The position numbers were made by a program, and so were the translations under genes. 64,000 nt of DNA from Flectonema sp. DT1601. Lineage: Eukaryota; Euglenozoa; Diplonemea; Diplonemida; Diplonemidae. This document shows, in pieces, positions 1 through 64,000 of the stretch. The notes under the pieces were generated by a model that worked only from the letters and a program-made list of their open reading frames with translations, was not told where the DNA came from and did not search any database. Within the stretch, counting starts at the first letter, position 1; every line of letters begins with the position of its first letter. The DNA lies in NCBI GenBank assembly GCA_964019425.1, contig OZ025849.1, positions 620,001-684,000 of the forward strand. The letters run 5' to 3'.

Positions 1-1
1 A

Positions 2-139
2 TACCAACAATTAATTGATACTTACGATAAGATTCAGGAATCTATTCAGAGAAAGTTCAGCGCCTTGTTAAAAGTAGACAACAGAACATTTCTGAACCTC
101 GGCATTGATTTGTCGAGTCAACCCGGAGATGACACTTAA
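2..139 (+). CDS. 3' end of an unidentified gene (partial)
   Basis: The window opens inside a reading frame of 45 codons that ends in TAA at 137-139. The peptide is mostly helical in character: an Asp/Lys/Gln/Ser-rich stretch with SIQRKFSALLKVDNRTFLNL, then a polar tail ending in Asp-Asp-Thr. It reads on the same strand as all the host genes that follow. Its length and composition support coding, but the piece is too short to assign a family. The N-terminal part lies outside the window. Confidence 0.55.
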   Translation, partial: YQQLIDTYDKIQESIQRKFSALLKVDNRTFLNLGIDLSSQPGDDT

Positions 140-527
140 GTCTGTGCGACCATCAAACTGTCTGGTGGATTTCAGATTAAGTTGCATTCTGGTGTGTTTT
201 ATGATATGAATTCGCTGTTGTCGTCGTTTTTGAATTTCGTAAAGTGACCCAGTTGTCGCTGATGCTACGATTGTATTTTTTCTCTCCCATCGATGCTTTC
301 GTTATTTTTTCATTTCCATGATCTGTTTGTGATATCGGAAACCCTTTTCAGGGTCTTCACTTGTAGAATTATACCTCTCGATAGTTACTATTAAGGTACT
401 CAGATAGCAACAGTTATTTCATTTCATCAGTTGTTGTTATGAGAAGGTGAAGGTATTGATGGCAGAAATGTGAACGTCGAGTGACAATTTAAATTCTATT
501 TCACAGCCGTGAATAAGTAAAAAGAAA
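140..527. other. intergenic, with candidate trans-splice acceptor
   Basis: No gene is visible. The stretch is T-rich and ends in a pyrimidine tract with CACAG at 502-506, about 20 bases before the next ATG. This is the expected layout of a spliced-leader acceptor site. Confidence 0.5.
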
Positions 528-1682
528 ATGGCCAGCAGGTTCGTACTTCTGGACGCAACTAAACTCAGCGACCAGGCGATTGAAAAGATTCTGCAGACGT
601 ACAGCGATATTTCAATATTTTTGAAAGAAGGAGGAGGGTCTGATGACAAGGTAGACTCCGCAAAGTTGGATGCTCTGAAGGCAGCTTTAGATGTCGGTGC
701 GATTACTGAGGAGTTACACCAACAGGCAATGAAGGAACTGATACCTTCTGATCCATTTATGGAAGACACTAAACGATTAGAACTGTTGAAGGCAGCTCTA
801 GAAGGAGGTGCACTGTCATCCGACACTTTCCGAGATGCAGTTTCTCGTCTACACTTGGCTCTTGATTTAAATAAAGGAGATAGAGTTCTTGTTAGAGATG
901 ATAAGAATGCGGATTGGCTCTCGGCAACCGTAACAAAGATCTCAGCTGACTCTGGGTACCTTCAAGTCTATGCGAAACCAGACACTTACGATACGGATCA
1001 CGTTTGGCAATATCTCACAAAACCAGATGAAGAAAATGAAGCACTTACTTCTAATGATGAATTACAAAGACAACTCAAGGCTTCGCAAAATGAGTGCGAT
1101 CAGCTTCGCCTCCAACTTGACGCTTTGACAAAACAAACTGGAACTGGTGAAAGCCGTCAGCTGACAACAAGAATTACTTCTCTGCAAGCGAAATATGAGT
1201 TGTACGGTTTCGCCTTTGACTTGGCTGCAAGCGCAACGATGAAGATATCAGCGATTCACATCGGAACGAGAGCTAGTCAACCATGTAGAGTTACTATTTA
1301 TCATTGTGTTAATGGATTTGAGAAGATGCGTCAAGACCCAAATGGTTGGAAGGCAGTATCAGACCCGATGATAATGGACAAGAGTAGCGGTAATGAATTA
1401 ATAAAAATTGAATTAACGGAATCTGTTTCACTTCAGGCTGGTGATGTTTCTGGAATTCTAATTCACACCTCAGATGATATTCAAGGAGTTGTTTATCATC
1501 GATCTGATCATCAAACTGATTCTAACGATGGCTGTCTTCAAATATTACCAGGGACTGCAGTGCAGGCTAATCGAGTGATTCCATCTTCATCGAAAGGGTT
1601 TTCATTTGTTGGAACAATCGAATATATTCTTATCGGCGCTACTGATACTGCGAAGGATACGAATACTGCTCAGGAGTCGTAA
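528..1682 (+). CDS. 384-aa protein with a Tudor/SH3-like motif and a C-terminal beta-rich domain
   Basis: I do not recognise this protein as a named family. It starts at the first ATG after a CACAG acceptor. Residues ~1-115 are helical and contain two similar segments around KLDALKAALDVGAI and RLELLKAALEGGAL, spaced ~40 residues apart, so this part is an internal repeat. Residues ~117-165 (KGDRVLVRDDKNADWLSATV) resemble the GxxVxxRDxxxxxWxxAxV pattern of small Tudor/SH3-like barrels, which bind peptides. A short coiled coil follows (~175-205, ending in LRLQLDALTKQ). Residues ~225-370 form a beta-rich domain without a signal peptide or membrane segment. The protein is therefore probably cytosolic or nuclear, with a binding rather than an enzymatic role. 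The function is inferred only from these motifs. Confidence 0.8.
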   Translation: MASRFVLLDATKLSDQAIEKILQTYSDISIFLKEGGGSDDKVDSAKLDALKAALDVGAITEELHQQAMKELIPSDPFMEDTKRLELLKAALEGGALSSDTFRDAVSRLHLALDLNKGDRVLVRDDKNADWLSATVTKISADSGYLQVYAKPDTYDTDHVWQYLTKPDEENEALTSNDELQRQLKASQNECDQLRLQLDALTKQTGTGESRQLTTRITSLQAKYELYGFAFDLAASATMKISAIHIGTRASQPCRVTIYHCVNGFEKMRQDPNGWKAVSDPMIMDKSSGNELIKIELTESVSLQAGDVSGILIHTSDDIQGVVYHRSDHQTDSNDGCLQILPGTAVQANRVIPSSSKGFSFVGTIEYILIGATDTAKDTNTAQES

Positions 1683-1928
1683 TCAATTTGGAGTTGACAA
1701 CAAGTAGAAGTCTTTCAACACCAAACAGATCCCACTTGTCGTAAAGATTGTTTAGATTCGCTTCCATTTTTCAATCGACGGAGCCATAGATTCTTGTTGT
1801 TGTACTGCTGGTATTTTATTTGTTGATATCGTTATCTAGATCTGACGTTCCGACTTAATTGGTAAACAGATTTACGAATACCACAAAAGTAATTATAATT
1901 TATTTCTTACACAGTAGGTGTCCTTAAG

Positions 1929-3818
1929 ATGGATTCACCACTTCGATTGGTTCTTATCATTGACACCGGACTGGAGATGGGTTGCCTGTGGGGTCGCAGC
2001 GGCAGCTATTTAGAGTACACTAAACTAGTTCTAGTGAATTGGGTGACAACAAGAGAGTATTGGACTGAACTGAGTGCTAAACACCAACTCGTTAAATTGA
2101 TATTAGTCGACGGTGGGAAGCCGCCGCCTAAGAAGGAAATAAATAAATACTCGAAGTGGGAAATAGCATTCGAGTCTCATTCTTTTATCCCACTAACGGA
2201 TGAACATGGGACTGCGGCACGTGATTTTGTTGCTGCTCTGGCGGGTTTTGAAGTATTCGGAGAGTCTAACTTACAAACAGCACTCTGCTCAATGGATTAT
2301 TATATCAATCAAACAGAACCTGCAGCTGATAGTGGACCCTACTTTGACAGCACAGCACGGGGGTTCTCACGGGGTTTTGATACGAGAAATAGTTCCTCGC
2401 GCTCGATCATAATCACCATAACAACTACTTCAGGTGTTGAATCGTGTCTGCAGGTTTCAAAACCACATTGGAAGCAATCACATAATTTAATTATATTTAC
2501 CTCCTCCGAAGTAGACTGTTGGGGTTCTCGACCTCGAAAAGCTGTAAAATCACAGACTTCAGCAATCGAACAACTGGCCATCAAGTCGGGTGGCACCATC
2601 AATGAACTGTCTGGAGATTGTGGTACTGCTAACCCACTGACTACTCTATTGTGCGATGTGATGTCTAATTACTCGTTGAGTCTCACATTTTCAATTAGTT
2701 TCTCTCAGGGAGAGAGTGAAGCTACCGTTCGATATGAAAGTAACAACTCGTCAAAATTTCCACTTCCTCGACCAGCTGCACTGTCACCTTCAGATAACCT
2801 GCCGCAATACTTCGTCATACCTGGGATCCCTGAGAGACTAAGTGAATATTTATCTCTTCCTAACGACACTTACGAATCAGAAGAGAAATCATTGTATGGA
2901 ATCCAACCCGGATGTGTTTCTACGAGTCCGGAATCGCCACCATTTGCGGTGCTGTTGCCGGGGAAGTTGATTGTACTTCCTTTTGATTTCCTTCAGATCT
3001 ATGAGGCGATAAATTGTAAAGGAGCACCGAAAGAAGTATTCGCTGAGATGGTGGACGTGATGCCGAAGTGCTACGATTTCGAAGGATCGGTGATGTTGAA
3101 ACTACTCTGCCAGCAATTCAAAGGACAGCCGGGTGACGACGCTGCCTCACAAGCAGTCCGTGAATCCGTTAATCATGCGAGACGTTCTGCGTCAATCGTG
3201 ACTAACAGAAAGAGACGACTGCCACAACCGGAGTTGGAAATTATCGACAAGTCTGAAGAGACTCCCAGCAGATGGTGGGACCTTCAGCACCTCGAGTACA
3301 CGCAACGTTTGGCACACCTAAGGAATGACCAGACGGAAGTTGTTACCAAAAGTCGAAAAGTAAAACTTGATCAAAAGATACCTTTTTATAAAAAGTCCCA
3401 TCTCACAACATACCAGGAAGCTCTACTTGCAACAATGACTTCCGAGTCTGTTAGTACTTCTGTAGAAGTCATGGGTCCGGTTCCCCGCGCGCACTTTATT
3501 TCGATGGAATTGGCAGCACACACAGCAGCTCACCAGAAGGAACATAATAGATCTGTTTCAATAATGTCCGACACTTCGTATCTCCCTCGAACACAATTTC
3601 CGGCACCATTGCGAGTGTTGCCTTCAACAAAACTACCTCCCTGGTTTGTGACTTCAGAACGTGTGACTGATAGCAGCAAATTCAAGAAACTGAAACAGTC
3701 GGCAGCTATTCGTCTTGGATTTGATTCCCCTGTAGTACCTCAATCGGTTCCTATTGCAGACGACGTTATCGAAATTAGTCAAAGTGACTTTATGGCCGAC
3801 AGCAAGAAGGCAATATAG
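1929..3818 (+). CDS. INTS6-like: Integrator complex subunit 6-like protein
   Basis: The protein has 629 aa; the start is the first ATG after the acceptor TTCTTACACAG at 1904-1914. The N-terminus (LVLIIDTGLEMGCL) matches the first strand and metal site of a von Willebrand A fold, but the metal site is degenerate (D-T-G-L-E instead of D-x-S-x-S). Around residues ~155-175, SIIITITTTSGVES closely resembles the INTS6 segment IIITITDGSKLTTTSGV. Around residue ~340, FAVLLPGKLIVLPFDFL matches the INTS6 beta-barrel segment. Near residues ~495-510, FYKKSHLTTYQEALLAT resembles the INTS6 C-terminal NYQEYL motif. In other eukaryotes, INTS6 is part of the nuclear Integrator complex, which cleaves snRNA and nascent mRNA. 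The assignment rests on remembered motif order, without an alignment. Confidence 0.6.
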   Translation: MDSPLRLVLIIDTGLEMGCLWGRSGSYLEYTKLVLVNWVTTREYWTELSAKHQLVKLILVDGGKPPPKKEINKYSKWEIAFESHSFIPLTDEHGTAARDFVAALAGFEVFGESNLQTALCSMDYYINQTEPAADSGPYFDSTARGFSRGFDTRNSSSRSIIITITTTSGVESCLQVSKPHWKQSHNLIIFTSSEVDCWGSRPRKAVKSQTSAIEQLAIKSGGTINELSGDCGTANPLTTLLCDVMSNYSLSLTFSISFSQGESEATVRYESNNSSKFPLPRPAALSPSDNLPQYFVIPGIPERLSEYLSLPNDTYESEEKSLYGIQPGCVSTSPESPPFAVLLPGKLIVLPFDFLQIYEAINCKGAPKEVFAEMVDVMPKCYDFEGSVMLKLLCQQFKGQPGDDAASQAVRESVNHARRSASIVTNRKRRLPQPELEIIDKSEETPSRWWDLQHLEYTQRLAHLRNDQTEVVTKSRKVKLDQKIPFYKKSHLTTYQEALLATMTSESVSTSVEVMGPVPRAHFISMELAAHTAAHQKEHNRSVSIMSDTSYLPRTQFPAPLRVLPSTKLPPWFVTSERVTDSSKFKKLKQSAAIRLGFDSPVVPQSVPIADDVIEISQSDFMADSKKAI

Positions 3819-3994
3819 ATTTAGATAACTACCGCAGTCTAATACTCGCTGATTAAAACTCATTTGATCCTTTTGCAGCAGACTGCAATCTGAAATTTTC
3901 TGTCCAACGAATATCTCGCACAGCTACAATTATTAGTTTCTGCAATCGAGTAGCACAAATTAATAATATTTCGTTTTCAAGGATACACAAGAAG

Positions 3995-5468
3995 ATGTCG
4001 AAACGATTTCTCTTTGCCGGAGTCGGAGCGATGGGGATGACTGGGGGATATTATTGGTTTCAAAAGAACTCAGAAGAAGTCGTTGTAATAATTGGAGGTG
4101 GGGCAATGGGAACTGCTACAGCCTGGTCACTCAGTAAAAGAGGCCACTCCTGCCTACTGATCGATGATGGAAATCCATTTAAAAGTAGTTGGGGTGAGAG
4201 TCGCATAGTTAGAGAGACTCAGACGGACCCAACACTTCAGGTTTGTATTTCTTCTTTTGATAATAGCGAGCAATGTGTGAAATACTTTCGAATGATATTA
4301 TCATCCCAATCAACCCAAACAGCTGTTGATGCGTCGCGCACTTAGTCTTTGGAAGGAGGTCGGCTCTGATGAGTTTTTACATCAAACTTCAATCATCGCA
4401 CTGCTGGATAAGAATTCGAAAAGTTCAGGAGATCAAATTCGAGCTTGCAACGATCTCGTGGGGGCGGCTTACACGGATATGACTCGTGAGGATATTGAGA
4501 ACAAGGTTCAACTAAAGGTACCGAAAGGTACTTCAGGTATACATCAAGAAGGCGGCTGGGCTATTGATGCTCAGTTAGCAATTGAGAAAATGAGAGACAG
4601 TGCGATAGCGACAGGAGCGAAATTCATCGATAATGACAAAGTGACTGCAATAAATAGAAATAATAAAACCATTCAACTTGAATCAGGTAAAGTTCTCCCT
4701 TTCACTAAACTGGTACTTTGCTGTGGTCCAAAGACTAATAGCATTCTACAGACTGCTAACCTCTCGCTCATGAACATCGTAACAACTGCTGAACAACAAA
4801 ACTATTTTTTGGAAAAGGACGGCAATCATGGAAGTAGTCACTCAGTTTCTAATATGCCGATAGTAATAAATGTAACCGGAGATCATATTTATTTAATCCC
4901 GCACATGAAAGATGGAGTTGCCGGAGTGAAGGTGAGTCAGCACCACATTGGACCAGTCGTCAGCAATGCAGAAGAAGGGTATGTTTTGTTATCTTTAGTA
5001 GTATCGTATTGTTTAGATATGTGAATTAGTAAATTGAGCGCTTTCAACAGAAGAGTAATATCAATAATTACAATCAGATATCTCCTCCCACCCCACTTTG
5101 ACTTGAAGAAGTACAACGAAGAATTTCGGATAGACTCCGCTGAAAAGGTAATTGTGAATGAACTTCCTTTGGGAAGGTCAGAGCCCAGCACATCAGTTGT
5201 GAGTAAATGGGTTGCAGAATATGTTCCCGGGCTTGACCCACGTCCTCATTACACTTATCGATGTTGTTATACGTCGAGTATAAAACATGATGGCCCCTTG
5301 CTCGGTCCTCATCCTGACGATGCAAATGTGATTCTCTGTGCCGCCTTTGCGGGTGAGGGCTTTAAGTTTGCACCAGCATATGGGGAAGCAGCGGCCAACT
5401 ACGCGATTGGTGAACAGCAAGTTGTGGACGGCGTAAAGAGCTATGATCCCGCGAGGCTTGCTGTGTGA
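3995..5468 (+). CDS. FAD-dependent oxidoreductase, monomeric sarcosine/pipecolate oxidase type (three exons)
   Basis: The exons are 3995-4240, 4323-4978 and 5078-5468; joined they give 430 aa with no frame break. The N-terminus has a short hydrophobic segment (FLFAGVGAMGMTGGYYWF), which is a possible anchor or targeting signal. The dinucleotide-binding motif VVVIIGGGAMGTATAW follows at ~30-45, then RIVRE at ~70. The C-terminal domain contains RCCYTSSIKHDGPLLGP and AAFAGEGFKFAPAYGE. In monomeric sarcosine oxidases these are the CxYT segment, whose Cys binds FAD covalently, and the GFxGHGFKF segment. The family oxidises secondary or tertiary amino acids such as sarcosine and pipecolate, producing peroxide. 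The Cys is present here; His in GHG is replaced by Glu (GEG), so the substrate could differ. Confidence 0.85.
4241..4322 (+). other. cis intron 1 of the FAD oxidoreductase gene (82 nt)
   Basis: The intron reads CTTCAG|GTTTGT ... CAAACAG|CTGTTG. It is phase 0 and removing it rejoins the two exon frames. The intron frame contains stop codons. Confidence 0.8.
4979..5077 (+). other. cis intron 2 of the FAD oxidoreductase gene (99 nt)
   Basis: The intron reads GAAGG|GTATGT ... CAATCAG|ATATCTCC. It is phase 2, and removal gives the continuous peptide EEGYLLPPHF. Several stops lie inside the intron. Confidence 0.8.
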
Positions 5469-5653
5469 GTAGTGGACATCAACTGCAACAATGCCACCTT
5501 GACTGGAGTGAGCAACTTAAATAATTATCCACATCCACTTATACGAAACACGGCAGGACTGCCGATAGAATAACTTCCGAGTATTTGTTGTTCGTTAGGT
5601 CTACTTGTAGATCGTTATTGTTATTTATTTTTCACATCAGCACGGGGCGGGGA

Positions 5654-7813
5654 ATGGGAATGATAGTCCGCAGCGCTGTGTTCGGAGTGCTACTGCCACT
5701 GTGTCTGGTAGCCGTTGGTATTGTTATTGGATCTCTAGTAATTGAACAAGAGAGAGATAGTAATCAACAGAATGATAAGGAACATTTAATAAGAACTGGT
5801 CAGTTAGTTGTTAGAGACATCACCATGGCAATAAGCGACTCATTAAATACGGCATGGACTCTGGCTGCGCTAGTGATGGGACAAGATAAATTACAAATAA
5901 TTGATCACAACTCACCCAACATCTCAGACAGAATGGTTTTAATTGGTAAGGACAAGTTGGAAGCTCTTGGCTCATCATTGAAAAAGCGATTCCCCTCCGT
6001 AGGAAGTTTTCAAATACAACCGTCAGCTGTTGTAACTCAAGCATACCCTCCCCTAATACCTGGTAAAGCTCCATGGAGTCATGATCTTTTAAATGATAAA
6101 GACCGTCGTCAGGATATCATAGCTGGAATTGAATCACGTTCCCTGATGGTGGCTGGTCCTTTTCCACTATCACAAGGAGGGATTGGATTGTTGTCTAGGT
6201 ATCCGATATTTAATATTCCATTTAATAATACTCCTGAGGATGGTAACCGTACGAGTCCTAATTTAAATGGTTGGTGGGGAATGACAGCATCTTTAGTTCA
6301 TATTGAAGTTCTACTTGATGATCAAGTTTCGATATCTTCATTTCTTAAAGAAGGAGTCATCGATTATTGTTTGGAGTATTGGAATCCGAACTCTAACACA
6401 GTTGAAGTCATCAGAGCGCAAACCTCCGCTTTCAATGTCAGCGAAATGAATGCCCTGAGGAAAGACAAGGTACTACTTGAAGCCTTCCTCGAGTCACACG
6501 ACTTTATAAAATTATTAATTAACCTGCCTGGTAACAGGCTTTGGAATCTTTGGGTTCGAAAGTCAACCACCGGCAGAAATACTTCTAAAATGGCACTCTG
6601 TGTTGTTCTGACCACTGTGGGTGCTCTTATTGTGTCATCAGTATATTGGGGTCCACATGTTGCTAGAGATCGTCTTTATAGGACGCTTATTATTATTTTC
6701 GAAGAGATTGTCGTTATGAACATAACTCACGATGTTGAATCCAGACTGCCGAAAGACTCCCCTCCTCTGTTTGTTCGGCGAATGCAGCAAATGTTGGAGG
6801 CGCTGCAAATCTACAGATCATTTTTGCCGCAGTCCCTCACTAATGATAAAGAGAGTGTGTTGAGAATCAACCCGCTAACGACAAAGTCGGGAGGAATTGG
6901 CACACCAAACTCAGAGCTGGTCTTTCGAGCACTCGACAGCTCCTCTGCCTGTAGCATTTCTCCTGCTGGCTGCAGTAATACGAAGGTTAGTGTGAAAGCT
7001 GGTTCCCCATTTCAGCCAGCATCCACAGGGTTATTATTAAAAGACGCGAGTGTGGTGGTCATCGAAGCCGCGAATCAGCTGAAGCTGTATGAAGACGTGA
7101 CGTTGTTAGAAAAAGAACACACGAAGTTAATGCAAACTGTGACGGATTCTCTTCGCCTACACTGGTCAGGTAAGGTTTATGCTGTCACTGGAGGATCGAT
7201 CATCGTCGAGTTCAATTGCTCCAGACCATTAGCTTCGCATGCTCTCGCCTCAGCGTTGTTCGCAGTAAAAGTAACGGAAGGAACCGATGGCTATCACGCG
7301 GGGGTTTCGATGGGAAAGCTGTCATGTGGCAATCTTGGGAACCCGACTTTGATGTCTTTCGTAATTTGTGGACCTGCTCTGGAAGAAGCAATACTTCTCA
7401 GTAGGTACGCCCTCACAGTTCCTGTCGGGAAGGCAATCATGACAGAGAGTACGAAGAACTACTGCGCTGGTCGAGTGACTTGCGCCCCCATCGATCTGGT
7501 GCGATTTGAAAAACCCTTCGGAGAAAAGGTTTCTACATTACCTTCTGTTACAGTGTTTTCAATGTTGGGAGCTCCTGAACAGGGAGATGGTGAATGGATG
7601 TATCAATTAACTGATACTGAAGAAGACAAGCTATTGCGACCTTACGTTGATCTGTGGAGGAAATGCATACTAAGGAACGAATCTTTCGCTATGCCATCTG
7701 GTAATTTTGAAGCAGGCAGCGATACTCGTATACTTATTGATAGGCTGGCAACGATGCTTAAGCACCTGCCTACCGATACTCAAATAACACACACTGTAGC
7801 ACTTGGTAGTTAG
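5654..7813 (+). CDS. CHASE-domain membrane protein with a degenerate nucleotide-cyclase-like domain
   Basis: The first in-frame ATG is 5654 (a second is at 5660); the frame is open upstream but has no earlier ATG. The protein has 719 aa. An N-terminal membrane segment (VFGVLLPLCLVAVGIVIGSL, ~8-27) is followed by an extracellular CHASE-like sensor (~50-290), with RSLMVAGPFPLSQGGIGLLS as the typical CHASE core. A second membrane segment lies at ~315-335 (LCVVLTTVGALIVSSVYW). The cytoplasmic part from ~480 resembles a class III adenylate/guanylate cyclase: WSGKVYAVTGGSIIVEF, then AGVSMGKLSCGNLG and ICGPALEEAILLSRYA. The usual metal-binding Asp in the GDG turn is replaced (GGS), and the N/R pair of VNxAARL is missing, so it is probably catalytically dead. 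It may be a receptor or allosteric partner of an active cyclase. Confidence 0.75.
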   Translation: MGMIVRSAVFGVLLPLCLVAVGIVIGSLVIEQERDSNQQNDKEHLIRTGQLVVRDITMAISDSLNTAWTLAALVMGQDKLQIIDHNSPNISDRMVLIGKDKLEALGSSLKKRFPSVGSFQIQPSAVVTQAYPPLIPGKAPWSHDLLNDKDRRQDIIAGIESRSLMVAGPFPLSQGGIGLLSRYPIFNIPFNNTPEDGNRTSPNLNGWWGMTASLVHIEVLLDDQVSISSFLKEGVIDYCLEYWNPNSNTVEVIRAQTSAFNVSEMNALRKDKVLLEAFLESHDFIKLLINLPGNRLWNLWVRKSTTGRNTSKMALCVVLTTVGALIVSSVYWGPHVARDRLYRTLIIIFEEIVVMNITHDVESRLPKDSPPLFVRRMQQMLEALQIYRSFLPQSLTNDKESVLRINPLTTKSGGIGTPNSELVFRALDSSSACSISPAGCSNTKVSVKAGSPFQPASTGLLLKDASVVVIEAANQLKLYEDVTLLEKEHTKLMQTVTDSLRLHWSGKVYAVTGGSIIVEFNCSRPLASHALASALFAVKVTEGTDGYHAGVSMGKLSCGNLGNPTLMSFVICGPALEEAILLSRYALTVPVGKAIMTESTKNYCAGRVTCAPIDLVRFEKPFGEKVSTLPSVTVFSMLGAPEQGDGEWMYQLTDTEEDKLLRPYVDLWRKCILRNESFAMPSGNFEAGSDTRILIDRLATMLKHLPTDTQITHTVALGS

Positions 7814-8907
7814 CATTGTTTTTGATTATATTTTCACTTACACAAGTAATTGAGTTCTTTTTGATTATTGTGGACGAGTAGTTATTATTTAATGCGCTCC
7901 TAATGTTTGATGGAGGACACCCTTTCCGCATAGTATGTTCTGACATTTGTTTTGGTTTCGTTCTCGTCGAATGCAAGATTAGAACATTATTTCTCTTGAC
8001 CTGCCTGTTTTTAGCCAACTTTGGTACAAATATAACAAGAGACTGAACTTATGTGGGTCTCTGTGGTTGTTGTTTTTTCTCTTCAGCTTTTTTTTTTTTT
8101 TTGTTCCGTTTGTTTAAATTTTGATACCTTCAAACGCTTTACCGAGCTGTTTTTATTATTTTTTTTTATTATTATTTACTACCATTCCTGTGTGAGTATT
8201 TGTTTTATTTATGTATCATAGTTGGACCGCCCTTGAAATTTTGGAAAGCACTTCTTAATTACCCATATCCTTGACTCTGTTATAGTGCCAGTGTTGGGTT
8301 TCTTGACTACTTGGTGCCGTTACAGCAGTCTCCCGAAGTTCTTTTGGTTGTTTGTTTTACTTTACTGCAGGAGCTGAGATTACCTATTCTGCACTTTATT
8401 TGTTCATTGTGTGAAGCTACAATATATAATGAAAATGAACCTGGGATAGCCTTATTTTGCCCTCCAACTTTGGAGAACGGTCCAGCTATGAAACATATCT
8501 TTTTTTCCCTTTCTGTTTTTTTCTTCTTTTTTTTAACCCCGGCTTTGAGGGTTTTAAACAAGATTGGTTCCCTTCAGACAAGTTTATATTTATTATATAC
8601 TCATGAGTTATGAATCTCATAGCAACATCAGAAACAGAGTGCGAGATTGGTATGCTGTTTTTTCGTTTTTTTAGAATCTCTTATATGGTTCCTCTCTTTC
8701 TATTATGCCCTTCCTCTCTGTGGTAAAAAACTTGTGTTGACAACCGACCAGCTGGTTAGCTGGTCTCAGCAGTATAACATAGTATTGACGGACTTTACGT
8801 CCCTAAATAGCTGAGGGTCTTACGGCTGTAGTATCATGACTGACTGATGTACCGTGGTAGTATACATCCTTTGACTTCGATACATAGTAAATATTTTTTA
8901 TATTTAG

Positions 8908-8941
<34 letters not shown>

Positions 8942-9738
8942 CCCTACAAACCTATTGTTCGGTAGAAAAGAGAATTGTGTCAGCGTAACTAACGTCTTCC
9001 TTTATTAGGATTTCGTAACGGTTGCGCATGAAGTAAAAAAAAAAATTGAAGTTGGCCAATTCTTTTTCTATTCTTTCGTTCTTTCGTTCTTTTTTTTTTT
9101 TTTTTTTTTTTTTTGTCAATCAAATCTGTTAGCTGCAGCAATGTAGTGTTTCGAATTGTACGTACCAGCTACTGCAGTTCGGAAATTTGTTCATTAGGCT
9201 GCACACATATATTAATTAAGTTAATTGTGACTTCTCGTAGCAATTAAAGTTATTTCGGGTGCATTATTTTTCCTTGAGGAGGAAGCAGCTGAAGTATTAT
9301 TTTTGAAGCTGTTTTGCCATCCTTCTAAAAAAAGTCGAGGAAAAAAAATGTTCTCTCAGAAATTAATTTCCGACATTTTTCAAGCAAAAAAAACAAAAAT
9401 TCAATAAAACTGGTAAAAGTAATACTTTGGAATAACAAATTAAATGAATTTTCATACAAAGAAGTTATTTCCGAAATGCATCTCTTGACGTTTGATGACA
9501 GTCAAATTAACCATTAGGTAAGACTCCCAGTAAGTTCTCATTATTTTATTTTTTTTTTTTTTCTGAAAGAATAATACACAATTTGGTTTTTTTGTTCGTA
9601 ATGTTATTCTGTTCTGAAGCCTTCTGAATCTCTACTTCACATCACAGCGTTAATATAAATAAAGAAATCTAACTGGTTGAGTCCAAGCTGCTGCTTACCT
9701 AACGTCATTTCACTGACAGGTTCTTCGAATAATCGAAT
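7814..9738. other. T-rich intergenic stretch (1.9 kb)
   Basis: No convincing coding frame is present. The stretch contains T-runs at ~8088-8102, ~8909-8933 and ~9090-9113 and short A-runs. A 100-codon frame at 8311-8613 has no family signature and runs through a poly-Phe T-tract, so I do not call it. Two hairpins near 8746-8802 are listed separately. The next gene begins after CACTGACAG at 9711-9719, a possible acceptor. Confidence 0.5.
8746..8802 (+). ncRNA. possible structured RNA: two adjacent perfect hairpins
   Basis: GACCAGCT (8746-8753), loop GGTT, AGCTGGTC (8758-8765) form a perfect 8-bp stem. GGAC/GTCC (8790-8793 and 8799-8802) form a second short stem. No known RNA family is recognised. 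It could equally be a 3' UTR element of the upstream gene. Confidence 0.2.
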
Positions 9739-10545
9739 ATGTCAGCTGCGGAGGCGGTTGTAACTTTGGCTCCTGGAGCCGCATATGGATTTGTGTCAGT
9801 TTTAGTAGGTCAGCCTTTGGATACTATAAAAACAACAATGCAGGCAAGAACAGGACAGACATCAATGATCAAAACAGGACGCGAAATCTTTGCAGCTAAT
9901 GGAATTCGAGGTCTTTATCGTGGTGGCATTCCTCCCTTTTTGGGAGGTGCGATATTTCGTTCCTGTCAATTCAGTTTTTATAACACTGCTCTGCAACTTC
10001 TTAGATCGAGTGACTTACCACAAGTAAAATATGGACCTTTTGACTATCAGGTTATACTTGCTGGTATGGCGGGTGGATTCGGTCGAGGGATAGCTGAGGG
10101 ACCATTCGATTATGTTAAAGTTCGTCAGCAAGTCGGAGGCCATTGGTCACTTCGTGAAGTCTACAAAGGTACCGGCATCACAATGACGAGGAATATTGGA
10201 CTCTTTGCTTACTTCGCTTTTTACATCGACCTTTCAAAGTATTGCACTAATGGCGAAGGGTTATCACCTTTCTGGACTGGTGCTCTGTGCGCTAATGCTG
10301 CGTGGCTCTGCATTTGGCCACTCGACGTTGTAAAGTCCCGCACTCAGTCCGGCCTTTTCGAAGGGTACACTTTCCGCCAGCACATCAGAGAAGCAGCAAG
10401 ATCTGGTGTACTGTTTCGAGGACTTCTAGCTGGTTTAGGTCGATCTACGCTTGCTAACGGTTCCGCGATGGTCGCTTACAAGTATTCACAAACGAAATTA
10501 GAGGAGTGGATGGGACTTAACAACAAGGGAGGTTCTGCCATTTAA
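9739..10545 (+). CDS. mitochondrial carrier (SLC25) family protein
   Basis: The protein has 268 aa, slightly short for the family (about 280-320). All three carrier repeats are visible. The signature PxDxxK/R occurs as GQPLDTIKTTMQA (~25-37), EGPFDYVKVRQQ (~120-131) and WPLDVVKSRTQSG (~195-207). The GLYRGGIPP and RGLLAGLGR segments match the matrix-helix end of repeats 1 and 3. Members exchange solutes across the inner mitochondrial membrane; the QPLDTIK motif with a following MQ is typical of the amino-acid and carnitine/ornithine branch, but the substrate cannot be fixed from this. The start is the first ATG after the CACTGACAG region. Confidence 0.9.
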   Translation: MSAAEAVVTLAPGAAYGFVSVLVGQPLDTIKTTMQARTGQTSMIKTGREIFAANGIRGLYRGGIPPFLGGAIFRSCQFSFYNTALQLLRSSDLPQVKYGPFDYQVILAGMAGGFGRGIAEGPFDYVKVRQQVGGHWSLREVYKGTGITMTRNIGLFAYFAFYIDLSKYCTNGEGLSPFWTGALCANAAWLCIWPLDVVKSRTQSGLFEGYTFRQHIREAARSGVLFRGLLAGLGRSTLANGSAMVAYKYSQTKLEEWMGLNNKGGSAI

Positions 10546-11036
10546 TATTTAATTAAATAACGTAATCTCTACGAGTCAAGTTCTGGTCAGGCAGCTTGCC
10601 CGACTCCGCTTTTAAATATTTGTCCGACGATGCTCTACGACAATGTAAACTATGGACTTTATAAACTTGCATCGAGTTATTACGATTTTGGGTGTAACAG
10701 ACGTAGTGCTTCCACGGTGGTGTTTAATTGTTTTTTCGGATTGTCCTCGCTGGAGCTATTTTATCTGCGAGGAAGAATCTTTTTGACTAGTCTTCGTCTG
10801 CACTTCCCCCATTTGTTGATCTAACTCTTTTCTGATAATCAGATGCCTCTCGCCGCTCTTTTTGAAGTCCAACCGACCAGATTGGTTTGTTAGTAAAAAT
10901 CTGTAAACTGTATTTCTGCACCAGTTCACAATCTATGGAAGTTATTACTTAAAGAGTTGTTCATTTGAATACATCCAAACAGTACATTACAGACTGCAGG
11001 TAAGGTTTTATTTTTCTCCGATTCCAGATGAAATGA
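10546..11036. other. intergenic
   Basis: No gene is supported. A 64-codon frame at 10630-10824 lacks any family feature. The end of the stretch (TTTTATTTTTCTCCGATTCCAG, 11006-11027) is a textbook pyrimidine tract plus AG directly before the ATGs of the next gene, and so a likely trans-splice acceptor. Confidence 0.5.
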
Positions 11037-12440
11037 ATGAATCTCGCAAGACGAGCTACTGGATTTTATAAATTAGCAGCAGGTCGAAGGTACTCAACGA
11101 TGGAAGTTCTTTTAGCACCGACTCCGGCTGAGTGTTGTGGGAGTGGATGTGATCCTTGTGTGTGGGATACTTATTATGAAAAACTTGAGGGATTGACAGA
11201 ACAGAAACTTGTAGGAGATGAAGTCAAAATAAGAAGCGACAACGTATCAAGGAGCGGGATTTTTGAAAAACCACAGAATTGTGTCCGTGTGAGAAAGTGT
11301 GATGAGGGGAACACGCATTCTGCAGGTGAACCTGTAACAATAATAAAAAATGAAAGCTTTGGTTCTTTGCATCACATGCAGCTGCAAGCATCCAATAAGA
11401 TCTTTAGCAACCACGCAATTGTTTATGTATCGCCTCGTAATGAAAAGAAAATTGTAATGTCGCTAATAAATCGACTGGAGCTTTGCGCGGACGATGTATA
11501 CGAAATTCGACCAAACGCTTTTTCAGCCGGCATTGACGCCCCGCTGTACCCTCACTGGATTCCTCAAGAACTCGCGTTTTCTGTTTTTGAAATTTTCTCC
11601 TCTTTCACCGACATCTGCGGGAGGCGATCAGCTGGTCACGAAATTCTGAACGTTCTCAGCGAGTTCTGCACTGATGAGAATGAAAAACACGCTCTCCTCC
11701 ACTTGTCATCCCCTGAAGGGATTTCTGACTACAGAACTAATATTCGCGCTCGTCACTCGAATTTAATAACATTACTGGATGAGTATAAGTCTTGCACTCC
11801 CCCACTTGCCAGGCTGCTCAGTGTTCTTCCGCAACTGTGCCCTCGTCCCTACAGCAGCAGCGTTGTTGCGGATTATCAAAAGAGAGAGAAAGTGAAAAGT
11901 GACATTTGCGACATCTATTTCACGACCCAAGAACAGGGAGTGTGCACGAGGTACTTAACAACGATCGATACGAATACTGTTTGTGTGCCAGAAATTACTT
12001 CACCAGCAGTAAGAACGGAGGGGAAACATGTAATAATTACGATGGGAAGTGGTGTGAGCTATGCGATGGCCTTTCTCAGAGACTCCAGTGTTGATAAAAA
12101 CAATATAGAGTTATTTCACGGTTGTAGATCTCTTGATGACGTTCCCACGGAGGTGAAATCTCATCCGCATCTCAACTTATCAACCAGTTCCATTCCTCGA
12201 GAAACCTGCACATTACCGAAGGATGGCAGCAAGAAGTATATTTGGGGACTCCTTTGGGAAGAACGATCTCGTGTGCTTGCAGCTGTTGAGGATCCTTCTT
12301 TATTAATTCACGTCTGCGGTTCAGTGCAGATGGTTAATGATACTGGGGAAGTTATGAAACTTGTTTTGACGGAAGCTGGTTTTGAAAAAATTAAGAACGA
12401 GAAAAGATGGATTATCGATACCTGGGGGGCAGGTAGTTGA
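11037..12440 (+). CDS. OXLD1-like motif fused to a diflavin-reductase FAD/NAD(P)H-like region
   Basis: The protein has 467 aa. The N-terminus (MNLARRATGFYKLAAGRRYS) is basic and Ser/Tyr-containing, like a mitochondrial presequence. Residues ~27-50 carry PTPAECCGSGCDPCVWDTYY, the oxidoreductase-like motif of OXLD1 proteins, with a cysteine cluster suited to metal or Fe-S binding. The remaining ~400 residues resemble the FAD-binding and NAD(P)H-binding parts of the cytochrome P450 reductase/sulfite reductase flavoprotein family: a Pro-rich PPLARLLSVLPQLCPRPYSS (in that family, LPRLQPRYYSI precedes FAD binding), KHVIITMGSGVSYAMAFLRD (pyrophosphate loop), HVCGSVQMVNDTGEVMKL and a C-terminal W-I-I-D-T-W. 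The FMN-binding flavodoxin domain is absent. It is probably a mitochondrial electron-transfer protein; the partner is unknown. Confidence 0.75.
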   Translation: MNLARRATGFYKLAAGRRYSTMEVLLAPTPAECCGSGCDPCVWDTYYEKLEGLTEQKLVGDEVKIRSDNVSRSGIFEKPQNCVRVRKCDEGNTHSAGEPVTIIKNESFGSLHHMQLQASNKIFSNHAIVYVSPRNEKKIVMSLINRLELCADDVYEIRPNAFSAGIDAPLYPHWIPQELAFSVFEIFSSFTDICGRRSAGHEILNVLSEFCTDENEKHALLHLSSPEGISDYRTNIRARHSNLITLLDEYKSCTPPLARLLSVLPQLCPRPYSSSVVADYQKREKVKSDICDIYFTTQEQGVCTRYLTTIDTNTVCVPEITSPAVRTEGKHVIITMGSGVSYAMAFLRDSSVDKNNIELFHGCRSLDDVPTEVKSHPHLNLSTSSIPRETCTLPKDGSKKYIWGLLWEERSRVLAAVEDPSLLIHVCGSVQMVNDTGEVMKLVLTEAGFEKIKNEKRWIIDTWGAGS

Positions 12441-12546
12441 ACCTTCCTCCAACGTGTCTGTGGTTTGCTTCATGATTTGGTGTCGGAAGTACAGTAGTTT
12501 TTATTAATTTCCCTTTCACAGTCTGTGAGTGTTGTATGAATTAAAA

Positions 12547-12993
12547 ATGGACAGCAGTAAAAAGAGAGACATTGAGAAAGACAGCGTGTTCTTGGTATGA
12601 CTTCTTCTACTTGTCAGTCGCGGAGGTATGCAAAAAAATAACAAAACCAAATACAGGGACTTCAGAAACGTAAGAAATGTGCGCTGTGTCTGCAAACTTT
12701 TGACGTTGATGAACTGCCGGGAGCGATTTCACATAATTCGATAAGAGAGCTCCGGGTATGGATTTGAATTTCTTACGCTCAGATGGTGTTGGATAAGTCA
12801 CTAATAGGAAACTAATAATTTAAAACAGCGAAAGTGGGGTGTTGGGGTTGGCAAGAAGCCCTCACCTTCGAAATTGTACCAACGCGAGGTATGTTTGAAT
12901 TAAAGTTCCTGATTGCCAACCAGCCGGTTAACTTACTTAATTTACCACAAACAGGAACTTTGCGTATTTTGTATGCAATTCTTTGACGTTTAA
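12547..12993 (+). CDS. 78-aa protein with paired CxxC motifs (four exons)
   Basis: The exons are 12547-12594, 12666-12755, 12829-12888 and 12955-12993. All three introns (71, 73 and 66 nt) are phase 0, begin GTATG and end TTCAG or AAACAG, matching the introns of the oxidoreductase gene. The joined peptide reads MDSSKKRDIEKDSVFL, KRKKCALCLQTFDVDELPGA..., RKWGVGVGKKPSPSKLYQRE and ELCVFCMQFFDV. CALC near the middle and CVFC near the end form two CxxC pairs, consistent with a single zinc site that holds the N- and C-terminal halves together. No single long open frame exists here, so it is easily missed. I cannot name the family. The exon/intron consistency is the main support. Confidence 0.6.
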
Positions 12994-13233
12994 TTCGCCA
13001 CCAGTTTAGTTAGAGCTCATCACTACATTGATTCTTCACGTTGTGGTTGAGTGACCTATTTGTATATAAAAAGTCTGAAAGGATGCTTTATTTGTTTTAA
13101 CTGTGCCTTACGCACATAAGCGGAACCGGAATACGGTTCTTGACTCGAAAACCTGAGGATAGACAATTGGGGTACTCTTGAGGGCAAACTTATTTCATTT
13201 ATTTCTTCTTATCAGGTTGGGAGCGTCAGTTGA

Positions 13234-15375
13234 ATGGAGTCAGTGGAAAGACTATCAGGAAGGGTCAGTATCATGAGAGACGAGATAGCAATGTACGACT
13301 CTGCACGGGCACTGGAAAGTCGCCGCAGAATGTTGGAATTCAAAGAAGCAATAAGTCAAGATGAAGATCCAAAAAGATCACTTTCCGACAGGCAGTTGCC
13401 TCCGCCTCCGCCAGCAGAATCGTTTGCCGGAAGTTTCGGGAGGAGAGTGAAACAGCCTCTGGCAATTAGAAGAGCGCCACCTGATCACATGAATGAAGTA
13501 TTGATGTCTGAACCCGTCTTCTTACCAAGAAAGAAATCTCAGAATTATTCTGACGATCTGGATTCCGTAAACGAACTTCCCATCAGCACCAGCAACAGCC
13601 CTCCCCGACCGGTAGCGTTCCGGAGTCCTTCAAGCACACAACTATCACAAAATGGGGCACAGGACTTGTTAGCTGCTCTACGACACAACAATGCGGAGTT
13701 GTTATACACCACATTGGAATCGGTTGATAATGATCGGCAGTGGTCTGACGTGCAAATGCAGTTTCGGAACATTGCTCCTGAGAACTACTACGGGGGAGAC
13801 TTAGTTGCCGCAATGCAACAGGAATTGACTTACCGACAACTAAATGTTTGTAAAAACATCCTTCTAAGTAACAAAATAGTACTGCGGGATAGTAGCAGCA
13901 AGTTAGTGGCACTGAGCGCAAATGTCCAAAAATCTGGATTCCTTTCCCGGAGTGTTCGCCAACCAATCCCAAATTCATTTAAACCAGACGGCGAACATGC
14001 AAACCACTCTTCGGTAAACCAGCGAGGTCGCACACGCAGCGGTGGTCGTGCGGAACGAACTTCAGTTTCTCCTCAGAGAGAATCGTCCCTAAGAGGACGG
14101 TCTAAAAGAAGGGACCAATCTGTTTCCGTTGGGTCTTTGGTAACAGTAACTGGCTTATCAAACAGAGCTGATTTAAATCACAGCCAAGGAAAGGTTATTG
14201 ACAAACACTCAGGTGTCCTAAAAGTTCGTTTTCCCAACGAGGAGGTCCTTCTCAAGGAGCAAAATGTGACTCCCGCGCCTATTCAGCAACTCACTCAGAA
14301 AGAAGGAGCTGATGTATTGATTGACTTCTTGAAGTCAGGTAATCAACAGGGGATCATTTCTTACTGCGAGAAGATTCCGAACAAGTCAGAGTGGGATACA
14401 ATCGCCTGGCAGTTTGAAAACAAGGCTGGCAGTGACATACATATCTCTCTGAGGGCTGGACTCGATTCGGAGATGTATCAAAAAGTAGTAAATTTGTTGG
14501 AAGACAATTTGGGTGTTGTCTCTCCGCAGTACCTCTCTCCAGAGTTTCGATCGTCGGAAAAGCCGGTTCAGAGAGGGAGATTCTGCACCAGTTGTGGTCA
14601 CGAACTTACCACCCCTTACTGTGGCCTGACTGGGAAGAAGCACCTCACCGCACCAGATGTTAATTTTCTCAGCACCGAAACGAAAGCCGTTTTAATATCA
14701 AGTGTTGATGTTCCAAACAGTAACCTCAGGCTCAGTAAGGAACGAGGCAGGGACATTGAGTCATTGCGAGCTTGCCTTTCTATGGTAGGCGTGACTGGGA
14801 GGGCGGTTGTACACAAAGATCCTGATACTAAAGAATGTCGAAAGGCACTCAGATGGCTATCGAGAAAGGCGTGTTCTGGGGATTCACTGGTTTTGTATTT
14901 CACAGGTGCAGTGGACAAGAAAACAGGCGGTTTGCTTACAAGTGATGGAGAGATAAATGGATCCGATTTCGAGGGTATTCTAACTGCCCCAGCAGGTGTC
15001 ACCGTGACCTGCATTTTCGATTGCTGTGCCAAAGAATTATTGCCACTGCCTTACCGATTGTGCAAGACTCGTGGGGGTGGTATTCGAGTTACGTTGAATG
15101 ATGACACGCAATCAAAACAAAAACCAAAAGCAGATATTGTTTCGATTTCCTTCTCACCCTCCACACCTTCATATCGGTCAGGTGTTATCACCAGTCCTCT
15201 TTGTCAGCTGCTCAGCACAAATTCAACACCCACACTAGAATGTCTGTATCAGTCACTGAGTGATTATTTCAAAGCTAATGATTCCACTCGAATGCTGGAA
15301 CCTGAAATATCTATGTCGTGGAATGCCTTACCAAGACAAGAACGATTAGTTCTTTCAGATATCATTGTCAGTTAA
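13234..15375 (+). CDS. metacaspase-like protein lacking the catalytic His (713 aa)
   Basis: The start is the first ATG after TTCTTATCAG (13206-13215). The layout is: a basic, helical N-terminus and a PPPPPAESF linker; two ~65-residue helical repeats (~146-210 and ~356-425; compare LLAALRHNNAELLYTTLE with VLIDFLKSGNQQGIISYC), each with Trp, Phe and a G-x-DL/I motif; an Arg/Ser-rich linker; a Tudor/KOW-like motif (~296-348, SVGSLVTVTGLSNRADLN); a CxxC...C zinc-ribbon-like piece (~452-470); and a C-terminal caspase-fold domain (~480-680). In metacaspases the catalytic dyad lies in YSGHG and DSCHSG. Here the equivalents are LYFTGAV and IFDCCAKE: Cys remains, His does not. It is probably a pseudoprotease or regulator. 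Confidence 0.7.
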   Translation: MESVERLSGRVSIMRDEIAMYDSARALESRRRMLEFKEAISQDEDPKRSLSDRQLPPPPPAESFAGSFGRRVKQPLAIRRAPPDHMNEVLMSEPVFLPRKKSQNYSDDLDSVNELPISTSNSPPRPVAFRSPSSTQLSQNGAQDLLAALRHNNAELLYTTLESVDNDRQWSDVQMQFRNIAPENYYGGDLVAAMQQELTYRQLNVCKNILLSNKIVLRDSSSKLVALSANVQKSGFLSRSVRQPIPNSFKPDGEHANHSSVNQRGRTRSGGRAERTSVSPQRESSLRGRSKRRDQSVSVGSLVTVTGLSNRADLNHSQGKVIDKHSGVLKVRFPNEEVLLKEQNVTPAPIQQLTQKEGADVLIDFLKSGNQQGIISYCEKIPNKSEWDTIAWQFENKAGSDIHISLRAGLDSEMYQKVVNLLEDNLGVVSPQYLSPEFRSSEKPVQRGRFCTSCGHELTTPYCGLTGKKHLTAPDVNFLSTETKAVLISSVDVPNSNLRLSKERGRDIESLRACLSMVGVTGRAVVHKDPDTKECRKALRWLSRKACSGDSLVLYFTGAVDKKTGGLLTSDGEINGSDFEGILTAPAGVTVTCIFDCCAKELLPLPYRLCKTRGGGIRVTLNDDTQSKQKPKADIVSISFSPSTPSYRSGVITSPLCQLLSTNSTPTLECLYQSLSDYFKANDSTRMLEPEISMSWNALPRQERLVLSDIIVS

Positions 15376-15656
15376 CTAACTCAAGGAAATTCACAGCTGA
15401 TGTCATTGTCATGAGAAGTGAGCACTTGTTCTTTTTGGTTTTAGTTGTGTTAATTCTAATCTCAGCAGAAGATCTGAAGCACGTTTTAGACTTTTTTTTT
15501 TGTTATTTTTGATTTTAGATATCTAATTTTCCCGCTGCTAAACAAGCAGATATATTGCTTTTGTTTTATTATAACGACATCCGAATTGAATGATTCTTAT
15601 TCTTGGCACTCTCAACTGTTACTGAATTCCATCTACAGATATTAGAACTTAATAAA

Positions 15657-16478
15657 ATGGTAAGACAGATAGTGTGGTTGACTGGACTATCCGGGGCAGG
15701 GAAAACATATACAGCTGACTACTTGAATAAGGAACAAGGCTTCATTCACGTTGATGGGGATAACGCGTTTCTCTCCAATGACCCTGTGGATCAAGATAAC
15801 GTTTCAAAGTTGCACAAAGCGTTTGCCGGATGGTTTAAGGAAGAAGAATGCGACCCAGAAGAGTGGACCCCCTTTTTCGATAAGCTGTGCAAGAGGATAG
15901 TATCCGCAGCGGTGGAACACCCGGAGAAAAATATCGTCGTTTCATTTTCAAACTACCGCGAGCTCACGCGACTCTATGCGAGAAACCTCGTAACAAAACT
16001 CCTTTCCGAGACTGGCGATAAATCGGCCTTCAGGTACATTGCTTTGACGGTTTCTCCTGAGGCATTCGCAAGAAGACAATATCATCGAATTGAAAAGTTC
16101 ATTGCTACTCAAGGATGGACTATGCAACACTACTGGGAGAATATTAGAAAGCATGCTGATCCTTTTAAAGACAAAGAAACTTGTTTGAGAGCTTTGGAAG
16201 TTGATAAAGATGGTGGCCTTGTTGGTTTCCAATCACTTGACAGTGAAACCCATCCGGAGGATGTCACCATAGACACTTCTGACTCTCATAAGGGAGTGCT
16301 CGAGTTTATCCACAAATCACTTGCTTTGGGACCCGTGAAGAACGAAATTTACAATGAAGCGTATGTCAAATCTGTAGCAGATATCCAATTTGACAGGCTT
16401 GAGAAAAGCAAGGAAGCGCTGAAAAAATTGCAAGAGCGCCTCTCTGAAGAAAAAGGTGAAAATACTTCTACCGATTAG
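15657..16478 (+). CDS. P-loop kinase-like protein
   Basis: The frame is open from 15603 but the first ATG is 15657, giving 273 aa. VWLTGLSGAGKTYTADYL at residues ~5-22 contains a Walker A motif of the GxSGxGKT type found in APS kinase, gluconokinase and related small-molecule kinases. HVDGDNAF (~30-37) fits the acceptor-binding D-G-D/N segment of that group. NIVVSFSNYRELTRLYARN (~98-116) fits the Walker B strand and following helix, and ALTVSPEAFARRQYHR (~140-155) fits the lid. A C-terminal coiled coil (~240-265) ends the protein. The family is a phosphotransferase of the P-loop NTPase superfamily; the substrate is unknown. No signal or membrane segment is present. Confidence 0.8.
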   Translation: MVRQIVWLTGLSGAGKTYTADYLNKEQGFIHVDGDNAFLSNDPVDQDNVSKLHKAFAGWFKEEECDPEEWTPFFDKLCKRIVSAAVEHPEKNIVVSFSNYRELTRLYARNLVTKLLSETGDKSAFRYIALTVSPEAFARRQYHRIEKFIATQGWTMQHYWENIRKHADPFKDKETCLRALEVDKDGGLVGFQSLDSETHPEDVTIDTSDSHKGVLEFIHKSLALGPVKNEIYNEAYVKSVADIQFDRLEKSKEALKKLQERLSEEKGENTSTD

Positions 16479-16732
16479 CTCAAAGATTTTAATATTGGAG
16501 AAGTCATTCACTTGGCTTCTTTCCCTCTCTTGTGCTCTAATTTCGCCAGAGCGTTCCTAACCAACTGCGCCTGTTCCGAGATGAATATCCATCATTCAAT
16601 TCTTCCTCTCTTTCACAAACAATTTAAGTTTGAGATTCTGTCAAAGCCGAACAGGCAATCCCTTTTTTCTTAAGACTTTCATAAATGAAGAAATTCATTC
16701 GCTCTAGGACACACAAGACATGACTGTTGTGA

Positions 16733-17744
16733 ATGTTGGAAATGTTGAGAAATGACTTGGTTCAGATTGATAAGCTGAGCTCTAGATGGTGGCATGATGA
16801 TATAGATTTTGATGACATTGACATTAAGAGTGAAGAGTCAAGCAGTAAAAGTGGAAGCACAGGTAAAATATTACCAAGATGCAATTTGGCAATAAACCCG
16901 ATGTTTGTGAGAAGTTGGTGGATTCGAAAAGTCATCGAAGCGTCAGCAACTGCAGCTTTGATTCCCCTGTTAGTTTCTTTAGTTCAAGAAGAAAACGAGG
17001 AAGAACAAGACAATGCCGATGAGCCTGAACCCCTGAAGTGGGACAACTCAAAGAACATAGATGACTCTCAAACTTTCAAAGTACCTCAACAGGTGCCTGA
17101 AGTAACGAAAGACATCGAGTCGCCTTTCGATCAGTGGGCGAAGCAGGTAGAGATCAAAGCTCGTGAGAATGTAGCGAGGGGTGTGTTTAGAAAGCCGTTG
17201 TATTGTACAAATGGGTGGAAACAACTTCGCATGAAAACAAGCGGTAACCTGCCACCTCCACCTGTTAGATTAGATTTACTGTCATCCCCAGCAATCAATC
17301 TTGAAAGTGATAGAAAACATTTAACAAGGGAATCCCAATTATTTCTTCGTGTCAGGAATCGGAATATTGAATGGCGCTCATCGCCATCACCTTTAAAGGC
17401 AGCGGCTGAAATGGCCACTTTGCTGCTTTCTGGCCATCGAAATTATGGCGGAATGACACCCACACCCCCATCTGTTTCCATGTCTTCACTCCCTTATAGA
17501 TGCAGAAAACGCCCGTCGACTGCACCTACTTCTCGTGCCATGAGTGACTACGTTCCCCCAACTGCTGTCTGTTTGGATTGCAAGCAGCCTTTGTTTATGA
17601 CGGTGGTATGTTGTTTGTGTTTGTTTTTGGCTAGCATTTCAGAGTTTAACCAAAACAGCTTTGTCGCAAGACAAAACGGAGGCACTTTTCGATGCAGGGG
17701 GCCGTATCAGCCGTTGCAAGCAACGATTAGTTACTTGTTCTTAA
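16733..17744 (+). CDS. unassigned protein, probably with one short intron near the 3' end
   Basis: The start is the first ATG of a frame that runs to 17788 without splicing. The N-terminal half is acidic (EEENEEEQDNADEPEP), with one hydrophobic segment ~62-78 (IEASATAALIPLLVSLV). The middle is Ser/Pro-rich and basic. Near the end AVCLDCKQPLFMT contains a CxxC. If GTATGT...TTTCAG at 17606-17642 (37 nt) is spliced in phase 0, the C-terminus becomes SLTKTALSQDKTEALFDAGGR..., ending in a second Cys-containing tail and a TAA at 17742-17744. Unspliced, it ends in an odd hydrophobic tail at 17788. The spliced form reads more like a normal protein, but the intron is shorter than the others here. No function can be given. 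Confidence 0.55.
17606..17642 (+). other. possible short cis intron (37 nt)
   Basis: The sequence is GTG|GTATGT ... CATTTCAG|AGTTTA, with a T-rich interior and phase 0. It is shorter than the other introns of this window (66-99 nt), so it remains tentative. Confidence 0.4.
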
Positions 17745-17865
17745 TTCATTTACATCTCTGTTCATTCTGCCATGTGTTCAGTCCATAACTTCCTTCCAAT
17801 AATCATCTTATTTTTTTGATTTGTTTGATCAACATTACTTTTCTGTCAGATTAAAAAATGGGGGG

Positions 17866-17872
17866 AAAAAAA
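17866..17872 (-). terminator. RNA polymerase III T-run terminator of the tRNA gene
   Basis: A run of A on the + strand (17866-17873) gives a T-run on the minus strand directly after the tRNA acceptor stem, as expected for Pol III termination. Confidence 0.7.
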
Positions 17873-17944
17873 AGGCCGCTGGGAGGATCGAACTCCCGAC
17901 CCCTGCTTTACGAGAGCAGTGCTCTACCACTGAGCTAAACAGCC
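17873..17944 (-). tRNA. tRNA-Thr(CGT): tRNA-Thr (anticodon CGT)
   Basis: On the minus strand the sequence folds as a canonical cloverleaf. The acceptor stem is GGCTGTT/AGCGGCC with G-U pairs; the D arm is GCTC...GAGC; the anticodon stem is CTGCT/AGCAG with loop CT-CGT-AA; the T arm is GGGAG-TTCGATC-CTCCC. The A box (TAGCTCAGTGGTAGAGC) and B box (AGTTCGATCCT) are intact. The variable region is short (class I), and no intron is present. CGT reads ACG codons. It is the only gene on the minus strand among the host genes here, which is normal for Pol III genes in euglenozoans. Confidence 0.95.
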
Positions 17945-17999
17945 TTTTTCCAAGCTTTTTTTTTTTCTTTTTTCTTTTTTTTTTTTTTTTTTCCTGTAC

Positions 18000-18015
18000 T
18001 TTCTGTACTTTATTG
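18000..18015 (+). other. spliced-leader 3' end at the start of LINE-1
   Basis: TTTCTGTACTTTATTG equals the conserved last 16 nt of diplonemid and many kinetoplastid spliced leaders (from memory). It lies 16 nt before the ORF1 ATG, exactly where a trans-spliced mRNA would carry it. Confidence 0.7.
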
Positions 18016-18031
18016 ACATACACAACACAAA

Positions 18032-19108
18032 ATGGCTGACTGGAATGTATCCGATGGAATCGTTGTTATTGCTGAAACTACAGAAAAAGCACTAGCTGAA
18101 GCTAACGTTAGCGCTGAAGAATTTTTGAATGAAAATAGTGAACTAAAAACAGTGTTCCATAGAGTTTTTACCTCTTTGGATTATAACAGTAGGATCCTGG
18201 GCATGTTTCGACCAGATGTTTCTGAAGTAGAGACCCCCAAAATCAAAATTTTTTCTATCTTGATAAAAATAAAGGAAGAACATCAAAGGACATTCCTGAG
18301 TGTATCAGGAAGGGGTGGTATGTTTTTTAGGCTGAAAAAAGATAACCCTTTAAATAGGGTGATAAGTGTAATATGGCTGGGGAAAACGGACCTAAAAAGT
18401 GCCGTAGAAATAAACAACAAAGTGAGCAACGCATATGGCGTCGCATTATGCAGAGGGAATTATGGCGTGAGAGTAGAGAGTGCTTCCCGTGAGGAGGTGC
18501 GCAAAAGTATTGGCGTGAAATCTCTGGGGTACTTCTCAGTTGAGGGTATCCCAAAGGGACTCCCAGCAGAGAATATCGCAATTAACTTTGCGACTAAGGA
18601 CATCGCTGCGAAAGCGATAAAAATAATTGACGGCAAGTGGATCGTCAAAATAGAAGACGACTTCCTGGGAGCAGAGGACAGGATGGTCCTAGAATGGCCA
18701 GAAAGTGGTGTGACACTGCGGTGTAACCGGACAGAAAGGCCAAAGCCTAGATCAATTACGCATACTGCAAAAAGTGAACCACAAGTAAAGTCTGGTGAGA
18801 CAAAACAACAGGAAAATAAACAAGAAAATAGTGGAATTGAGAGCAAGCTCGACAAATTATTATCAATGAACGAGACATATTTTAATAAAATAGACAATAT
18901 AGAAAAGAATGTTGAGTTAAGCAACAAAAGAATCGCAAACGTCGAAATCAATGCGACGAAACAAAATAGAAACTTTGAAGTAATAGAGAAGCGTTTCAAA
19001 GAAATTGAAACAAAATTAGAAATTTTATTGCCAGGACTAGGTCAGACAGAAATTACCGGCACTACTGGTGACACTGACATGGACATGTCAAATGGTGAAT
19101 ATGAATGA
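18032..19108 (+). CDS. LINE-1 ORF1 protein
   Basis: The protein has 358 aa and starts at the first ATG after the SL remnant. Residues ~1-230 form a mixed alpha/beta globular region with no zinc knuckle. Residues ~240-265 are Lys/Gln-rich. Residues ~268-335 form a heptad-rich coiled coil (KLDKLLSMNETYFNKIDNIE). The position before the endonuclease/RT frame, the coiled coil and the basic region are typical of LINE ORF1 proteins, which bind RNA and oligomerise. It ends in TGA (19106-19108), followed in the same frame by the ORF2 reading frame. Confidence 0.75.
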   Translation: MADWNVSDGIVVIAETTEKALAEANVSAEEFLNENSELKTVFHRVFTSLDYNSRILGMFRPDVSEVETPKIKIFSILIKIKEEHQRTFLSVSGRGGMFFRLKKDNPLNRVISVIWLGKTDLKSAVEINNKVSNAYGVALCRGNYGVRVESASREEVRKSIGVKSLGYFSVEGIPKGLPAENIAINFATKDIAAKAIKIIDGKWIVKIEDDFLGAEDRMVLEWPESGVTLRCNRTERPKPRSITHTAKSEPQVKSGETKQQENKQENSGIESKLDKLLSMNETYFNKIDNIEKNVELSNKRIANVEINATKQNRNFEVIEKRFKEIETKLEILLPGLGQTEITGTTGDTDMDMSNGEYE

Positions 19109-22100
19109 CATGCGGAAAACAACCCAGCAGAACATCAGTTCTCACTCCCTCCAAAAGTCCCGAACCTAGAACCTAATATTGAAAGAACTTATGCTGACTT
19201 TAAGATAATTTCAGTAAATACAAGATCAATGAACACATCAATTGAACTCTTACGTCTTCTCGTATTTAACTATGAACCAGATGTGCTATTGATCCAAGAG
19301 ACATTTTTAACGAAGGGAAAGAAAACACCTGAAATTAATGAATATACGCCAAATAGGAAAGATAGAACTCTACCAAGGCAAGTTGGGAAACCTGTTAGAG
19401 GTGGTGGTCTATTGACATATGTTCATAACAAACATAAATTCAGTGAGATTGCGATCACACAAAGTGAATGCGACTCACTAGAAATATCAGCTGTGGAAAT
19501 ACATTGTGAAGAACCTTTGATTATCTATAATATTTACCGTCCACCATTACAAGTTATAAATGATACAAGGAGCCCAAATTACAATCTGGATTGCATTGAT
19601 CTGAAAGGAAATATGAAAAACAACATTGTCATAATGGGTGACTTTAATGCACATAATCACATGTGGGAAGATAAACCAATTGACGATATTAATGGTGATA
19701 TCATAACAGAATGGATAAGTGAAAACAATCTTGTGTGTTGGAATGAGCCATCAATCCCAACAAGGTTAGAGTCAATGACATCTCCAGACCTGACTCTGAC
19801 AAACACTAATATGAAAATAGAATCTTGGTCTACCCTTGGAACAGTAAACTCTGACCACTCACCAATGATGATTGTTATACACAACTCATGTAAAAATGTT
19901 GACTATCAAAAAGTTAGAAAAAGTGGCTTCAACTGGGCTAAAGCTGATTGGACTAACTTCAGTGATGACCTCGAAGTGGCCTCAGAAAGAATACAAAATA
20001 TTAAAATAAACGAAAGTAAAGCAAAAATATTTAAAAATGAAATATTAAAAGCAAAAAGCAAACACGTTCCGAGAATCTATGTGCGAAAACAAAGAGCAAG
20101 GAAATGGTGGAATTCTGAACTGATGGAGCAACTCCGTCATTTTGAGGAGAAACAAAAGGAAATAACTGATGACAGTGATTTAAATGACGAGAATATGTTG
20201 CTCTTAAAGAAACTTAATGAACAAATATGTGATAAAGTAAAAGAGTGTAGAGAAAGAAACATAGAAAAAAAAATCAAAGAATGTGTCACGGAAGATGGAT
20301 CTCCGGACGAAGGTGGCATCCTAAAGTATATGGATGATGTAAGGAAACTTGACGGACGGTGTGAAAGAGTAGAGATACCTTTCATACATGATACAAATAT
20401 GAACAAAATTCTCGACGACAAAGAAAAGGCAGATTTCTTCACTGATTTCTTCTCAAACATTGTTGGCAAAGATGTACAAACAAAATATAGACAAAACTTC
20501 AACATTAACATAAGAGATGACATAGTTCCGTTCACTCCTTCTGAGGTGATGACACAATTGGGAAGACTACATAGTACCAAATCTTCACCTGATGGGATGA
20601 ATGCCATACTGCTGCAGAACTTAAAACCAAAAATGCAAAAAATACTAGTAGATATATTAAATAACTCCTGGTTGAACATGGTCGTACCTAATGACTGGAA
20701 ACAGACTTATTGGGTACCGATTGCAAAAGCAGGAAAAGATCCCCACAACCCAGCTTCATACAGAATGATAGCTCTTACCCCAGCGATCGCTAAACTTATC
20801 GAAAAATTAATAAAGAACAGACTTGTGTATCATTTGGAGAAACACAACAATGGTGTTAAAAACCTGAGTCATAATCAAGCTGCTTATCGTAAGACGAGAT
20901 CGTGTAGGGAACAGATTCTGTACCTAATCGATATACTCAATGAGAATAGAATAAGAGGGAAAATTTCTGCGGTTGTATTCATGGATAAAGAAAGCCTTTG
21001 ATTCTGTCAACCACCTAAAATTACTCGAAAGAATGAAAAATATGTCAATACCTGAAATTTCTGCGGTTGTATTCATGGATATAAAGAAAGCCTTTGATTC
21101 TGTCAACCACCTAAAATTACTCGAAAGAATGAAAAATATGTCAATACCTGAATACTATATAAGATGGGTTGAAAGCTTTCTACACAAAAGGACTGCTGCA
21201 ACCATAATAAATAGCAAAGTTAGCAAGTACATAAAGCTCACTAATGGAGTCCCACAGGGAACAGTACTTGCTAGTATATTGTTTATCGTATACATTGATG
21301 AAATAACTGAAATAATAGAGAAAAAAGCGAACCTGTCACTCTATGCTGATGATATTGCGTTTGTGGTATCAGATGATAAATCTGCTGGCAACCTTGCGAA
21401 TAAAATACAAACCGCTTTCTCAGAAACGGAAGCACATCTGAATAACATTGACCTTGAGTTGGCAAGGGAAAAAACAAAACTTATGATAATTGATTCAAGT
21501 ACATCGCGTATTATAAAATGTAAGTATAAAATAAAATTTAAAGATAAATCGTACCTCGCAGAAACCGTCTCAGAAAGGTTTCTGGGTGTCCAAATAGACA
21601 ATGACCTATCGTTTTCTGATCATGTATCACGAATATGTAAAAGTGTGAATAAGAAGCTTCGCTTCCTAAAAATGCTGGCTGATAAGAGATGGGGATGTAC
21701 AAAGAATATCATCAGATTAGTTTACTTGATATACATCATACCTGTCTTTACTTACGCAATGGAGAGTTTGTACAGTACCATTGTACGAAATAGAAAGCTA
21801 ATGAGAAAGTTGAATACTCTGCATATGAAGGCAGCTCAAATAATAACAGGTGCTGACTACGGAACAAAATTTGAAAAAGTCTTGGAAGAATCCTGCATCG
21901 CCGAATTAAGTAGCTACTATCTTGTTGAAACAGCAAGATGGGCTGCAAAGATCGAACGACTGCGAACTTCTCCTTGTACCAAAAGATTGATGGAAAATCG
22001 AAGAATTAACTTTAAACATATGCAAACCTTGTGCTTTGCGGTAAAAACTTACAGTGACATTGGTCTCACAGACCTACCAGTAGAACATTATCCTCCCACA

Positions 22101-23078
22101 TACTTTCCTCCTTGGAAGGATTTTGCAGATATAGAAATTAACGAAAGTATTGGTGTAAAAAAGTGCGAAAATTTCAGTCAGAATCAGAAAATTTGTAAAG
22201 AATACATTAGAAAGTTGAAAGAAAAATATGAAAACAACATACTTGCGAAAATATACACCGACGGTTCTGTAAGTGAAGGGACCGGAGGATCATCTTTTGT
22301 GATTAAGTATAAAAACAAAGTTATAGAGGGAACGTACCCGGCAGGGAAACTGTGCTCTTCCTTTAGGTCGGAGTTGTTTGCAATTTATTACGCTCTCAAT
22401 GCAACACTGAAATCTTTTAAGGAAAAATCGAGAGAGGAACTAGAGAACAAGGCGGTTCTAATCCTATCGGACTCACAGAGTGCTTTATCTGAGCTAAAGA
22501 GAGGCCACTTCTACCAAAAAACTGAATTGGGTCTTAAGTGCTGGATTCTTTTAGACTTGCTATGTGGATTAGGGCTCAAAGTTAATCTGTCCCATATATT
22601 CTCACATTGCGGTATAGAAGGAAATGAGAGAGCTGATGCTCTGGCTGCGGAAGCGGTTAAAATGGAGCAAAACAATGTAAAAGTGGACTACAAAACTGTC
22701 ACAACAAAAATGAAATATTTACATACAAAGGTAATGATTGGAAAGAAGGAATCATTTCCGGAGAAATTCAACAGGGAAATGGAAATACTAATATCACAAA
22801 TAAGAATGGGTAAGGCATGCTTTACTACAAAACAAATTGATAACCGATATAGAAATGGATTGTGTCTCTGCTGTGAAGTGGAGGACACAGTGCAACACTT
22901 TGTTTGTGAATGTCCAGCATTCTACAAAGAAAGAAAAATGAATTTAGACTCGCTTATATTAACAGAAGACGAGTTAATAGAACAGTCTAATGACTTTGAT
23001 GGCATGGTAATGCTATTAAAATATCTATGTGACGTAGGGGATGGACAAGTCCAGAGGACAAAACTAAAAAGAACTTAA
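19109..23078 (+). CDS. LINE-1 ORF2: APE endonuclease, reverse transcriptase, RNase H, CCHC (frame broken once)
   Basis: The frame is open directly after the ORF1 TGA and contains no ATG before 19229. FKIISVNTRS (19198-19227) is the first APE strand, with its essential Asn, so starting at 19229 would remove it. APE: VLLIQETFL, IMGDFNAHNHMW, NSDHSPMM. RT: NPASYRMIALT, AVVFMDIKKAFDSVNH (motif A), NGVPQGTVLASILF (B), LYADDIAFVV (C). RNase H: KIYTDGSVSEGTGG, SFRSELFAIYYAL, ILSDSQSALSEL, CGIEGNERADALA; all four acidic sites are present. CCHC: CLCCEVEDTVQHFVCEC. A near-perfect tandem duplication (20961-21150) shifts the frame inside motif A; the second half (20973-23078) is intact. Confidence 0.8.
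20961..21150 (+). repeat. tandem duplication inside LINE-1 reverse transcriptase motif A
   Basis: Unit 1 (20961-21054, 94 nt) and unit 2 (21055-21150, 96 nt) both begin AAATTTCTGCGGTTGTATTC and end at ATACCTG. They differ by GGATAAAG in unit 1 against GGATATAAAG in unit 2. The 2-nt difference makes the duplication frame-shifting. Confidence 0.95.
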
Positions 23079-23559
23079 ACTCGTATGGAACACTGTAATT
23101 TGTACACAATCAAAGTGAAAATTTTCTGATGCAAGCAAGGAGCTGATGGATGCTGATTCATGCTGCACGACAAGGTTCAATGATTGAGTCAGAAGATGGG
23201 TTCATGCGAAGAAATGCTGATGATGGAGCTGACAGTTGTTGATGAGGGGAAAAAATATTAGGCGTAGATGTAATTTAGATGTACTCTCTGAGGATTTAGA
23301 AACATGTCAACAACTCAAAGAATAAGGTTTATTGAGTAACCTGTCAAACCATGCTGTTGTAACTATTATGCTGATTAATTTATTATATTTTTACGTAACT
23401 CTTGCTGCACATTAGACTAATCTAGCTCAGTCTTATGTTTCTCTATTGTATTCCTTTCTATTTATGAACGAACCTTTTGGGGTCAACTTACCCCGCTCAT
23501 TAACAGGATATCGAGTGAACAGAGAATTACCCTCTCTGAATCACAACGTATCCAGTATC

Positions 23560-23591
<32 letters not shown>

Positions 23592-23595
23592 CAAT

Positions 23596-23609
23596 ATCAA
23601 GTTTTATTT
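23596..23609 (+). repeat. target-site duplication, left copy, of LINE-2 copy A
   Basis: ATCAAGTTTTATTT, repeated at 26206-26219 directly after the (AAT)-rich tail of the element. Confidence 0.8.
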
Positions 23610-26205
23610 TATTGCTGGTCAATGCGCTTCATGGTGCGAGAAAAGGTGGTAAGAGTTCAATACTGCTCTCTTTCGACTTCACTGAGGCATTTGATAGGAT
23701 AAATCATGTTAAACTGATTGCTAAAATGGTGGCGATGGGGATTCCTTCACCATTCATCGGATGGGTCGCTAACTTTCTGACGCGAAGGAAGGCAAAGGTT
23801 AGTGTCAATGGCAATCTGAGCGCATACAGAACTGTGACGAAAGGTGTTCCGCAAGGGTCGATTGTTGGGCCTCTCCTTTATCTGATATATGTCGACGACC
23901 TGGCTAAGAAACTTGAGAAGACTGGATGTGTTTCAGCACTCTACGCAGACGACACAGCTTGTGTGGTCTCGAATAAGGATTTTAAAGTAACTTACCGGAT
24001 GGCGCAATTAGTCCTTGGGTTAGTAGATCGTTGGTGCAAAGATAATGACATGGCACTGTCGGTTTCGAAGACCTGCGGGATGCCGGTGGATTGTCCTAGG
24101 AATATGTATTGGAGACTGGGATTCCCCAGAACGTCAGGAGAGAACCTCTTTCGGATCAGTAGGGAGGAACTGGCTGGGATGATTCGGTCAAATGAAGAAG
24201 GTAGGCCATTACTTGGAAATGGGGCGATGATCCTCAAGCTGGGTGACACGGAGGTTACGAAGGCAAGTGAACTTCTAGAACTGATGCCAGTGGGACCGGA
24301 TCCGACCTGGGTGAAGTTGCTGACTGCCGTACTCATGCCGATGGTGGATAGTGTAAAGTACTTGGGTGTCCATATTGACGATGACCTTACATATGGTACA
24401 CAAGTGGATAAACTAATGGATGAGACGAGGAAGGGACTTGTACTGCTTCGAAAGTTGGAGCAATTCAACTTTGATTTCAAAACGCTGAACATGATCAAGA
24501 ACTTATACATCCTCTCAAGGATTCTGTATGGGCTTGAGAGCTATGGACCTTTCTTGACAGATGAACAGCTAAAACCTATTGACCTGAATCTGAGGAAGAT
24601 AGCTAGAAAGATCACCGGCTGCGGCTTCAACACAAGGTCCCTTCCGTTACTGTGGGAGGCGAACATACTCCCGATGAGACTGCAGATTGAGAAGCAAGCC
24701 AGGATTGCTTTATTTAGGTATCGGTCACTGGATTGGGTTCCTTCTACGAAGGGAATCGCTAGTGGAACTTGGAGTTCAACTTTACCGGCCGAGGACCGAA
24801 ATATGGAGATCCAGGGGATTGTCATGCCTGACAGCATCGAGCCATGGATAGATGTTCCGAACCTGGAGATATCTTGTGGATATGGACATTCGAAGACCGG
24901 TGTTGCTGAAGTGGACAAGGCTAAGTTCGAGGAGTACTGCAGCGAACTTAGGCCATGTACCTCGTCCATTTTTGTTGACGGATCCCACGACCCTGTCAAC
25001 TACACGGCAGGCGCAGCGGCAGTGCAGATCACGCCGTGTGAACGGACCATGGCATCGAGACTTGTTGCAACGGAAAGTAGTTATAAAGCTGAACAGGTAA
25101 CTCTGAAGCTGTTAATAAGTGAATTTGGAAAAGCAACCTCTGTCTTGGGTCCCAGATCTGGAATCACGAGAGTCTTCAGTGATTCTAAATCCAATCTGGA
25201 TGAGCTGCGTGGTGGAATTGCGGCTCAGAGGAAGCTGAACTCTCTCTCGATACTAGAAGGGATAAGAAAATTAGACTCATTCGTACACCTTCAATTCATC
25301 CCAGCTCACGTGGGAATTGAACCGCATGACAAGGCAGATGAACTGGCGAAAAAGATTTCAAAAGATGTTAAGAGCAAGCCGGTGTCAACGACTATGGACT
25401 TCTTCGCACATAAGTCAAGGATAGTGAGGGAAGCTAACAGAAAGCTGTTTGGTAAGATTATGGAGGGTTCAACAAGGGCGAAACCACCGATCAAACGGGT
25501 GATGCTTAGGCAGTATCTTGATGCTACCGGAGGCCTGAGAGCGGCTCGATACCCCAAGGACATGCTGAGAGAATCAGAGATAAGGATAGCCAGGTTCAGA
25601 ACGGGCTCTCACCCCCTGCTCAGGGTAAATGAACTACCGATAAAGTGCCCCTTCTGCAAAAGAACAGACTCTTCTGCCAGACATCTAATAATTGATTGCG
25701 AGGATGGTGACGTGGTCCGCATTAGAGAAGGAACAATAAGATCAAACATTCAGGAAGCGAGAATCTCCGAGACCAAACTAAATCTTTCAATAATGTTTGC
25801 GACGAGAAATCTTCACGCCCTAGCCGGCTACTTATGGCATTTGGAACAACGAACAGGCTTATCAAACTGTTAACTGATTGGTAGTTGCTAATTCATTAGT
25901 ATCATTCTCCCTTATCACACTCCTTAACCATCTCCTAATTTCTCTGAGGACATCCGCAGAGCTTCATGGCTCGTAGGTAACCCAGTGGTCTTTGGCCACC
26001 GTCCCTGTACTGATCCTTCGCTTTATATTAACTGTGTCTTGAGATTCCTATCCGGGGAAGTCCTCCAACGGACTCAGGACAGTTGCGCTTGTTTTTACTT
26101 ATATACTTTATCAAAAAATAAGAAGGGCAAGAATGCTCAGAATGAAGAAAAATAAAGTGGAAAGACAGGGGGGATGTGACTAAATAAAATAATAATAATA
26201 AAATA
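23610..26205 (+). mobile_element. LINE-2 copy A: 5'-truncated non-LTR retrotransposon
   Basis: Homology to LINE-2 copy C begins at ~23613 and runs through the 3' UTR to an AAT-rich tail (~26179-26205). The insertion is flanked by a 14-bp target-site duplication and sits 22 bp after the LINE-1 poly(A), so it inserted into the LINE-1 3' flank. The truncation falls in the reverse transcriptase just before motif A. The remaining frame is open throughout, which indicates recent insertion. Confidence 0.9.
23613..25873 (+). CDS. LINE-2 copy A: ORF2 C-terminal part (RT, RNase H, zinc finger)
   Basis: About 752 codons remain, and no native start lies in the fragment. RT: LLSFDFTEAFDRINH (motif A), KGVPQGSIVGPLLYLIYVDD (B), LYADDTACVV (C). 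RNase H: SSIFVDGSHDPVNYTAG, ESSYKAEQ, RVFSDSKSNLDEL, AHVGIEPHDKADELAKK. C-terminus: CPFCKRTDSSARHLIIDC, a CCHC finger. Codon use is GC-richer than in LINE-1, which supports a distinct family. Without its 5' end and promoter it is probably dead, although its open frame is undamaged. Confidence 0.85.
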
Positions 26206-26219
26206 ATCAAGTTTTATTT
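26206..26219 (+). repeat. target-site duplication, right copy, of LINE-2 copy A
   Basis: ATCAAGTTTTATTT, identical to 23596-23609. Confidence 0.8.
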
Positions 26220-26492
26220 ATTATCAAGTTTTTCTCTTCTTCTTCAGAAAAAGAAAAAAAAGGAAGTTTTCCTTTTTCTTCTTTTTTTTTTAGTCCCCCC
26301 TGTCTTCGTCCGAGATGTGTATGCAGCTAAGTTAGAAACATTTATTATAATGTAAAGTATTTACGTCAATCGCAGAGTGTATACCTACACTAACATTACC
26401 TTTAGTCACTGTATCTCAGAACTAATGTTAAATTATCGTTATGTTGTCTATGATACAAAACATTTGTATTTTACGTACAAACTCGAACAGTT
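26220..26492. other. spacer between convergent LINE-2 copies, with another LINE 3'-end remnant
   Basis: No gene is present. On the minus strand, GAAGACAGGGGGGACT followed by an A-rich tract (complement of ~26277-26306) resembles the last bases of LINE-2 (AAAGACAGGGGGGATG). A third, diverged 3' terminus may therefore lie here, with unrelated AT-rich sequence behind it (26310-26490). Confidence 0.4.
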
Positions 26493-27137
26493 AACCCCCC
26501 TGTCTTTCTACTTTGTTTTTATTCTTTCTGAGCATACTCGCTCTTCTTATTTTTTAACTAAGTAAATAAGCAACAACGAGTGCAACTGTTGTGAGTCCGT
26601 TGGAGGACTTCCCCGGATAGGAAGCTCACGACACTGTAAGTACAAAGCGAATGATCAATACGGAGACGGTGCCAAAGACCACTGGGTTACCTGCGAGCTA
26701 TGAAGCTCTACGGATGTCCTCAGAGAGTTATTAGGAGATGAATTAGGAGTGATGTATGAGTATGATATACTAAAAAGATAGTAACTTCTGATAACAGCTT
26801 GTTGCCGTCCATTGTTCTAAATGCCATATGAAGCCAGCGAGGGAATGTAAGTTCCTCGTAGCGAACATAAATAGCAGGCTGTGTTCCTTCTTTGAAATCT
26901 TCGCTTCTTCCATGACAGATCCAATTGTTCCATTTCTGATGCGTACCAGAGCAGAGTCCATGCAGTTAAACATCAAGTGTCTAGGTGATGAGTCCGTCCG
27001 TCTACAAAAGGGGCACTTCAGTTGTACGCCTTTGTCTCTCAGCAAGGGGTGTGAACCCGTTCTGAATTGTGCAATTCTTACTTCCGAAGCCCTCAGCATG
27101 TCTTTCGGATATCTAGCAGTTCTCAATCCTTTTATTT
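26493..27137 (-). mobile_element. LINE-2 copy B: diverged 3' fragment
   Basis: The minus strand carries the last ~118 codons of the LINE-2 ORF2 frame (27126-26770: ARYPKDMLRASEVRIAQFRT, CPFCRRTDSSPRHLMFNC) and then a 3' UTR that ends in GTAGAAAGACAGGGGGG. At protein level it is clearly more diverged from copies A and C than these are from each other, so it is older or another subfamily. Confidence 0.85.
26770..27126 (-). pseudogene. LINE-2 copy B: ORF2 C-terminal remnant
   Basis: This 118-codon remnant includes the CCHC finger and the terminal motif FATRNLHSLAGFIWHLEQ (copy A has FATRNLHALAGYLWHLEQ). It is truncated at its 5' end. It cannot encode a functional enzyme. Confidence 0.8.
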
Positions 27138-27192
27138 AACCTCGTCCATTTTTGTTGACGGATCCCACGATCCTGTCAACTACACAGCAGGC
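27138..27192 (+). repeat. inverted fragment of LINE-2 RNase H wedged between copies B and C
   Basis: Sense-orientation sequence CTCGTCCATTTTTGTTGACG... matches ~24959-25013 of copy A (RNase H first strand, FVDGSHDP) with few changes. It is opposite in orientation to copies B and C, which flank it directly. Confidence 0.85.
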
Positions 27193-27285
27193 GTAAGCTC
27201 TGCGGATGTCCTCAGAGAAATTAGGAGATGATTAAGGAGTGTGATAAGGGAGAATGATACTAATGAATTAGCAAACACCAATCAG

Positions 27286-30200
27286 TTAACAGTTTGATAA
27301 GCCTGTCCGTTGTTCCAAATGCCATAAGTAGCCGGCTAGGGCGTGAAGATTTCTCGTCGCAAACATTATTGAAAGATTTAGTTTGGTCTCGGAGATTCTC
27401 GCTTCCTGAATGTTTGATCTAATTGTTCCTTCTCTAATGCGGACCACGTCACCATCCTCGCAATCAAATATTAGATGTCTGGCAGTAGAGTCTGTTCTTT
27501 TGCAGAAGGGGCACTTTATCGGTAGTTCATTTACCCTGAGCAGGGGGTGAGAGCCCGTTCTGAACCTGGCTATCCTTATCTCTGATTCTCTCAGCATGTC
27601 CTTGGGGTATCGAGCCGCTCTCAGGCCTCCGGTAGCATCAAGATACTGCCTAAGCATCACCCGTTTGATCGGTGGTTTCGCCCTTGTTGAACCCTCCATA
27701 ATCTTACCAAACAGCTTTCTGTTAGCTTCCCTCACTATCCTTGACTTATGTGCGAAGAAGTCCATAGTCGTTGACACCGGCTTGCTCTTAACATCTTTCG
27801 AAATCTTTTTCGCCAGTTCATCTGCCTTGTCATGCGGTTCAATTCCCACATGAGCTGGGATGAATTGAAGGTGTACGAATGAGTCTAATTTTCTTATCCC
27901 TTCTAGTATTGAGAGAGAGTTCAGCTTCCTCTGAGCCGCAATTCCACCACGCAGCTCATCCAGATTGGATTTAGAATCACTGAAGACTCTCGTGATTCCA
28001 GATCTGGGACCCAAGACAGAGGTTGCTTTTCCAAATTCACTTATTAATAGCTTCGGAGTTACCTGTTCAGCTTTATAACTACTTTCCGTTGCAACAAGTC
28101 TCGATGCCATGGTCCGTTCACACGGCGTGATCTGCACTGCCGCTGCGCCTGCCGTGTAGTTGACAGGGTCGTGGGATCCGTCAACAAAAATGGACGAGGT
28201 ACAAGGCCTAAGTTCGCTGCAGTACTCCTCGAACTTAGCCTTGTCTACCTCAGCAACACCGGTCTTCGAATGTCCATATCCACAAGATATCTCCAGGTTC
28301 GGAACATCTATCCATGGCTCGATGCTGTCAGGCATGACAATCCCCTGGATCTTCATATTACGGTCTTCAGCTGGTAAAGTTGAACTCCAAGTTCCACTAG
28401 CGATTCTCTTCGTAGAAGGAACCCAATCCAGTGACCGATACCTGAATAAAGCAATTCTGGCTTGCTTCTCAATCTGCAGTCTCATCTGGAGTATGTTCGC
28501 CTCCCACAGTAACGGAAGGGACCTTGTGTTGAAGCCGCAGCCTGTGATTTTTCTAGCTATCTTCCTCAGATTCAGGTCAATAGGTTTTAGCTGTTCATCT
28601 GTCAAGAAAGGTCCATAGCTTTCAAGCCCATACAGAATCCTTGAGAGGATGTATAAGTTCTTGATCATGTTCAGCGTTTTGAAATCAAAGTTGAATAGCT
28701 CCAACTTTCGAAGCAGAACAAGTCCCTTCCTCGTCTCATCCAGTAGTTTATCCACTCGTGTACCATATGTAAGGTCATCGTCAATATGGACACCCAAGTA
28801 CTTTACACTATCCACCATTGGCATGAGTACTGCAGTCAGCAACTTCACCCAGGTCGGATCCGGTCCCACTGGCATCAATTCAAGAAGTTCACTTGCCTTC
28901 GTAACCTCTGTATCACCCAGCTTGAGGATCATCGCCCCATTTCCAAGTAATGGCCTACCTTCTTCATTTGACATAATCATCCCAGCCAGTTCCTCCCTAC
29001 TGATCCGAAAGAAGTTCTCTCCTGACGTTCTGGGGAATCCCAGCCTCCAATACATATTCCTAGGACAGTCCACCGGCATCCCGCAGGTCTTCGAAACCGA
29101 CAGTGCCATGTCATTATCTTTGCACCAACGATCTACTAACCCAAGGACTAATTGCGCCATCCGGTAAGTTACTTTAAAATCCTTATTCGAAACCACACAA
29201 GCTGTGTCGTCTGCGTAGAGTGCTGAAACACATCCAGTCTTCTCAAGTTTCTTAGCCAGGTCGTCGACATATATCATAAAGGAGAGGCCCAACAATCGAC
29301 CCTTGCGGAACACCTTTCGTCACAGTTCTGTATGCGCTCAGATTGCCATTGACACTAACCTTTGCCTTCCTTCGCGTCAGAAAGTTAGCGACCCATCCGA
29401 TGAATGGTGAAGGAATCCCCATCGCCACCATTTTAGCAATCAGTTTAACATGATTTATCCTATCAAATGCCTCAGTGAAGTCGAAAGAGAGCAGTATTGA
29501 ACTCTTACCACCTTTTCTCGCACCATGAAGCGCATTGACCAGCAGTGAGATTTGCTCGCAAGTATTCCTACCCCTTCTGAAACCTGCCTGAATGGAGGAC
29601 AAGGCATTATTTGACGTCAACCAATACATCAGCCTGTCGTAAATTATCCGTTCAAGCATTTTGCCGACTACAGATGTCAACGTGATCGGTCTGTAGCTGG
29701 ATAGCTTTTCTTTGGGTTTACCCGGTTTAATCATACCCTCTTTCCAAACCTTCGGTACCTTAGCCGCGAGCCAGGAGTCGTTAAACACCGATAAGAGAAA
29801 CCTCCTTCCGGTGGCAGAAAGGTTCTTGAGCATCGCCCCGTGGGTTCCATCAGGACCAGGAGCCTTTCCCGCCTTTATTTTCTTGATTGCACGCTCAAGC
29901 TCAGACATTACTAGAGGTCCACAAACACCCACGTAATCATTCGGCTTCAGCTTAGGGGATTTCAATCGTTTCCTGACAGAGGTCTTAACGAATTGCTCAA
30001 GGAATTTAATAGGGAGTTGGTCCTCACTGAATTCAGGGATTTGAATCTCCTGACCCCCATCGGCATCCAGGTCTTTAATTTTCTTAAAAGCAAACGCAAA
30101 TCCTTCACCCTGAGCCAATTTCTCGGCAACGAATTTTCCCTTCGCTTGTTTGGTCTCCGGAGTCGAGGCATTCCACATTCTCCTCCTCTTACCCTGGATC

Positions 30201-31140
30201 CTAAGCCGTCTTCGGATGTTTTTCTTCGCAACATGAAGCAGGATACGGTTAAATGTTGCCGCCCTGATGCCCACCTTCGGCATACTGTTCACCTTGCTTA
30301 GTCGGTAGTCCAGACGGTAATCCAAATCAAGACGGAACGAAAGCCAATCAGCTGTATTGAAGTCCCAGACCGACTTTTTCGAGGCTTGGTTGTTCACCGT
30401 CTCCAGAGGTGAGAACGTATCAAAGACAGCAGCAAGTGGTAAGTGATCAGATCCATGTTCGGTACCATCACCAATAAGCCCGAAGTGTAACAATTGTAAT
30501 TCCTCATGGTGGAGAATAACATCCGGCGAAGTCCCATGTCTCGGCAACGTTGCAAATCTCGGATCGTTTGCTATCAGGAGATTATTCGATTGGCTCCAGC
30601 CCAGGAGTTGGCATCCCTTCGTGTCCGTTTTCTTCGACCAGAGTTTGTGATGAGCGTTGAGGTCTCCAGCTATTATGAATCTTTCGTCACTCCTCAGAGG
30701 GAATAGATCGAAGTCTATCTTGGTGGCGAGTATATATTGAGAATATTTACCTCATCATTGATTCTAACACCCAATGTTTCTACAATTCCTCTTGCCACTG
30801 GGATACTAACTTCATAGCATGCGTGCTGAATACCTCTCTTTACCATAGTGATGATTCCACCACCTCTACCCGGTCTATCTCTTCTATACGTTATATAGTT
30901 CCAGTGGAAGAGAGGTTTTCGTACTGAGGTCTCCTGGAGGCATAATACGTCGGGACAATACTTGCTCAGGATGTAGCCAATGAACTCCTCCCTTCCATTA
31001 ATTGTTCTGCAGTTCCAGCTTATGACTTTCAGCTCCGAGGAGGGTCCATCCTGCCGGCGTCTTGGTCCAGGGTTCCTTTCAACGTCACCAGCCAACAGTA
31101 GTAGACGCCTACGCGTTTCCGCCCAGTCCCGTCCATCATG
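27286..31140 (-). pseudogene. LINE-2 copy C ORF2 (2A, APE, RT, RNase H, CCHC), two frameshifts
   Basis: The reading direction is from 31140 down. The frame opens right after the ORF1 TGA with HDGRDWAETRRRLLLL, then the 2A motif AGDVERNPGP. The APE domain follows (KVISWNCRTINGREEF, LCLQETSV, AGDLNAHHKLW, GSDHLPLAAVF). The linker contains basic residues, and then comes RT (SSYRPITLTSVVGKMLERII, LLSFDFTEAFDRINH, YADDTACVV), followed by RNase H and a CCHC finger as in copy A. There is no ATG between the TGA and the endonuclease. Frames change at ~30715 and ~29283. It is a dead copy, but it preserves the family's domain plan. Confidence 0.85.
31063..31095 (-). other. 2A (StopGo) ribosome-skipping motif of LINE-2 copy C
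   Basis: L-A-G-D-V-E-R-N-P-G-P, preceded by R-L-L-L. This fits the D-(V/I)-E-x-N-P-G-P consensus with the usual leucine-rich lead-in. Such motifs make the ribosome skip the Gly-Pro bond and are known at the N-terminus of trypanosome L1Tc/ingi LINEs. Confidence 0.85.
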
Positions 31141-31398
31141 TCACTTGCTCCCTACAAGTGTCATCAACAGGCGCTCAAGACGATCTAATCTCTCATCAAC
31201 TGAATTCTTCTTTTGATCCTCCTCTTTTGAGGGTTTATTCTTCTCCTTCTTAACCTGTTTCTGCTCGGCCAACTTTATCGGTGCCACCGTCGAATGAGTT
31301 GCCTTAGTCTTCAGCGCCACTTCCCCCCACAGACGGATTCCCTTCTTCTTACCATGGAAGGCTACGAATTCAGCACGTGTATACCATAGACTTTTTAT
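31141..31398 (-). pseudogene. LINE-2 copy C ORF1, C-terminal part
   Basis: The frame reads from ~31398 to a TGA at 31143-31141. It encodes a Lys-rich segment (LAEQKQVKKEKNKPSKEEDQ) and a short coiled coil (VDERLDRLERLLMTLVGSK), as in LINE ORF1 proteins. The N-terminal part is lost in the AT-rich tract. ORF2 continues in the same frame after the TGA. Confidence 0.65.
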
Positions 31399-31483
31399 TT
31401 ATTAATAAAATTAATACTTAATATTAATTTTATTACAAGTATAATTAAATAAATAAATAAATAAATAAAAAAAGATTTTTTAG
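31399..31483. repeat. AT-rich low-complexity tract with an (AAAT)n run
   Basis: Short imperfect repeats of AATTAATA type and a run of AAAT units (~31446-31468) separate two head-to-head elements. It may contain an old poly(A)/(AAAT) tail. Confidence 0.6.
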
Positions 31484-31519
31484 CTGGCGGGTGACGTCGA
31501 GAGGAATCCAGGACCGAGA
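31484..31519 (+). other. orphan 2A motif, opposite strand to copy C
   Basis: L-A-G-D-V-E-R-N-P-G-P-R is encoded after an in-frame TAG, so no upstream reading frame feeds it. The DNA uses different synonymous codons from copy C (for example GGTGACGTCGAGAGGAATCC against GGTGACGTTGAAAGGAACCC), which suggests a related but separate, GC-richer element family. The frame closes within ~16 codons. Confidence 0.7.
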
Positions 31520-31524
31520 GACGA

Positions 31525-31540
31525 TTTCTGTACTTTATTG
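31525..31540 (+). other. second spliced-leader 3' end
   Basis: TTTCTGTACTTTATTG is identical to 18000-18015. It lies 5 nt after the orphan 2A fragment and marks the start of the GC-rich stretch that follows. Confidence 0.65.
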
Positions 31541-33010
31541 TTTTCTGACGATATCAAAAAATAGAGGGTGACTACAGCAGCGCCAAGACGTGCAGGTGGC
31601 GCATCACCCACAGGGCAAGGAGATTGGTGAAGGTACAATGCACGTCGAAGCCCCAGTGCCGCCCACTGAACCACGAGTTGCGGAGGAGGGGGTTGTGCTG
31701 GTGAGTGGTGAACGTGACAACGGTGGGGATCACGGAGGGGGTAGAAGTGAGGACCGACCTCCAGCCATCGAAGGTTCCCCCGAAGTCAGAGGAAGCTATG
31801 CAGGTGGTGAAAGGAGGCATGGTGGAGCACACCCCGCGGGCACCGACGATGGAGAGCACAGCCGGGGAGACGCTAGCGGAGTCGGGTGCATCCACCATTG
31901 GCGGGGAAGCTGCAACTGCCGCCAGCAGCGGAAATGAACCGATCGGTGACGGCCATGGACGCGAAAACACATCGAATGGGGACCCTACCGATACACATTG
32001 CCCTGCGTGAGGGAACGCTGGGGGATGAGGTGTCCCTGGCCGCGGAGGGGGACGCCGGGAAACAGCTGGACGAGGAAGAGAAGAAGCCAGCGGTATGTCG
32101 AATTATGTCGCCTGAGGGGGGAGTGGCTACCGGGAGGAGATAGGGAGGAGGACGGATCTCCATTTAAAGGAGAGCAAGATACCAGTGACGTCGTCGGGAA
32201 GTGGATGCCGACGAACGCCTGATACAGAAGCCTGCTTCCGGTCCCTGTTAAACCCCTTGCGGATGGAGATGCTGACACAGTTGGCGCCCCCGCCACCATC
32301 GGACCGGAACAAACCGACACCGCTGAGGATGGCGGATTACAGCACGTTGGCTGAGCGGTTGGACTTTGACCAAGCCGGAGTGGAGAGGGGCGCGGCACCT
32401 CATGGATGCATGGATGTCTCCACATGTCCCATAGACCTGGGCCGGGATGTGGAGATGGAGGACTCGTGCCAAGACGTGCCGAGTGAGAAGTTGGAAGGAG
32501 CGGCACTGGACGTGGGGATGGACCCGTGCCAGGACTGGTCGGATATGGGGGTGCTAGGGCCCGCCCAGAACACTGGGGAAGAGATGGGAAGGAGACAATC
32601 GGAGAAGGAGACTTTAGTAGCACCATCACACTTCGAGAGGACTACTCCAATGGCGAAGTCGTGCCTCGAGGGGCTGGAGAACCGGGGGGACACGTGCTAC
32701 ATGAACGTTGTCTCACAGTGTCTGATCAAGGGGGTAGACCTCGGACTCGGTCGGATCAGAGAGCTCCCGCACGTGTGCGACCGGCTGTGCACGATTTGCA
32801 TCCTAGCAGGGATAGCAGAAGGAAGTGGACGAGCCGTGAGCCAGATGGTAGGGTGATGGCGGGGTTAACACGGCGAGGTGACGGAAGAGGGCAGCAGGAC
32901 GCGCATGAGTTGCTACTGCACCTAGTGGACGACATCCGGAGAAGAGCAGGAGCCGCGAGTCCGTTCTCGAGAATGTTCGCCTGTGGGATGGTTGTAACGA
33001 CGTCGTGTAC
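31541..33010 (+). pseudogene. degenerate ubiquitin-specific-protease (USP)-like sequence, GC-rich
   Basis: The stretch is much GC-richer than its surroundings. In one frame (to 32856) it encodes LEGLENRGDTCYMNVVSQCL, which matches the USP Cys box GLxNxGNTCYMNxxLQxL. In another frame (~32850-33010) it encodes GQQDAHELLLHLVDDIRR and then SPFSRMFACGMVVTTSC, the QQDAHEF box and the start of the USP zinc ribbon. At least one frameshift separates them and the His box is missing. Upstream frames (31639-32143) are Glu/Gly-rich and shifted several times. With the SL remnant at its head it looks like a retrocopied trans-spliced mRNA, or the remnant of a LINE ORF that carries a USP domain. Confidence 0.55.
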
Positions 33011-33671
33011 TTTGGTATTAATGCCGCCTAAAGTTGTTGCTGTTTTTACTATTTGTCAATGTATCCTCCTTTCCAATTATCCCACCCTCCACACCTTTCT
33101 TTAAACAAAGAGAAATGTTCTTTTTGTTTTATGTTATTCACCCTTCGTGTTGTATGCCGTCAAGTTGCCTAACATTAGGTAACTTGACACTTTTCTTAAA
33201 ATATTATTTACTTATAATTATGGTGGAGGTTCCAGTTCACTCTGGTTGCTTTTTTATGTTTTTTTTTTTTGTTCTCTCTCCTAGCTGTGCAAGTAACATC
33301 GACGAGCCAAACGTTGTTGTGAGTTCCGAACACATTTTTGAAGAAAGCGTTACGATGGTATTTTCTAGTGTTTTCGTGTGTTCCCTAAAGGACAGATTCA
33401 CTCCCCGGAAGGCTGGTGATCCGTCCCCTTCACAATATTCTGATCAATCCATTCTCACTTACAGTATTAGCAACCCTCTTTAACTTCATTTATGCTGCAA
33501 TGCAGCTATGTCATTTCTTTCTTTGCATCTCACTCATCCAGAGTCGGTAGAACCTGCCTACTTTGGATTTACTTGTGTGTCGTTCACAAAATGTTGTTTT
33601 TATTTTATTGCCTTTCTATTTATCAGGAACATACCTGTTTCCCCCCTTCTCTTTCCCCCCCCCCCCCCCTA
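33011..33671. other. T-rich spacer, possible continuation of the USP-like gene
   Basis: No firm gene. A pyrimidine tract plus AG at 33260-33285 precedes CASNIDEPNVVVSSEHIFEE (~33287-33346). This could be a further USP exon, but I find no matching GT donor in phase. The end is a C-run (33655-33669) next to the transposon. Confidence 0.35.
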
Positions 33672-33862
33672 GGGGGGGGTACAAGCTGTCGATAAAGTAC
33701 TTTTTCCGAATTTTGGTAAATATAACCTTCCCGAGGGCAAAAAATACCCAGGACCCCATCAGAACCCCCAAAAATGTGATTTCGGGGCCGAAAAAACCTC
33801 GATTTGGCTGATTTCGGCAAAGGAATGAAAAATCTCAAAAAGTGTGGACCGTGTGGTACCTG
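33672..33862 (+). repeat. left terminal inverted repeat
   Basis: It pairs with 35442-35642. The outer tip (15 nt) and the inner 37 nt are exact; the middle is diverged. Confidence 0.85.
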
Positions 33863-35441
33863 GGGGTCCAATTTTGAGGCCTGTGAAATGCACCTTCAAA
33901 TAATTTTTTTTTACAATGAGAAGAGGTGAGTCTTGGTGTGCCCCTGTATGCGCAGTTTGCTAATATACCATTTCCGTATCAGTTTCCACCTCAAGAACAC
34001 ACCACGAAAGAGAGCATCGCTCTCGCCCGGCCATGCTTGAGGCCACGAGGCTCACGGGCAGATAACGCAGCTGAAAACGATGTTCTGCAGGGCAGCTCAC
34101 AAAGTCATTCTGCGGAGGAGAGCATTGATCCCAGAGTGCATGAAAACACCTCCCGAGACATCCCTGAAGTCACTCAACAGCACTTGGACAGTCAGAAGCA
34201 AGATACGGGTGAGAAAGGGGTCCAAAAACGTCCAGTATCTGAATCGTGGTCACAGAAGGCTCACAGAATAGACAAAGCGCCACGTCTGTACCCCAAACAG
34301 GGATAAGCCTGAAGACAGCTGTAGTGGTAGTGCCTCAAATAGTAGTGCCATAGATAAGCAGCAGCGACATAGGCCAACATGCCCCATCCAAAAAGCCGTT
34401 CAAGGCATCACTTAAGACCCAACCATACTCACCAGCAGGGCATGCAAGACACTCCAGTACATGCGGCATACGAAGAAGTACGAAAGACACACCCGCTTGC
34501 AACTGTACCCGAACGAGGGGGATATACTCCTGGAGTCTTGGAGTCGTAACAACACTGCAGATATTGCGGCAAGAAGGGATCGGCGCAGAGACATCCAACT
34601 AAGTCCTGAGTGAGGGACATAGTTGAAGCTATCGTGGGTGCGCAGACAGAAGGGAAGCGGGTCGAAGTCACCAATTATATCTCGAAGGACAGTCCGACTT
34701 GTTGATGGATTCACAGGTGATCTGTCGGTGACCTGACTTCTTGAAGCAGCAGCTTCCTCCTCACCCTCCGTCACATCGCTGCAGCATGATACTTCCTCTA
34801 GTGCCCGTCGTGCTCGTGGGATGAAGCTAACAACCGTGGCGTTCGTTGTCATCCTGCACCCCTCAAGGGATGGGGAGGTTATTCAGTGTTGTTGATAGTT
34901 CTTGGTCAACTGATGGAACCAGTGGCGTGAATGTTGCCCTACTGATAACGTACAACATATTCCAGAGGCACACGGGCTTCCAATGGCTACCACATCAACG
35001 CAGGACCACCGACCCTCTTCAGATTGGCAAGAACAAGCACAACAGGAGGCGCCACAGGGGCTGAACGTACCACTCCGTCCTCACGGGAAAGACCTCTAGA
35101 CAGCAAGGCCTAATGCTAATCTGCCATCCGCATCCAAGGATTGGTCCTCTGTCTATCTTGTACAGAAAGAAGCACAGCTTCGGGCCGAATTTCGAAAGCT
35201 GAGCACATGGGATGTTCAAGAGAAGGCCAGTAGCCTAAACATCGGACAAGGGGGAATTAACACGCCGGGTCTCGTGTAGCATATAATTAAGGTTCAAATC
35301 AGGACGATAAAAATAAAAATTGAGTTCCCATTTCATTCCCCACTCAACTCAGAGGGAAACCCTGGTTATGGATTGCTCAATGCACGGAATTACTCGTAAT
35401 TTTTGTGAGCCCTCCTAACACACCCCTTGTTTTCACCCCCT

Positions 35442-35642
35442 CAGGTACCACACGGTCCACACTTTTTGAGATTTTTCAAAGACTTGCTCTAAAGTGCCGA
35501 AGAACTGTTTCTTTGGATCGCAATCCCCATTTTTGGGGTATATGTTGCAGTTTTCATAATTTGGGTGCCCAAAAAACTTGTTCTCCGGAAAAAAACCGAA
35601 AGTGCCCAAAATCTCCGTAAAATCGATGCTTGTACCCCCCCC
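35442..35642 (-). repeat. right terminal inverted repeat
   Basis: It is the reverse complement of 33672-33862 at both its outer tip and its inner core. Confidence 0.85.
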
Positions 35643-35644
35643 TA

Positions 35645-36263
35645 CCCCCCCCCCCCCCCCCCCCACTTTCTTCCCTTTTTCGTTGTTCTTGATCTTACTT
35701 CTGCAATCCCTCTCATTTTTAGTTTGTTTGCTTGTTTGCACCATATGCACAAGTTAAGAAAAAAAAAAAACTGAACCAAGAAGTTTTTTTTAAATTTTTT
35801 TGGTATTTTTCCTCGCCTATGCGGATGAAGCTATCGGGCGGTGGCACAGCCGTCTGACTACTTCGCCTCACGGAATGCATTGTTCATTCTGTGTCTTCCC
35901 TATTGAAGCTCTGAGCTTCTCAAGGAAAGCGTGCATTCTATGTTGAGGAAAATCTGCTCTGTGTGTATGTTTTGTATCACCTGAAGAGTTATCTATTTCT
36001 TCCCCCCACACACAACAGGGTACAGACTATTAATTAAAGTGCAGGTATTCTTTTTAAATGTGTTTAGATCCTATTAAGTGATTTCTTCAACCCCCCACAG
36101 AACGAGGATATCTCTCGCATCTACCCACGCCCTCATCCCGTATTTTCTTTTTTTTAGTTCCCTACAAAGGAACCCCCTCGTTACCCCAACATCAAGGGCT
36201 GTTGTTTTTATAACTGAAAGCTCTCGTTTTGTGTGATAACAAAAAAAAACTCAAAACCAAAAA
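35645..36263. other. 5' flank of the giant gene
   Basis: A C-run (to 35664), a T-rich stretch and A-runs are present; no coding frame is supported. CTGAAAG at 36215-36221 and the preceding T-rich GTTGTTTTTATAA are a possible trans-splice acceptor. The leader before the ATG is A-rich. Confidence 0.5.
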
Positions 36264-39200
36264 ATGAGAAGTTTCGGCTTCGTGTTAGCTGCTTTGTTAC
36301 CGGTATGTCTGGCTGGTACGTACGAGCAGAATGTTCCGAAGAATGTCTTCAACGTTGATTGTCAAACGATCGTCTTTACTACCGGAGAGTGCGATTGTAA
36401 CACAGTCATCCCTGGAGCATCAATTGATGTTGAAGAAGGATATGTTAACGGTAGAGACACATTGTCATGCCCAGCCTGTGCCGGACTGGGTATTCAGACT
36501 CAGTGGATCTCCGGAACTGGTGTCTTGAAGTTGACAGGTAATGGAAAAACCATCAACGACTTCGCCAAGGCAATCGACTCCATAAGCTTTTTGACGACTT
36601 CAGGAGATGGTAATTCGAGAAGAATTACTTACAACTATGGTCACGCTCTTTACACAAGTATTACTGGTCACTTCTACGAATACTATCCAACTTCGGAGTG
36701 TTCCACCTCAGCGTGTCGCTGGGACGATGGTCAGGCGTCATGTGCCGATAAGAAACTTGATGTACTTGGGTTGGTTGGTTACCTCGCTACTATTACCAGT
36801 GCTGGTGAACGTGACATCACAAACGCCAAGATCCAAGGACACGGTTGGTTGGGAGGTTCAGATGTTGGTCGAGAAGGAACTTGGAAATGGGTAACTGGAC
36901 CAGAAGGATGTCCTCCTTATGACACCAGTGTCACTGGGGCACAACGTTCTGCATGTGACTTCGGATATCCACTTCCTGATACAAAAAATCCATGTTCTGG
37001 TCCAGATTGTGATGGAGGTACTTTAATAGGAACTGGAGCTAGTTGGTGGTTCCGCCGGTCAGGATTTGGAAACTGGGCAGGAGGCGAGCCGAATGAATAC
37101 AGCAGACATTGCGGAGGAACGTGTTTCACTACCGGAGAGGATTTCTTGCATTTCTACGGCAGTAATGGATTGTGGAATGATTACCCACACAGACACAACA
37201 GCATCGATGGGTTTATGTGTGAGTGGGGAGGTGTTGGTGAGCTCTGCATGGACAGTGGTGATGTGTTCAAATCGTACGTCCTTGTTTCTGGATGTGACGG
37301 CTTTAAGTCGCAAGACAAGTGTGAAGCACACATTCCGGTTGGATCATGTGCCTGGAATATCAATACTGGATCATGTATTCCTCATGGTTGTCACGTACAC
37401 GAAGACGAGGCTCAATGTGGTCAGGATCCACTCTGTGATTGGGATCTTACTGTGTCACCAGCAGCATGTGTAGACAACAAGTGTGCTTCATCACACACCG
37501 ATGTTAGTTCTTGTAATGGGGATCTTGTTTCTCCATGTCGATGGGACGATAACCAACCTGACGGTGCCCAATGTCAGCCACTCAACTGCGGTGACATTAC
37601 CGACATGTGCACATGTACGAAACTAGGAAACTTGTGCCTCTGGGACCCATCATCAAAGACTTGCTTGGATCCTGATCAGAGTACTTGCCCAGCTGCTGAT
37701 GTTATATTTGTAGTACCAGGTACTAAACATGCTGGAACTCAATTTGGTACTCACACAAATGGATACTACGGATTAATGGAACATCTGAGACACTGGACTT
37801 CATCAGCTCACATGGCTGGTGCTTCCGACTCCAACTACGGATTCCGTGCGGCGTATGTGACGTACGGAAGGAATGGAAAGTCGATCACTGCATCTGACAG
37901 CACGGGCGCTCCAGCCACCTTCGACAACTGTAAGACGTGGGACCCAGTTACTGGAACTACCGGAAACGACGGAGGGTTCTCTATGAACCCTCACGCTCTC
38001 AACATGGACATCAGTTTCTTGGAGAACTTCTACTGTCCTAACTGGGCTGGTAGTGGAAGCTATGCAGTCCCTGGTCTACAGACTGCTTTGAGCAGTGTTC
38101 AGGCCGCCTCAGCAAACGGTCGTAAGAAGTACGTTTTCATTGTTGCTGAGTCGAAACTCAGCGACAGTTCCACGGACTTGGCCAACGTCGTTAACCAAAT
38201 TAAGGCTGTGCCTGACACAGAAGTATTTGGAATTGTTCCTCGTGCGCTTCAGGGAAGTACTTCAACAGACGTTCAGGCTGAGGCAAAGTTGAAGCCGCTT
38301 GTGACATCTGACAAGCACATCGTGAACGTTGAGTTGGCGAATTTGGGAGATGAAGTTCTCTCAAAACTCTGTGACGCTTCGACAACTTTCGGCAGCGTTA
38401 TTTCTACGAAATCTGATGTCGGATGTCGCCAAAGGGACGAGACGGATTGTAAGGGTGCTCACCTTTGTCTGTGGGATATTTCGAAGTCACCATCGTGTGT
38501 TAACAGTCCGTGCCTACAGAAGTGTACTGAGGTTGAATGTAATTCCCAGGCCGGTTGCCAATGGGATGCCGCTCTCGGTGTTTGTGAGAAGGATATTGTC
38601 GACTGCTCACTCCACAACGGTGACAAGGCTGCGTGTGAGAACAACGAGAACTGCGTTTTCGAACCAGTTTGGGCTGCCGCTGATACTTGTGCAACCAACC
38701 CGTGTAGGGACTTGACTGATTCCACAAGTTGTGTTGCTGAGACGGAAACTGTATCGGCACCATGTGTTGATCCTCCTGGTAACCCGGATTATTGTAAATT
38801 AAGTGTTTGTGAATATGATGATTCAAAGTCTCTGAAGTGTAATGTTAAGAAGTGTCTTCAGAAGGACCAGACGAAGTGTGAGGCTGAAGATGGATGTCTT
38901 TGGGAGCCACTCCAAACACCTCCGCCAACTGGACCACCATCGACTCTTGTGTCGTACTGTGCTGAGAAGAAATGCGACTACCCGAGTCAGGCGGCGTGCG
39001 TTGCGGATCCGAAGGGTCAGTGTCAATGGGACGGTGGATCTCAAACATGTAAGGAACTTCCATGTGTTCACAACCCTGACGAGCTGACTTGTGACAATGA
39101 TCCAGTGTGTCACTGGGATATTTCTACTAACCCACCAGGATGTATTGAGACTCCTTGTGGTAAGAACAAGAATCAAGGTGATTGTGAAGCTTCTGGTGAC

Positions 39201-42200
39201 TGCATGTGGAACAACGATAACCCTGCGAAGCCTTACTGTGAAACATTGAACTGTGGAGAATTGAAGACTGCTTGTGAATGTCAGTCGTCTCCGCACTGCA
39301 CATGGCACCAGGCTGGTCAGTACTCCCACTGTGTTGATCCACTGTACTCAACTTGCCCTGATTTAGATATTGGTTTCATTATTGATGGTTCAGGATCCAT
39401 GTCTCTTCGGTTTGGAAACCATCCTCACGGATTCTTTGCTCTCATGAACATGCTTCAAGATTGGGTGAAGACTCTTCCGCTTACTGGTGAAGATCACACT
39501 GTCGGTGCTCAGTCAACTGTCAGAGGAGGAGGTTTCAGAGTTTCGTTTATTCAGTTCTCAAAAGCTGATGCTTCTCCTGCTGAAGACCATCCAACGAACT
39601 GTGCTATTGGTGCTTGCACTGATGGTAAATTATCAGGTATGAGATCTGAGCTTCTCGGTGACATTCAGTGGCATGAGACGAACTACCAGAGTCAGTGGAC
39701 GTACATCCACGATGCGCTTTTGGATGTTGCGGAAAACACCTTTGACCCGCTTCACTCACCGGCACACAGAGAACACATTGTGATCATTTTGGCTGACGGT
39801 GGTCTCACTGACTACGACGGTGATGCCTGCTCCTGGGGAGTCTGTGGAATTTGCCCATGGGGATGTGATTCATCGTACAAACCTTCCTACAGAACTATTC
39901 TTGACGAGGGTACCGCGAAGTTAGTGGCCGACAACGTCACTGTTTTCGGTGTCGTAATCAGAAGATTCGCTTCTTCGAACTTTCAGGACCAGAACGCTGA
40001 GAACAAATTGAAGCCACTTGTTTCCTCACCTCGTGATGACCACTTTTTGAGTCTGCAAATGGATGAGATTCCTGACAAGCTTTTGAAGTCACTTTGTGAT
40101 CCAAACAGCAAGTTCGGTGCCATCGTGGCACCCGCTGTCAACGTGGATCACTTCCCGTGTGCTTCATGGGGATACCGCGACGAGTGTATGTCTGATGAGA
40201 CTTGTGAGTGGGTGACACCAAAACTGACAACTTGTGACGCTACCACCGGATGCCCTCAATTAAATTGCCAAGAGTTACCAATTCATTACCGAGGAATCTA
40301 TGAATGTAATAAATGCAGATTAGCTCGTACCGTTATCACTTGCGGAGCCAATGTGGCGTCTTCCATTGTGGGAACCTGTCGTCAGACTGCCTGCATGGCA
40401 TGCTGTAACAGCACTTGCTGTGATGCGAAACCGGAGTGCTCATGGAACACAACTGATTCTACGTGTACCCGCGATGTCTGCGAACACCCGAACAAGGACG
40501 ACTGCGAGAACGATGCCAACAACCTTTGCAAGTGGGACCCTGTGACAAACGATTGCAGCAAGAAGGAGTGCGAGGCGACGTTTGAGCAACACAAGTGCGC
40601 AGCTAACCCTGAGTGCTTGTGGGACGCTGGTGTAGATCCTCCGGTGTGTCTGCCAATTCCGAAGTGTGATACTTACACTGCTGAAGCACAGTGTGTTACT
40701 GATGTACAGTGTACTTGGAATTGTACTGATTCGGATTGCAGATACACGCTCTGTCCGTTTGCGAATGAAGTTGACTGCCTGTCATCAACTGACTGCGAGT
40801 GGAGCGGTACCATTTGTGTTGAGAAGCCGTGCCGCTACAACACCAGCAGTGAATGTGCCGCTGGATGTGACCCAAACTGCAAGTGGGACAACAAGACGAG
40901 CACTGAGCACTGCAGACAGGACCACTGCAAGAAGCATGCTGGCAACCCAGCCTGTGATAAGGATCCACGTTGTCACTGGAGTGGTACAACTTGTGATGAA
41001 GACTATTGTGCTGATTACGATAACGATGAAGTTGAGTGCAAGGATGACCCAAGATGTACTTGGAGTAAAGACGCATCACTCGGATGTGTTTTGACGAACT
41101 GTTCAAAGGACCACGGGATCCCATCAACTGCTTCGTGTGCTCCTGATGTGAACTGTAAATCAGGTACAGATGCTACTGGTGACTACTGTGAACCAACTCA
41201 GTGTCATGATTTGGATTCATGTGAGTGTCCACAGAAGGCTGGCTGCTACTGGGATCCAAATGGAGGGGCCACCAACTCTGGAGAATGTAAGGAGGATGCT
41301 GACAGTCTTTGTCCTGACTTGGATGTCGTGTTCTTGCTCGACGGTTCTGGTTCGATGAGCGCTCGCTTCGGATCTCATCCCCATGGATACCAAGGTATGA
41401 TTGAAGTACTTAAGGATTGGGTAAACACTATACCTCTTACTCATGAACCTGCTCATACTACATCAACTGTTACTGGTGGAACATTCCGACTTGCATTCAT
41501 CCAGTTTGCTAAGACTTCTGAGTACTGGGCATGCAAGAATGATGGATCTGGATGTAACAGAAACACTTGGGGATGCAATAATCCGGATGTTTCACAACTT
41601 CCTGGTGCAAAGTGCGCGGATGGTACTTTCTCAGGAGATTTAACTGAGCTTCAAAATGATTTGACATGGCACGAGAGGAATTACATGGGTTCAGTCACTT
41701 ACTTGACAAAGGCTTTGGAAGATGCTATTCACGTATTTGATGACTCTCCTGCAAACAGAAAGCATGTTGTTGTTATTATTACCGATGGTTCTTTATATCC
41801 TAGACGTCGTCAAGCTATAGAAATTCCTCCTCTCCGTGCTAAGTTAGACGCGAAGGATGTCATCACGTTTGGTGTTGTCGTCAGAAAGGGGCAAAGGCAC
41901 ACGAAGGACGATATCGATGCTCAGGACACGTTGAAGCCGATTACTAGCGACCCTCATGATGATCATTTTGTAAACGTTCCACTTGATGACATGTTGGATC
42001 ACGTGTTTAAAGACTTTTGTGATCCAGCGAGTCCATTTGGTAAGGCTGTGTCTACTGGAGGAACACGTGCTGCAGTCCTGCCGTGTTCGAAGTGGGGTTT
42101 GGAGTCTGAGTGCCACGCTGACGCAAGCTGTGAGTGGACGTCGGCCTTGCCAGCAACTTGTGTCGAACCTAGTGGATGCAAGAATCTGAACTGCCTGGAA

Positions 42201-45200
42201 CTCTCAGGGACTCAAGCTCAGGCATACACCTGTGAGCAGTGTGTTCTGGTTGGTTCAGTTGTGACCTGCAGTGCTGGGACTCAGAATACTGGCACTGGAC
42301 AGTGTCTTCAATCTGATTGCTCAACTGCCTGTATTGTGTCCACTTGTGCCAACAAGGACGGATGTGTTTGGAATGGTGGCCTCTGCCAGGAGGAGCAATG
42401 TGACTACGCCAACCGCACTGCTTGTGAGAACGACGCAATCTGCAAGTGGAACACCACCAAATCACCTGGGGAGTGTGAGAAGAAGCAATGCACTCACTTT
42501 GCTGCTGGACCTTGCAATGGTGACAAGAACTGTACTTGGGATGATGCTACTCAGAAGTGTTATCCAAACAATCCAGAGTGTGATAAAATCAAAAATGATG
42601 CTTTGTGTTTGGCTGAACCATCTGGCAAGTGTACCTGGAACTGTATCACTGACGGGTGTGAAGTTAAAAAGTGTGTCTACACATCGAGTGTTGACTGTAC
42701 AAACATTGCCAGCTGCCAGTGGGACAACGCGGGACAAGTTTGCCAGGAAAAGCATTGCGTCTGGACTAAGGAGAATGAGTGCAACGCTGATGCAGTCTGT
42801 AACTGGGAGAACAACAACTGTGTTGTGAACGACTGCTACCAACACGGAACTGAATTGTTGTGTGTTCAGGATGACAAGTGTGAATGGGATACTGCAAACT
42901 GTGGAATCTGTAATGAGAAATACTGCCAGAAGTACAACAACAAGGCAGCCTGTGACAGTGACATCAAAAACGAGTGTCGCTTTGACGATGCTACGCAAAG
43001 CTGTGTCGACAAGAACTGCGTGGACTACAACAACGGTGCGTTGTACTCAGCGGGAGCTTCTTGTCCGTGCAAGAGTGATGCCACTTGTCAATTTGACACG
43101 ACGACCACGCCTCCGCTGTGCAAGGCGACGGAATTCGAGAACTGTCCGAACCTTGACATAGCCATCACCTTTGATGGATCGTGTTCAACAAACAATGCTT
43201 TTGGTCAACATCCGTCAGGATTTGAGGGAATGCTGGCAGCTGTGCACGATTGGATTGTCACCGCACCACTTACCGGAGAAGCTGCTGGAAAGACCTCGAC
43301 CGACACCAACGGTAGAATGAGACTTGCCATCAACCAGTACTCTTCCCAAGTTCACGTTGCTGACTGTCCTAACTGCGCGTGTGACAACCTCGACTTTCCG
43401 ATCAACGGAGTGAACACGACCAAGTGTGGTAAGCTTTCTGGTGACTTGGGTGAACTAAAGCAGGACTTGGGCTGGCACGCATCTGCTGCGGGCAAGGCCA
43501 CCCAGACTTGTGAGTCTCGCCTGAAGCCAGTCGAAGAGTTCGCGACTGAAGTATTTAAGCAGTCACCATCAACCAGAATGAAGATATTGATTGTCGTTAC
43601 TGACGGTGTCATGACTGACAAGGATGAACTTGCTACAACCACTGCTGCTCTCGTTGCCCAGGGAGTTAAGATCTTTGCTGTCAACGTCATGAAGGGGGCG
43701 TCCGCGACCAACACCGACGATGTTGCGTTGGAGTCTCTCGAATCGAAGATTGTCACGACGCCGGCGGCGCAGAATGCGCAGGGTTCGGACTTGGACTCCC
43801 TTTCGGAGTTGTTTGATACCTTCTGTGATCCAAGTGGCAAGTGGGGAGCTACTGTTACTGCGGGTACAACGGGAACGACTCAGGTGAAGAAGTGCAGCGA
43901 TCTCACGACGGTCCTCCTCTGTGACGCTAAGCTGACATGTGATTGGGATGGAACTTCTCTGCTTTGCGGAGACCACGCATGTTTCACTCACTGTAATGAG
44001 ACAACTTGTCTTTCGGATCCTCAGAACACTTGCAATTGGAATGCCACTTCCCAGTCCTGTGAAAAGATTCCGTGTAACGAGGTGACAAAACAAGATGAGT
44101 GTGAGAAGCACACGGAGTGTACTTGGGACGTAACAAAGTCACCTCAATGTACTGAAGATCCATGTCCAGCTAGAACTGAGGATGCTTGCATTCAGTTGAA
44201 TGAATGCCAATGGGCAACTGACCCATCCCCTGCGAAGTGTGAACCTATCCCATGTAACTTTGGAAACGACTCTGTGGCGTGTAACGCGGAGCCAGGGTGT
44301 GAATTCGACGACGTCTGTCCTGATGCGGTAGACCAGCTTTGCAGATTGAAGCCGTGCGCTCAGGACAAGCACTTGACTCTGGCCGGATGTCAGGCTGATC
44401 GCCTTTGTGTTTGGAACTCAAGCAACCAATGCGAACAGGCAGTTTGTGTTCAATACCCAGATGAGAAGTGTTGTGACCATTTTTCTAACTGTCATTGGGA
44501 TGTTAGTCAGTCTCCAGCAGTTTGCTCAGAGAAGTATTGTCCAAGGACTCACGACAACCAGGTTGAGTGTGACAAGGATACGAAATGCATGTGGAACTCA
44601 ACTGACGGTACCTGCATTGAGAAGAACTGTGTCGAACTGGAAGAGTGTCGGTGCAGAGCTGACGCTGAGTGCTTTTGGGATCATCAGCACCACACTCCTC
44701 ACTGTTCAGACTCAAAGTTCGGAGAGTGTCCTGTTTTGGATGTCGTCTTTTTGATTGACGCCTCAAGTTCAATGGGATGGAGATTCGGAAGACATCTAAA
44801 TGGTTTCTACGCCTTGATGGAGATCTTTCGTGACTGGATGATGACCGTTAGTCTTACTGGTGAGAAGGGTGGCGAAGACAAACTTGGAACAGTCGACGGT
44901 ATCAGAATTGGTTTTATCCAATTTTCTGGTTCCAACCCGCGTAGGGGGCGAAGAGGATTCGCATGGGCGAAGAAAACCCCAGCGAACACGGGAACTGGCG
45001 GTCGTCTCTCTGGTGACCGTAACGAGTTGCATGTTGACATTGATTGGCATTGGAATAACTTTTACAGATGGGGGAGGATGATCGAAAAGGGGTTGACCAT
45101 GGCCGGTGATGTGTTCGATGCTGCTCACGCCACCAATGGAAGAAAGAGAATATTGATCATCATATCTGCTGGTAGAATTTATGATCCGTCAAAGGTCGCT

Positions 45201-48200
45201 AACGCACGTAAGGTTCTTAACCAGGAGAATGTTCAAACTTTTGGTGTCGTAATTAGAAGACAGGCTGCACGCGGGTTGGCTGATCGTGCCGCTGAGAGTA
45301 CTCTGAAGCGAATCACTTCTGATATTCACGATGAGCACTACATGAACATTCAGATGGATGAGGTCAGAACAGACATGCTTGACTTGCTCTGTGATCCAAA
45401 TGGTCCTTGGGGACACTTAATCGTTGATCAAACAAAGACTCAGGCTGGTGTTCACAGGCCGTGCACTCATTACCAGGGTAACGCTCAGACTTGTGCTGCA
45501 GACCCTGGATGTATCTTCTCCCCTACCACAAACTTGTGTGTTGACTCTCCATGTTCCCATCACTGTGGTGAAGTACAGTGTACCGCTGATAACGTTAACT
45601 TGTGTGTGTGGAACTCTACAACTGGTGACTGTTGGAAGGACACGGAATGTGCACACACAACGAAGAACACTTGTGAAGGAGACAGGGTTGGATGTAACTG
45701 GGACGACACTCGCGATCCTAAATGTGAGAAGACTCCTTGCACTTATGACTCTGAGACTAATTGTTTATTAGATCAAACGTGTGAATGGACTACTGACCCA
45801 GTTACTGCTGCTGTAGGATGTACACCTATCAAGTGTTTATACAATGACAGCTCTACTTGTGGTAATGATCCTGAGTGTGAGTGGAGGACTAACATCTGTA
45901 CTGGTACTGTAGACTGTGAGGAGAAGAAGTGTACTTTCACATCTCAAACAGTGTGCCTGAAAGACCCTGCCTGTGAGTGGGAGAACAGCAAGTGTCAGAC
46001 TCAACCATGCGCTCATTATTTAGAGGAATCTTGTTGTGACAAGGTTGATGAGTGCAAATGGGATGTGACGACTACTCCAGCAGTGTGTGATGAAGCCAAG
46101 TGCCCAAAGTACCCTGACCCAACTCAGTGTAACGTTGACACTGAGTGCCTCTGGACTGCTAACGCGACAGGTGTTGAGAAGTGTCTGCCACTTGACTGTT
46201 CGAAACTTACAGACAGGTGTGGGTGCGACTCAAACCCAAAGTGTTACTTCAAACCAACTCCAACTGGAGGTATGTGTACCGTTGTAGAGTTCGGAGAATG
46301 TCCAACTCTTGACATTGCAGTCATTATTAGTGGTTCGGGTTCCATGGGATGGAGATTTGGTAAACACCCACACGGATTCTATGCCCTCATTGAAGTCTTG
46401 CGTGACTGGGTTGTCACTCTGCCGCTGAACGGAGAGTCTGGATCAGTTGGAATAAACAGCAAGAGAAACAATGGAGGTGTTCGTGTTGGTTTTATTCAAT
46501 TTTCAGGAAAGTATTCAGCATCGGAGGCTAAGACAGTAACTCCAAGTGTTGGTACTGGAGGTAGACTGTCAGGTATCAACAAGGAGCTTCAAGATGATCT
46601 TGACTGGCATCACAACAACTTTTACAACAAGGGAACTCGCATCAAGAAGGGTCTGGAACTTGCTGTTGACATGTTCCACGACAGTAGAATGGATGACGAC
46701 AGACAGCGTGTTTTGATTATCTTCGGTGACGATGAGATTTTGGATTGGACGCAGCTTGCTGCTGCTCGGTCCGACCTCGACAAGGAGGAAGTTCAAGTAT
46801 TTGGTATCGTTTTGAGAAGACAATCCCAGCACACGCTGACCGATGTAGCTGCTCAGGATACGTTGAAGCCAATTACTTCCGACCCTCACGATGAGCACTT
46901 TGAAAACGTTCTGATCGATGAAGTAAGCTCCTTGATCAAGGATATCTGTAACCCTAATGGACCGTGGGGACATTTAATTGTCAACCACATCCCAACACCT
47001 ACCACTGGTCATCACTTACCATGTCCTGACTACAAGGTCCAGGCCAACTGTGTGGGAGATGCGGGTTGTGTTTGGTCCGATGCTGGTATTGCGTGTGTCA
47101 ATTCACCTTGTTTATTGCATTGTGACTCGACAAACTGTACCCTCGCTGCTGCTTCTCACAACTGCTCGTGGAATGCAACTGCTGGGGAGTGTTTCAAGGA
47201 ACCGGTGCCAGATTGCCACTGCAAGTTCGACACCAACGACGATACCTACAACAAGCAGAAGTGTGATGCCAACGCGGAGTGCTTCTGGAACGCCCCACTT
47301 TCGAAGTGTGAGGTTGACGAGTGCAGTGCGAACAATGCCGGAGCAGTCTGTGCTGCAGCTGGACAGACGTGCACTGATCCTAACAAGGAGCCGTGCAGCT
47401 TACATGATTGGACTTGTGAGTGCACACCTCCTGCTACTGGATCCAAAGTGGCTGATGTCGCTGAATGTGTTCTCGATGAGTGTATCGTAATGGGATGTCC
47501 AACATGTGCTAATGGTACCTGCCCAACTGGACAGACTTGTAAGGATCCAAATCCATCAGCTTCTTCAACAAATGATTGGATGTGTGAATGTGATGATCCA
47601 GCAACTGGAAGTGCTATCATCGGAGTTGCTGATTGCAAGATCGATGAGTGCACCTACGACTGCGCATCATGTGAAAAGAACACATGTGCAACTAAAGGTC
47701 AGAGTTGCCTGGACCCCGACCAGTCGTCAACGTCGTTGAATGACTGGATGTGTGTTTGCGCGCCACCTGCTACAGCTAACAAGACGGTGGGCCTCGCTGA
47801 CTGTAGGTTCAACGAGTGCGACCTCGTCACTGTTTGTGATACCAATGGACAGAAGTGTGTTGATCCAGATCTCGAGAAGAAAGACGACTGGAAGTGTGTT
47901 TGCAAGGACCCTGCCGTGGGAGCGTCGATCGGCAAGCCAGCGATCTGCGTTTTGAATGAGTGCAACACAACTTGTGCCACTTGTGCCAACGACACATGCA
48001 CATCCCAGAACCAGGTTTGTGATGATCCAAACAAGTCTGAGACAAGCACCGGTGACTGGACTTGTACTTGTGTCCCCCCGGCAACAGGCCAGGCTACCGG
48101 AAATAACGCTGATTGTCTGATTGATGAGTGTACCTACACGTGTCCAACATGTGCGAACACCACCTGCAGTGACGACAGTCAAGCCTGTCTTGATGCCGAC

Positions 48201-51200
48201 AAGACTTCGACTTCGCTCGGGGACTGGGAGTGCATCTGTCCTCCACCGTCTAACGCAACTCAGCTAACAGGGATTGCTAACTGCAGTATTGACGAATGCG
48301 ACCTGCACCGTGATATTTGCACGAACCAGGGACAGCTTTGCCATGATCCTAACGGACTGAAGCAGGGTGACTGGATGTGCATATGCGTTCCTCCATCTAA
48401 CGGCACCAACGTCGGTGATGTCGCTGCGTGTAAGATCGACGAGTGCGTCGCCACCTGCCCAACGTGCGCAAACGACACTTGCTCTGCCCAGGGTCAGGAG
48501 TGCAATGATCCGGATCCTAGCGCTGACGTTACCGGAGACTGGACATGCAAGTGTGTACCTCCAGCGGTTGGAAACGCCACCACCAATGCTGCCCACTGTG
48601 TGATCGATGAGTGTACTTTCACTTGTGACACTTGTGCGAACACAACCTGTTCTGATGTTACTCAGGAATGTTTCGATAAGGACACCACTTCGACGTCGAA
48701 GAATGATTGGGAGTGCGTCTGCCCTCCGCCATCGAACGCAACTCAGGTGACTGCTGTTGCGAACTGCAGCTTTGACGAGTGTGACCTTCACGGAGACACC
48801 TGCACTCGCCACGGACAGGTTTGCAATGACACTGGCCTGCTGACTCTGGATGACTGGGAATGTATTTGTGTTCCACCAGCAACGGGAAGCAACGTCGGAA
48901 ACGTCGCAGCATGTCAAATCGATGAGTGTATCGCTGATTGCCCAACATGCGCTGGGACAAACTGCTCTGATGCACATCAGGTTTGCGTTGACGACAACAT
49001 GAACGCCACCTCAACTGGAGACTGGCACTGCGACTGTGTTCCTCCACTCAACGGTACGGCGGTTGTCGACGCTGCTTCCTGTACCATTGATGAATGTGTT
49101 TCAGTTTGTCCAACATGTGCTAATGATACTTGCAGTGGTGTTGGTCAAACTTGTTTTGATCCTGATAAATCAGCAACCAACACCAGCAACTGGATTTGTA
49201 CTTGCGTTCCTCCAGCATACGACTTCGCTGTTGCTCAAGCGGCACACTGTGTAGTGAATGAGTGCCACGACCACGAGAAAACCTGTCACGCTGCTGGTCA
49301 GACTTGCGAGGACCCGGACACAACACCAAGTGCTTCGGGAGATTGGGTGTGCAAGTGTGTGCCACCAGCGACGAATGCAGGTACCACTCAACAGGGAGGA
49401 GTAGCGATGTGTGATTACCCGGGTGATTGCTCAGATACTATGGTTAGTGATGTTTGTACGAACGCTGGTCAGGTTTGCGACGACCCAACTGATATCATGA
49501 CACCAGGTGACTGGACTTGTGAATGTGTGCCTCCGGCAATACTTGCGATGGGAAGCAATCCAGTTCAGGGAGCTCCGTCTGACTGCGTTCACGACGAGTG
49601 TGTGTTGGTTTGCCCAACTTGTGCTGACACCGGATCTGGTAACATCTGTTCTAAACACGGACAGGTTTGCAAGGACAGCAGCACCAGTTCCCTCTCACTG
49701 AGCGACTGGGTGTGCGAATGCATCCCTCCAGAGAAGCCAGTTGACCCGAGCGCTGTTGCAGTTGCCAAGCCTGCTGAGTGTCAATTGAACGAATGTATCG
49801 AAACTTGCGCAACCTGTCAAAACGGAAAGTGCAACGGGCAGACTTGCGAGGATCCAAACATGGACCCAACGATCACGAATGACTGGACTTGTACTTGCAT
49901 CGCTCCGGGTGTTGGTGTTGCTACTGGCAAGGAAGCCGCTTGTGTTTGCGATGAGTGTCTGACGACAACAGTTTGTGGTAACCAAACCTGTTTCGATACC
50001 AACACCTCGTGTCCTGCTGGGAATGACTTCACTTGCACTTGCCAGCCTCCATCGATTGACTTCGATGTTGCAGCACCGGCTGTCTGCAAGTACGACGAGT
50101 GCAAGGAGAAGAGTGGTGAGTGTAACGCTGTGGGCCAAACCTGTAACGATCCAAATCTCACTGTTGCTGGAGATTGGGAGTGCGAGTGCATCCCACCGCA
50201 GTTGCCGGATGGCAGGAACTCGACGAATGACAAGCACGCGGTGTGCAAGCTCGACGAGTGTGTTCAGACGTGCCCAACTTGTGCCAACAACACGGCCTGT
50301 GGGTCGCAGACTTGCAAAGACCCTAACACCGACTCTACGATGGTCGGTGATTGGACCTGTACCTGTGTTGAAGGTGTTGGTTTTGCAACAGGTAAGCAAG
50401 CGGAGTGTGTGTGTAACGAATGCTTAAATACGATGATCTGTGAGAATGCCAACCAGACGTGCTACGATGCGGACAAGTCGTGTCCTCCAAAGAATGACTT
50501 CGACTGCGAGTGCCAACCTCCATCAGCTGATACCGCAGTGGCAGCAGCAGCAATCTGTACTTACGATGAGTGCATTGATCACAAGGCAAGCTGTACTCAG
50601 GTGGGTCAGGTGTGCAAGGACCCGGACACTGCTGTTGGAGGAAACTGGATTTGTGAATGTGTCGCACCTCAGGTTCAACAGGGTAACACGGTTCAGGGAA
50701 GACCTGTGACGTGTGCGATTCCGGAGTGCGACGTGGTTGGATGTCCAACTTGCGCGAATGACACCTGCAGTGGAGCTGGGCAGACTTGTTTTGACCCAAA
50801 TACTGATCCGTCAAGTTTGAGAGACTGGACCTGTACTTGTGAGCTGCCTGGTGTGGGATTTGCGACGGGGAAGCCTGCGGACTGCGTTTGCAACGAGTGC
50901 CTCAACAGCACGACGTGCTCTGATGCGGACCAGACTTGCCACGATGCCGACAAGTCGTGTCCTCCAAGGAACGACTTCAAGTGCGAGTGCAAGTTCCCAT
51001 CGAGCGATTCTGCTGTGGGTCAGGCGGTGGCTGTTTGCACGAACCCGGAGTGTGAAAAGAACAAGGCTGTGTGCGCGTCTGTCAGGCAAACTTGTGTGGA
51101 CAACAACATCACGAGGGACAACGACTGGGAGTGTGTGTGCCCGCTGCCATCTTTAGGAATCGGTTTGATGCAGCCAGCTGCCTGTACTCTGGTTGAATGT

Positions 51201-54200
51201 GATCAGACTTGTTCGACTTGTGCTAACGATACTTGCAGCAGTGTTGGTCAAACGTGTTCGGAGGTGAGCACCGACCCAACGGATGTGAACGACTGGGAAT
51301 GTGTTTGCAAACCGCCTGCGACCGGAAGAGCCAGCGGTGCGGCAGCGCACTGCGAGCGTGACGAGTGCAAGGAGCACGGGGACAAGTGTACTCTGAACTG
51401 CAAGACTGGTTCCCTTGACTGCGCACAGAAGTGCGTTGATCCGGACAAGTCGGTTACGTCGCTGAACGACTGGAAGTGCATCTGCGAGCCTCCTTCGAGC
51501 AACTATGCTGTTGGGAAGTCAGCGAAGTGTTCGGTTGATCCGTGCGTGGCGGACAACGAGGAGGCGTGCCTGAACGACAATGCCGGATGTGAGTGGACGG
51601 AACTGCCAACCAGAACGTGCAAGAAGATTCCTTGCGAGTTCGACAACCCAGCGAGCTGTAACTCGACCGCGGACTGCGATTGGGTGAGCACCAGCGGGAG
51701 CAGAGGGGGACTGGGAAGCATTTCGTACGACAACGTCAACGCGGTGAGTCCGTTCGCATCGGTGACGTGCGACGGAATTTCGTTTACGGGTTCCTGCAGC
51801 TGCAACATGCTGCTGGGAGCTGCTGGAGAAAAGGGAGGGGCGCAGGTGACGATCGAGGACGGATACTCGAAGGGATCGGACTCGCTGGAGTGCACCGGGT
51901 GCGCGGGAGCTGGAATCGAGTCGGTTTGGAACGCCAACACTGGAACCCTCATTTTGAAGAAGTCGGCGGGGGCGGGGGCGACTGCGCGCGAGCTTGTGGA
52001 GGCGATCAAGACGGTGGCGTTCAGAACTTCATCGAGTGACGGGAACTTGCGTGGACTGACTTGGAACTTGGGTAACGCGATGTACTCGAAGAGGACGAGC
52101 CACTACTACCGTCACTTCACCGCTGCGGAATGCAACGGTGCGGGTGGGGGCTGCACGTGGGAAGAGGCGCAGAACATGTGTTCCAGCAAGTCATTGTTTG
52201 GATTGACGGGTTACCTGATGAGTGTGACGTCTGGGGCTGAGAACTCGCTTGCGAAGGGGAAGTTGGAGGGATCTGGTTGGATTGGAGCGATGGGAAGCGG
52301 AAACTCTTGGAAATGGGTAACTGGACCAGACGCTACGAAGGGACCGTCCCCGTGCCGGTCGTTCACCGGAGGTGCGTCGAGCTGTGACTTTGCGGGAGTG
52401 GACAGCGGGAAGGGATACCCGATCGGTTCAGGGGTGGCGGACCAGTTCGTGGCGGCGCAGGTTCTCGGACTTGCTGCGTACAACCAGTGGGATACCTCGG
52501 AGCCAACGCAGTCGGGTAGGTTCGCTTCCTTTGCGGTTCCATCTGGTGAATGGTCGACACCTGGATCTTCGAGTGACGGATTCATCTGCGAGTGGGGAGA
52601 GATCGGGAACGCGTGCCTGACTACGGCGGATGACTTGTGGGGAACGGTCGACCTGGTTGCGGGAGTCTGCAAGGAGAAGAGATGTACCGAGTCGTCGCAG
52701 GCGGAGTGCGAGGTGGATCCGTTCTGCAACTTCGTTGGTGGAAACGTCGACCCTTGCGTGCCAAAGCCATGTACCGAGTACCCTGATGAGAAGAGTTGCG
52801 ACAAGGATGAAAGATGTGATTGGGACACCAGCGTTGCACCGGGGCTCTGCAGTGAGACGGTGTGCGAGAAGTTGAAGACGGCCGAACTGTGTGAGAAGCA
52901 CCCTGACTGCGACTGGGACACGCTGACTGGACACTGCAAGGAACAGATCTGCCCTGTGAACACCGACCGATGCTCGTGTAACGAGGAACCGAAGTGCTTC
53001 TGGTCGGACTCTGCGGATGCAGCTGCGAGACAATGTGTAGACTCGAAGTACGCGTTGTGCCCGGTGATGGATATGATTATCATGTTCTCGGGTACGAAGA
53101 ACATGGCTCAAGTATTCGGACGTCACCCTGTTGGGTTCGACGCGGTGACTTCGATCTTGAGGGATTGGGTGTCGACGATGTACTTGACGGGTGAGAGGTA
53201 CACTGTGAATCCGTCGGTGGCGAACGGTGGGGGGGTGAGAGTTGGTTTGGTGCAGTTCGCCGGAGAGTTGGCGCCGTCGACGACTGTGGTGACGAAGGCG
53301 GTAAGGACCTCTCCAACTGGTGTCGGTGAGAGCGGACAACTGTCTGGAGACATGAACGAGCTCCTTGAGGGGATCACCTACCACGAGTCGAACTACTTGA
53401 TGGGACAGGGAGCCTACATTGTTCCTGCTTTGGAGAAGGCGTCGAGCATGTTCACGTCGACTCCGATTGGTAGAAAGAGGGTGTTGATTGTGTTGACCGG
53501 TTCAACGATAAAGGACATCGATCAGGTTCAACCTAGCCAGAACAAGTTGGAGACGCAGGGAGTGGAGATCTTCGGAGCGGTGATCCGCAGAATGGACACG
53601 AAGACCGCTGAGGACATCAGGGCTGAGGCTGCGATGAAACCGTTGGCGACTGATCCTGCTGTTGACCACTCTGATGGCATCAAGGTCGACGATTTGGAGG
53701 CAATCCTGCACGGAATCTGCGATCCAAACTCGAAGTGGAACGTCGCGACGTCACCGGCGGTGCCGCAGGCTGGAGTGCACAAGCCGTGCGCTCAGTATGG
53801 TTCCCAGAAGGACTGCACGGCGGACAAGGGATGCGTGTACTCGGGAGTGTTCCAGAAGTGCGAAGCTTCGCCGTGCATTGCGCACTGTGGGGAGGTTCAG
53901 TGCAACGCGGACAACGTGAACCTGTGCGAGTGGGACGCGGCGAACCAAACGTGCTGGAAGCGTGAGCTCTGTCCACACCACAACTCGACCGCTTGCGAGG
54001 ACGACCCTGCGTGTGACTGGAACTCGAGCGCTTCGACGGTGGAAGACAAGTGTGTCGAGAGGGAATGCAACTACAAGTCTGAGCAGGAGTGCGCTGCCGA
54101 GGTTCTCGTGAAGTGCGACTGGGATTCAGCGTCCAGAACCTGTGGATTGACACCTTGCCAGCACGCGAACGAGACGAGTTGCACTGCGGATGCGTCTGAG

Positions 54201-57200
54201 CATTGCGAGTGGGACGTCTGCGTGGCATCGCACAACTCGGCGGATGCGTGCAGGAAGGATCGCTGCCTGGACTACGGAGCGGAGTACAGCAACTGCACGC
54301 AGGACCCGATGTGTAGGTGGGATGCCCTCGCCGGAAACGGGAAGTGCTTGCGCAAGACTTGTACCGAATTCGGAGACGAACGTTGCTGCAATGACCAGGA
54401 CGGATGCTTCTGGGACATCAGCGTGTCGCCGGCGCTGTGCAGTGAGAAGCTGTGCGAGTCGTTGAAGCAAGACCAGGGTGCATGTGGAACTGAGCCAACT
54501 TGTGAATGGGACAGCGCGAAGAATACGTGCGTTGACAAGGATTGCAGTGTGATGGAAAGATGTGACTGCGAGAAGGACGTGGACTGCTTCTGGAGATCTG
54601 CGAACGGGACGGAGTCGTGCACGTGGAAGAGCTACGGCGAGTGCCCGGCAATGGACATCGTGTTGCTGTTGGGAGGATCGTCGACGATGGGGCTGCCGTT
54701 CGGAAGACACCCGAAGGGATTCAACGGAATGACCGAGGCACTGAAGAAGTGGGTTGCGACGATTCCGCTTTCAGGGGAAGCTGCCTCTGTTGGACTGGGG
54801 AGCAAGCCGACGGGGATCCGGGTGGGAGTTGTGCAGTTTGGGGGAGAGAACAAGGACGGTGGGAACCCAGGAAGGGCGGACGCGAAGACGGCGCCGGTGG
54901 GTGTCGGAGCTGCGGGGCAGTTCAGTGGTGACGTGGCTGAGCTGAAGGCGGACTTGGACTGGCAGGAGGACAACTTCTACGGAAGCGGGATGATGATCGC
55001 CAACGGTCTCGGAGTTGCTGAGAGAATGATGAGAGACTACTCTCCACAGGATGGAAGAAAGAAGGTTGTCGTGATCCTCGCGGACGGGAAGATGTACGAC
55101 ACGGACACCGTGTCTGGAACGATCGCGTCGATGCAGGTTCAGGGTGTGGAGGTGTTCGGGGCGGCGATCAGAAGGCAGCCGGTGAGCACGCTGGTTGACC
55201 AGAACGCGGTGGCTTCCCTTCGAACGATCGCGACTCCGCCAAGCAGCGGGCACGTTGCGAACATCGTTCTCGACGAGTTGGTGGACACGACTAAGAGTTT
55301 GGGAGGGATTTGCGACAGCAACGCGTTCTTCGGAAAGCTGCTGGTGGACGCGCAGCCGGACACGACGGTGGCGGTTGGAGGACAGCACAAGCCGTGTGAT
55401 CAGCATCTCGAGAAGTCGCCTTGCAACATTGACCCTGGTTGTGTTTGGTTTGATGCGGCTCTGTCTTGTGTTGAGACCCTCTGCATGCAGCACAGCTGCA
55501 ACCAGAGTTCTTGTGAGCAGGACGTTGCCAATGGATGTGTTTACGAGACGGCCACCCACAGGTGTTGGAAGGAGCCAAAGGACTGCTCGCTGTACACGAA
55601 CATAACGAAGTGTGCTGAGGACGCGGAGTGCCAGGCATCTTCGGACAAGACTACCTGTGTGGACAAGAAGTGCGACCACGACGACGAGAAGGGATGCATT
55701 GCCGATTCAGACTTGTGCGTGTGGGACAACCTGCAGAGCATCTGTGGAGAGAGGCCGTGCAGCGCGACGACCGAGGCGGACTGCAAGTTGGCAACTGGGG
55801 AGCAGTGTGTTTGGAACACGTTGCTTCCGGTGAACGGAACAACTGAGTCGTTCGCAAAGGGGAAGCCGATGCAGCCGTTCAACAGCGTTGGGACGACTGG
55901 ATACCCGGAGGACTGCTCTGCGGGGATGTTCGCTGGCGGGTCTTGCAGCTGCGCGACGACGCTGAGCGAGGCGCACGTGGGGGTCGAGGAGGGATACACT
56001 CCGAGCAAGGATGTGTTCGAGTGTCCGAAGTGCGCGTCTCTCGGAGTCAACACTGAGTGGAACTCGGCGACCGGAATCATGACCCTCAGAGCGGCGGGTT
56101 CGGCGGCGGGGGGGACGGCGGACACGTTCTTGAAGGCGATCCGGGAGGTGACCTTCACCACGACGTCGGACGACGGGAACGCGAGGAAGCTGACGTGGAA
56201 CTTGGGGGGAGCATTCTACTCGTCGAACACGGGACACTACTACAGGTACTTCGCGAAGTCCGAGTGCGGAGGCGTGCAGGGAGGCTGCAGATGGGACGAA
56301 GCGAAGACTGCCTGCGAATCGGACTCGAGGATGATCTTCGGGTTGAGGGGATACCTTCTTTCGATCAACACCGAGACCGAGACAAAGGCCCTGATGGGGA
56401 GAATCTCCGGTGAAGGTTGGATCGGTGCGACCGATGCCGGGGCGAACGAGGGAGAATGGCGTTGGATGACGGGACCTGAGGCACTGACGGGAACAACTCC
56501 GTGCGGAGCGTTCGGCAACAACAGGGCCAGCTGCGACGTTTCGATTGACCTCGCGAGCGGTAAGTTGGTGGGAGCGGACGCTGCGAAGGGTGTTTCGATT
56601 GGATCGGGAGTGGGATCGAGATTCACAGCGGTGTCGTACGCAAACTGGGCGATTGGGCAACCGGATGACAGCCACACGGCGTGTCCTGGAAGCTGTGCTG
56701 CCTGGGGAGAAGACTTCGCGCAGTACTCGATCCCATCCGGTACGTGGAGGGACGCACCGGGGGATGCGAGCGACGTGGCCGGGTTCGTGTGCGAGTGGGG
56801 AGGAGTCGGAAGCCTGTGCGTGCAGTCGAACGCGTTTGGATCGAAGTTCGTGACGGCCGGTGTGTGCGAAGAGAAGAAGTGCACGACGGACATCGAAAGC
56901 GAGTGCAAGAGAGACCCATACTGCAAGTGGGAGAACAACACGTGCGGGATCAAGAAGTGTGCCGAGTACCCGGATGAGGTGACTTGCGAGCAGGATGAGA
57001 TCTGTGACTGGAACCCAGCGGTTTCGCCGGCGATCTGCGAACAGAACCCATGTACGAGGTACCTGGACAACAGCACGTGCGAGGCGGACAGCAACTGCAT
57101 GGTGGACCCTACCGGAAAGGCGAAGAGCCTCTGCGTGGACAAGGACTGCAATGAATACGACAAGTGTAAGTGTAAGAACGACGTTGAGTGCTACTGGAAG

Positions 57201-60200
57201 ATCAACAGCTGCGTGAACAGCAACTACGGGGAGTGTCCGACTCTGGACATCGTGGCGATCGTCGACGGTTCGGGATCGATGTCGCAGTCGTTCGGACGTC
57301 ACCCTCACGGATACTACGGACTGGTGTCAATCTTGAAGGACTGGGTGAAGAACCTTCCTCTGTCCGGGGAGCTCGCGAACATTGGTGCGGCGTCGACGCT
57401 GACTCAGAAGACGAGAGTTGGGTTCGTTCAGTTCTCGGGTCACCCGCAATACAGCGATCCTGCGACTGGTGTGTGGAGCGGTCCGATCGTGAACGACGTT
57501 GCGACGACGCCGATGGGAACTGGAGCCGGGGGAAGGATCTCGGGATCCATCACCGAGTTGAACGGAGACCTGGCGTGGCACCAGTCGAACTACCTGGATG
57601 CCGGTACCTACATCGCGAACGCGTTGATTACCGCGAATGACATGTTCTCGAAGCAGTCGCCGCAGGACAGCCGTACCAAGGTTTTGATCATCTTCACCGA
57701 CGGAGTGATCTCTGACATCGACAAGACGTCGACTCCGAAGTCTTCACTGGAAGGGAAGGGAGTTATGATCTTCGGTATAATGATCCGCAGAGGTGATATT
57801 CCATCAAGCGTTGACCTGACGGCTGAGGAGACGCTGAAGAAGATTGCTTCGGAACCGAACCGAGTGTACAACCTCCAAATTGATGACATTCCGGACGTTC
57901 TGTCGAAGGTGTGCGACCCTACCGACAAATGGGGAGCTGAGATTGCGAAGGTTCCAAAGTCGCAGACGGGAGTGCACTTGCCTTGTCAGTTCTACGTTGA
58001 GAAGAAGCCTTGTGATGTGGACCATGGATGTCTGTGGTCGGATGTGCTGTCTTCGTGTACCGACAGTGTGTGCATCGGGTACTGCAGCGAGCAGGATTGC
58101 GTTGCGGACACGGCGAACCATTGCAAGTGGGAAAACGACGAGTGTGTGAAGTTCAAGCCTTGCTCGTACACGCAGAAGGTGCAGTGCGAACAAGACACCG
58201 AGTGCCGATTCAACGACACGTCGAACGAGTGCGGTGAGAAGCCTTGCACGCACAGCGACGAGAACAGCTGCGTTGCGGAGACGACGTACGAGTGCGAGTG
58301 GGTGCCGGGTACCCAGGAGTGCATTGAGAAGCCTTGCGTGCAGCTGACGGACTCGGGGAGCTGCGCGGCGGACGCGCAGTGCGAGTGGGACTCGGCGTGC
58401 GACAAGGATGTGTGCATCAAGAAGGTGTGCCAGCACGTGGCGATGGACCAGTGTGAACTGGACACGCTCTGCGCGTGGGTGGGGAGCGCGTGCCAGCGCA
58501 GGACTTGTGGAAACCTCGTCGACGAGAAGTGCTGCGTTGAGGACGAGCAATGCTTCTGGGACGTGTCTGCCGCACCGGGAGTTTGCAGAAAGGAGCCGTG
58601 TTTGGAGTACAACTCGACGAACTGCAACGACCAACGGGAGTGCCGTCTGGACACTTCCAACAACTGCAAGCCGAAGGACTGCGTGAACTACGACCAGTGC
58701 TCTTGCGAGGGTGACGCCGACTGCTTCTGGATCGCGGCGGCCCAGACTTGCACGTCGTCAGCTTACGGACAGTGCCCGACGATGGACATCGTTTTGCTGA
58801 TCGACGGTGGGGATTCGATGAAGAAGGCGTTCGGGCGTCACCCGTTTGGATTCTACGGGTTGACGAACGTGTTGAGGGACTGGATGATGACTCTTCCGTT
58901 GAACGGGGAGTCGGGATCGGTCGGTAGCAACTCGAGGAGCGGGACGGACCAGGCGAGAGTGGCGATCGTGCAGTTCGCGGGAAGTGAAATCTGGGCGCCC
59001 GGGAACGAGCGTCAGTACCGAGTGTCGCCACCGGGAGTCGGAACTGGTGGGAGACTGTCGGGAATGAGGTCGGAGTTGGTTGCCGACTTGGCTGACCACG
59101 AAGCGAACTTCATGGGGGCGGACGCGGCCCTGCAGCCGATCCCGAGGAAGACGTACTTGCTTGGAGGTCTTGCGAAGGCGGCGTCCCTGTTCAAGAACTC
59201 GCCTGTCGACCGGACGAAGATCCTCATCATCTTCGCTGACAACGCGATGGACGACAAGAGCGCGTACGCAACGGCGCAGTCGGAATTGAACCGGCTGCAA
59301 GTGAACGTCTTCGGGGCGGTTGTGCGTCCGTACGACGTCCGCGGACCAATCGACACCGGTGCCGAAAGCGCGTTGACGACGGTGACGTCGAGCGTGCAGT
59401 CGGAGCACACGGTCAACAAGCAATTGGACGAGTTGGCTGCGGTGCTCGAAGGTTTGTGCGATCCAAGCACCCCGTGGGGCAAATACATCGCCAAGAAGGA
59501 TGGTGGTGGTAGACAGCCGTGCCCGAACCACAAGGACAAGACTGTCTGCAACAAGGACTCCGGATGTGCTTGGCATGACCAGACCCTGAGCTGTGGTGAC
59601 ACGCCGTGTTTGACCCACTGCGCGGAGGCAAACTGCACTGCGGACACCATCAACACGTGTGTCTGGAATTCAACAGTTGGTTGCGAGAAGGAGAAGACTT
59701 GCGACCACACCAACCCGGACGACTGCAGAGTCGACGACAAGTGTCAGTACGACGACGTCAGCAAGAGCTGCGTCGCCAAGAAGTGTGACCACGAGGCGGA
59801 GCAGGGTTGCCTTGCGGACCCTGACGTGTGTGTGTGGAACAACCTGAACAAGGTTTGCGGTGAGAAGCCTTGCAACATCCACGAGGAGCTTGAGTGCAAC
59901 AATCACATCAACTGCACGTGGAACACGAGTTCGCGGACATGCAACGTCGACAAGTGTCTGTGGACCAGCGTCGACGAGTGCAACACCGATCCGTACTGCG
60001 TGTGGGAAGGTGCAGGTGCAGGTGGTGCGGGAAGTGCTGACCCTTGCGTGCAGAAGAAGTGCACGGAGCACATGACGGAGTTGGAGTGCGAGTTGGAAGC
60101 AGACTGCGACTGGGACACTTCAATCTCACCGGGGATCTGTCTGGAGACGTACTGCAGACGCTACGGAAACGACAGCGGGTCGTGTGACTCCGATGGAAAG

Positions 60201-63200
60201 TGCATGTTCGAGAACTCGACGGATACTTGTGTGGACAAGGATTGTTCGACGTTTGAAGTTTGCAGGTGTCAGAAGGACCCGGAGTGCTTCTGGTCGGCGG
60301 ATGCGTCCCCTGCGAGCTGCAAGGCTGCGCAGTTCGGAGAATGTCCACAACTGGACATCGTTGTGATGATTGACGGGTCGGACTCGATGAATTTGGTGTT
60401 CGGACGTCACCCGTCTGGTTACGTTGGAGTTATCGAGATGTTGCGTTCTTGGGTATATGGACTTCCGCTTTCTGGTGAGAAGGCTGGAGTTCCGTCGACG
60501 AAGAACGGAAACACCAGGGTCGGGTTTGTTCAATTCGGAGGTCTCGCACAGTTCCCAACGCAGAGCGCGAGGAAGGCACCTGCGTCTGTGGGATCGGAGG
60601 GGCGGTTGAGCGGAGACAAGATGCAGGCTTTGGGGGACCTGTCGTGGCACGCGAGCAACATTGTCGGGGGGGAGACGTACATCGCGAGGGGTCTGGACAT
60701 GGCGGCGGACATGTTCATGGCGTCGCCGAAGGATGGCAGGAAGAGGGTTCTGATCATCCTGAACGACGGAAAGATCTTGGACGCGGACTCCCTGACGACA
60801 CCTCGAAGCAGACTGATCCAAAAGAACGTGTACACGATGGGGGTTGTGATCAGAAGGTTCGATGCGCAGTCACCTGTGGACATGGATGCCGAGGGAGCTC
60901 TGAAGAAGTTGACGTTCGACCCGGTTACGAAGCAACCTGCCGACGATATGATTACGAACGTGGTTTTGGATGATTTGATGGCGAAGTTGAACTCCCTGTG
61001 CGACCCGACTCAGTTGTGGGGACAGCGCACCGTCGACCGTGTTGGACAGCAGGTCGGTGTGCACCGTCCGTGTGGAAACTACCAGGACAAGGTGATGTGC
61101 GGGAAGGATGCGGGTTGTGTTTGGAGAGACGTGATCGATGCGTGCGTCGACACTCCGTGCACGCTGCACTGCCAGGAGGGTGAGTGCAACACCGACGTGG
61201 CGAACAAGTGTGTGTTCGATTCCAGCAGCCAGGTTTGCTCGAAGACCGACACCTGCGCTGCGCACGACCAGGCGGCATGCAGCTTGGACGCCGAGTGCAA
61301 GTTCAACACGACCTCGAACGGGTGTGAGGAGAAGCCTTGCAAGCACACCAACGAAGGGTCGTGCGTGGCGGACAAGACGTACGAGTGCGAGTGGGTGCCG
61401 GGTACCCAGGAGTGCATTGAGAAGCCTTGCGTGCAGCTGACGGACTCGGGGAGCTGCGCGGCGGACGCGCAGTGCGAGTGGGACTCGGCGTGCGACAAGG
61501 ATGTGTGCATCAAGAAGGTGTGCCAACACGTGGCGATGGACCAGTGTGAACTGGACACGCTCTGCGCGTGGGTGGGGAGCGCGTGCCAGCGCAGGACTTG
61601 TGGAAACCTCGTCGACGAGAAGTGCTGCGTTGAGGACGAGCAATGCTTCTGGGACGTGTCTGCCGCACCGGGAGTTTGCAGAAAGGAGCCGTGTTTGGAC
61701 TACAGTGCGGATACTTGCAACGACTACAAGAATTGCCTGTACGACAGCGGGTCCTCGAGTTGCCTGCCGAAGGACTGCAGCAAACACGACCAGTGCGGTT
61801 GTGGAAGTGACGCCGACTGCTTCTGGGTGCAGGCAGTTCAATCGTGTATCCCACAGATCTACGGGCAGTGCCCGACGATGGACATCGTTTTGTTGATCGA
61901 CGGTGGTGTGTCGATGAAGAGCACCTTCGGACGTCATCCGGTTGGGTTCTACGCGTTGACGAACGTTCTCAGGGATTGGATGATGACGCTCCCACTGAAC
62001 GGGGAGTCGGCGAACGTTGGGGTGAACTCGGTTCCGGACACGGAGCAGGCGCGTTTGGCGATCGTGCAGTTTGCCGGTAGCACTGTGTTCGACAAGCCTG
62101 GGAACGACGGACAATTCCGAGTGTCATCAGTTGGTACTGGGGGAAGACTCTCTGGAATGAGATCCGAATTGATGGCCGATTTCAAGGACCACGAGGACAA
62201 CTTCATGGGGGCAAACTCAGCTCTGCAGCCAACTCCAACGAAGACCTACTTGTTGGGTGGTTTGAACAAGGCGGTCAGCATCTTCAAGACTTCACCGGTT
62301 GTTCGGATGAAGGTCTTGATCGTGATCACCGATGACGAACTCGATGACAAGGACATGTACCAGACGGCGCGTGCTGAGTTGGCGCAGATGAACGTGCAGA
62401 TCTTCGGAGCGGTCGTGCGTGGATTCGATGCCAGCGGACCATCGGACCAAAATGCCGAGAGCACCCTCCGCAAGGTGACGACCGAGTCGCAGCTTGAGCA
62501 CACGGTGAACGTTCAGATTGATGGTTTGGAGGCGGTGTTGAAGAGCATCTGCGACCCATCGCTGAACTGGGGTAAGGACATTACGAAGTACAAGGTTGTG
62601 AAGGAGAGGCAACCTTGCCAGCTGTACCACGACAAGACCAAGTGTAACAAGGACGCTGGGTGCACCTGGTACGATGACACCCTGAGCTGTGGAGACTCGC
62701 TGTGCCTGACTCACTGCAAGTCGGGCAACTGCACTGCCGACCGGGGGAACCTGTGCGTCTGGAACGCGACGACTGGATGCGAGAAGGAGAAGGTGTGCGA
62801 CTTCAGCGCAGCCGAATGCGCGAACCACCCGGAGTGCGGTTTTGACGGGAAGAACTGCGTTGCGAAGACGTGTGACCACGAAAACGAACAGGGATGCCTG
62901 GCTGATTCAGACACCTGCGTGTGGAACAACTTGCAAAAGTCTTGCGGAGGGGTGCCTTGTGTGTACGACGCGGCTGACGAGTGCAACAAGGACGTGAACT
63001 GCACCTGGAATGCGACGGGACTGAAGTGCGAGGTGGACAGGTGTCGCTGGACGACGAAGGGTGAGTGCGAGTCTGACGTGTTCTGTGAGTGGAAGAACCG
63101 CCGAAACCAGCCGGAGGAGTGTGTGCAGAAGATCTGCGTTGAGCACGCGGACGAAAACTCGTGCAGGAGAGACGAGAACTGCGAGTGGGACACTTCGATC

Positions 63201-64000
63201 GCCCCGGGGATCTGTACCGAGACGTACTGCAGGACGATCTGTGGGGACTCTTGTACCTCGACGGAAAGGATTGCCTGCAATGCCGATGAAAGGTGCATGT
63301 CGAGGGACAACAACGGAACGACGAACTGCGTGAACATGAACTGCGACGAGTTGGATGCGTGCGCTTGCCACGGCGACCTTGCGTGCTTCTACCTCGCGGA
63401 CGAACAGGCGTGCGTCAACAAGAAGTACGGAGCGTGCCCGACGATGGACATCGTTTTGGTAATCGACGGGTCGGGTTCGATGAGCAACTCGTTCGGTAGA
63501 CATCCTCACGGATTCGACGCGATGATCTCTGGGCTTTCTGAGTGGATCGCGACCCTGCCGCTGAGCGGGGAGTCTGCGAGCGTGGTGAACCCGGCGCCGG
63601 ACACTCGCAAGATGAGGGTCGGTGTGGTTCAGTTCAGCGGACGAGTTGAGGCGGGTTCGGTTGTCGATGCGGCGCTGAAGCCACCCGCGGGAGTCGGTTC
63701 GAGCGGGAGAATCACGGGAGCTCTGCAGGAGCTGAAGGATGATCTCGAGTGGCACAGCTCCAACTACGCTGCGGAGGGAACGTACGTCGCGGAAGCTCTT
63801 GGGGTGGCGGCGACGATGTTCAAGAACACGCCGGTTGGCGCGAAGAGAGCGGTGATCATCATCACCGATGGGAAGCTTCAAGACACGCCTGCTGAGATGA
63901 CGCCGAGAAGGTCGGCTTTGGAGACCCTGGGGGCGCAGGTCTTCGGTATCGTCGTGAGGAGGTTCCCATCGCAGACCGACGTGGACAGGGATGCCGAGGC
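36264..64000 (+). CDS. giant secreted cysteine-rich protein with vWA, C-type-lectin and EGF-like modules (3' end outside window)
   Basis: One frame stays open from ATG 36264 to the window end (more than 9,245 codons); I confirmed the phase at 13 points. MRSFGFVLAALLPVCLAG is a signal peptide. Order of modules: C-type-lectin block 1 (~36300-37240); 13 von Willebrand A modules starting at ~37686, 39355, 41310, 43143, 44727, 46297, 53057, 54641, 57234, 58772, 60342, 61868 and 63435; 26 EGF-like modules (~47230-51530); C-type-lectin blocks 2 (~51700-52600) and 3 (~55850-56825). Between the A modules lie ~35-40-residue units of the type C-x(5-8)-C-x-W-D-x(6-9)-C. vWA and lectin folds bind metals, glycans and proteins, so an extracellular adhesin, cell-coat or prey/substrate-binding role is inferred. 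No membrane anchor is seen within the window. Confidence 0.9.
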   Translation, partial: MRSFGFVLAALLPVCLAGTYEQNVPKNVFNVDCQTIVFTTGECDCNTVIPGASIDVEEGYVNGRDTLSCPACAGLGIQTQWISGTGVLKLTGNGKTINDFAKAIDSISFLTTSGDGNSRRITYNYGHALYTSITGHFYEYYPTSECSTSACRWDDGQASCADKKLDVLGLVGYLATITSAGERDITNAKIQGHGWLGGSDVGREGTWKWVTGPEGCPPYDTSVTGAQRSACDFGYPLPDTKNPCSGPDCDGGTLIGTGASWWFRRSGFGNWAGGEPNEYSRHCGGTCFTTGEDFLHFYGSNGLWNDYPHRHNSIDGFMCEWGGVGELCMDSGDVFKSYVLVSGCDGFKSQDKCEAHIPVGSCAWNINTGSCIPHGCHVHEDEAQCGQDPLCDWDLTVSPAACVDNKCASSHTDVSSCNGDLVSPCRWDDNQPDGAQCQPLNCGDITDMCTCTKLGNLCLWDPSSKTCLDPDQSTCPAADVIFVVPGTKHAGTQFGTHTNGYYGLMEHLRHWTSSAHMAGASDSNYGFRAAYVTYGRNGKSITASDSTGAPATFDNCKTWDPVTGTTGNDGGFSMNPHALNMDISFLENFYCPNWAGSGSYAVPGLQTALSSVQAASANGRKKYVFIVAESKLSDSSTDLANVVNQIKAVPDTEVFGIVPRALQGSTSTDVQAEAKLKPLVTSDKHIVNVELANLGDEVLSKLCDASTTFGSVISTKSDVGCRQRDETDCKGAHLCLWDISKSPSCVNSPCLQKCTEVECNSQAGCQWDAALGVCEKDIVDCSLHNGDKAACENNENCVFEPVWAAADTCATNPCRDLTDSTSCVAETETVSAPCVDPPGNPDYCKLSVCEYDDSKSLKCNVKKCLQKDQTKCEAEDGCLWEPLQTPPPTGPPSTLVSYCAEKKCDYPSQAACVADPKGQCQWDGGSQTCKELPCVHNPDELTCDNDPVCHWDISTNPPGCIETPCGKNKNQGDCEASGDCMWNNDNPAKPYCETLNCGELKTACECQSSPHCTWHQAGQYSHCVDPLYSTCPDLDIGFIIDGSGSMSLRFGNHPHGFFALMNMLQDWVKTLPLTGEDHTVGAQSTVRGGGFRVSFIQFSKADASPAEDHPTNCAIGACTDGKLSGMRSELLGDIQWHETNYQSQWTYIHDALLDVAENTFDPLHSPAHREHIVIILADGGLTDYDGDACSWGVCGICPWGCDSSYKPSYRTILDEGTAKLVADNVTVFGVVIRRFASSNFQDQNAENKLKPLVSSPRDDHFLSLQMDEIPDKLLKSLCDPNSKFGAIVAPAVNVDHFPCASWGYRDECMSDETCEWVTPKLTTCDATTGCPQLNCQELPIHYRGIYECNKCRLARTVITCGANVASSIVGTCRQTACMACCNSTCCDAKPECSWNTTDSTCTRDVCEHPNKDDCENDANNLCKWDPVTNDCSKKECEATFEQHKCAANPECLWDAGVDPPVCLPIPKCDTYTAEAQCVTDVQCTWNCTDSDCRYTLCPFANEVDCLSSTDCEWSGTICVEKPCRYNTSSECAAGCDPNCKWDNKTSTEHCRQDHCKKHAGNPACDKDPRCHWSGTTCDEDYCADYDNDEVECKDDPRCTWSKDASLGCVLTNCSKDHGIPSTASCAPDVNCKSGTDATGDYCEPTQCHDLDSCECPQKAGCYWDPNGGATNSGECKEDADSLCPDLDVVFLLDGSGSMSARFGSHPHGYQGMIEVLKDWVNTIPLTHEPAHTTSTVTGGTFRLAFIQFAKTSEYWACKNDGSGCNRNTWGCNNPDVSQLPGAKCADGTFSGDLTELQNDLTWHERNYMGSVTYLTKALEDAIHVFDDSPANRKHVVVIITDGSLYPRRRQAIEIPPLRAKLDAKDVITFGVVVRKGQRHTKDDIDAQDTLKPITSDPHDDHFVNVPLDDMLDHVFKDFCDPASPFGKAVSTGGTRAAVLPCSKWGLESECHADASCEWTSALPATCVEPSGCKNLNCLELSGTQAQAYTCEQCVLVGSVVTCSAGTQNTGTGQCLQSDCSTACIVSTCANKDGCVWNGGLCQEEQCDYANRTACENDAICKWNTTKSPGECEKKQCTHFAAGPCNGDKNCTWDDATQKCYPNNPECDKIKNDALCLAEPSGKCTWNCITDGCEVKKCVYTSSVDCTNIASCQWDNAGQVCQEKHCVWTKENECNADAVCNWENNNCVVNDCYQHGTELLCVQDDKCEWDTANCGICNEKYCQKYNNKAACDSDIKNECRFDDATQSCVDKNCVDYNNGALYSAGASCPCKSDATCQFDTTTTPPLCKATEFENCPNLDIAITFDGSCSTNNAFGQHPSGFEGMLAAVHDWIVTAPLTGEAAGKTSTDTNGRMRLAINQYSSQVHVADCPNCACDNLDFPINGVNTTKCGKLSGDLGELKQDLGWHASAAGKATQTCESRLKPVEEFATEVFKQSPSTRMKILIVVTDGVMTDKDELATTTAALVAQGVKIFAVNVMKGASATNTDDVALESLESKIVTTPAAQNAQGSDLDSLSELFDTFCDPSGKWGATVTAGTTGTTQVKKCSDLTTVLLCDAKLTCDWDGTSLLCGDHACFTHCNETTCLSDPQNTCNWNATSQSCEKIPCNEVTKQDECEKHTECTWDVTKSPQCTEDPCPARTEDACIQLNECQWATDPSPAKCEPIPCNFGNDSVACNAEPGCEFDDVCPDAVDQLCRLKPCAQDKHLTLAGCQADRLCVWNSSNQCEQAVCVQYPDEKCCDHFSNCHWDVSQSPAVCSEKYCPRTHDNQVECDKDTKCMWNSTDGTCIEKNCVELEECRCRADAECFWDHQHHTPHCSDSKFGECPVLDVVFLIDASSSMGWRFGRHLNGFYALMEIFRDWMMTVSLTGEKGGEDKLGTVDGIRIGFIQFSGSNPRRGRRGFAWAKKTPANTGTGGRLSGDRNELHVDIDWHWNNFYRWGRMIEKGLTMAGDVFDAAHATNGRKRILIIISAGRIYDPSKVANARKVLNQENVQTFGVVIRRQAARGLADRAAESTLKRITSDIHDEHYMNIQMDEVRTDMLDLLCDPNGPWGHLIVDQTKTQAGVHRPCTHYQGNAQTCAADPGCIFSPTTNLCVDSPCSHHCGEVQCTADNVNLCVWNSTTGDCWKDTECAHTTKNTCEGDRVGCNWDDTRDPKCEKTPCTYDSETNCLLDQTCEWTTDPVTAAVGCTPIKCLYNDSSTCGNDPECEWRTNICTGTVDCEEKKCTFTSQTVCLKDPACEWENSKCQTQPCAHYLEESCCDKVDECKWDVTTTPAVCDEAKCPKYPDPTQCNVDTECLWTANATGVEKCLPLDCSKLTDRCGCDSNPKCYFKPTPTGGMCTVVEFGECPTLDIAVIISGSGSMGWRFGKHPHGFYALIEVLRDWVVTLPLNGESGSVGINSKRNNGGVRVGFIQFSGKYSASEAKTVTPSVGTGGRLSGINKELQDDLDWHHNNFYNKGTRIKKGLELAVDMFHDSRMDDDRQRVLIIFGDDEILDWTQLAAARSDLDKEEVQVFGIVLRRQSQHTLTDVAAQDTLKPITSDPHDEHFENVLIDEVSSLIKDICNPNGPWGHLIVNHIPTPTTGHHLPCPDYKVQANCVGDAGCVWSDAGIACVNSPCLLHCDSTNCTLAAASHNCSWNATAGECFKEPVPDCHCKFDTNDDTYNKQKCDANAECFWNAPLSKCEVDECSANNAGAVCAAAGQTCTDPNKEPCSLHDWTCECTPPATGSKVADVAECVLDECIVMGCPTCANGTCPTGQTCKDPNPSASSTNDWMCECDDPATGSAIIGVADCKIDECTYDCASCEKNTCATKGQSCLDPDQSSTSLNDWMCVCAPPATANKTVGLADCRFNECDLVTVCDTNGQKCVDPDLEKKDDWKCVCKDPAVGASIGKPAICVLNECNTTCATCANDTCTSQNQVCDDPNKSETSTGDWTCTCVPPATGQATGNNADCLIDECTYTCPTCANTTCSDDSQACLDADKTSTSLGDWECICPPPSNATQLTGIANCSIDECDLHRDICTNQGQLCHDPNGLKQGDWMCICVPPSNGTNVGDVAACKIDECVATCPTCANDTCSAQGQECNDPDPSADVTGDWTCKCVPPAVGNATTNAAHCVIDECTFTCDTCANTTCSDVTQECFDKDTTSTSKNDWECVCPPPSNATQVTAVANCSFDECDLHGDTCTRHGQVCNDTGLLTLDDWECICVPPATGSNVGNVAACQIDECIADCPTCAGTNCSDAHQVCVDDNMNATSTGDWHCDCVPPLNGTAVVDAASCTIDECVSVCPTCANDTCSGVGQTCFDPDKSATNTSNWICTCVPPAYDFAVAQAAHCVVNECHDHEKTCHAAGQTCEDPDTTPSASGDWVCKCVPPATNAGTTQQGGVAMCDYPGDCSDTMVSDVCTNAGQVCDDPTDIMTPGDWTCECVPPAILAMGSNPVQGAPSDCVHDECVLVCPTCADTGSGNICSKHGQVCKDSSTSSLSLSDWVCECIPPEKPVDPSAVAVAKPAECQLNECIETCATCQNGKCNGQTCEDPNMDPTITNDWTCTCIAPGVGVATGKEAACVCDECLTTTVCGNQTCFDTNTSCPAGNDFTCTCQPPSIDFDVAAPAVCKYDECKEKSGECNAVGQTCNDPNLTVAGDWECECIPPQLPDGRNSTNDKHAVCKLDECVQTCPTCANNTACGSQTCKDPNTDSTMVGDWTCTCVEGVGFATGKQAECVCNECLNTMICENANQTCYDADKSCPPKNDFDCECQPPSADTAVAAAAICTYDECIDHKASCTQVGQVCKDPDTAVGGNWICECVAPQVQQGNTVQGRPVTCAIPECDVVGCPTCANDTCSGAGQTCFDPNTDPSSLRDWTCTCELPGVGFATGKPADCVCNECLNSTTCSDADQTCHDADKSCPPRNDFKCECKFPSSDSAVGQAVAVCTNPECEKNKAVCASVRQTCVDNNITRDNDWECVCPLPSLGIGLMQPAACTLVECDQTCSTCANDTCSSVGQTCSEVSTDPTDVNDWECVCKPPATGRASGAAAHCERDECKEHGDKCTLNCKTGSLDCAQKCVDPDKSVTSLNDWKCICEPPSSNYAVGKSAKCSVDPCVADNEEACLNDNAGCEWTELPTRTCKKIPCEFDNPASCNSTADCDWVSTSGSRGGLGSISYDNVNAVSPFASVTCDGISFTGSCSCNMLLGAAGEKGGAQVTIEDGYSKGSDSLECTGCAGAGIESVWNANTGTLILKKSAGAGATARELVEAIKTVAFRTSSSDGNLRGLTWNLGNAMYSKRTSHYYRHFTAAECNGAGGGCTWEEAQNMCSSKSLFGLTGYLMSVTSGAENSLAKGKLEGSGWIGAMGSGNSWKWVTGPDATKGPSPCRSFTGGASSCDFAGVDSGKGYPIGSGVADQFVAAQVLGLAAYNQWDTSEPTQSGRFASFAVPSGEWSTPGSSSDGFICEWGEIGNACLTTADDLWGTVDLVAGVCKEKRCTESSQAECEVDPFCNFVGGNVDPCVPKPCTEYPDEKSCDKDERCDWDTSVAPGLCSETVCEKLKTAELCEKHPDCDWDTLTGHCKEQICPVNTDRCSCNEEPKCFWSDSADAAARQCVDSKYALCPVMDMIIMFSGTKNMAQVFGRHPVGFDAVTSILRDWVSTMYLTGERYTVNPSVANGGGVRVGLVQFAGELAPSTTVVTKAVRTSPTGVGESGQLSGDMNELLEGITYHESNYLMGQGAYIVPALEKASSMFTSTPIGRKRVLIVLTGSTIKDIDQVQPSQNKLETQGVEIFGAVIRRMDTKTAEDIRAEAAMKPLATDPAVDHSDGIKVDDLEAILHGICDPNSKWNVATSPAVPQAGVHKPCAQYGSQKDCTADKGCVYSGVFQKCEASPCIAHCGEVQCNADNVNLCEWDAANQTCWKRELCPHHNSTACEDDPACDWNSSASTVEDKCVERECNYKSEQECAAEVLVKCDWDSASRTCGLTPCQHANETSCTADASEHCEWDVCVASHNSADACRKDRCLDYGAEYSNCTQDPMCRWDALAGNGKCLRKTCTEFGDERCCNDQDGCFWDISVSPALCSEKLCESLKQDQGACGTEPTCEWDSAKNTCVDKDCSVMERCDCEKDVDCFWRSANGTESCTWKSYGECPAMDIVLLLGGSSTMGLPFGRHPKGFNGMTEALKKWVATIPLSGEAASVGLGSKPTGIRVGVVQFGGENKDGGNPGRADAKTAPVGVGAAGQFSGDVAELKADLDWQEDNFYGSGMMIANGLGVAERMMRDYSPQDGRKKVVVILADGKMYDTDTVSGTIASMQVQGVEVFGAAIRRQPVSTLVDQNAVASLRTIATPPSSGHVANIVLDELVDTTKSLGGICDSNAFFGKLLVDAQPDTTVAVGGQHKPCDQHLEKSPCNIDPGCVWFDAALSCVETLCMQHSCNQSSCEQDVANGCVYETATHRCWKEPKDCSLYTNITKCAEDAECQASSDKTTCVDKKCDHDDEKGCIADSDLCVWDNLQSICGERPCSATTEADCKLATGEQCVWNTLLPVNGTTESFAKGKPMQPFNSVGTTGYPEDCSAGMFAGGSCSCATTLSEAHVGVEEGYTPSKDVFECPKCASLGVNTEWNSATGIMTLRAAGSAAGGTADTFLKAIREVTFTTTSDDGNARKLTWNLGGAFYSSNTGHYYRYFAKSECGGVQGGCRWDEAKTACESDSRMIFGLRGYLLSINTETETKALMGRISGEGWIGATDAGANEGEWRWMTGPEALTGTTPCGAFGNNRASCDVSIDLASGKLVGADAAKGVSIGSGVGSRFTAVSYANWAIGQPDDSHTACPGSCAAWGEDFAQYSIPSGTWRDAPGDASDVAGFVCEWGGVGSLCVQSNAFGSKFVTAGVCEEKKCTTDIESECKRDPYCKWENNTCGIKKCAEYPDEVTCEQDEICDWNPAVSPAICEQNPCTRYLDNSTCEADSNCMVDPTGKAKSLCVDKDCNEYDKCKCKNDVECYWKINSCVNSNYGECPTLDIVAIVDGSGSMSQSFGRHPHGYYGLVSILKDWVKNLPLSGELANIGAASTLTQKTRVGFVQFSGHPQYSDPATGVWSGPIVNDVATTPMGTGAGGRISGSITELNGDLAWHQSNYLDAGTYIANALITANDMFSKQSPQDSRTKVLIIFTDGVISDIDKTSTPKSSLEGKGVMIFGIMIRRGDIPSSVDLTAEETLKKIASEPNRVYNLQIDDIPDVLSKVCDPTDKWGAEIAKVPKSQTGVHLPCQFYVEKKPCDVDHGCLWSDVLSSCTDSVCIGYCSEQDCVADTANHCKWENDECVKFKPCSYTQKVQCEQDTECRFNDTSNECGEKPCTHSDENSCVAETTYECEWVPGTQECIEKPCVQLTDSGSCAADAQCEWDSACDKDVCIKKVCQHVAMDQCELDTLCAWVGSACQRRTCGNLVDEKCCVEDEQCFWDVSAAPGVCRKEPCLEYNSTNCNDQRECRLDTSNNCKPKDCVNYDQCSCEGDADCFWIAAAQTCTSSAYGQCPTMDIVLLIDGGDSMKKAFGRHPFGFYGLTNVLRDWMMTLPLNGESGSVGSNSRSGTDQARVAIVQFAGSEIWAPGNERQYRVSPPGVGTGGRLSGMRSELVADLADHEANFMGADAALQPIPRKTYLLGGLAKAASLFKNSPVDRTKILIIFADNAMDDKSAYATAQSELNRLQVNVFGAVVRPYDVRGPIDTGAESALTTVTSSVQSEHTVNKQLDELAAVLEGLCDPSTPWGKYIAKKDGGGRQPCPNHKDKTVCNKDSGCAWHDQTLSCGDTPCLTHCAEANCTADTINTCVWNSTVGCEKEKTCDHTNPDDCRVDDKCQYDDVSKSCVAKKCDHEAEQGCLADPDVCVWNNLNKVCGEKPCNIHEELECNNHINCTWNTSSRTCNVDKCLWTSVDECNTDPYCVWEGAGAGGAGSADPCVQKKCTEHMTELECELEADCDWDTSISPGICLETYCRRYGNDSGSCDSDGKCMFENSTDTCVDKDCSTFEVCRCQKDPECFWSADASPASCKAAQFGECPQLDIVVMIDGSDSMNLVFGRHPSGYVGVIEMLRSWVYGLPLSGEKAGVPSTKNGNTRVGFVQFGGLAQFPTQSARKAPASVGSEGRLSGDKMQALGDLSWHASNIVGGETYIARGLDMAADMFMASPKDGRKRVLIILNDGKILDADSLTTPRSRLIQKNVYTMGVVIRRFDAQSPVDMDAEGALKKLTFDPVTKQPADDMITNVVLDDLMAKLNSLCDPTQLWGQRTVDRVGQQVGVHRPCGNYQDKVMCGKDAGCVWRDVIDACVDTPCTLHCQEGECNTDVANKCVFDSSSQVCSKTDTCAAHDQAACSLDAECKFNTTSNGCEEKPCKHTNEGSCVADKTYECEWVPGTQECIEKPCVQLTDSGSCAADAQCEWDSACDKDVCIKKVCQHVAMDQCELDTLCAWVGSACQRRTCGNLVDEKCCVEDEQCFWDVSAAPGVCRKEPCLDYSADTCNDYKNCLYDSGSSSCLPKDCSKHDQCGCGSDADCFWVQAVQSCIPQIYGQCPTMDIVLLIDGGVSMKSTFGRHPVGFYALTNVLRDWMMTLPLNGESANVGVNSVPDTEQARLAIVQFAGSTVFDKPGNDGQFRVSSVGTGGRLSGMRSELMADFKDHEDNFMGANSALQPTPTKTYLLGGLNKAVSIFKTSPVVRMKVLIVITDDELDDKDMYQTARAELAQMNVQIFGAVVRGFDASGPSDQNAESTLRKVTTESQLEHTVNVQIDGLEAVLKSICDPSLNWGKDITKYKVVKERQPCQLYHDKTKCNKDAGCTWYDDTLSCGDSLCLTHCKSGNCTADRGNLCVWNATTGCEKEKVCDFSAAECANHPECGFDGKNCVAKTCDHENEQGCLADSDTCVWNNLQKSCGGVPCVYDAADECNKDVNCTWNATGLKCEVDRCRWTTKGECESDVFCEWKNRRNQPEECVQKICVEHADENSCRRDENCEWDTSIAPGICTETYCRTICGDSCTSTERIACNADERCMSRDNNGTTNCVNMNCDELDACACHGDLACFYLADEQACVNKKYGACPTMDIVLVIDGSGSMSNSFGRHPHGFDAMISGLSEWIATLPLSGESASVVNPAPDTRKMRVGVVQFSGRVEAGSVVDAALKPPAGVGSSGRITGALQELKDDLEWHSSNYAAEGTYVAEALGVAATMFKNTPVGAKRAVIIITDGKLQDTPAEMTPRRSALETLGAQVFGIVVRRFPSQTDVDRDAE
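36300..37240 (+). other. C-type-lectin block 1 of the giant protein
   Basis: A pre-domain with GASIDVEEGY and FAKAIDSISFLTTSGDGNSR is followed by a C-type-lectin fold: GHGWLGGSDVGREGTWKWV, NWAGGEPNE (calcium/sugar-binding region like WxxGEPN) and LWNDYPHRHNSIDGFMCEW. The EPN tripeptide is the classical mannose-type signature. Confidence 0.75.
37686..46953 (+). repeat. first cluster of six vWA modules separated by C-x-W-D cysteine units
   Basis: Each A module runs ~220 residues from C-P-x-L-D-(I/V) to L-C-D-P. The shared core is FGxHPxGFxxLxxxLxDW, then LSG near the middle, then V(F/T)GVV(I/V)R. Metal-site variants: module 1 PGTKHA (lost), 2 DGSGSM, 3 DGSGSM, 4 DGSCST, 5 DASSSM, 6 SGSGSM. Modules 2-5 therefore keep D-x-S-x-S, while 1 and 6 do not. 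Confidence 0.8.
47230..51530 (+). repeat. array of 26 EGF-like cysteine modules
   Basis: A unit of ~50-60 residues has the plan (D/N)EC-x(3-8)-C-x-TCAN-x-TC-x(3)-GQ-x-C-x-DP-x(5-9)-DW-x-C-x-C-x-PP. I counted 26 copies of the DW/DF/NW-x-C-x-C core. Several alternate with a shorter form (VCDECLTTTVCGNQTC...CPAGNDFTCTC). The motif C-A-N-x-T-C puts an N-glycosylation sequon between two cysteines in many copies. Confidence 0.8.
51700..52600 (+). other. C-type-lectin block 2 of the giant protein
   Basis: It has the same plan as block 1: a pre-domain (AQVTIEDGYSKGSDSLEC, AIKTVAFRTSSSDGNLR), then GSGWIGAMGSGNSWKWVTGP, YNQWDTSEPTQSGRF and GFICEWGEIGNAC. The EPN tripeptide is replaced by SEPT, so sugar preference may differ. 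Confidence 0.75.
53057..55318 (+). repeat. vWA modules 7 and 8 of the giant protein, both with altered metal sites
   Basis: Module 7 (53057-53726) has FSGTKNM and module 8 (54641-55318) has GGSSTM where D-x-S-x-S is expected. The rest of the fold (FGRHPxGF, VGxVQF, VxIVLx or VVVILADG, EIFGAVIRR) is kept. Confidence 0.75.
55850..56825 (+). other. C-type-lectin block 3 of the giant protein
   Basis: The pre-domain (AHVGVEEGYTPSKDVFEC, AIREVTFTTTSDDGNAR) is followed by GEGWIGATDAGANEGEWRWM, YANWAIGQPDDSH and VAGFVCEWGGVGSLC. Here the sugar-site tripeptide reads QPD, the galactose-type order of the C-type-lectin family, in contrast to EPN in block 1. Confidence 0.75.
58283..58606 (+). repeat. near-identical 324-nt tract, copy 1
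   Basis: It matches 61376-61699 with one synonymous difference (CAG at 58431-58433, CAA in the other copy). It encodes cysteine units around VPGTQECIEKPCVQLTDSG. Confidence 0.95.
61376..61699 (+). repeat. near-identical 324-nt tract, copy 2
   Basis: See 58283-58606. The offset is 3,093, a whole number of codons (1,031), so the duplication keeps the frame. Confidence 0.95.

Follow-up and report, generated by a model that had tools for sequence, protein, structure and literature searches.

Gene structure of the locus

The window, by which we mean the whole 64,000-nucleotide stretch analysed here, corresponds to positions 620001-684000 of contig C70 in an 89.5-Mb genome of 92 contigs; coordinates past the window end, marked as extended, are C70 positions minus 620,000. 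On the + strand, a reading frame that starts with an ATG at 36264 has no stop in the rest of the window (9,245 codons), and the same frame stays open through the contig for 12,769 codons, up to a stop ending at 74573 (extended). This apparent stop is placed in an intron, and a gene model with three short introns near the 3' end encodes a 13,141-residue protein. The introns are all of the GT-AG type, each opening with GTATGT and closing with CAG, and the exons downstream of intron 1 carry on the cysteine-rich pattern in other frames. The features are listed below, with residue numbers in brackets.

36143..36157, +, candidate spliced-leader acceptor (polypyrimidine tract with terminal AG, 107 nt upstream of the ATG)
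36264..64000, +, exon 1, window part (residues 1-9245 of 13,141)
36264..36314, +, signal-peptide-like N terminus (MRSFGFVLAALLPVCLA), by hydropathy and eye
36318..37298, +, beta-sandwich and C-type-lectin-like block 1 (19-345)
37686..38393, +, vWA 1 (475-710), MIDAS lost
39354..40118, +, vWA 2 (1031-1285), MIDAS intact
41310..42041, +, vWA 3 (1683-1926), MIDAS intact
43143..43847, +, vWA 4 (2294-2528), MIDAS intact
44727..45413, +, vWA 5 (2822-3050), MIDAS broken, intact in the C31 copy
46299..46970, +, vWA 6 (3346-3569), first Asp of MIDAS lost
47316..51563, +, 26 EGF-like units ([DN]EC...C...C...[DN][WF]xCxC), by motif
51726..52703, +, beta-sandwich and C-type-lectin-like block 2 (5155-5480)
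53058..53738, +, vWA 7 (5599-5825)
54642..55334, +, vWA 8 (6127-6357)
55896..56873, +, beta-sandwich and C-type-lectin-like block 3 (6545-6870)
57234..57935, +, vWA 9 (6991-7224), MIDAS intact
58773..59480, +, vWA 10 (7504-7739)
60342..61022, +, vWA 11 (8027-8253), MIDAS intact
61869..62573, +, vWA 12 (8536-8770)
63435..64000, +, vWA 13 (9058-9286), MIDAS intact, extends past the window end
74455 (extended), +, end of exon 1 (exon length 38,192 bp)
74456-74558 (extended), +, intron 1 (103 bp)
74713-74813 (extended), +, intron 2 (101 bp)
75355-75497 (extended), +, intron 3 (143 bp)
75866-75922 (extended), +, transmembrane helix (13086-13104)
76036 (extended), +, end of the stop codon

The three-intron model is supported by three comparisons. 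The paralog on contig C3 is intronless, a single 12,426-codon frame that runs from a signal-like start to a helix and tail of the same type; the homolog P0002, a Trinity transcript by its source label, aligns through the three intron sites with small gaps only; and the copy on contig C31 has the same three splice sites, the transcript evidence for the model being that of homologs from other sources. The hydrophobic end of the 12,769-codon frame was rejected as a membrane anchor, since it is intron 1 read through. The sequence-only reading had described one giant frame of more than 9,245 codons, 27.7 kb long and without a stop or intron. The frame is indeed open and uninterrupted within the window, but the gene is not a single exon, and the protein is larger and is one member of a family. 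Stops or introns had been named as evidence against that reading; introns are present, but only far 3', where they lengthen the protein. The polypyrimidine tract and AG at 36143..36157 are identical in four compared copies of the subfamily, and this site may serve as the spliced-leader acceptor.

Protein ends

The signal peptide of the earlier reading is kept here as a signal-like N terminus, the assignment being made by hydropathy and eye. Extending the locus to its stop in search of a C-terminal membrane helix, as had been proposed, yielded one helix, and the hydropathy scan gave one strong transmembrane peak each in C70, C3, and P0002, the last of which has the C70-type C terminus, helix, and tail; the homolog P0001 ends before this part. 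The tail is short, carries an F[ED]MEDG motif, and is alike in two paralogs and in P0002. It contains YQDF and lacks Trp. The description of a modular extracellular giant is supported by the intact copies, the selection on them, the signal-like N terminus, the single helix, and the shared C terminus of P0002.

The conserved helix and tail argue against secretory or extrusome cargo that is released toward prey or host rather than held as a plasma-membrane fibre, since soluble cargo needs neither. In the parts of that study consulted, two Diplonema species are described with tubular extrusomes, whether sessile or swimming (PMC5845003), and YQDF could be a sorting motif, whereas Lacrimia vacuolata is described, in the consulted text, as having no extrusomes (PMC10653844). 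Overall, we regard release as cargo as very improbable.

Cysteine-rich stalk units

The full protein contains 1,123 cysteines. The 26 EGF-like units reported earlier were recovered as 26 [DN][WF]xCxC units, and the many C-x-W-D units as 169 C-x-W motifs in the full protein. The 26-unit array (window 47178-51650) matched no Pfam family at E<=1, and a shorter piece of it matched only JAG1-like_EGF2 (E 0.14, 12.7 vs 27 bits). A C-terminal EGF-like unit fell below the cut-offs of both EGF_2 (19.9 vs 22.1 bits) and EGF_Teneurin (21.5 vs 24.3). Sequence searches of the PDB found no relatives of a piece of the EGF-like array at 0.1 or of one C-x-W array at E<=1. Assignment of the C-x-W units to the Paramecium surface antigen family (PF01508) was rejected, with none of 12 units matching at E<=0.1; sub-threshold scores were 14.6 bits in one N-terminal piece and 20.8 vs 21.2 bits in P0010.

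vWA domains and their metal-binding sites

The full protein has 19 vWA domains, 13 of which begin within the window, the thirteenth running past its end, in agreement with the 13 modules first counted. Both a PF00092 profile match and an integrin-I-like fold were obtained, and the AlphaFold model of vWA 9 matches integrin I domains; a PDB sequence search with one vWA gave no relatives at 1e-3. A complete MIDAS (DxSxS, T, D) is present in 9 of the 19 domains of C70, 8/19 of C31, 16/19 of C3, 8/10 of P0001, and 3/11 of P0002, one domain that is listed in two pieces being counted once. Since MIDAS residues are lost in 10 of the 19 C70 domains, many of these may be structural only.

These losses, together with the absence of a full MIDAS from 8 of 11 domains in P0002, favour a mainly structural protein, that is, a protective non-adhesive coat or hair in which lectin-like and vWA modules self-assemble the fibre and bind no outside ligands. 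The 16 intact sites of the C3 paralog count against it, as does the retention of lectin-like blocks at the tip.

An internal duplication within the gene relates window positions 58194-59164 to 61287-62256, with a long stretch identical in the two units. On contig C18, the longest of the listed open frames (21,670 codons) includes a vWA match (875269-875601).

Lectin-like blocks

The three C-type-lectin blocks of the first reading were confirmed as related units, with 46% identity between blocks 3 and 2 and 42% between blocks 3 and 1. Block 3 exceeds the cut-off of Pfam Lectin_C (PF00059; 24.9 vs 22.6 bits), block 2 lies below it at 20.2 bits, and block 1 has no listed match to this profile; block 1 matches CLEC4M in the PDB (E 8e-4). 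The lectin half of the block 1 model (residues 161-290) has a mean pLDDT below 60, and Foldseek gave no match to a solved lectin at E<=0.001.

A search with block 1 matched 141 proteins among 1,595 candidates. Of the 120 matches listed, the best 12 come from EukProt transcripts or are encoded on long ENA contigs, followed mostly by unnamed metagenomic proteins, more EukProt entries, and named bacteria. The EukProt transcript P0010 runs from block 1 through C-x-W units to a vWA, as in C70. The named bacterial matches, searched within ~180-570 residues, are chiefly from marine Bacteroidetes and span roughly 50-90% of the query.

The N-terminal block (36318-37298) also occurs in lectin proteins of marine Bacteroidetes, with P0024, P0035, P0038, and P0046 among the matches. 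C-type-lectin proteins of Aquimarina, Maribacter, and Lutibacter have the same beta-sandwich and lectin block, and the four bacterial matches that were aligned run through both halves of it; the three Bacteroidetes proteins scanned contained Lectin_C and, in one, Ig_7, and nothing else. Transfer of the block between bacteria and diplonemids, in either direction, is possible on these similarities. Elsewhere in the genome, a tandem gene array (C37:23139-140117) holds 28 matches of most of the block and 4 fragments; its frames and those of three copies on C40 are mostly ~550-630 codons long (two are ~2,000), and their block is 45-50% identical to block 1. Two 10,407-codon frames at C6:1110956 and C6:1146077 carry a block 43% identical to block 1 and represent another giant family.

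A tandemly amplified family and its homologs

Using the N-terminal 328 and C-terminal 359 residues as queries, we found that seven contigs together carry at least 14 copies in which both ends are present, most of them arranged in tandem (four on C10, three on C3, two each on C56 and C23, and one each on C70, C31, and C59). On C23, an additional copy with a 10,470-codon frame was matched by the C-terminal query but not by the N-terminal one, and second copies on C70 and C31 are cut by contig ends. The second C70 copy starts at 78195 (extended), 2,158 bp from its neighbour, and is cut at 85062; its 2,289 residues are identical to those of the first copy. Such near-identity of tandem copies may reflect a need for high dosage, as a structural coat would have. 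The C-terminal query matched in one piece on C10, C3, and C56 and in two pieces on C70, C23, C31, and C59, so the intron marks the latter four as a group. In the part of C59 that was read, identity to C70 across the 9,100 C-terminal residues is 56%, vs 41% for C3; the C59 frame is open for 18,591 codons, of which 17,438 were read.

The C31 and C70 copies were rejected as two haplotypes of one locus, because ~10 kb of C31 flank has no match above 300 bp to the C70 flank, one gene fragment excepted. This 614-bp piece lies upstream of the C31 array, ~575-1,187 bp before the first copy, and is 99.8% identical to the gene interior (window-extended 65630-66243); it is possibly a trace of unequal recombination.

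A search with residues 1-3600, which could reach homologs of ~5,100-16,200 residues, returned nine proteins among 745 candidates. Eight of these (P0001-P0008) carry the vWA profile and are 5,867-6,761 residues long as recorded, some being possibly incomplete. P0001 is 42% identical to C70 over residues 20-3682. P0003-P0006 have four vWAs, and P0003, P0004, and P0006, in the parts examined, continue with EGF-like units. The EukProt prefixes among the homologs include Sspe, Rhum, and Hpha, presumably the diplonemids Sulcionema, Rhynchopus, and Hemistasia.

Selection on the family

C70 and C3 are 47.7% identical over 12,062 aligned codons (pN 0.37; pS 0.78, which is saturated) and keep 1,017 of 1,027 aligned cysteines, and none of the 178 amino-acid changes between C70 and C31 is at a cysteine. 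This strong conservation of cysteines is in keeping with a structural role. Over the 1,203 of ~12,470 codons compared between C10 and C56, pN/pS was ~0.1 overall, with 0.13 in the vWA outside the loops, 0.02 in the MIDAS loops, and 0.08 in the rest. Because C3 keeps the frame over all 12,062 codons and C10/C56 pN/pS is ~0.1, a chance open frame is excluded; judged by these codon comparisons, the family reading frame is maintained by purifying selection.

A functionless open frame or an assembly artefact is accordingly the least probable explanation, with hardly any chance of being right. Near-identical tandem copies and two contigs that end inside a copy mark the kind of place where assemblies fail, and for the first 3,300 residues of the neighbouring copies C23b and C23c pN/pS is 1.02-1.14 in each of the three classes, which also speaks for this explanation. 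However, introns 1 and 2 of C31 are 136 and 161 bp vs 103 and 101 bp in C70, yet both coding sequences specify 13,141 residues with no indel; homologs exist in other sources; and purifying selection preserves the frame in arrays that are independent of one another. For the family, the C70/C31/C3 and C10/C56 comparisons refute both possibilities, and the C23b/C23c ratios near 1 would fit relaxed constraint there.

Between C70 and C31, overall pN/pS was 0.49, and the changes fell chiefly in the N-terminal vWAs and, within them, in MIDAS-flanking loops. The ratio was 1.68 in these loops (42 nonsynonymous : 7 synonymous), 0.62 in the rest of the vWA, and 0.34 outside the vWA, the loop excess giving Fisher p 0.0002 vs outside and 0.017 vs the rest of the vWA in a post hoc test, the clustering having been seen in four domains before the loop limits were fixed. 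A coarser split of N-terminal vWA vs N-terminal rest gave p 0.12. The ten pairs of five copies, compared across at most the first 3,300 residues, had loop ratios of 0.86 to 4.85, two pairs having no synonymous change; for copies within C10, the loops had 3 nonsynonymous : 0 synonymous changes in two comparisons and were unchanged in one. An independent test in three other vWAs of C10 vs C56 went the opposite way (1 nonsynonymous : 13 synonymous), as it did with the other two C10 copies (2:13; ratio range 0.02-0.04). That the metal-site face of the N-terminal vWAs diversifies under positive selection in C70/C31/C23, while the scaffold is homogenised between tandem copies, is an improbable proposal. 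If it were true, the arrays would supply a single-celled eukaryote with a set of giant recognition fibres directed at prey, self, or partner. The C10/C56 result, in which the MIDAS loops are the most constrained class, also counts against a purely structural coat.

Comparison with known systems and proposed function

TRAP/MIC2 adhesins combine one or two vWAs with thrombospondin repeats, and Chlamydomonas FMG-1B is a very large type I flagellar glycoprotein proposed to act in adhesion and gliding. The present protein has the vWA, single transmembrane helix, and short tail of the TRAP/MIC2 type but differs in its 19 vWAs, its C-x-W and EGF-like stalk, its lectin-like blocks, and its far larger size; the likeness to FMG-1B, drawn from its general description alone, is that of a very large type I protein, the present one being larger. 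A flagellar gliding or attachment receptor of this sort would hold the substrate outside and have its tail pulled by a motor inside. No thrombospondin type 1 repeat was listed for residues 1-9245 (E<=0.01, in a scan that also missed Lectin_C), for 12 window units (E<=0.1), or for residues 12712-13141 (E<=1). With no such match in these parts and no Trp in the tail, such a receptor appears unlikely.

Animal hemicentin, SVEP1/polydom, and collagen VI are long extracellular rods of vWA and partly EGF-type modules, and the present protein would likewise form a long rod. The family, its module combination, and its scale were not found among the matches listed from open-licence PMC papers. The modules are known, and the family is a new one of a known kind, that of modular membrane-anchored surface proteins. 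A 13,141-residue protein, a 38-kb exon, and an 18,591-codon sibling frame lie far outside the usual eukaryotic size range.

The anatomy (frame, signal-like start, helix, tail, cysteine-rich stalk, vWAs, and lectin-like blocks) and the family are established at the level of sequence. A coat or adhesion role is compatible with the domains, from which we infer adhesion and a part in the hair coat. The explanation that we favour, with somewhat better than even confidence, is that a family of giant type I membrane proteins in a diplonemid-like euglenozoan, its genes amplified in tandem, provides the cell coat with long adhesive fibres ribbed by disulphides. The protein would enter the secretory route and be kept anchored in the membrane by its C terminus. 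Disulphide-ribbed C-x-W and EGF-like units would space the vWA domains along a rod that we estimate, very roughly, at 0.4-0.6 um, with a lectin-like block as the free tip, metal-binding vWAs along its length, and the anchor as its base. The tip and the vWA metal faces may attach to food, substrate, or neighbouring cells through glycans or proteins displayed there, the tail motif may link the protein to sorting or the cytoskeleton, and many such fibres could make up the hair coat of some diplonemids. The mainly structural coat is the main rival to this adhesive fibre, and we consider it a clearly less probable though substantial alternative.

Electron microscopy of two Diplonema species, in the parts of the study consulted, shows the apex, the flagellar pocket, and the flagella bearing a glycocalyx and hair coat (PMC5845003). 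The same text credits a mucilaginous coat, rather than hairs, with the attachment of sessile cells, which counts against adhesion by hairs, and the plasma membrane of a Lacrimia species is described as naked in the consulted text (PMC10653844), which counts against a hair coat. The adhesive fibre would be a specific molecule to consider for the hair coat and for adhesion in a group of marine flagellates with little-known surface proteins. A membrane protein of 13,141 residues and 1,123 cysteines, nearly all from one 38-kb exon and in a family under selection, is also suited to studying how a cell copes with such a gene, from transcription and trans-splicing to the folding and sorting of the product.

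Spliced leader and retroelements

The kinetoplastid/diplonemid spliced-leader pattern has 718 exact matches in the genome vs none for the reversed control, which supports the earlier guess of a euglenozoan. Among the matches listed, the sites form tandem arrays of ~610 and 623 bp as well as dispersed copies, and the three copies read have 38 identical bases in common. We take the spliced leader designated 'Euglenozoa 14' to be that of Diplonema. The leader found here matches 36 of its 39 bases as given in PMC3795323, the consulted text of which does not contain 'diplonem'; it is euglenozoan and probably diplonemid. The organism is placed by this leader and by the homologs. The Diplonema papillatum genome is described as having GT-AG introns and one-direction gene clusters (PMC10161547), and terms that start with von Willebrand, lectin, or adhesi are absent from its main text. 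Three dispersed copies of the 38-base spliced-leader exon (L031, L032, and L033) have differing flanks, consistent with retroposed trans-spliced mRNAs. Upstream of the giant gene, window positions 19229-25873 hold non-LTR retrotransposon-like frames (endonuclease, reverse transcriptase, and RNase H) and a second reverse transcriptase frame.
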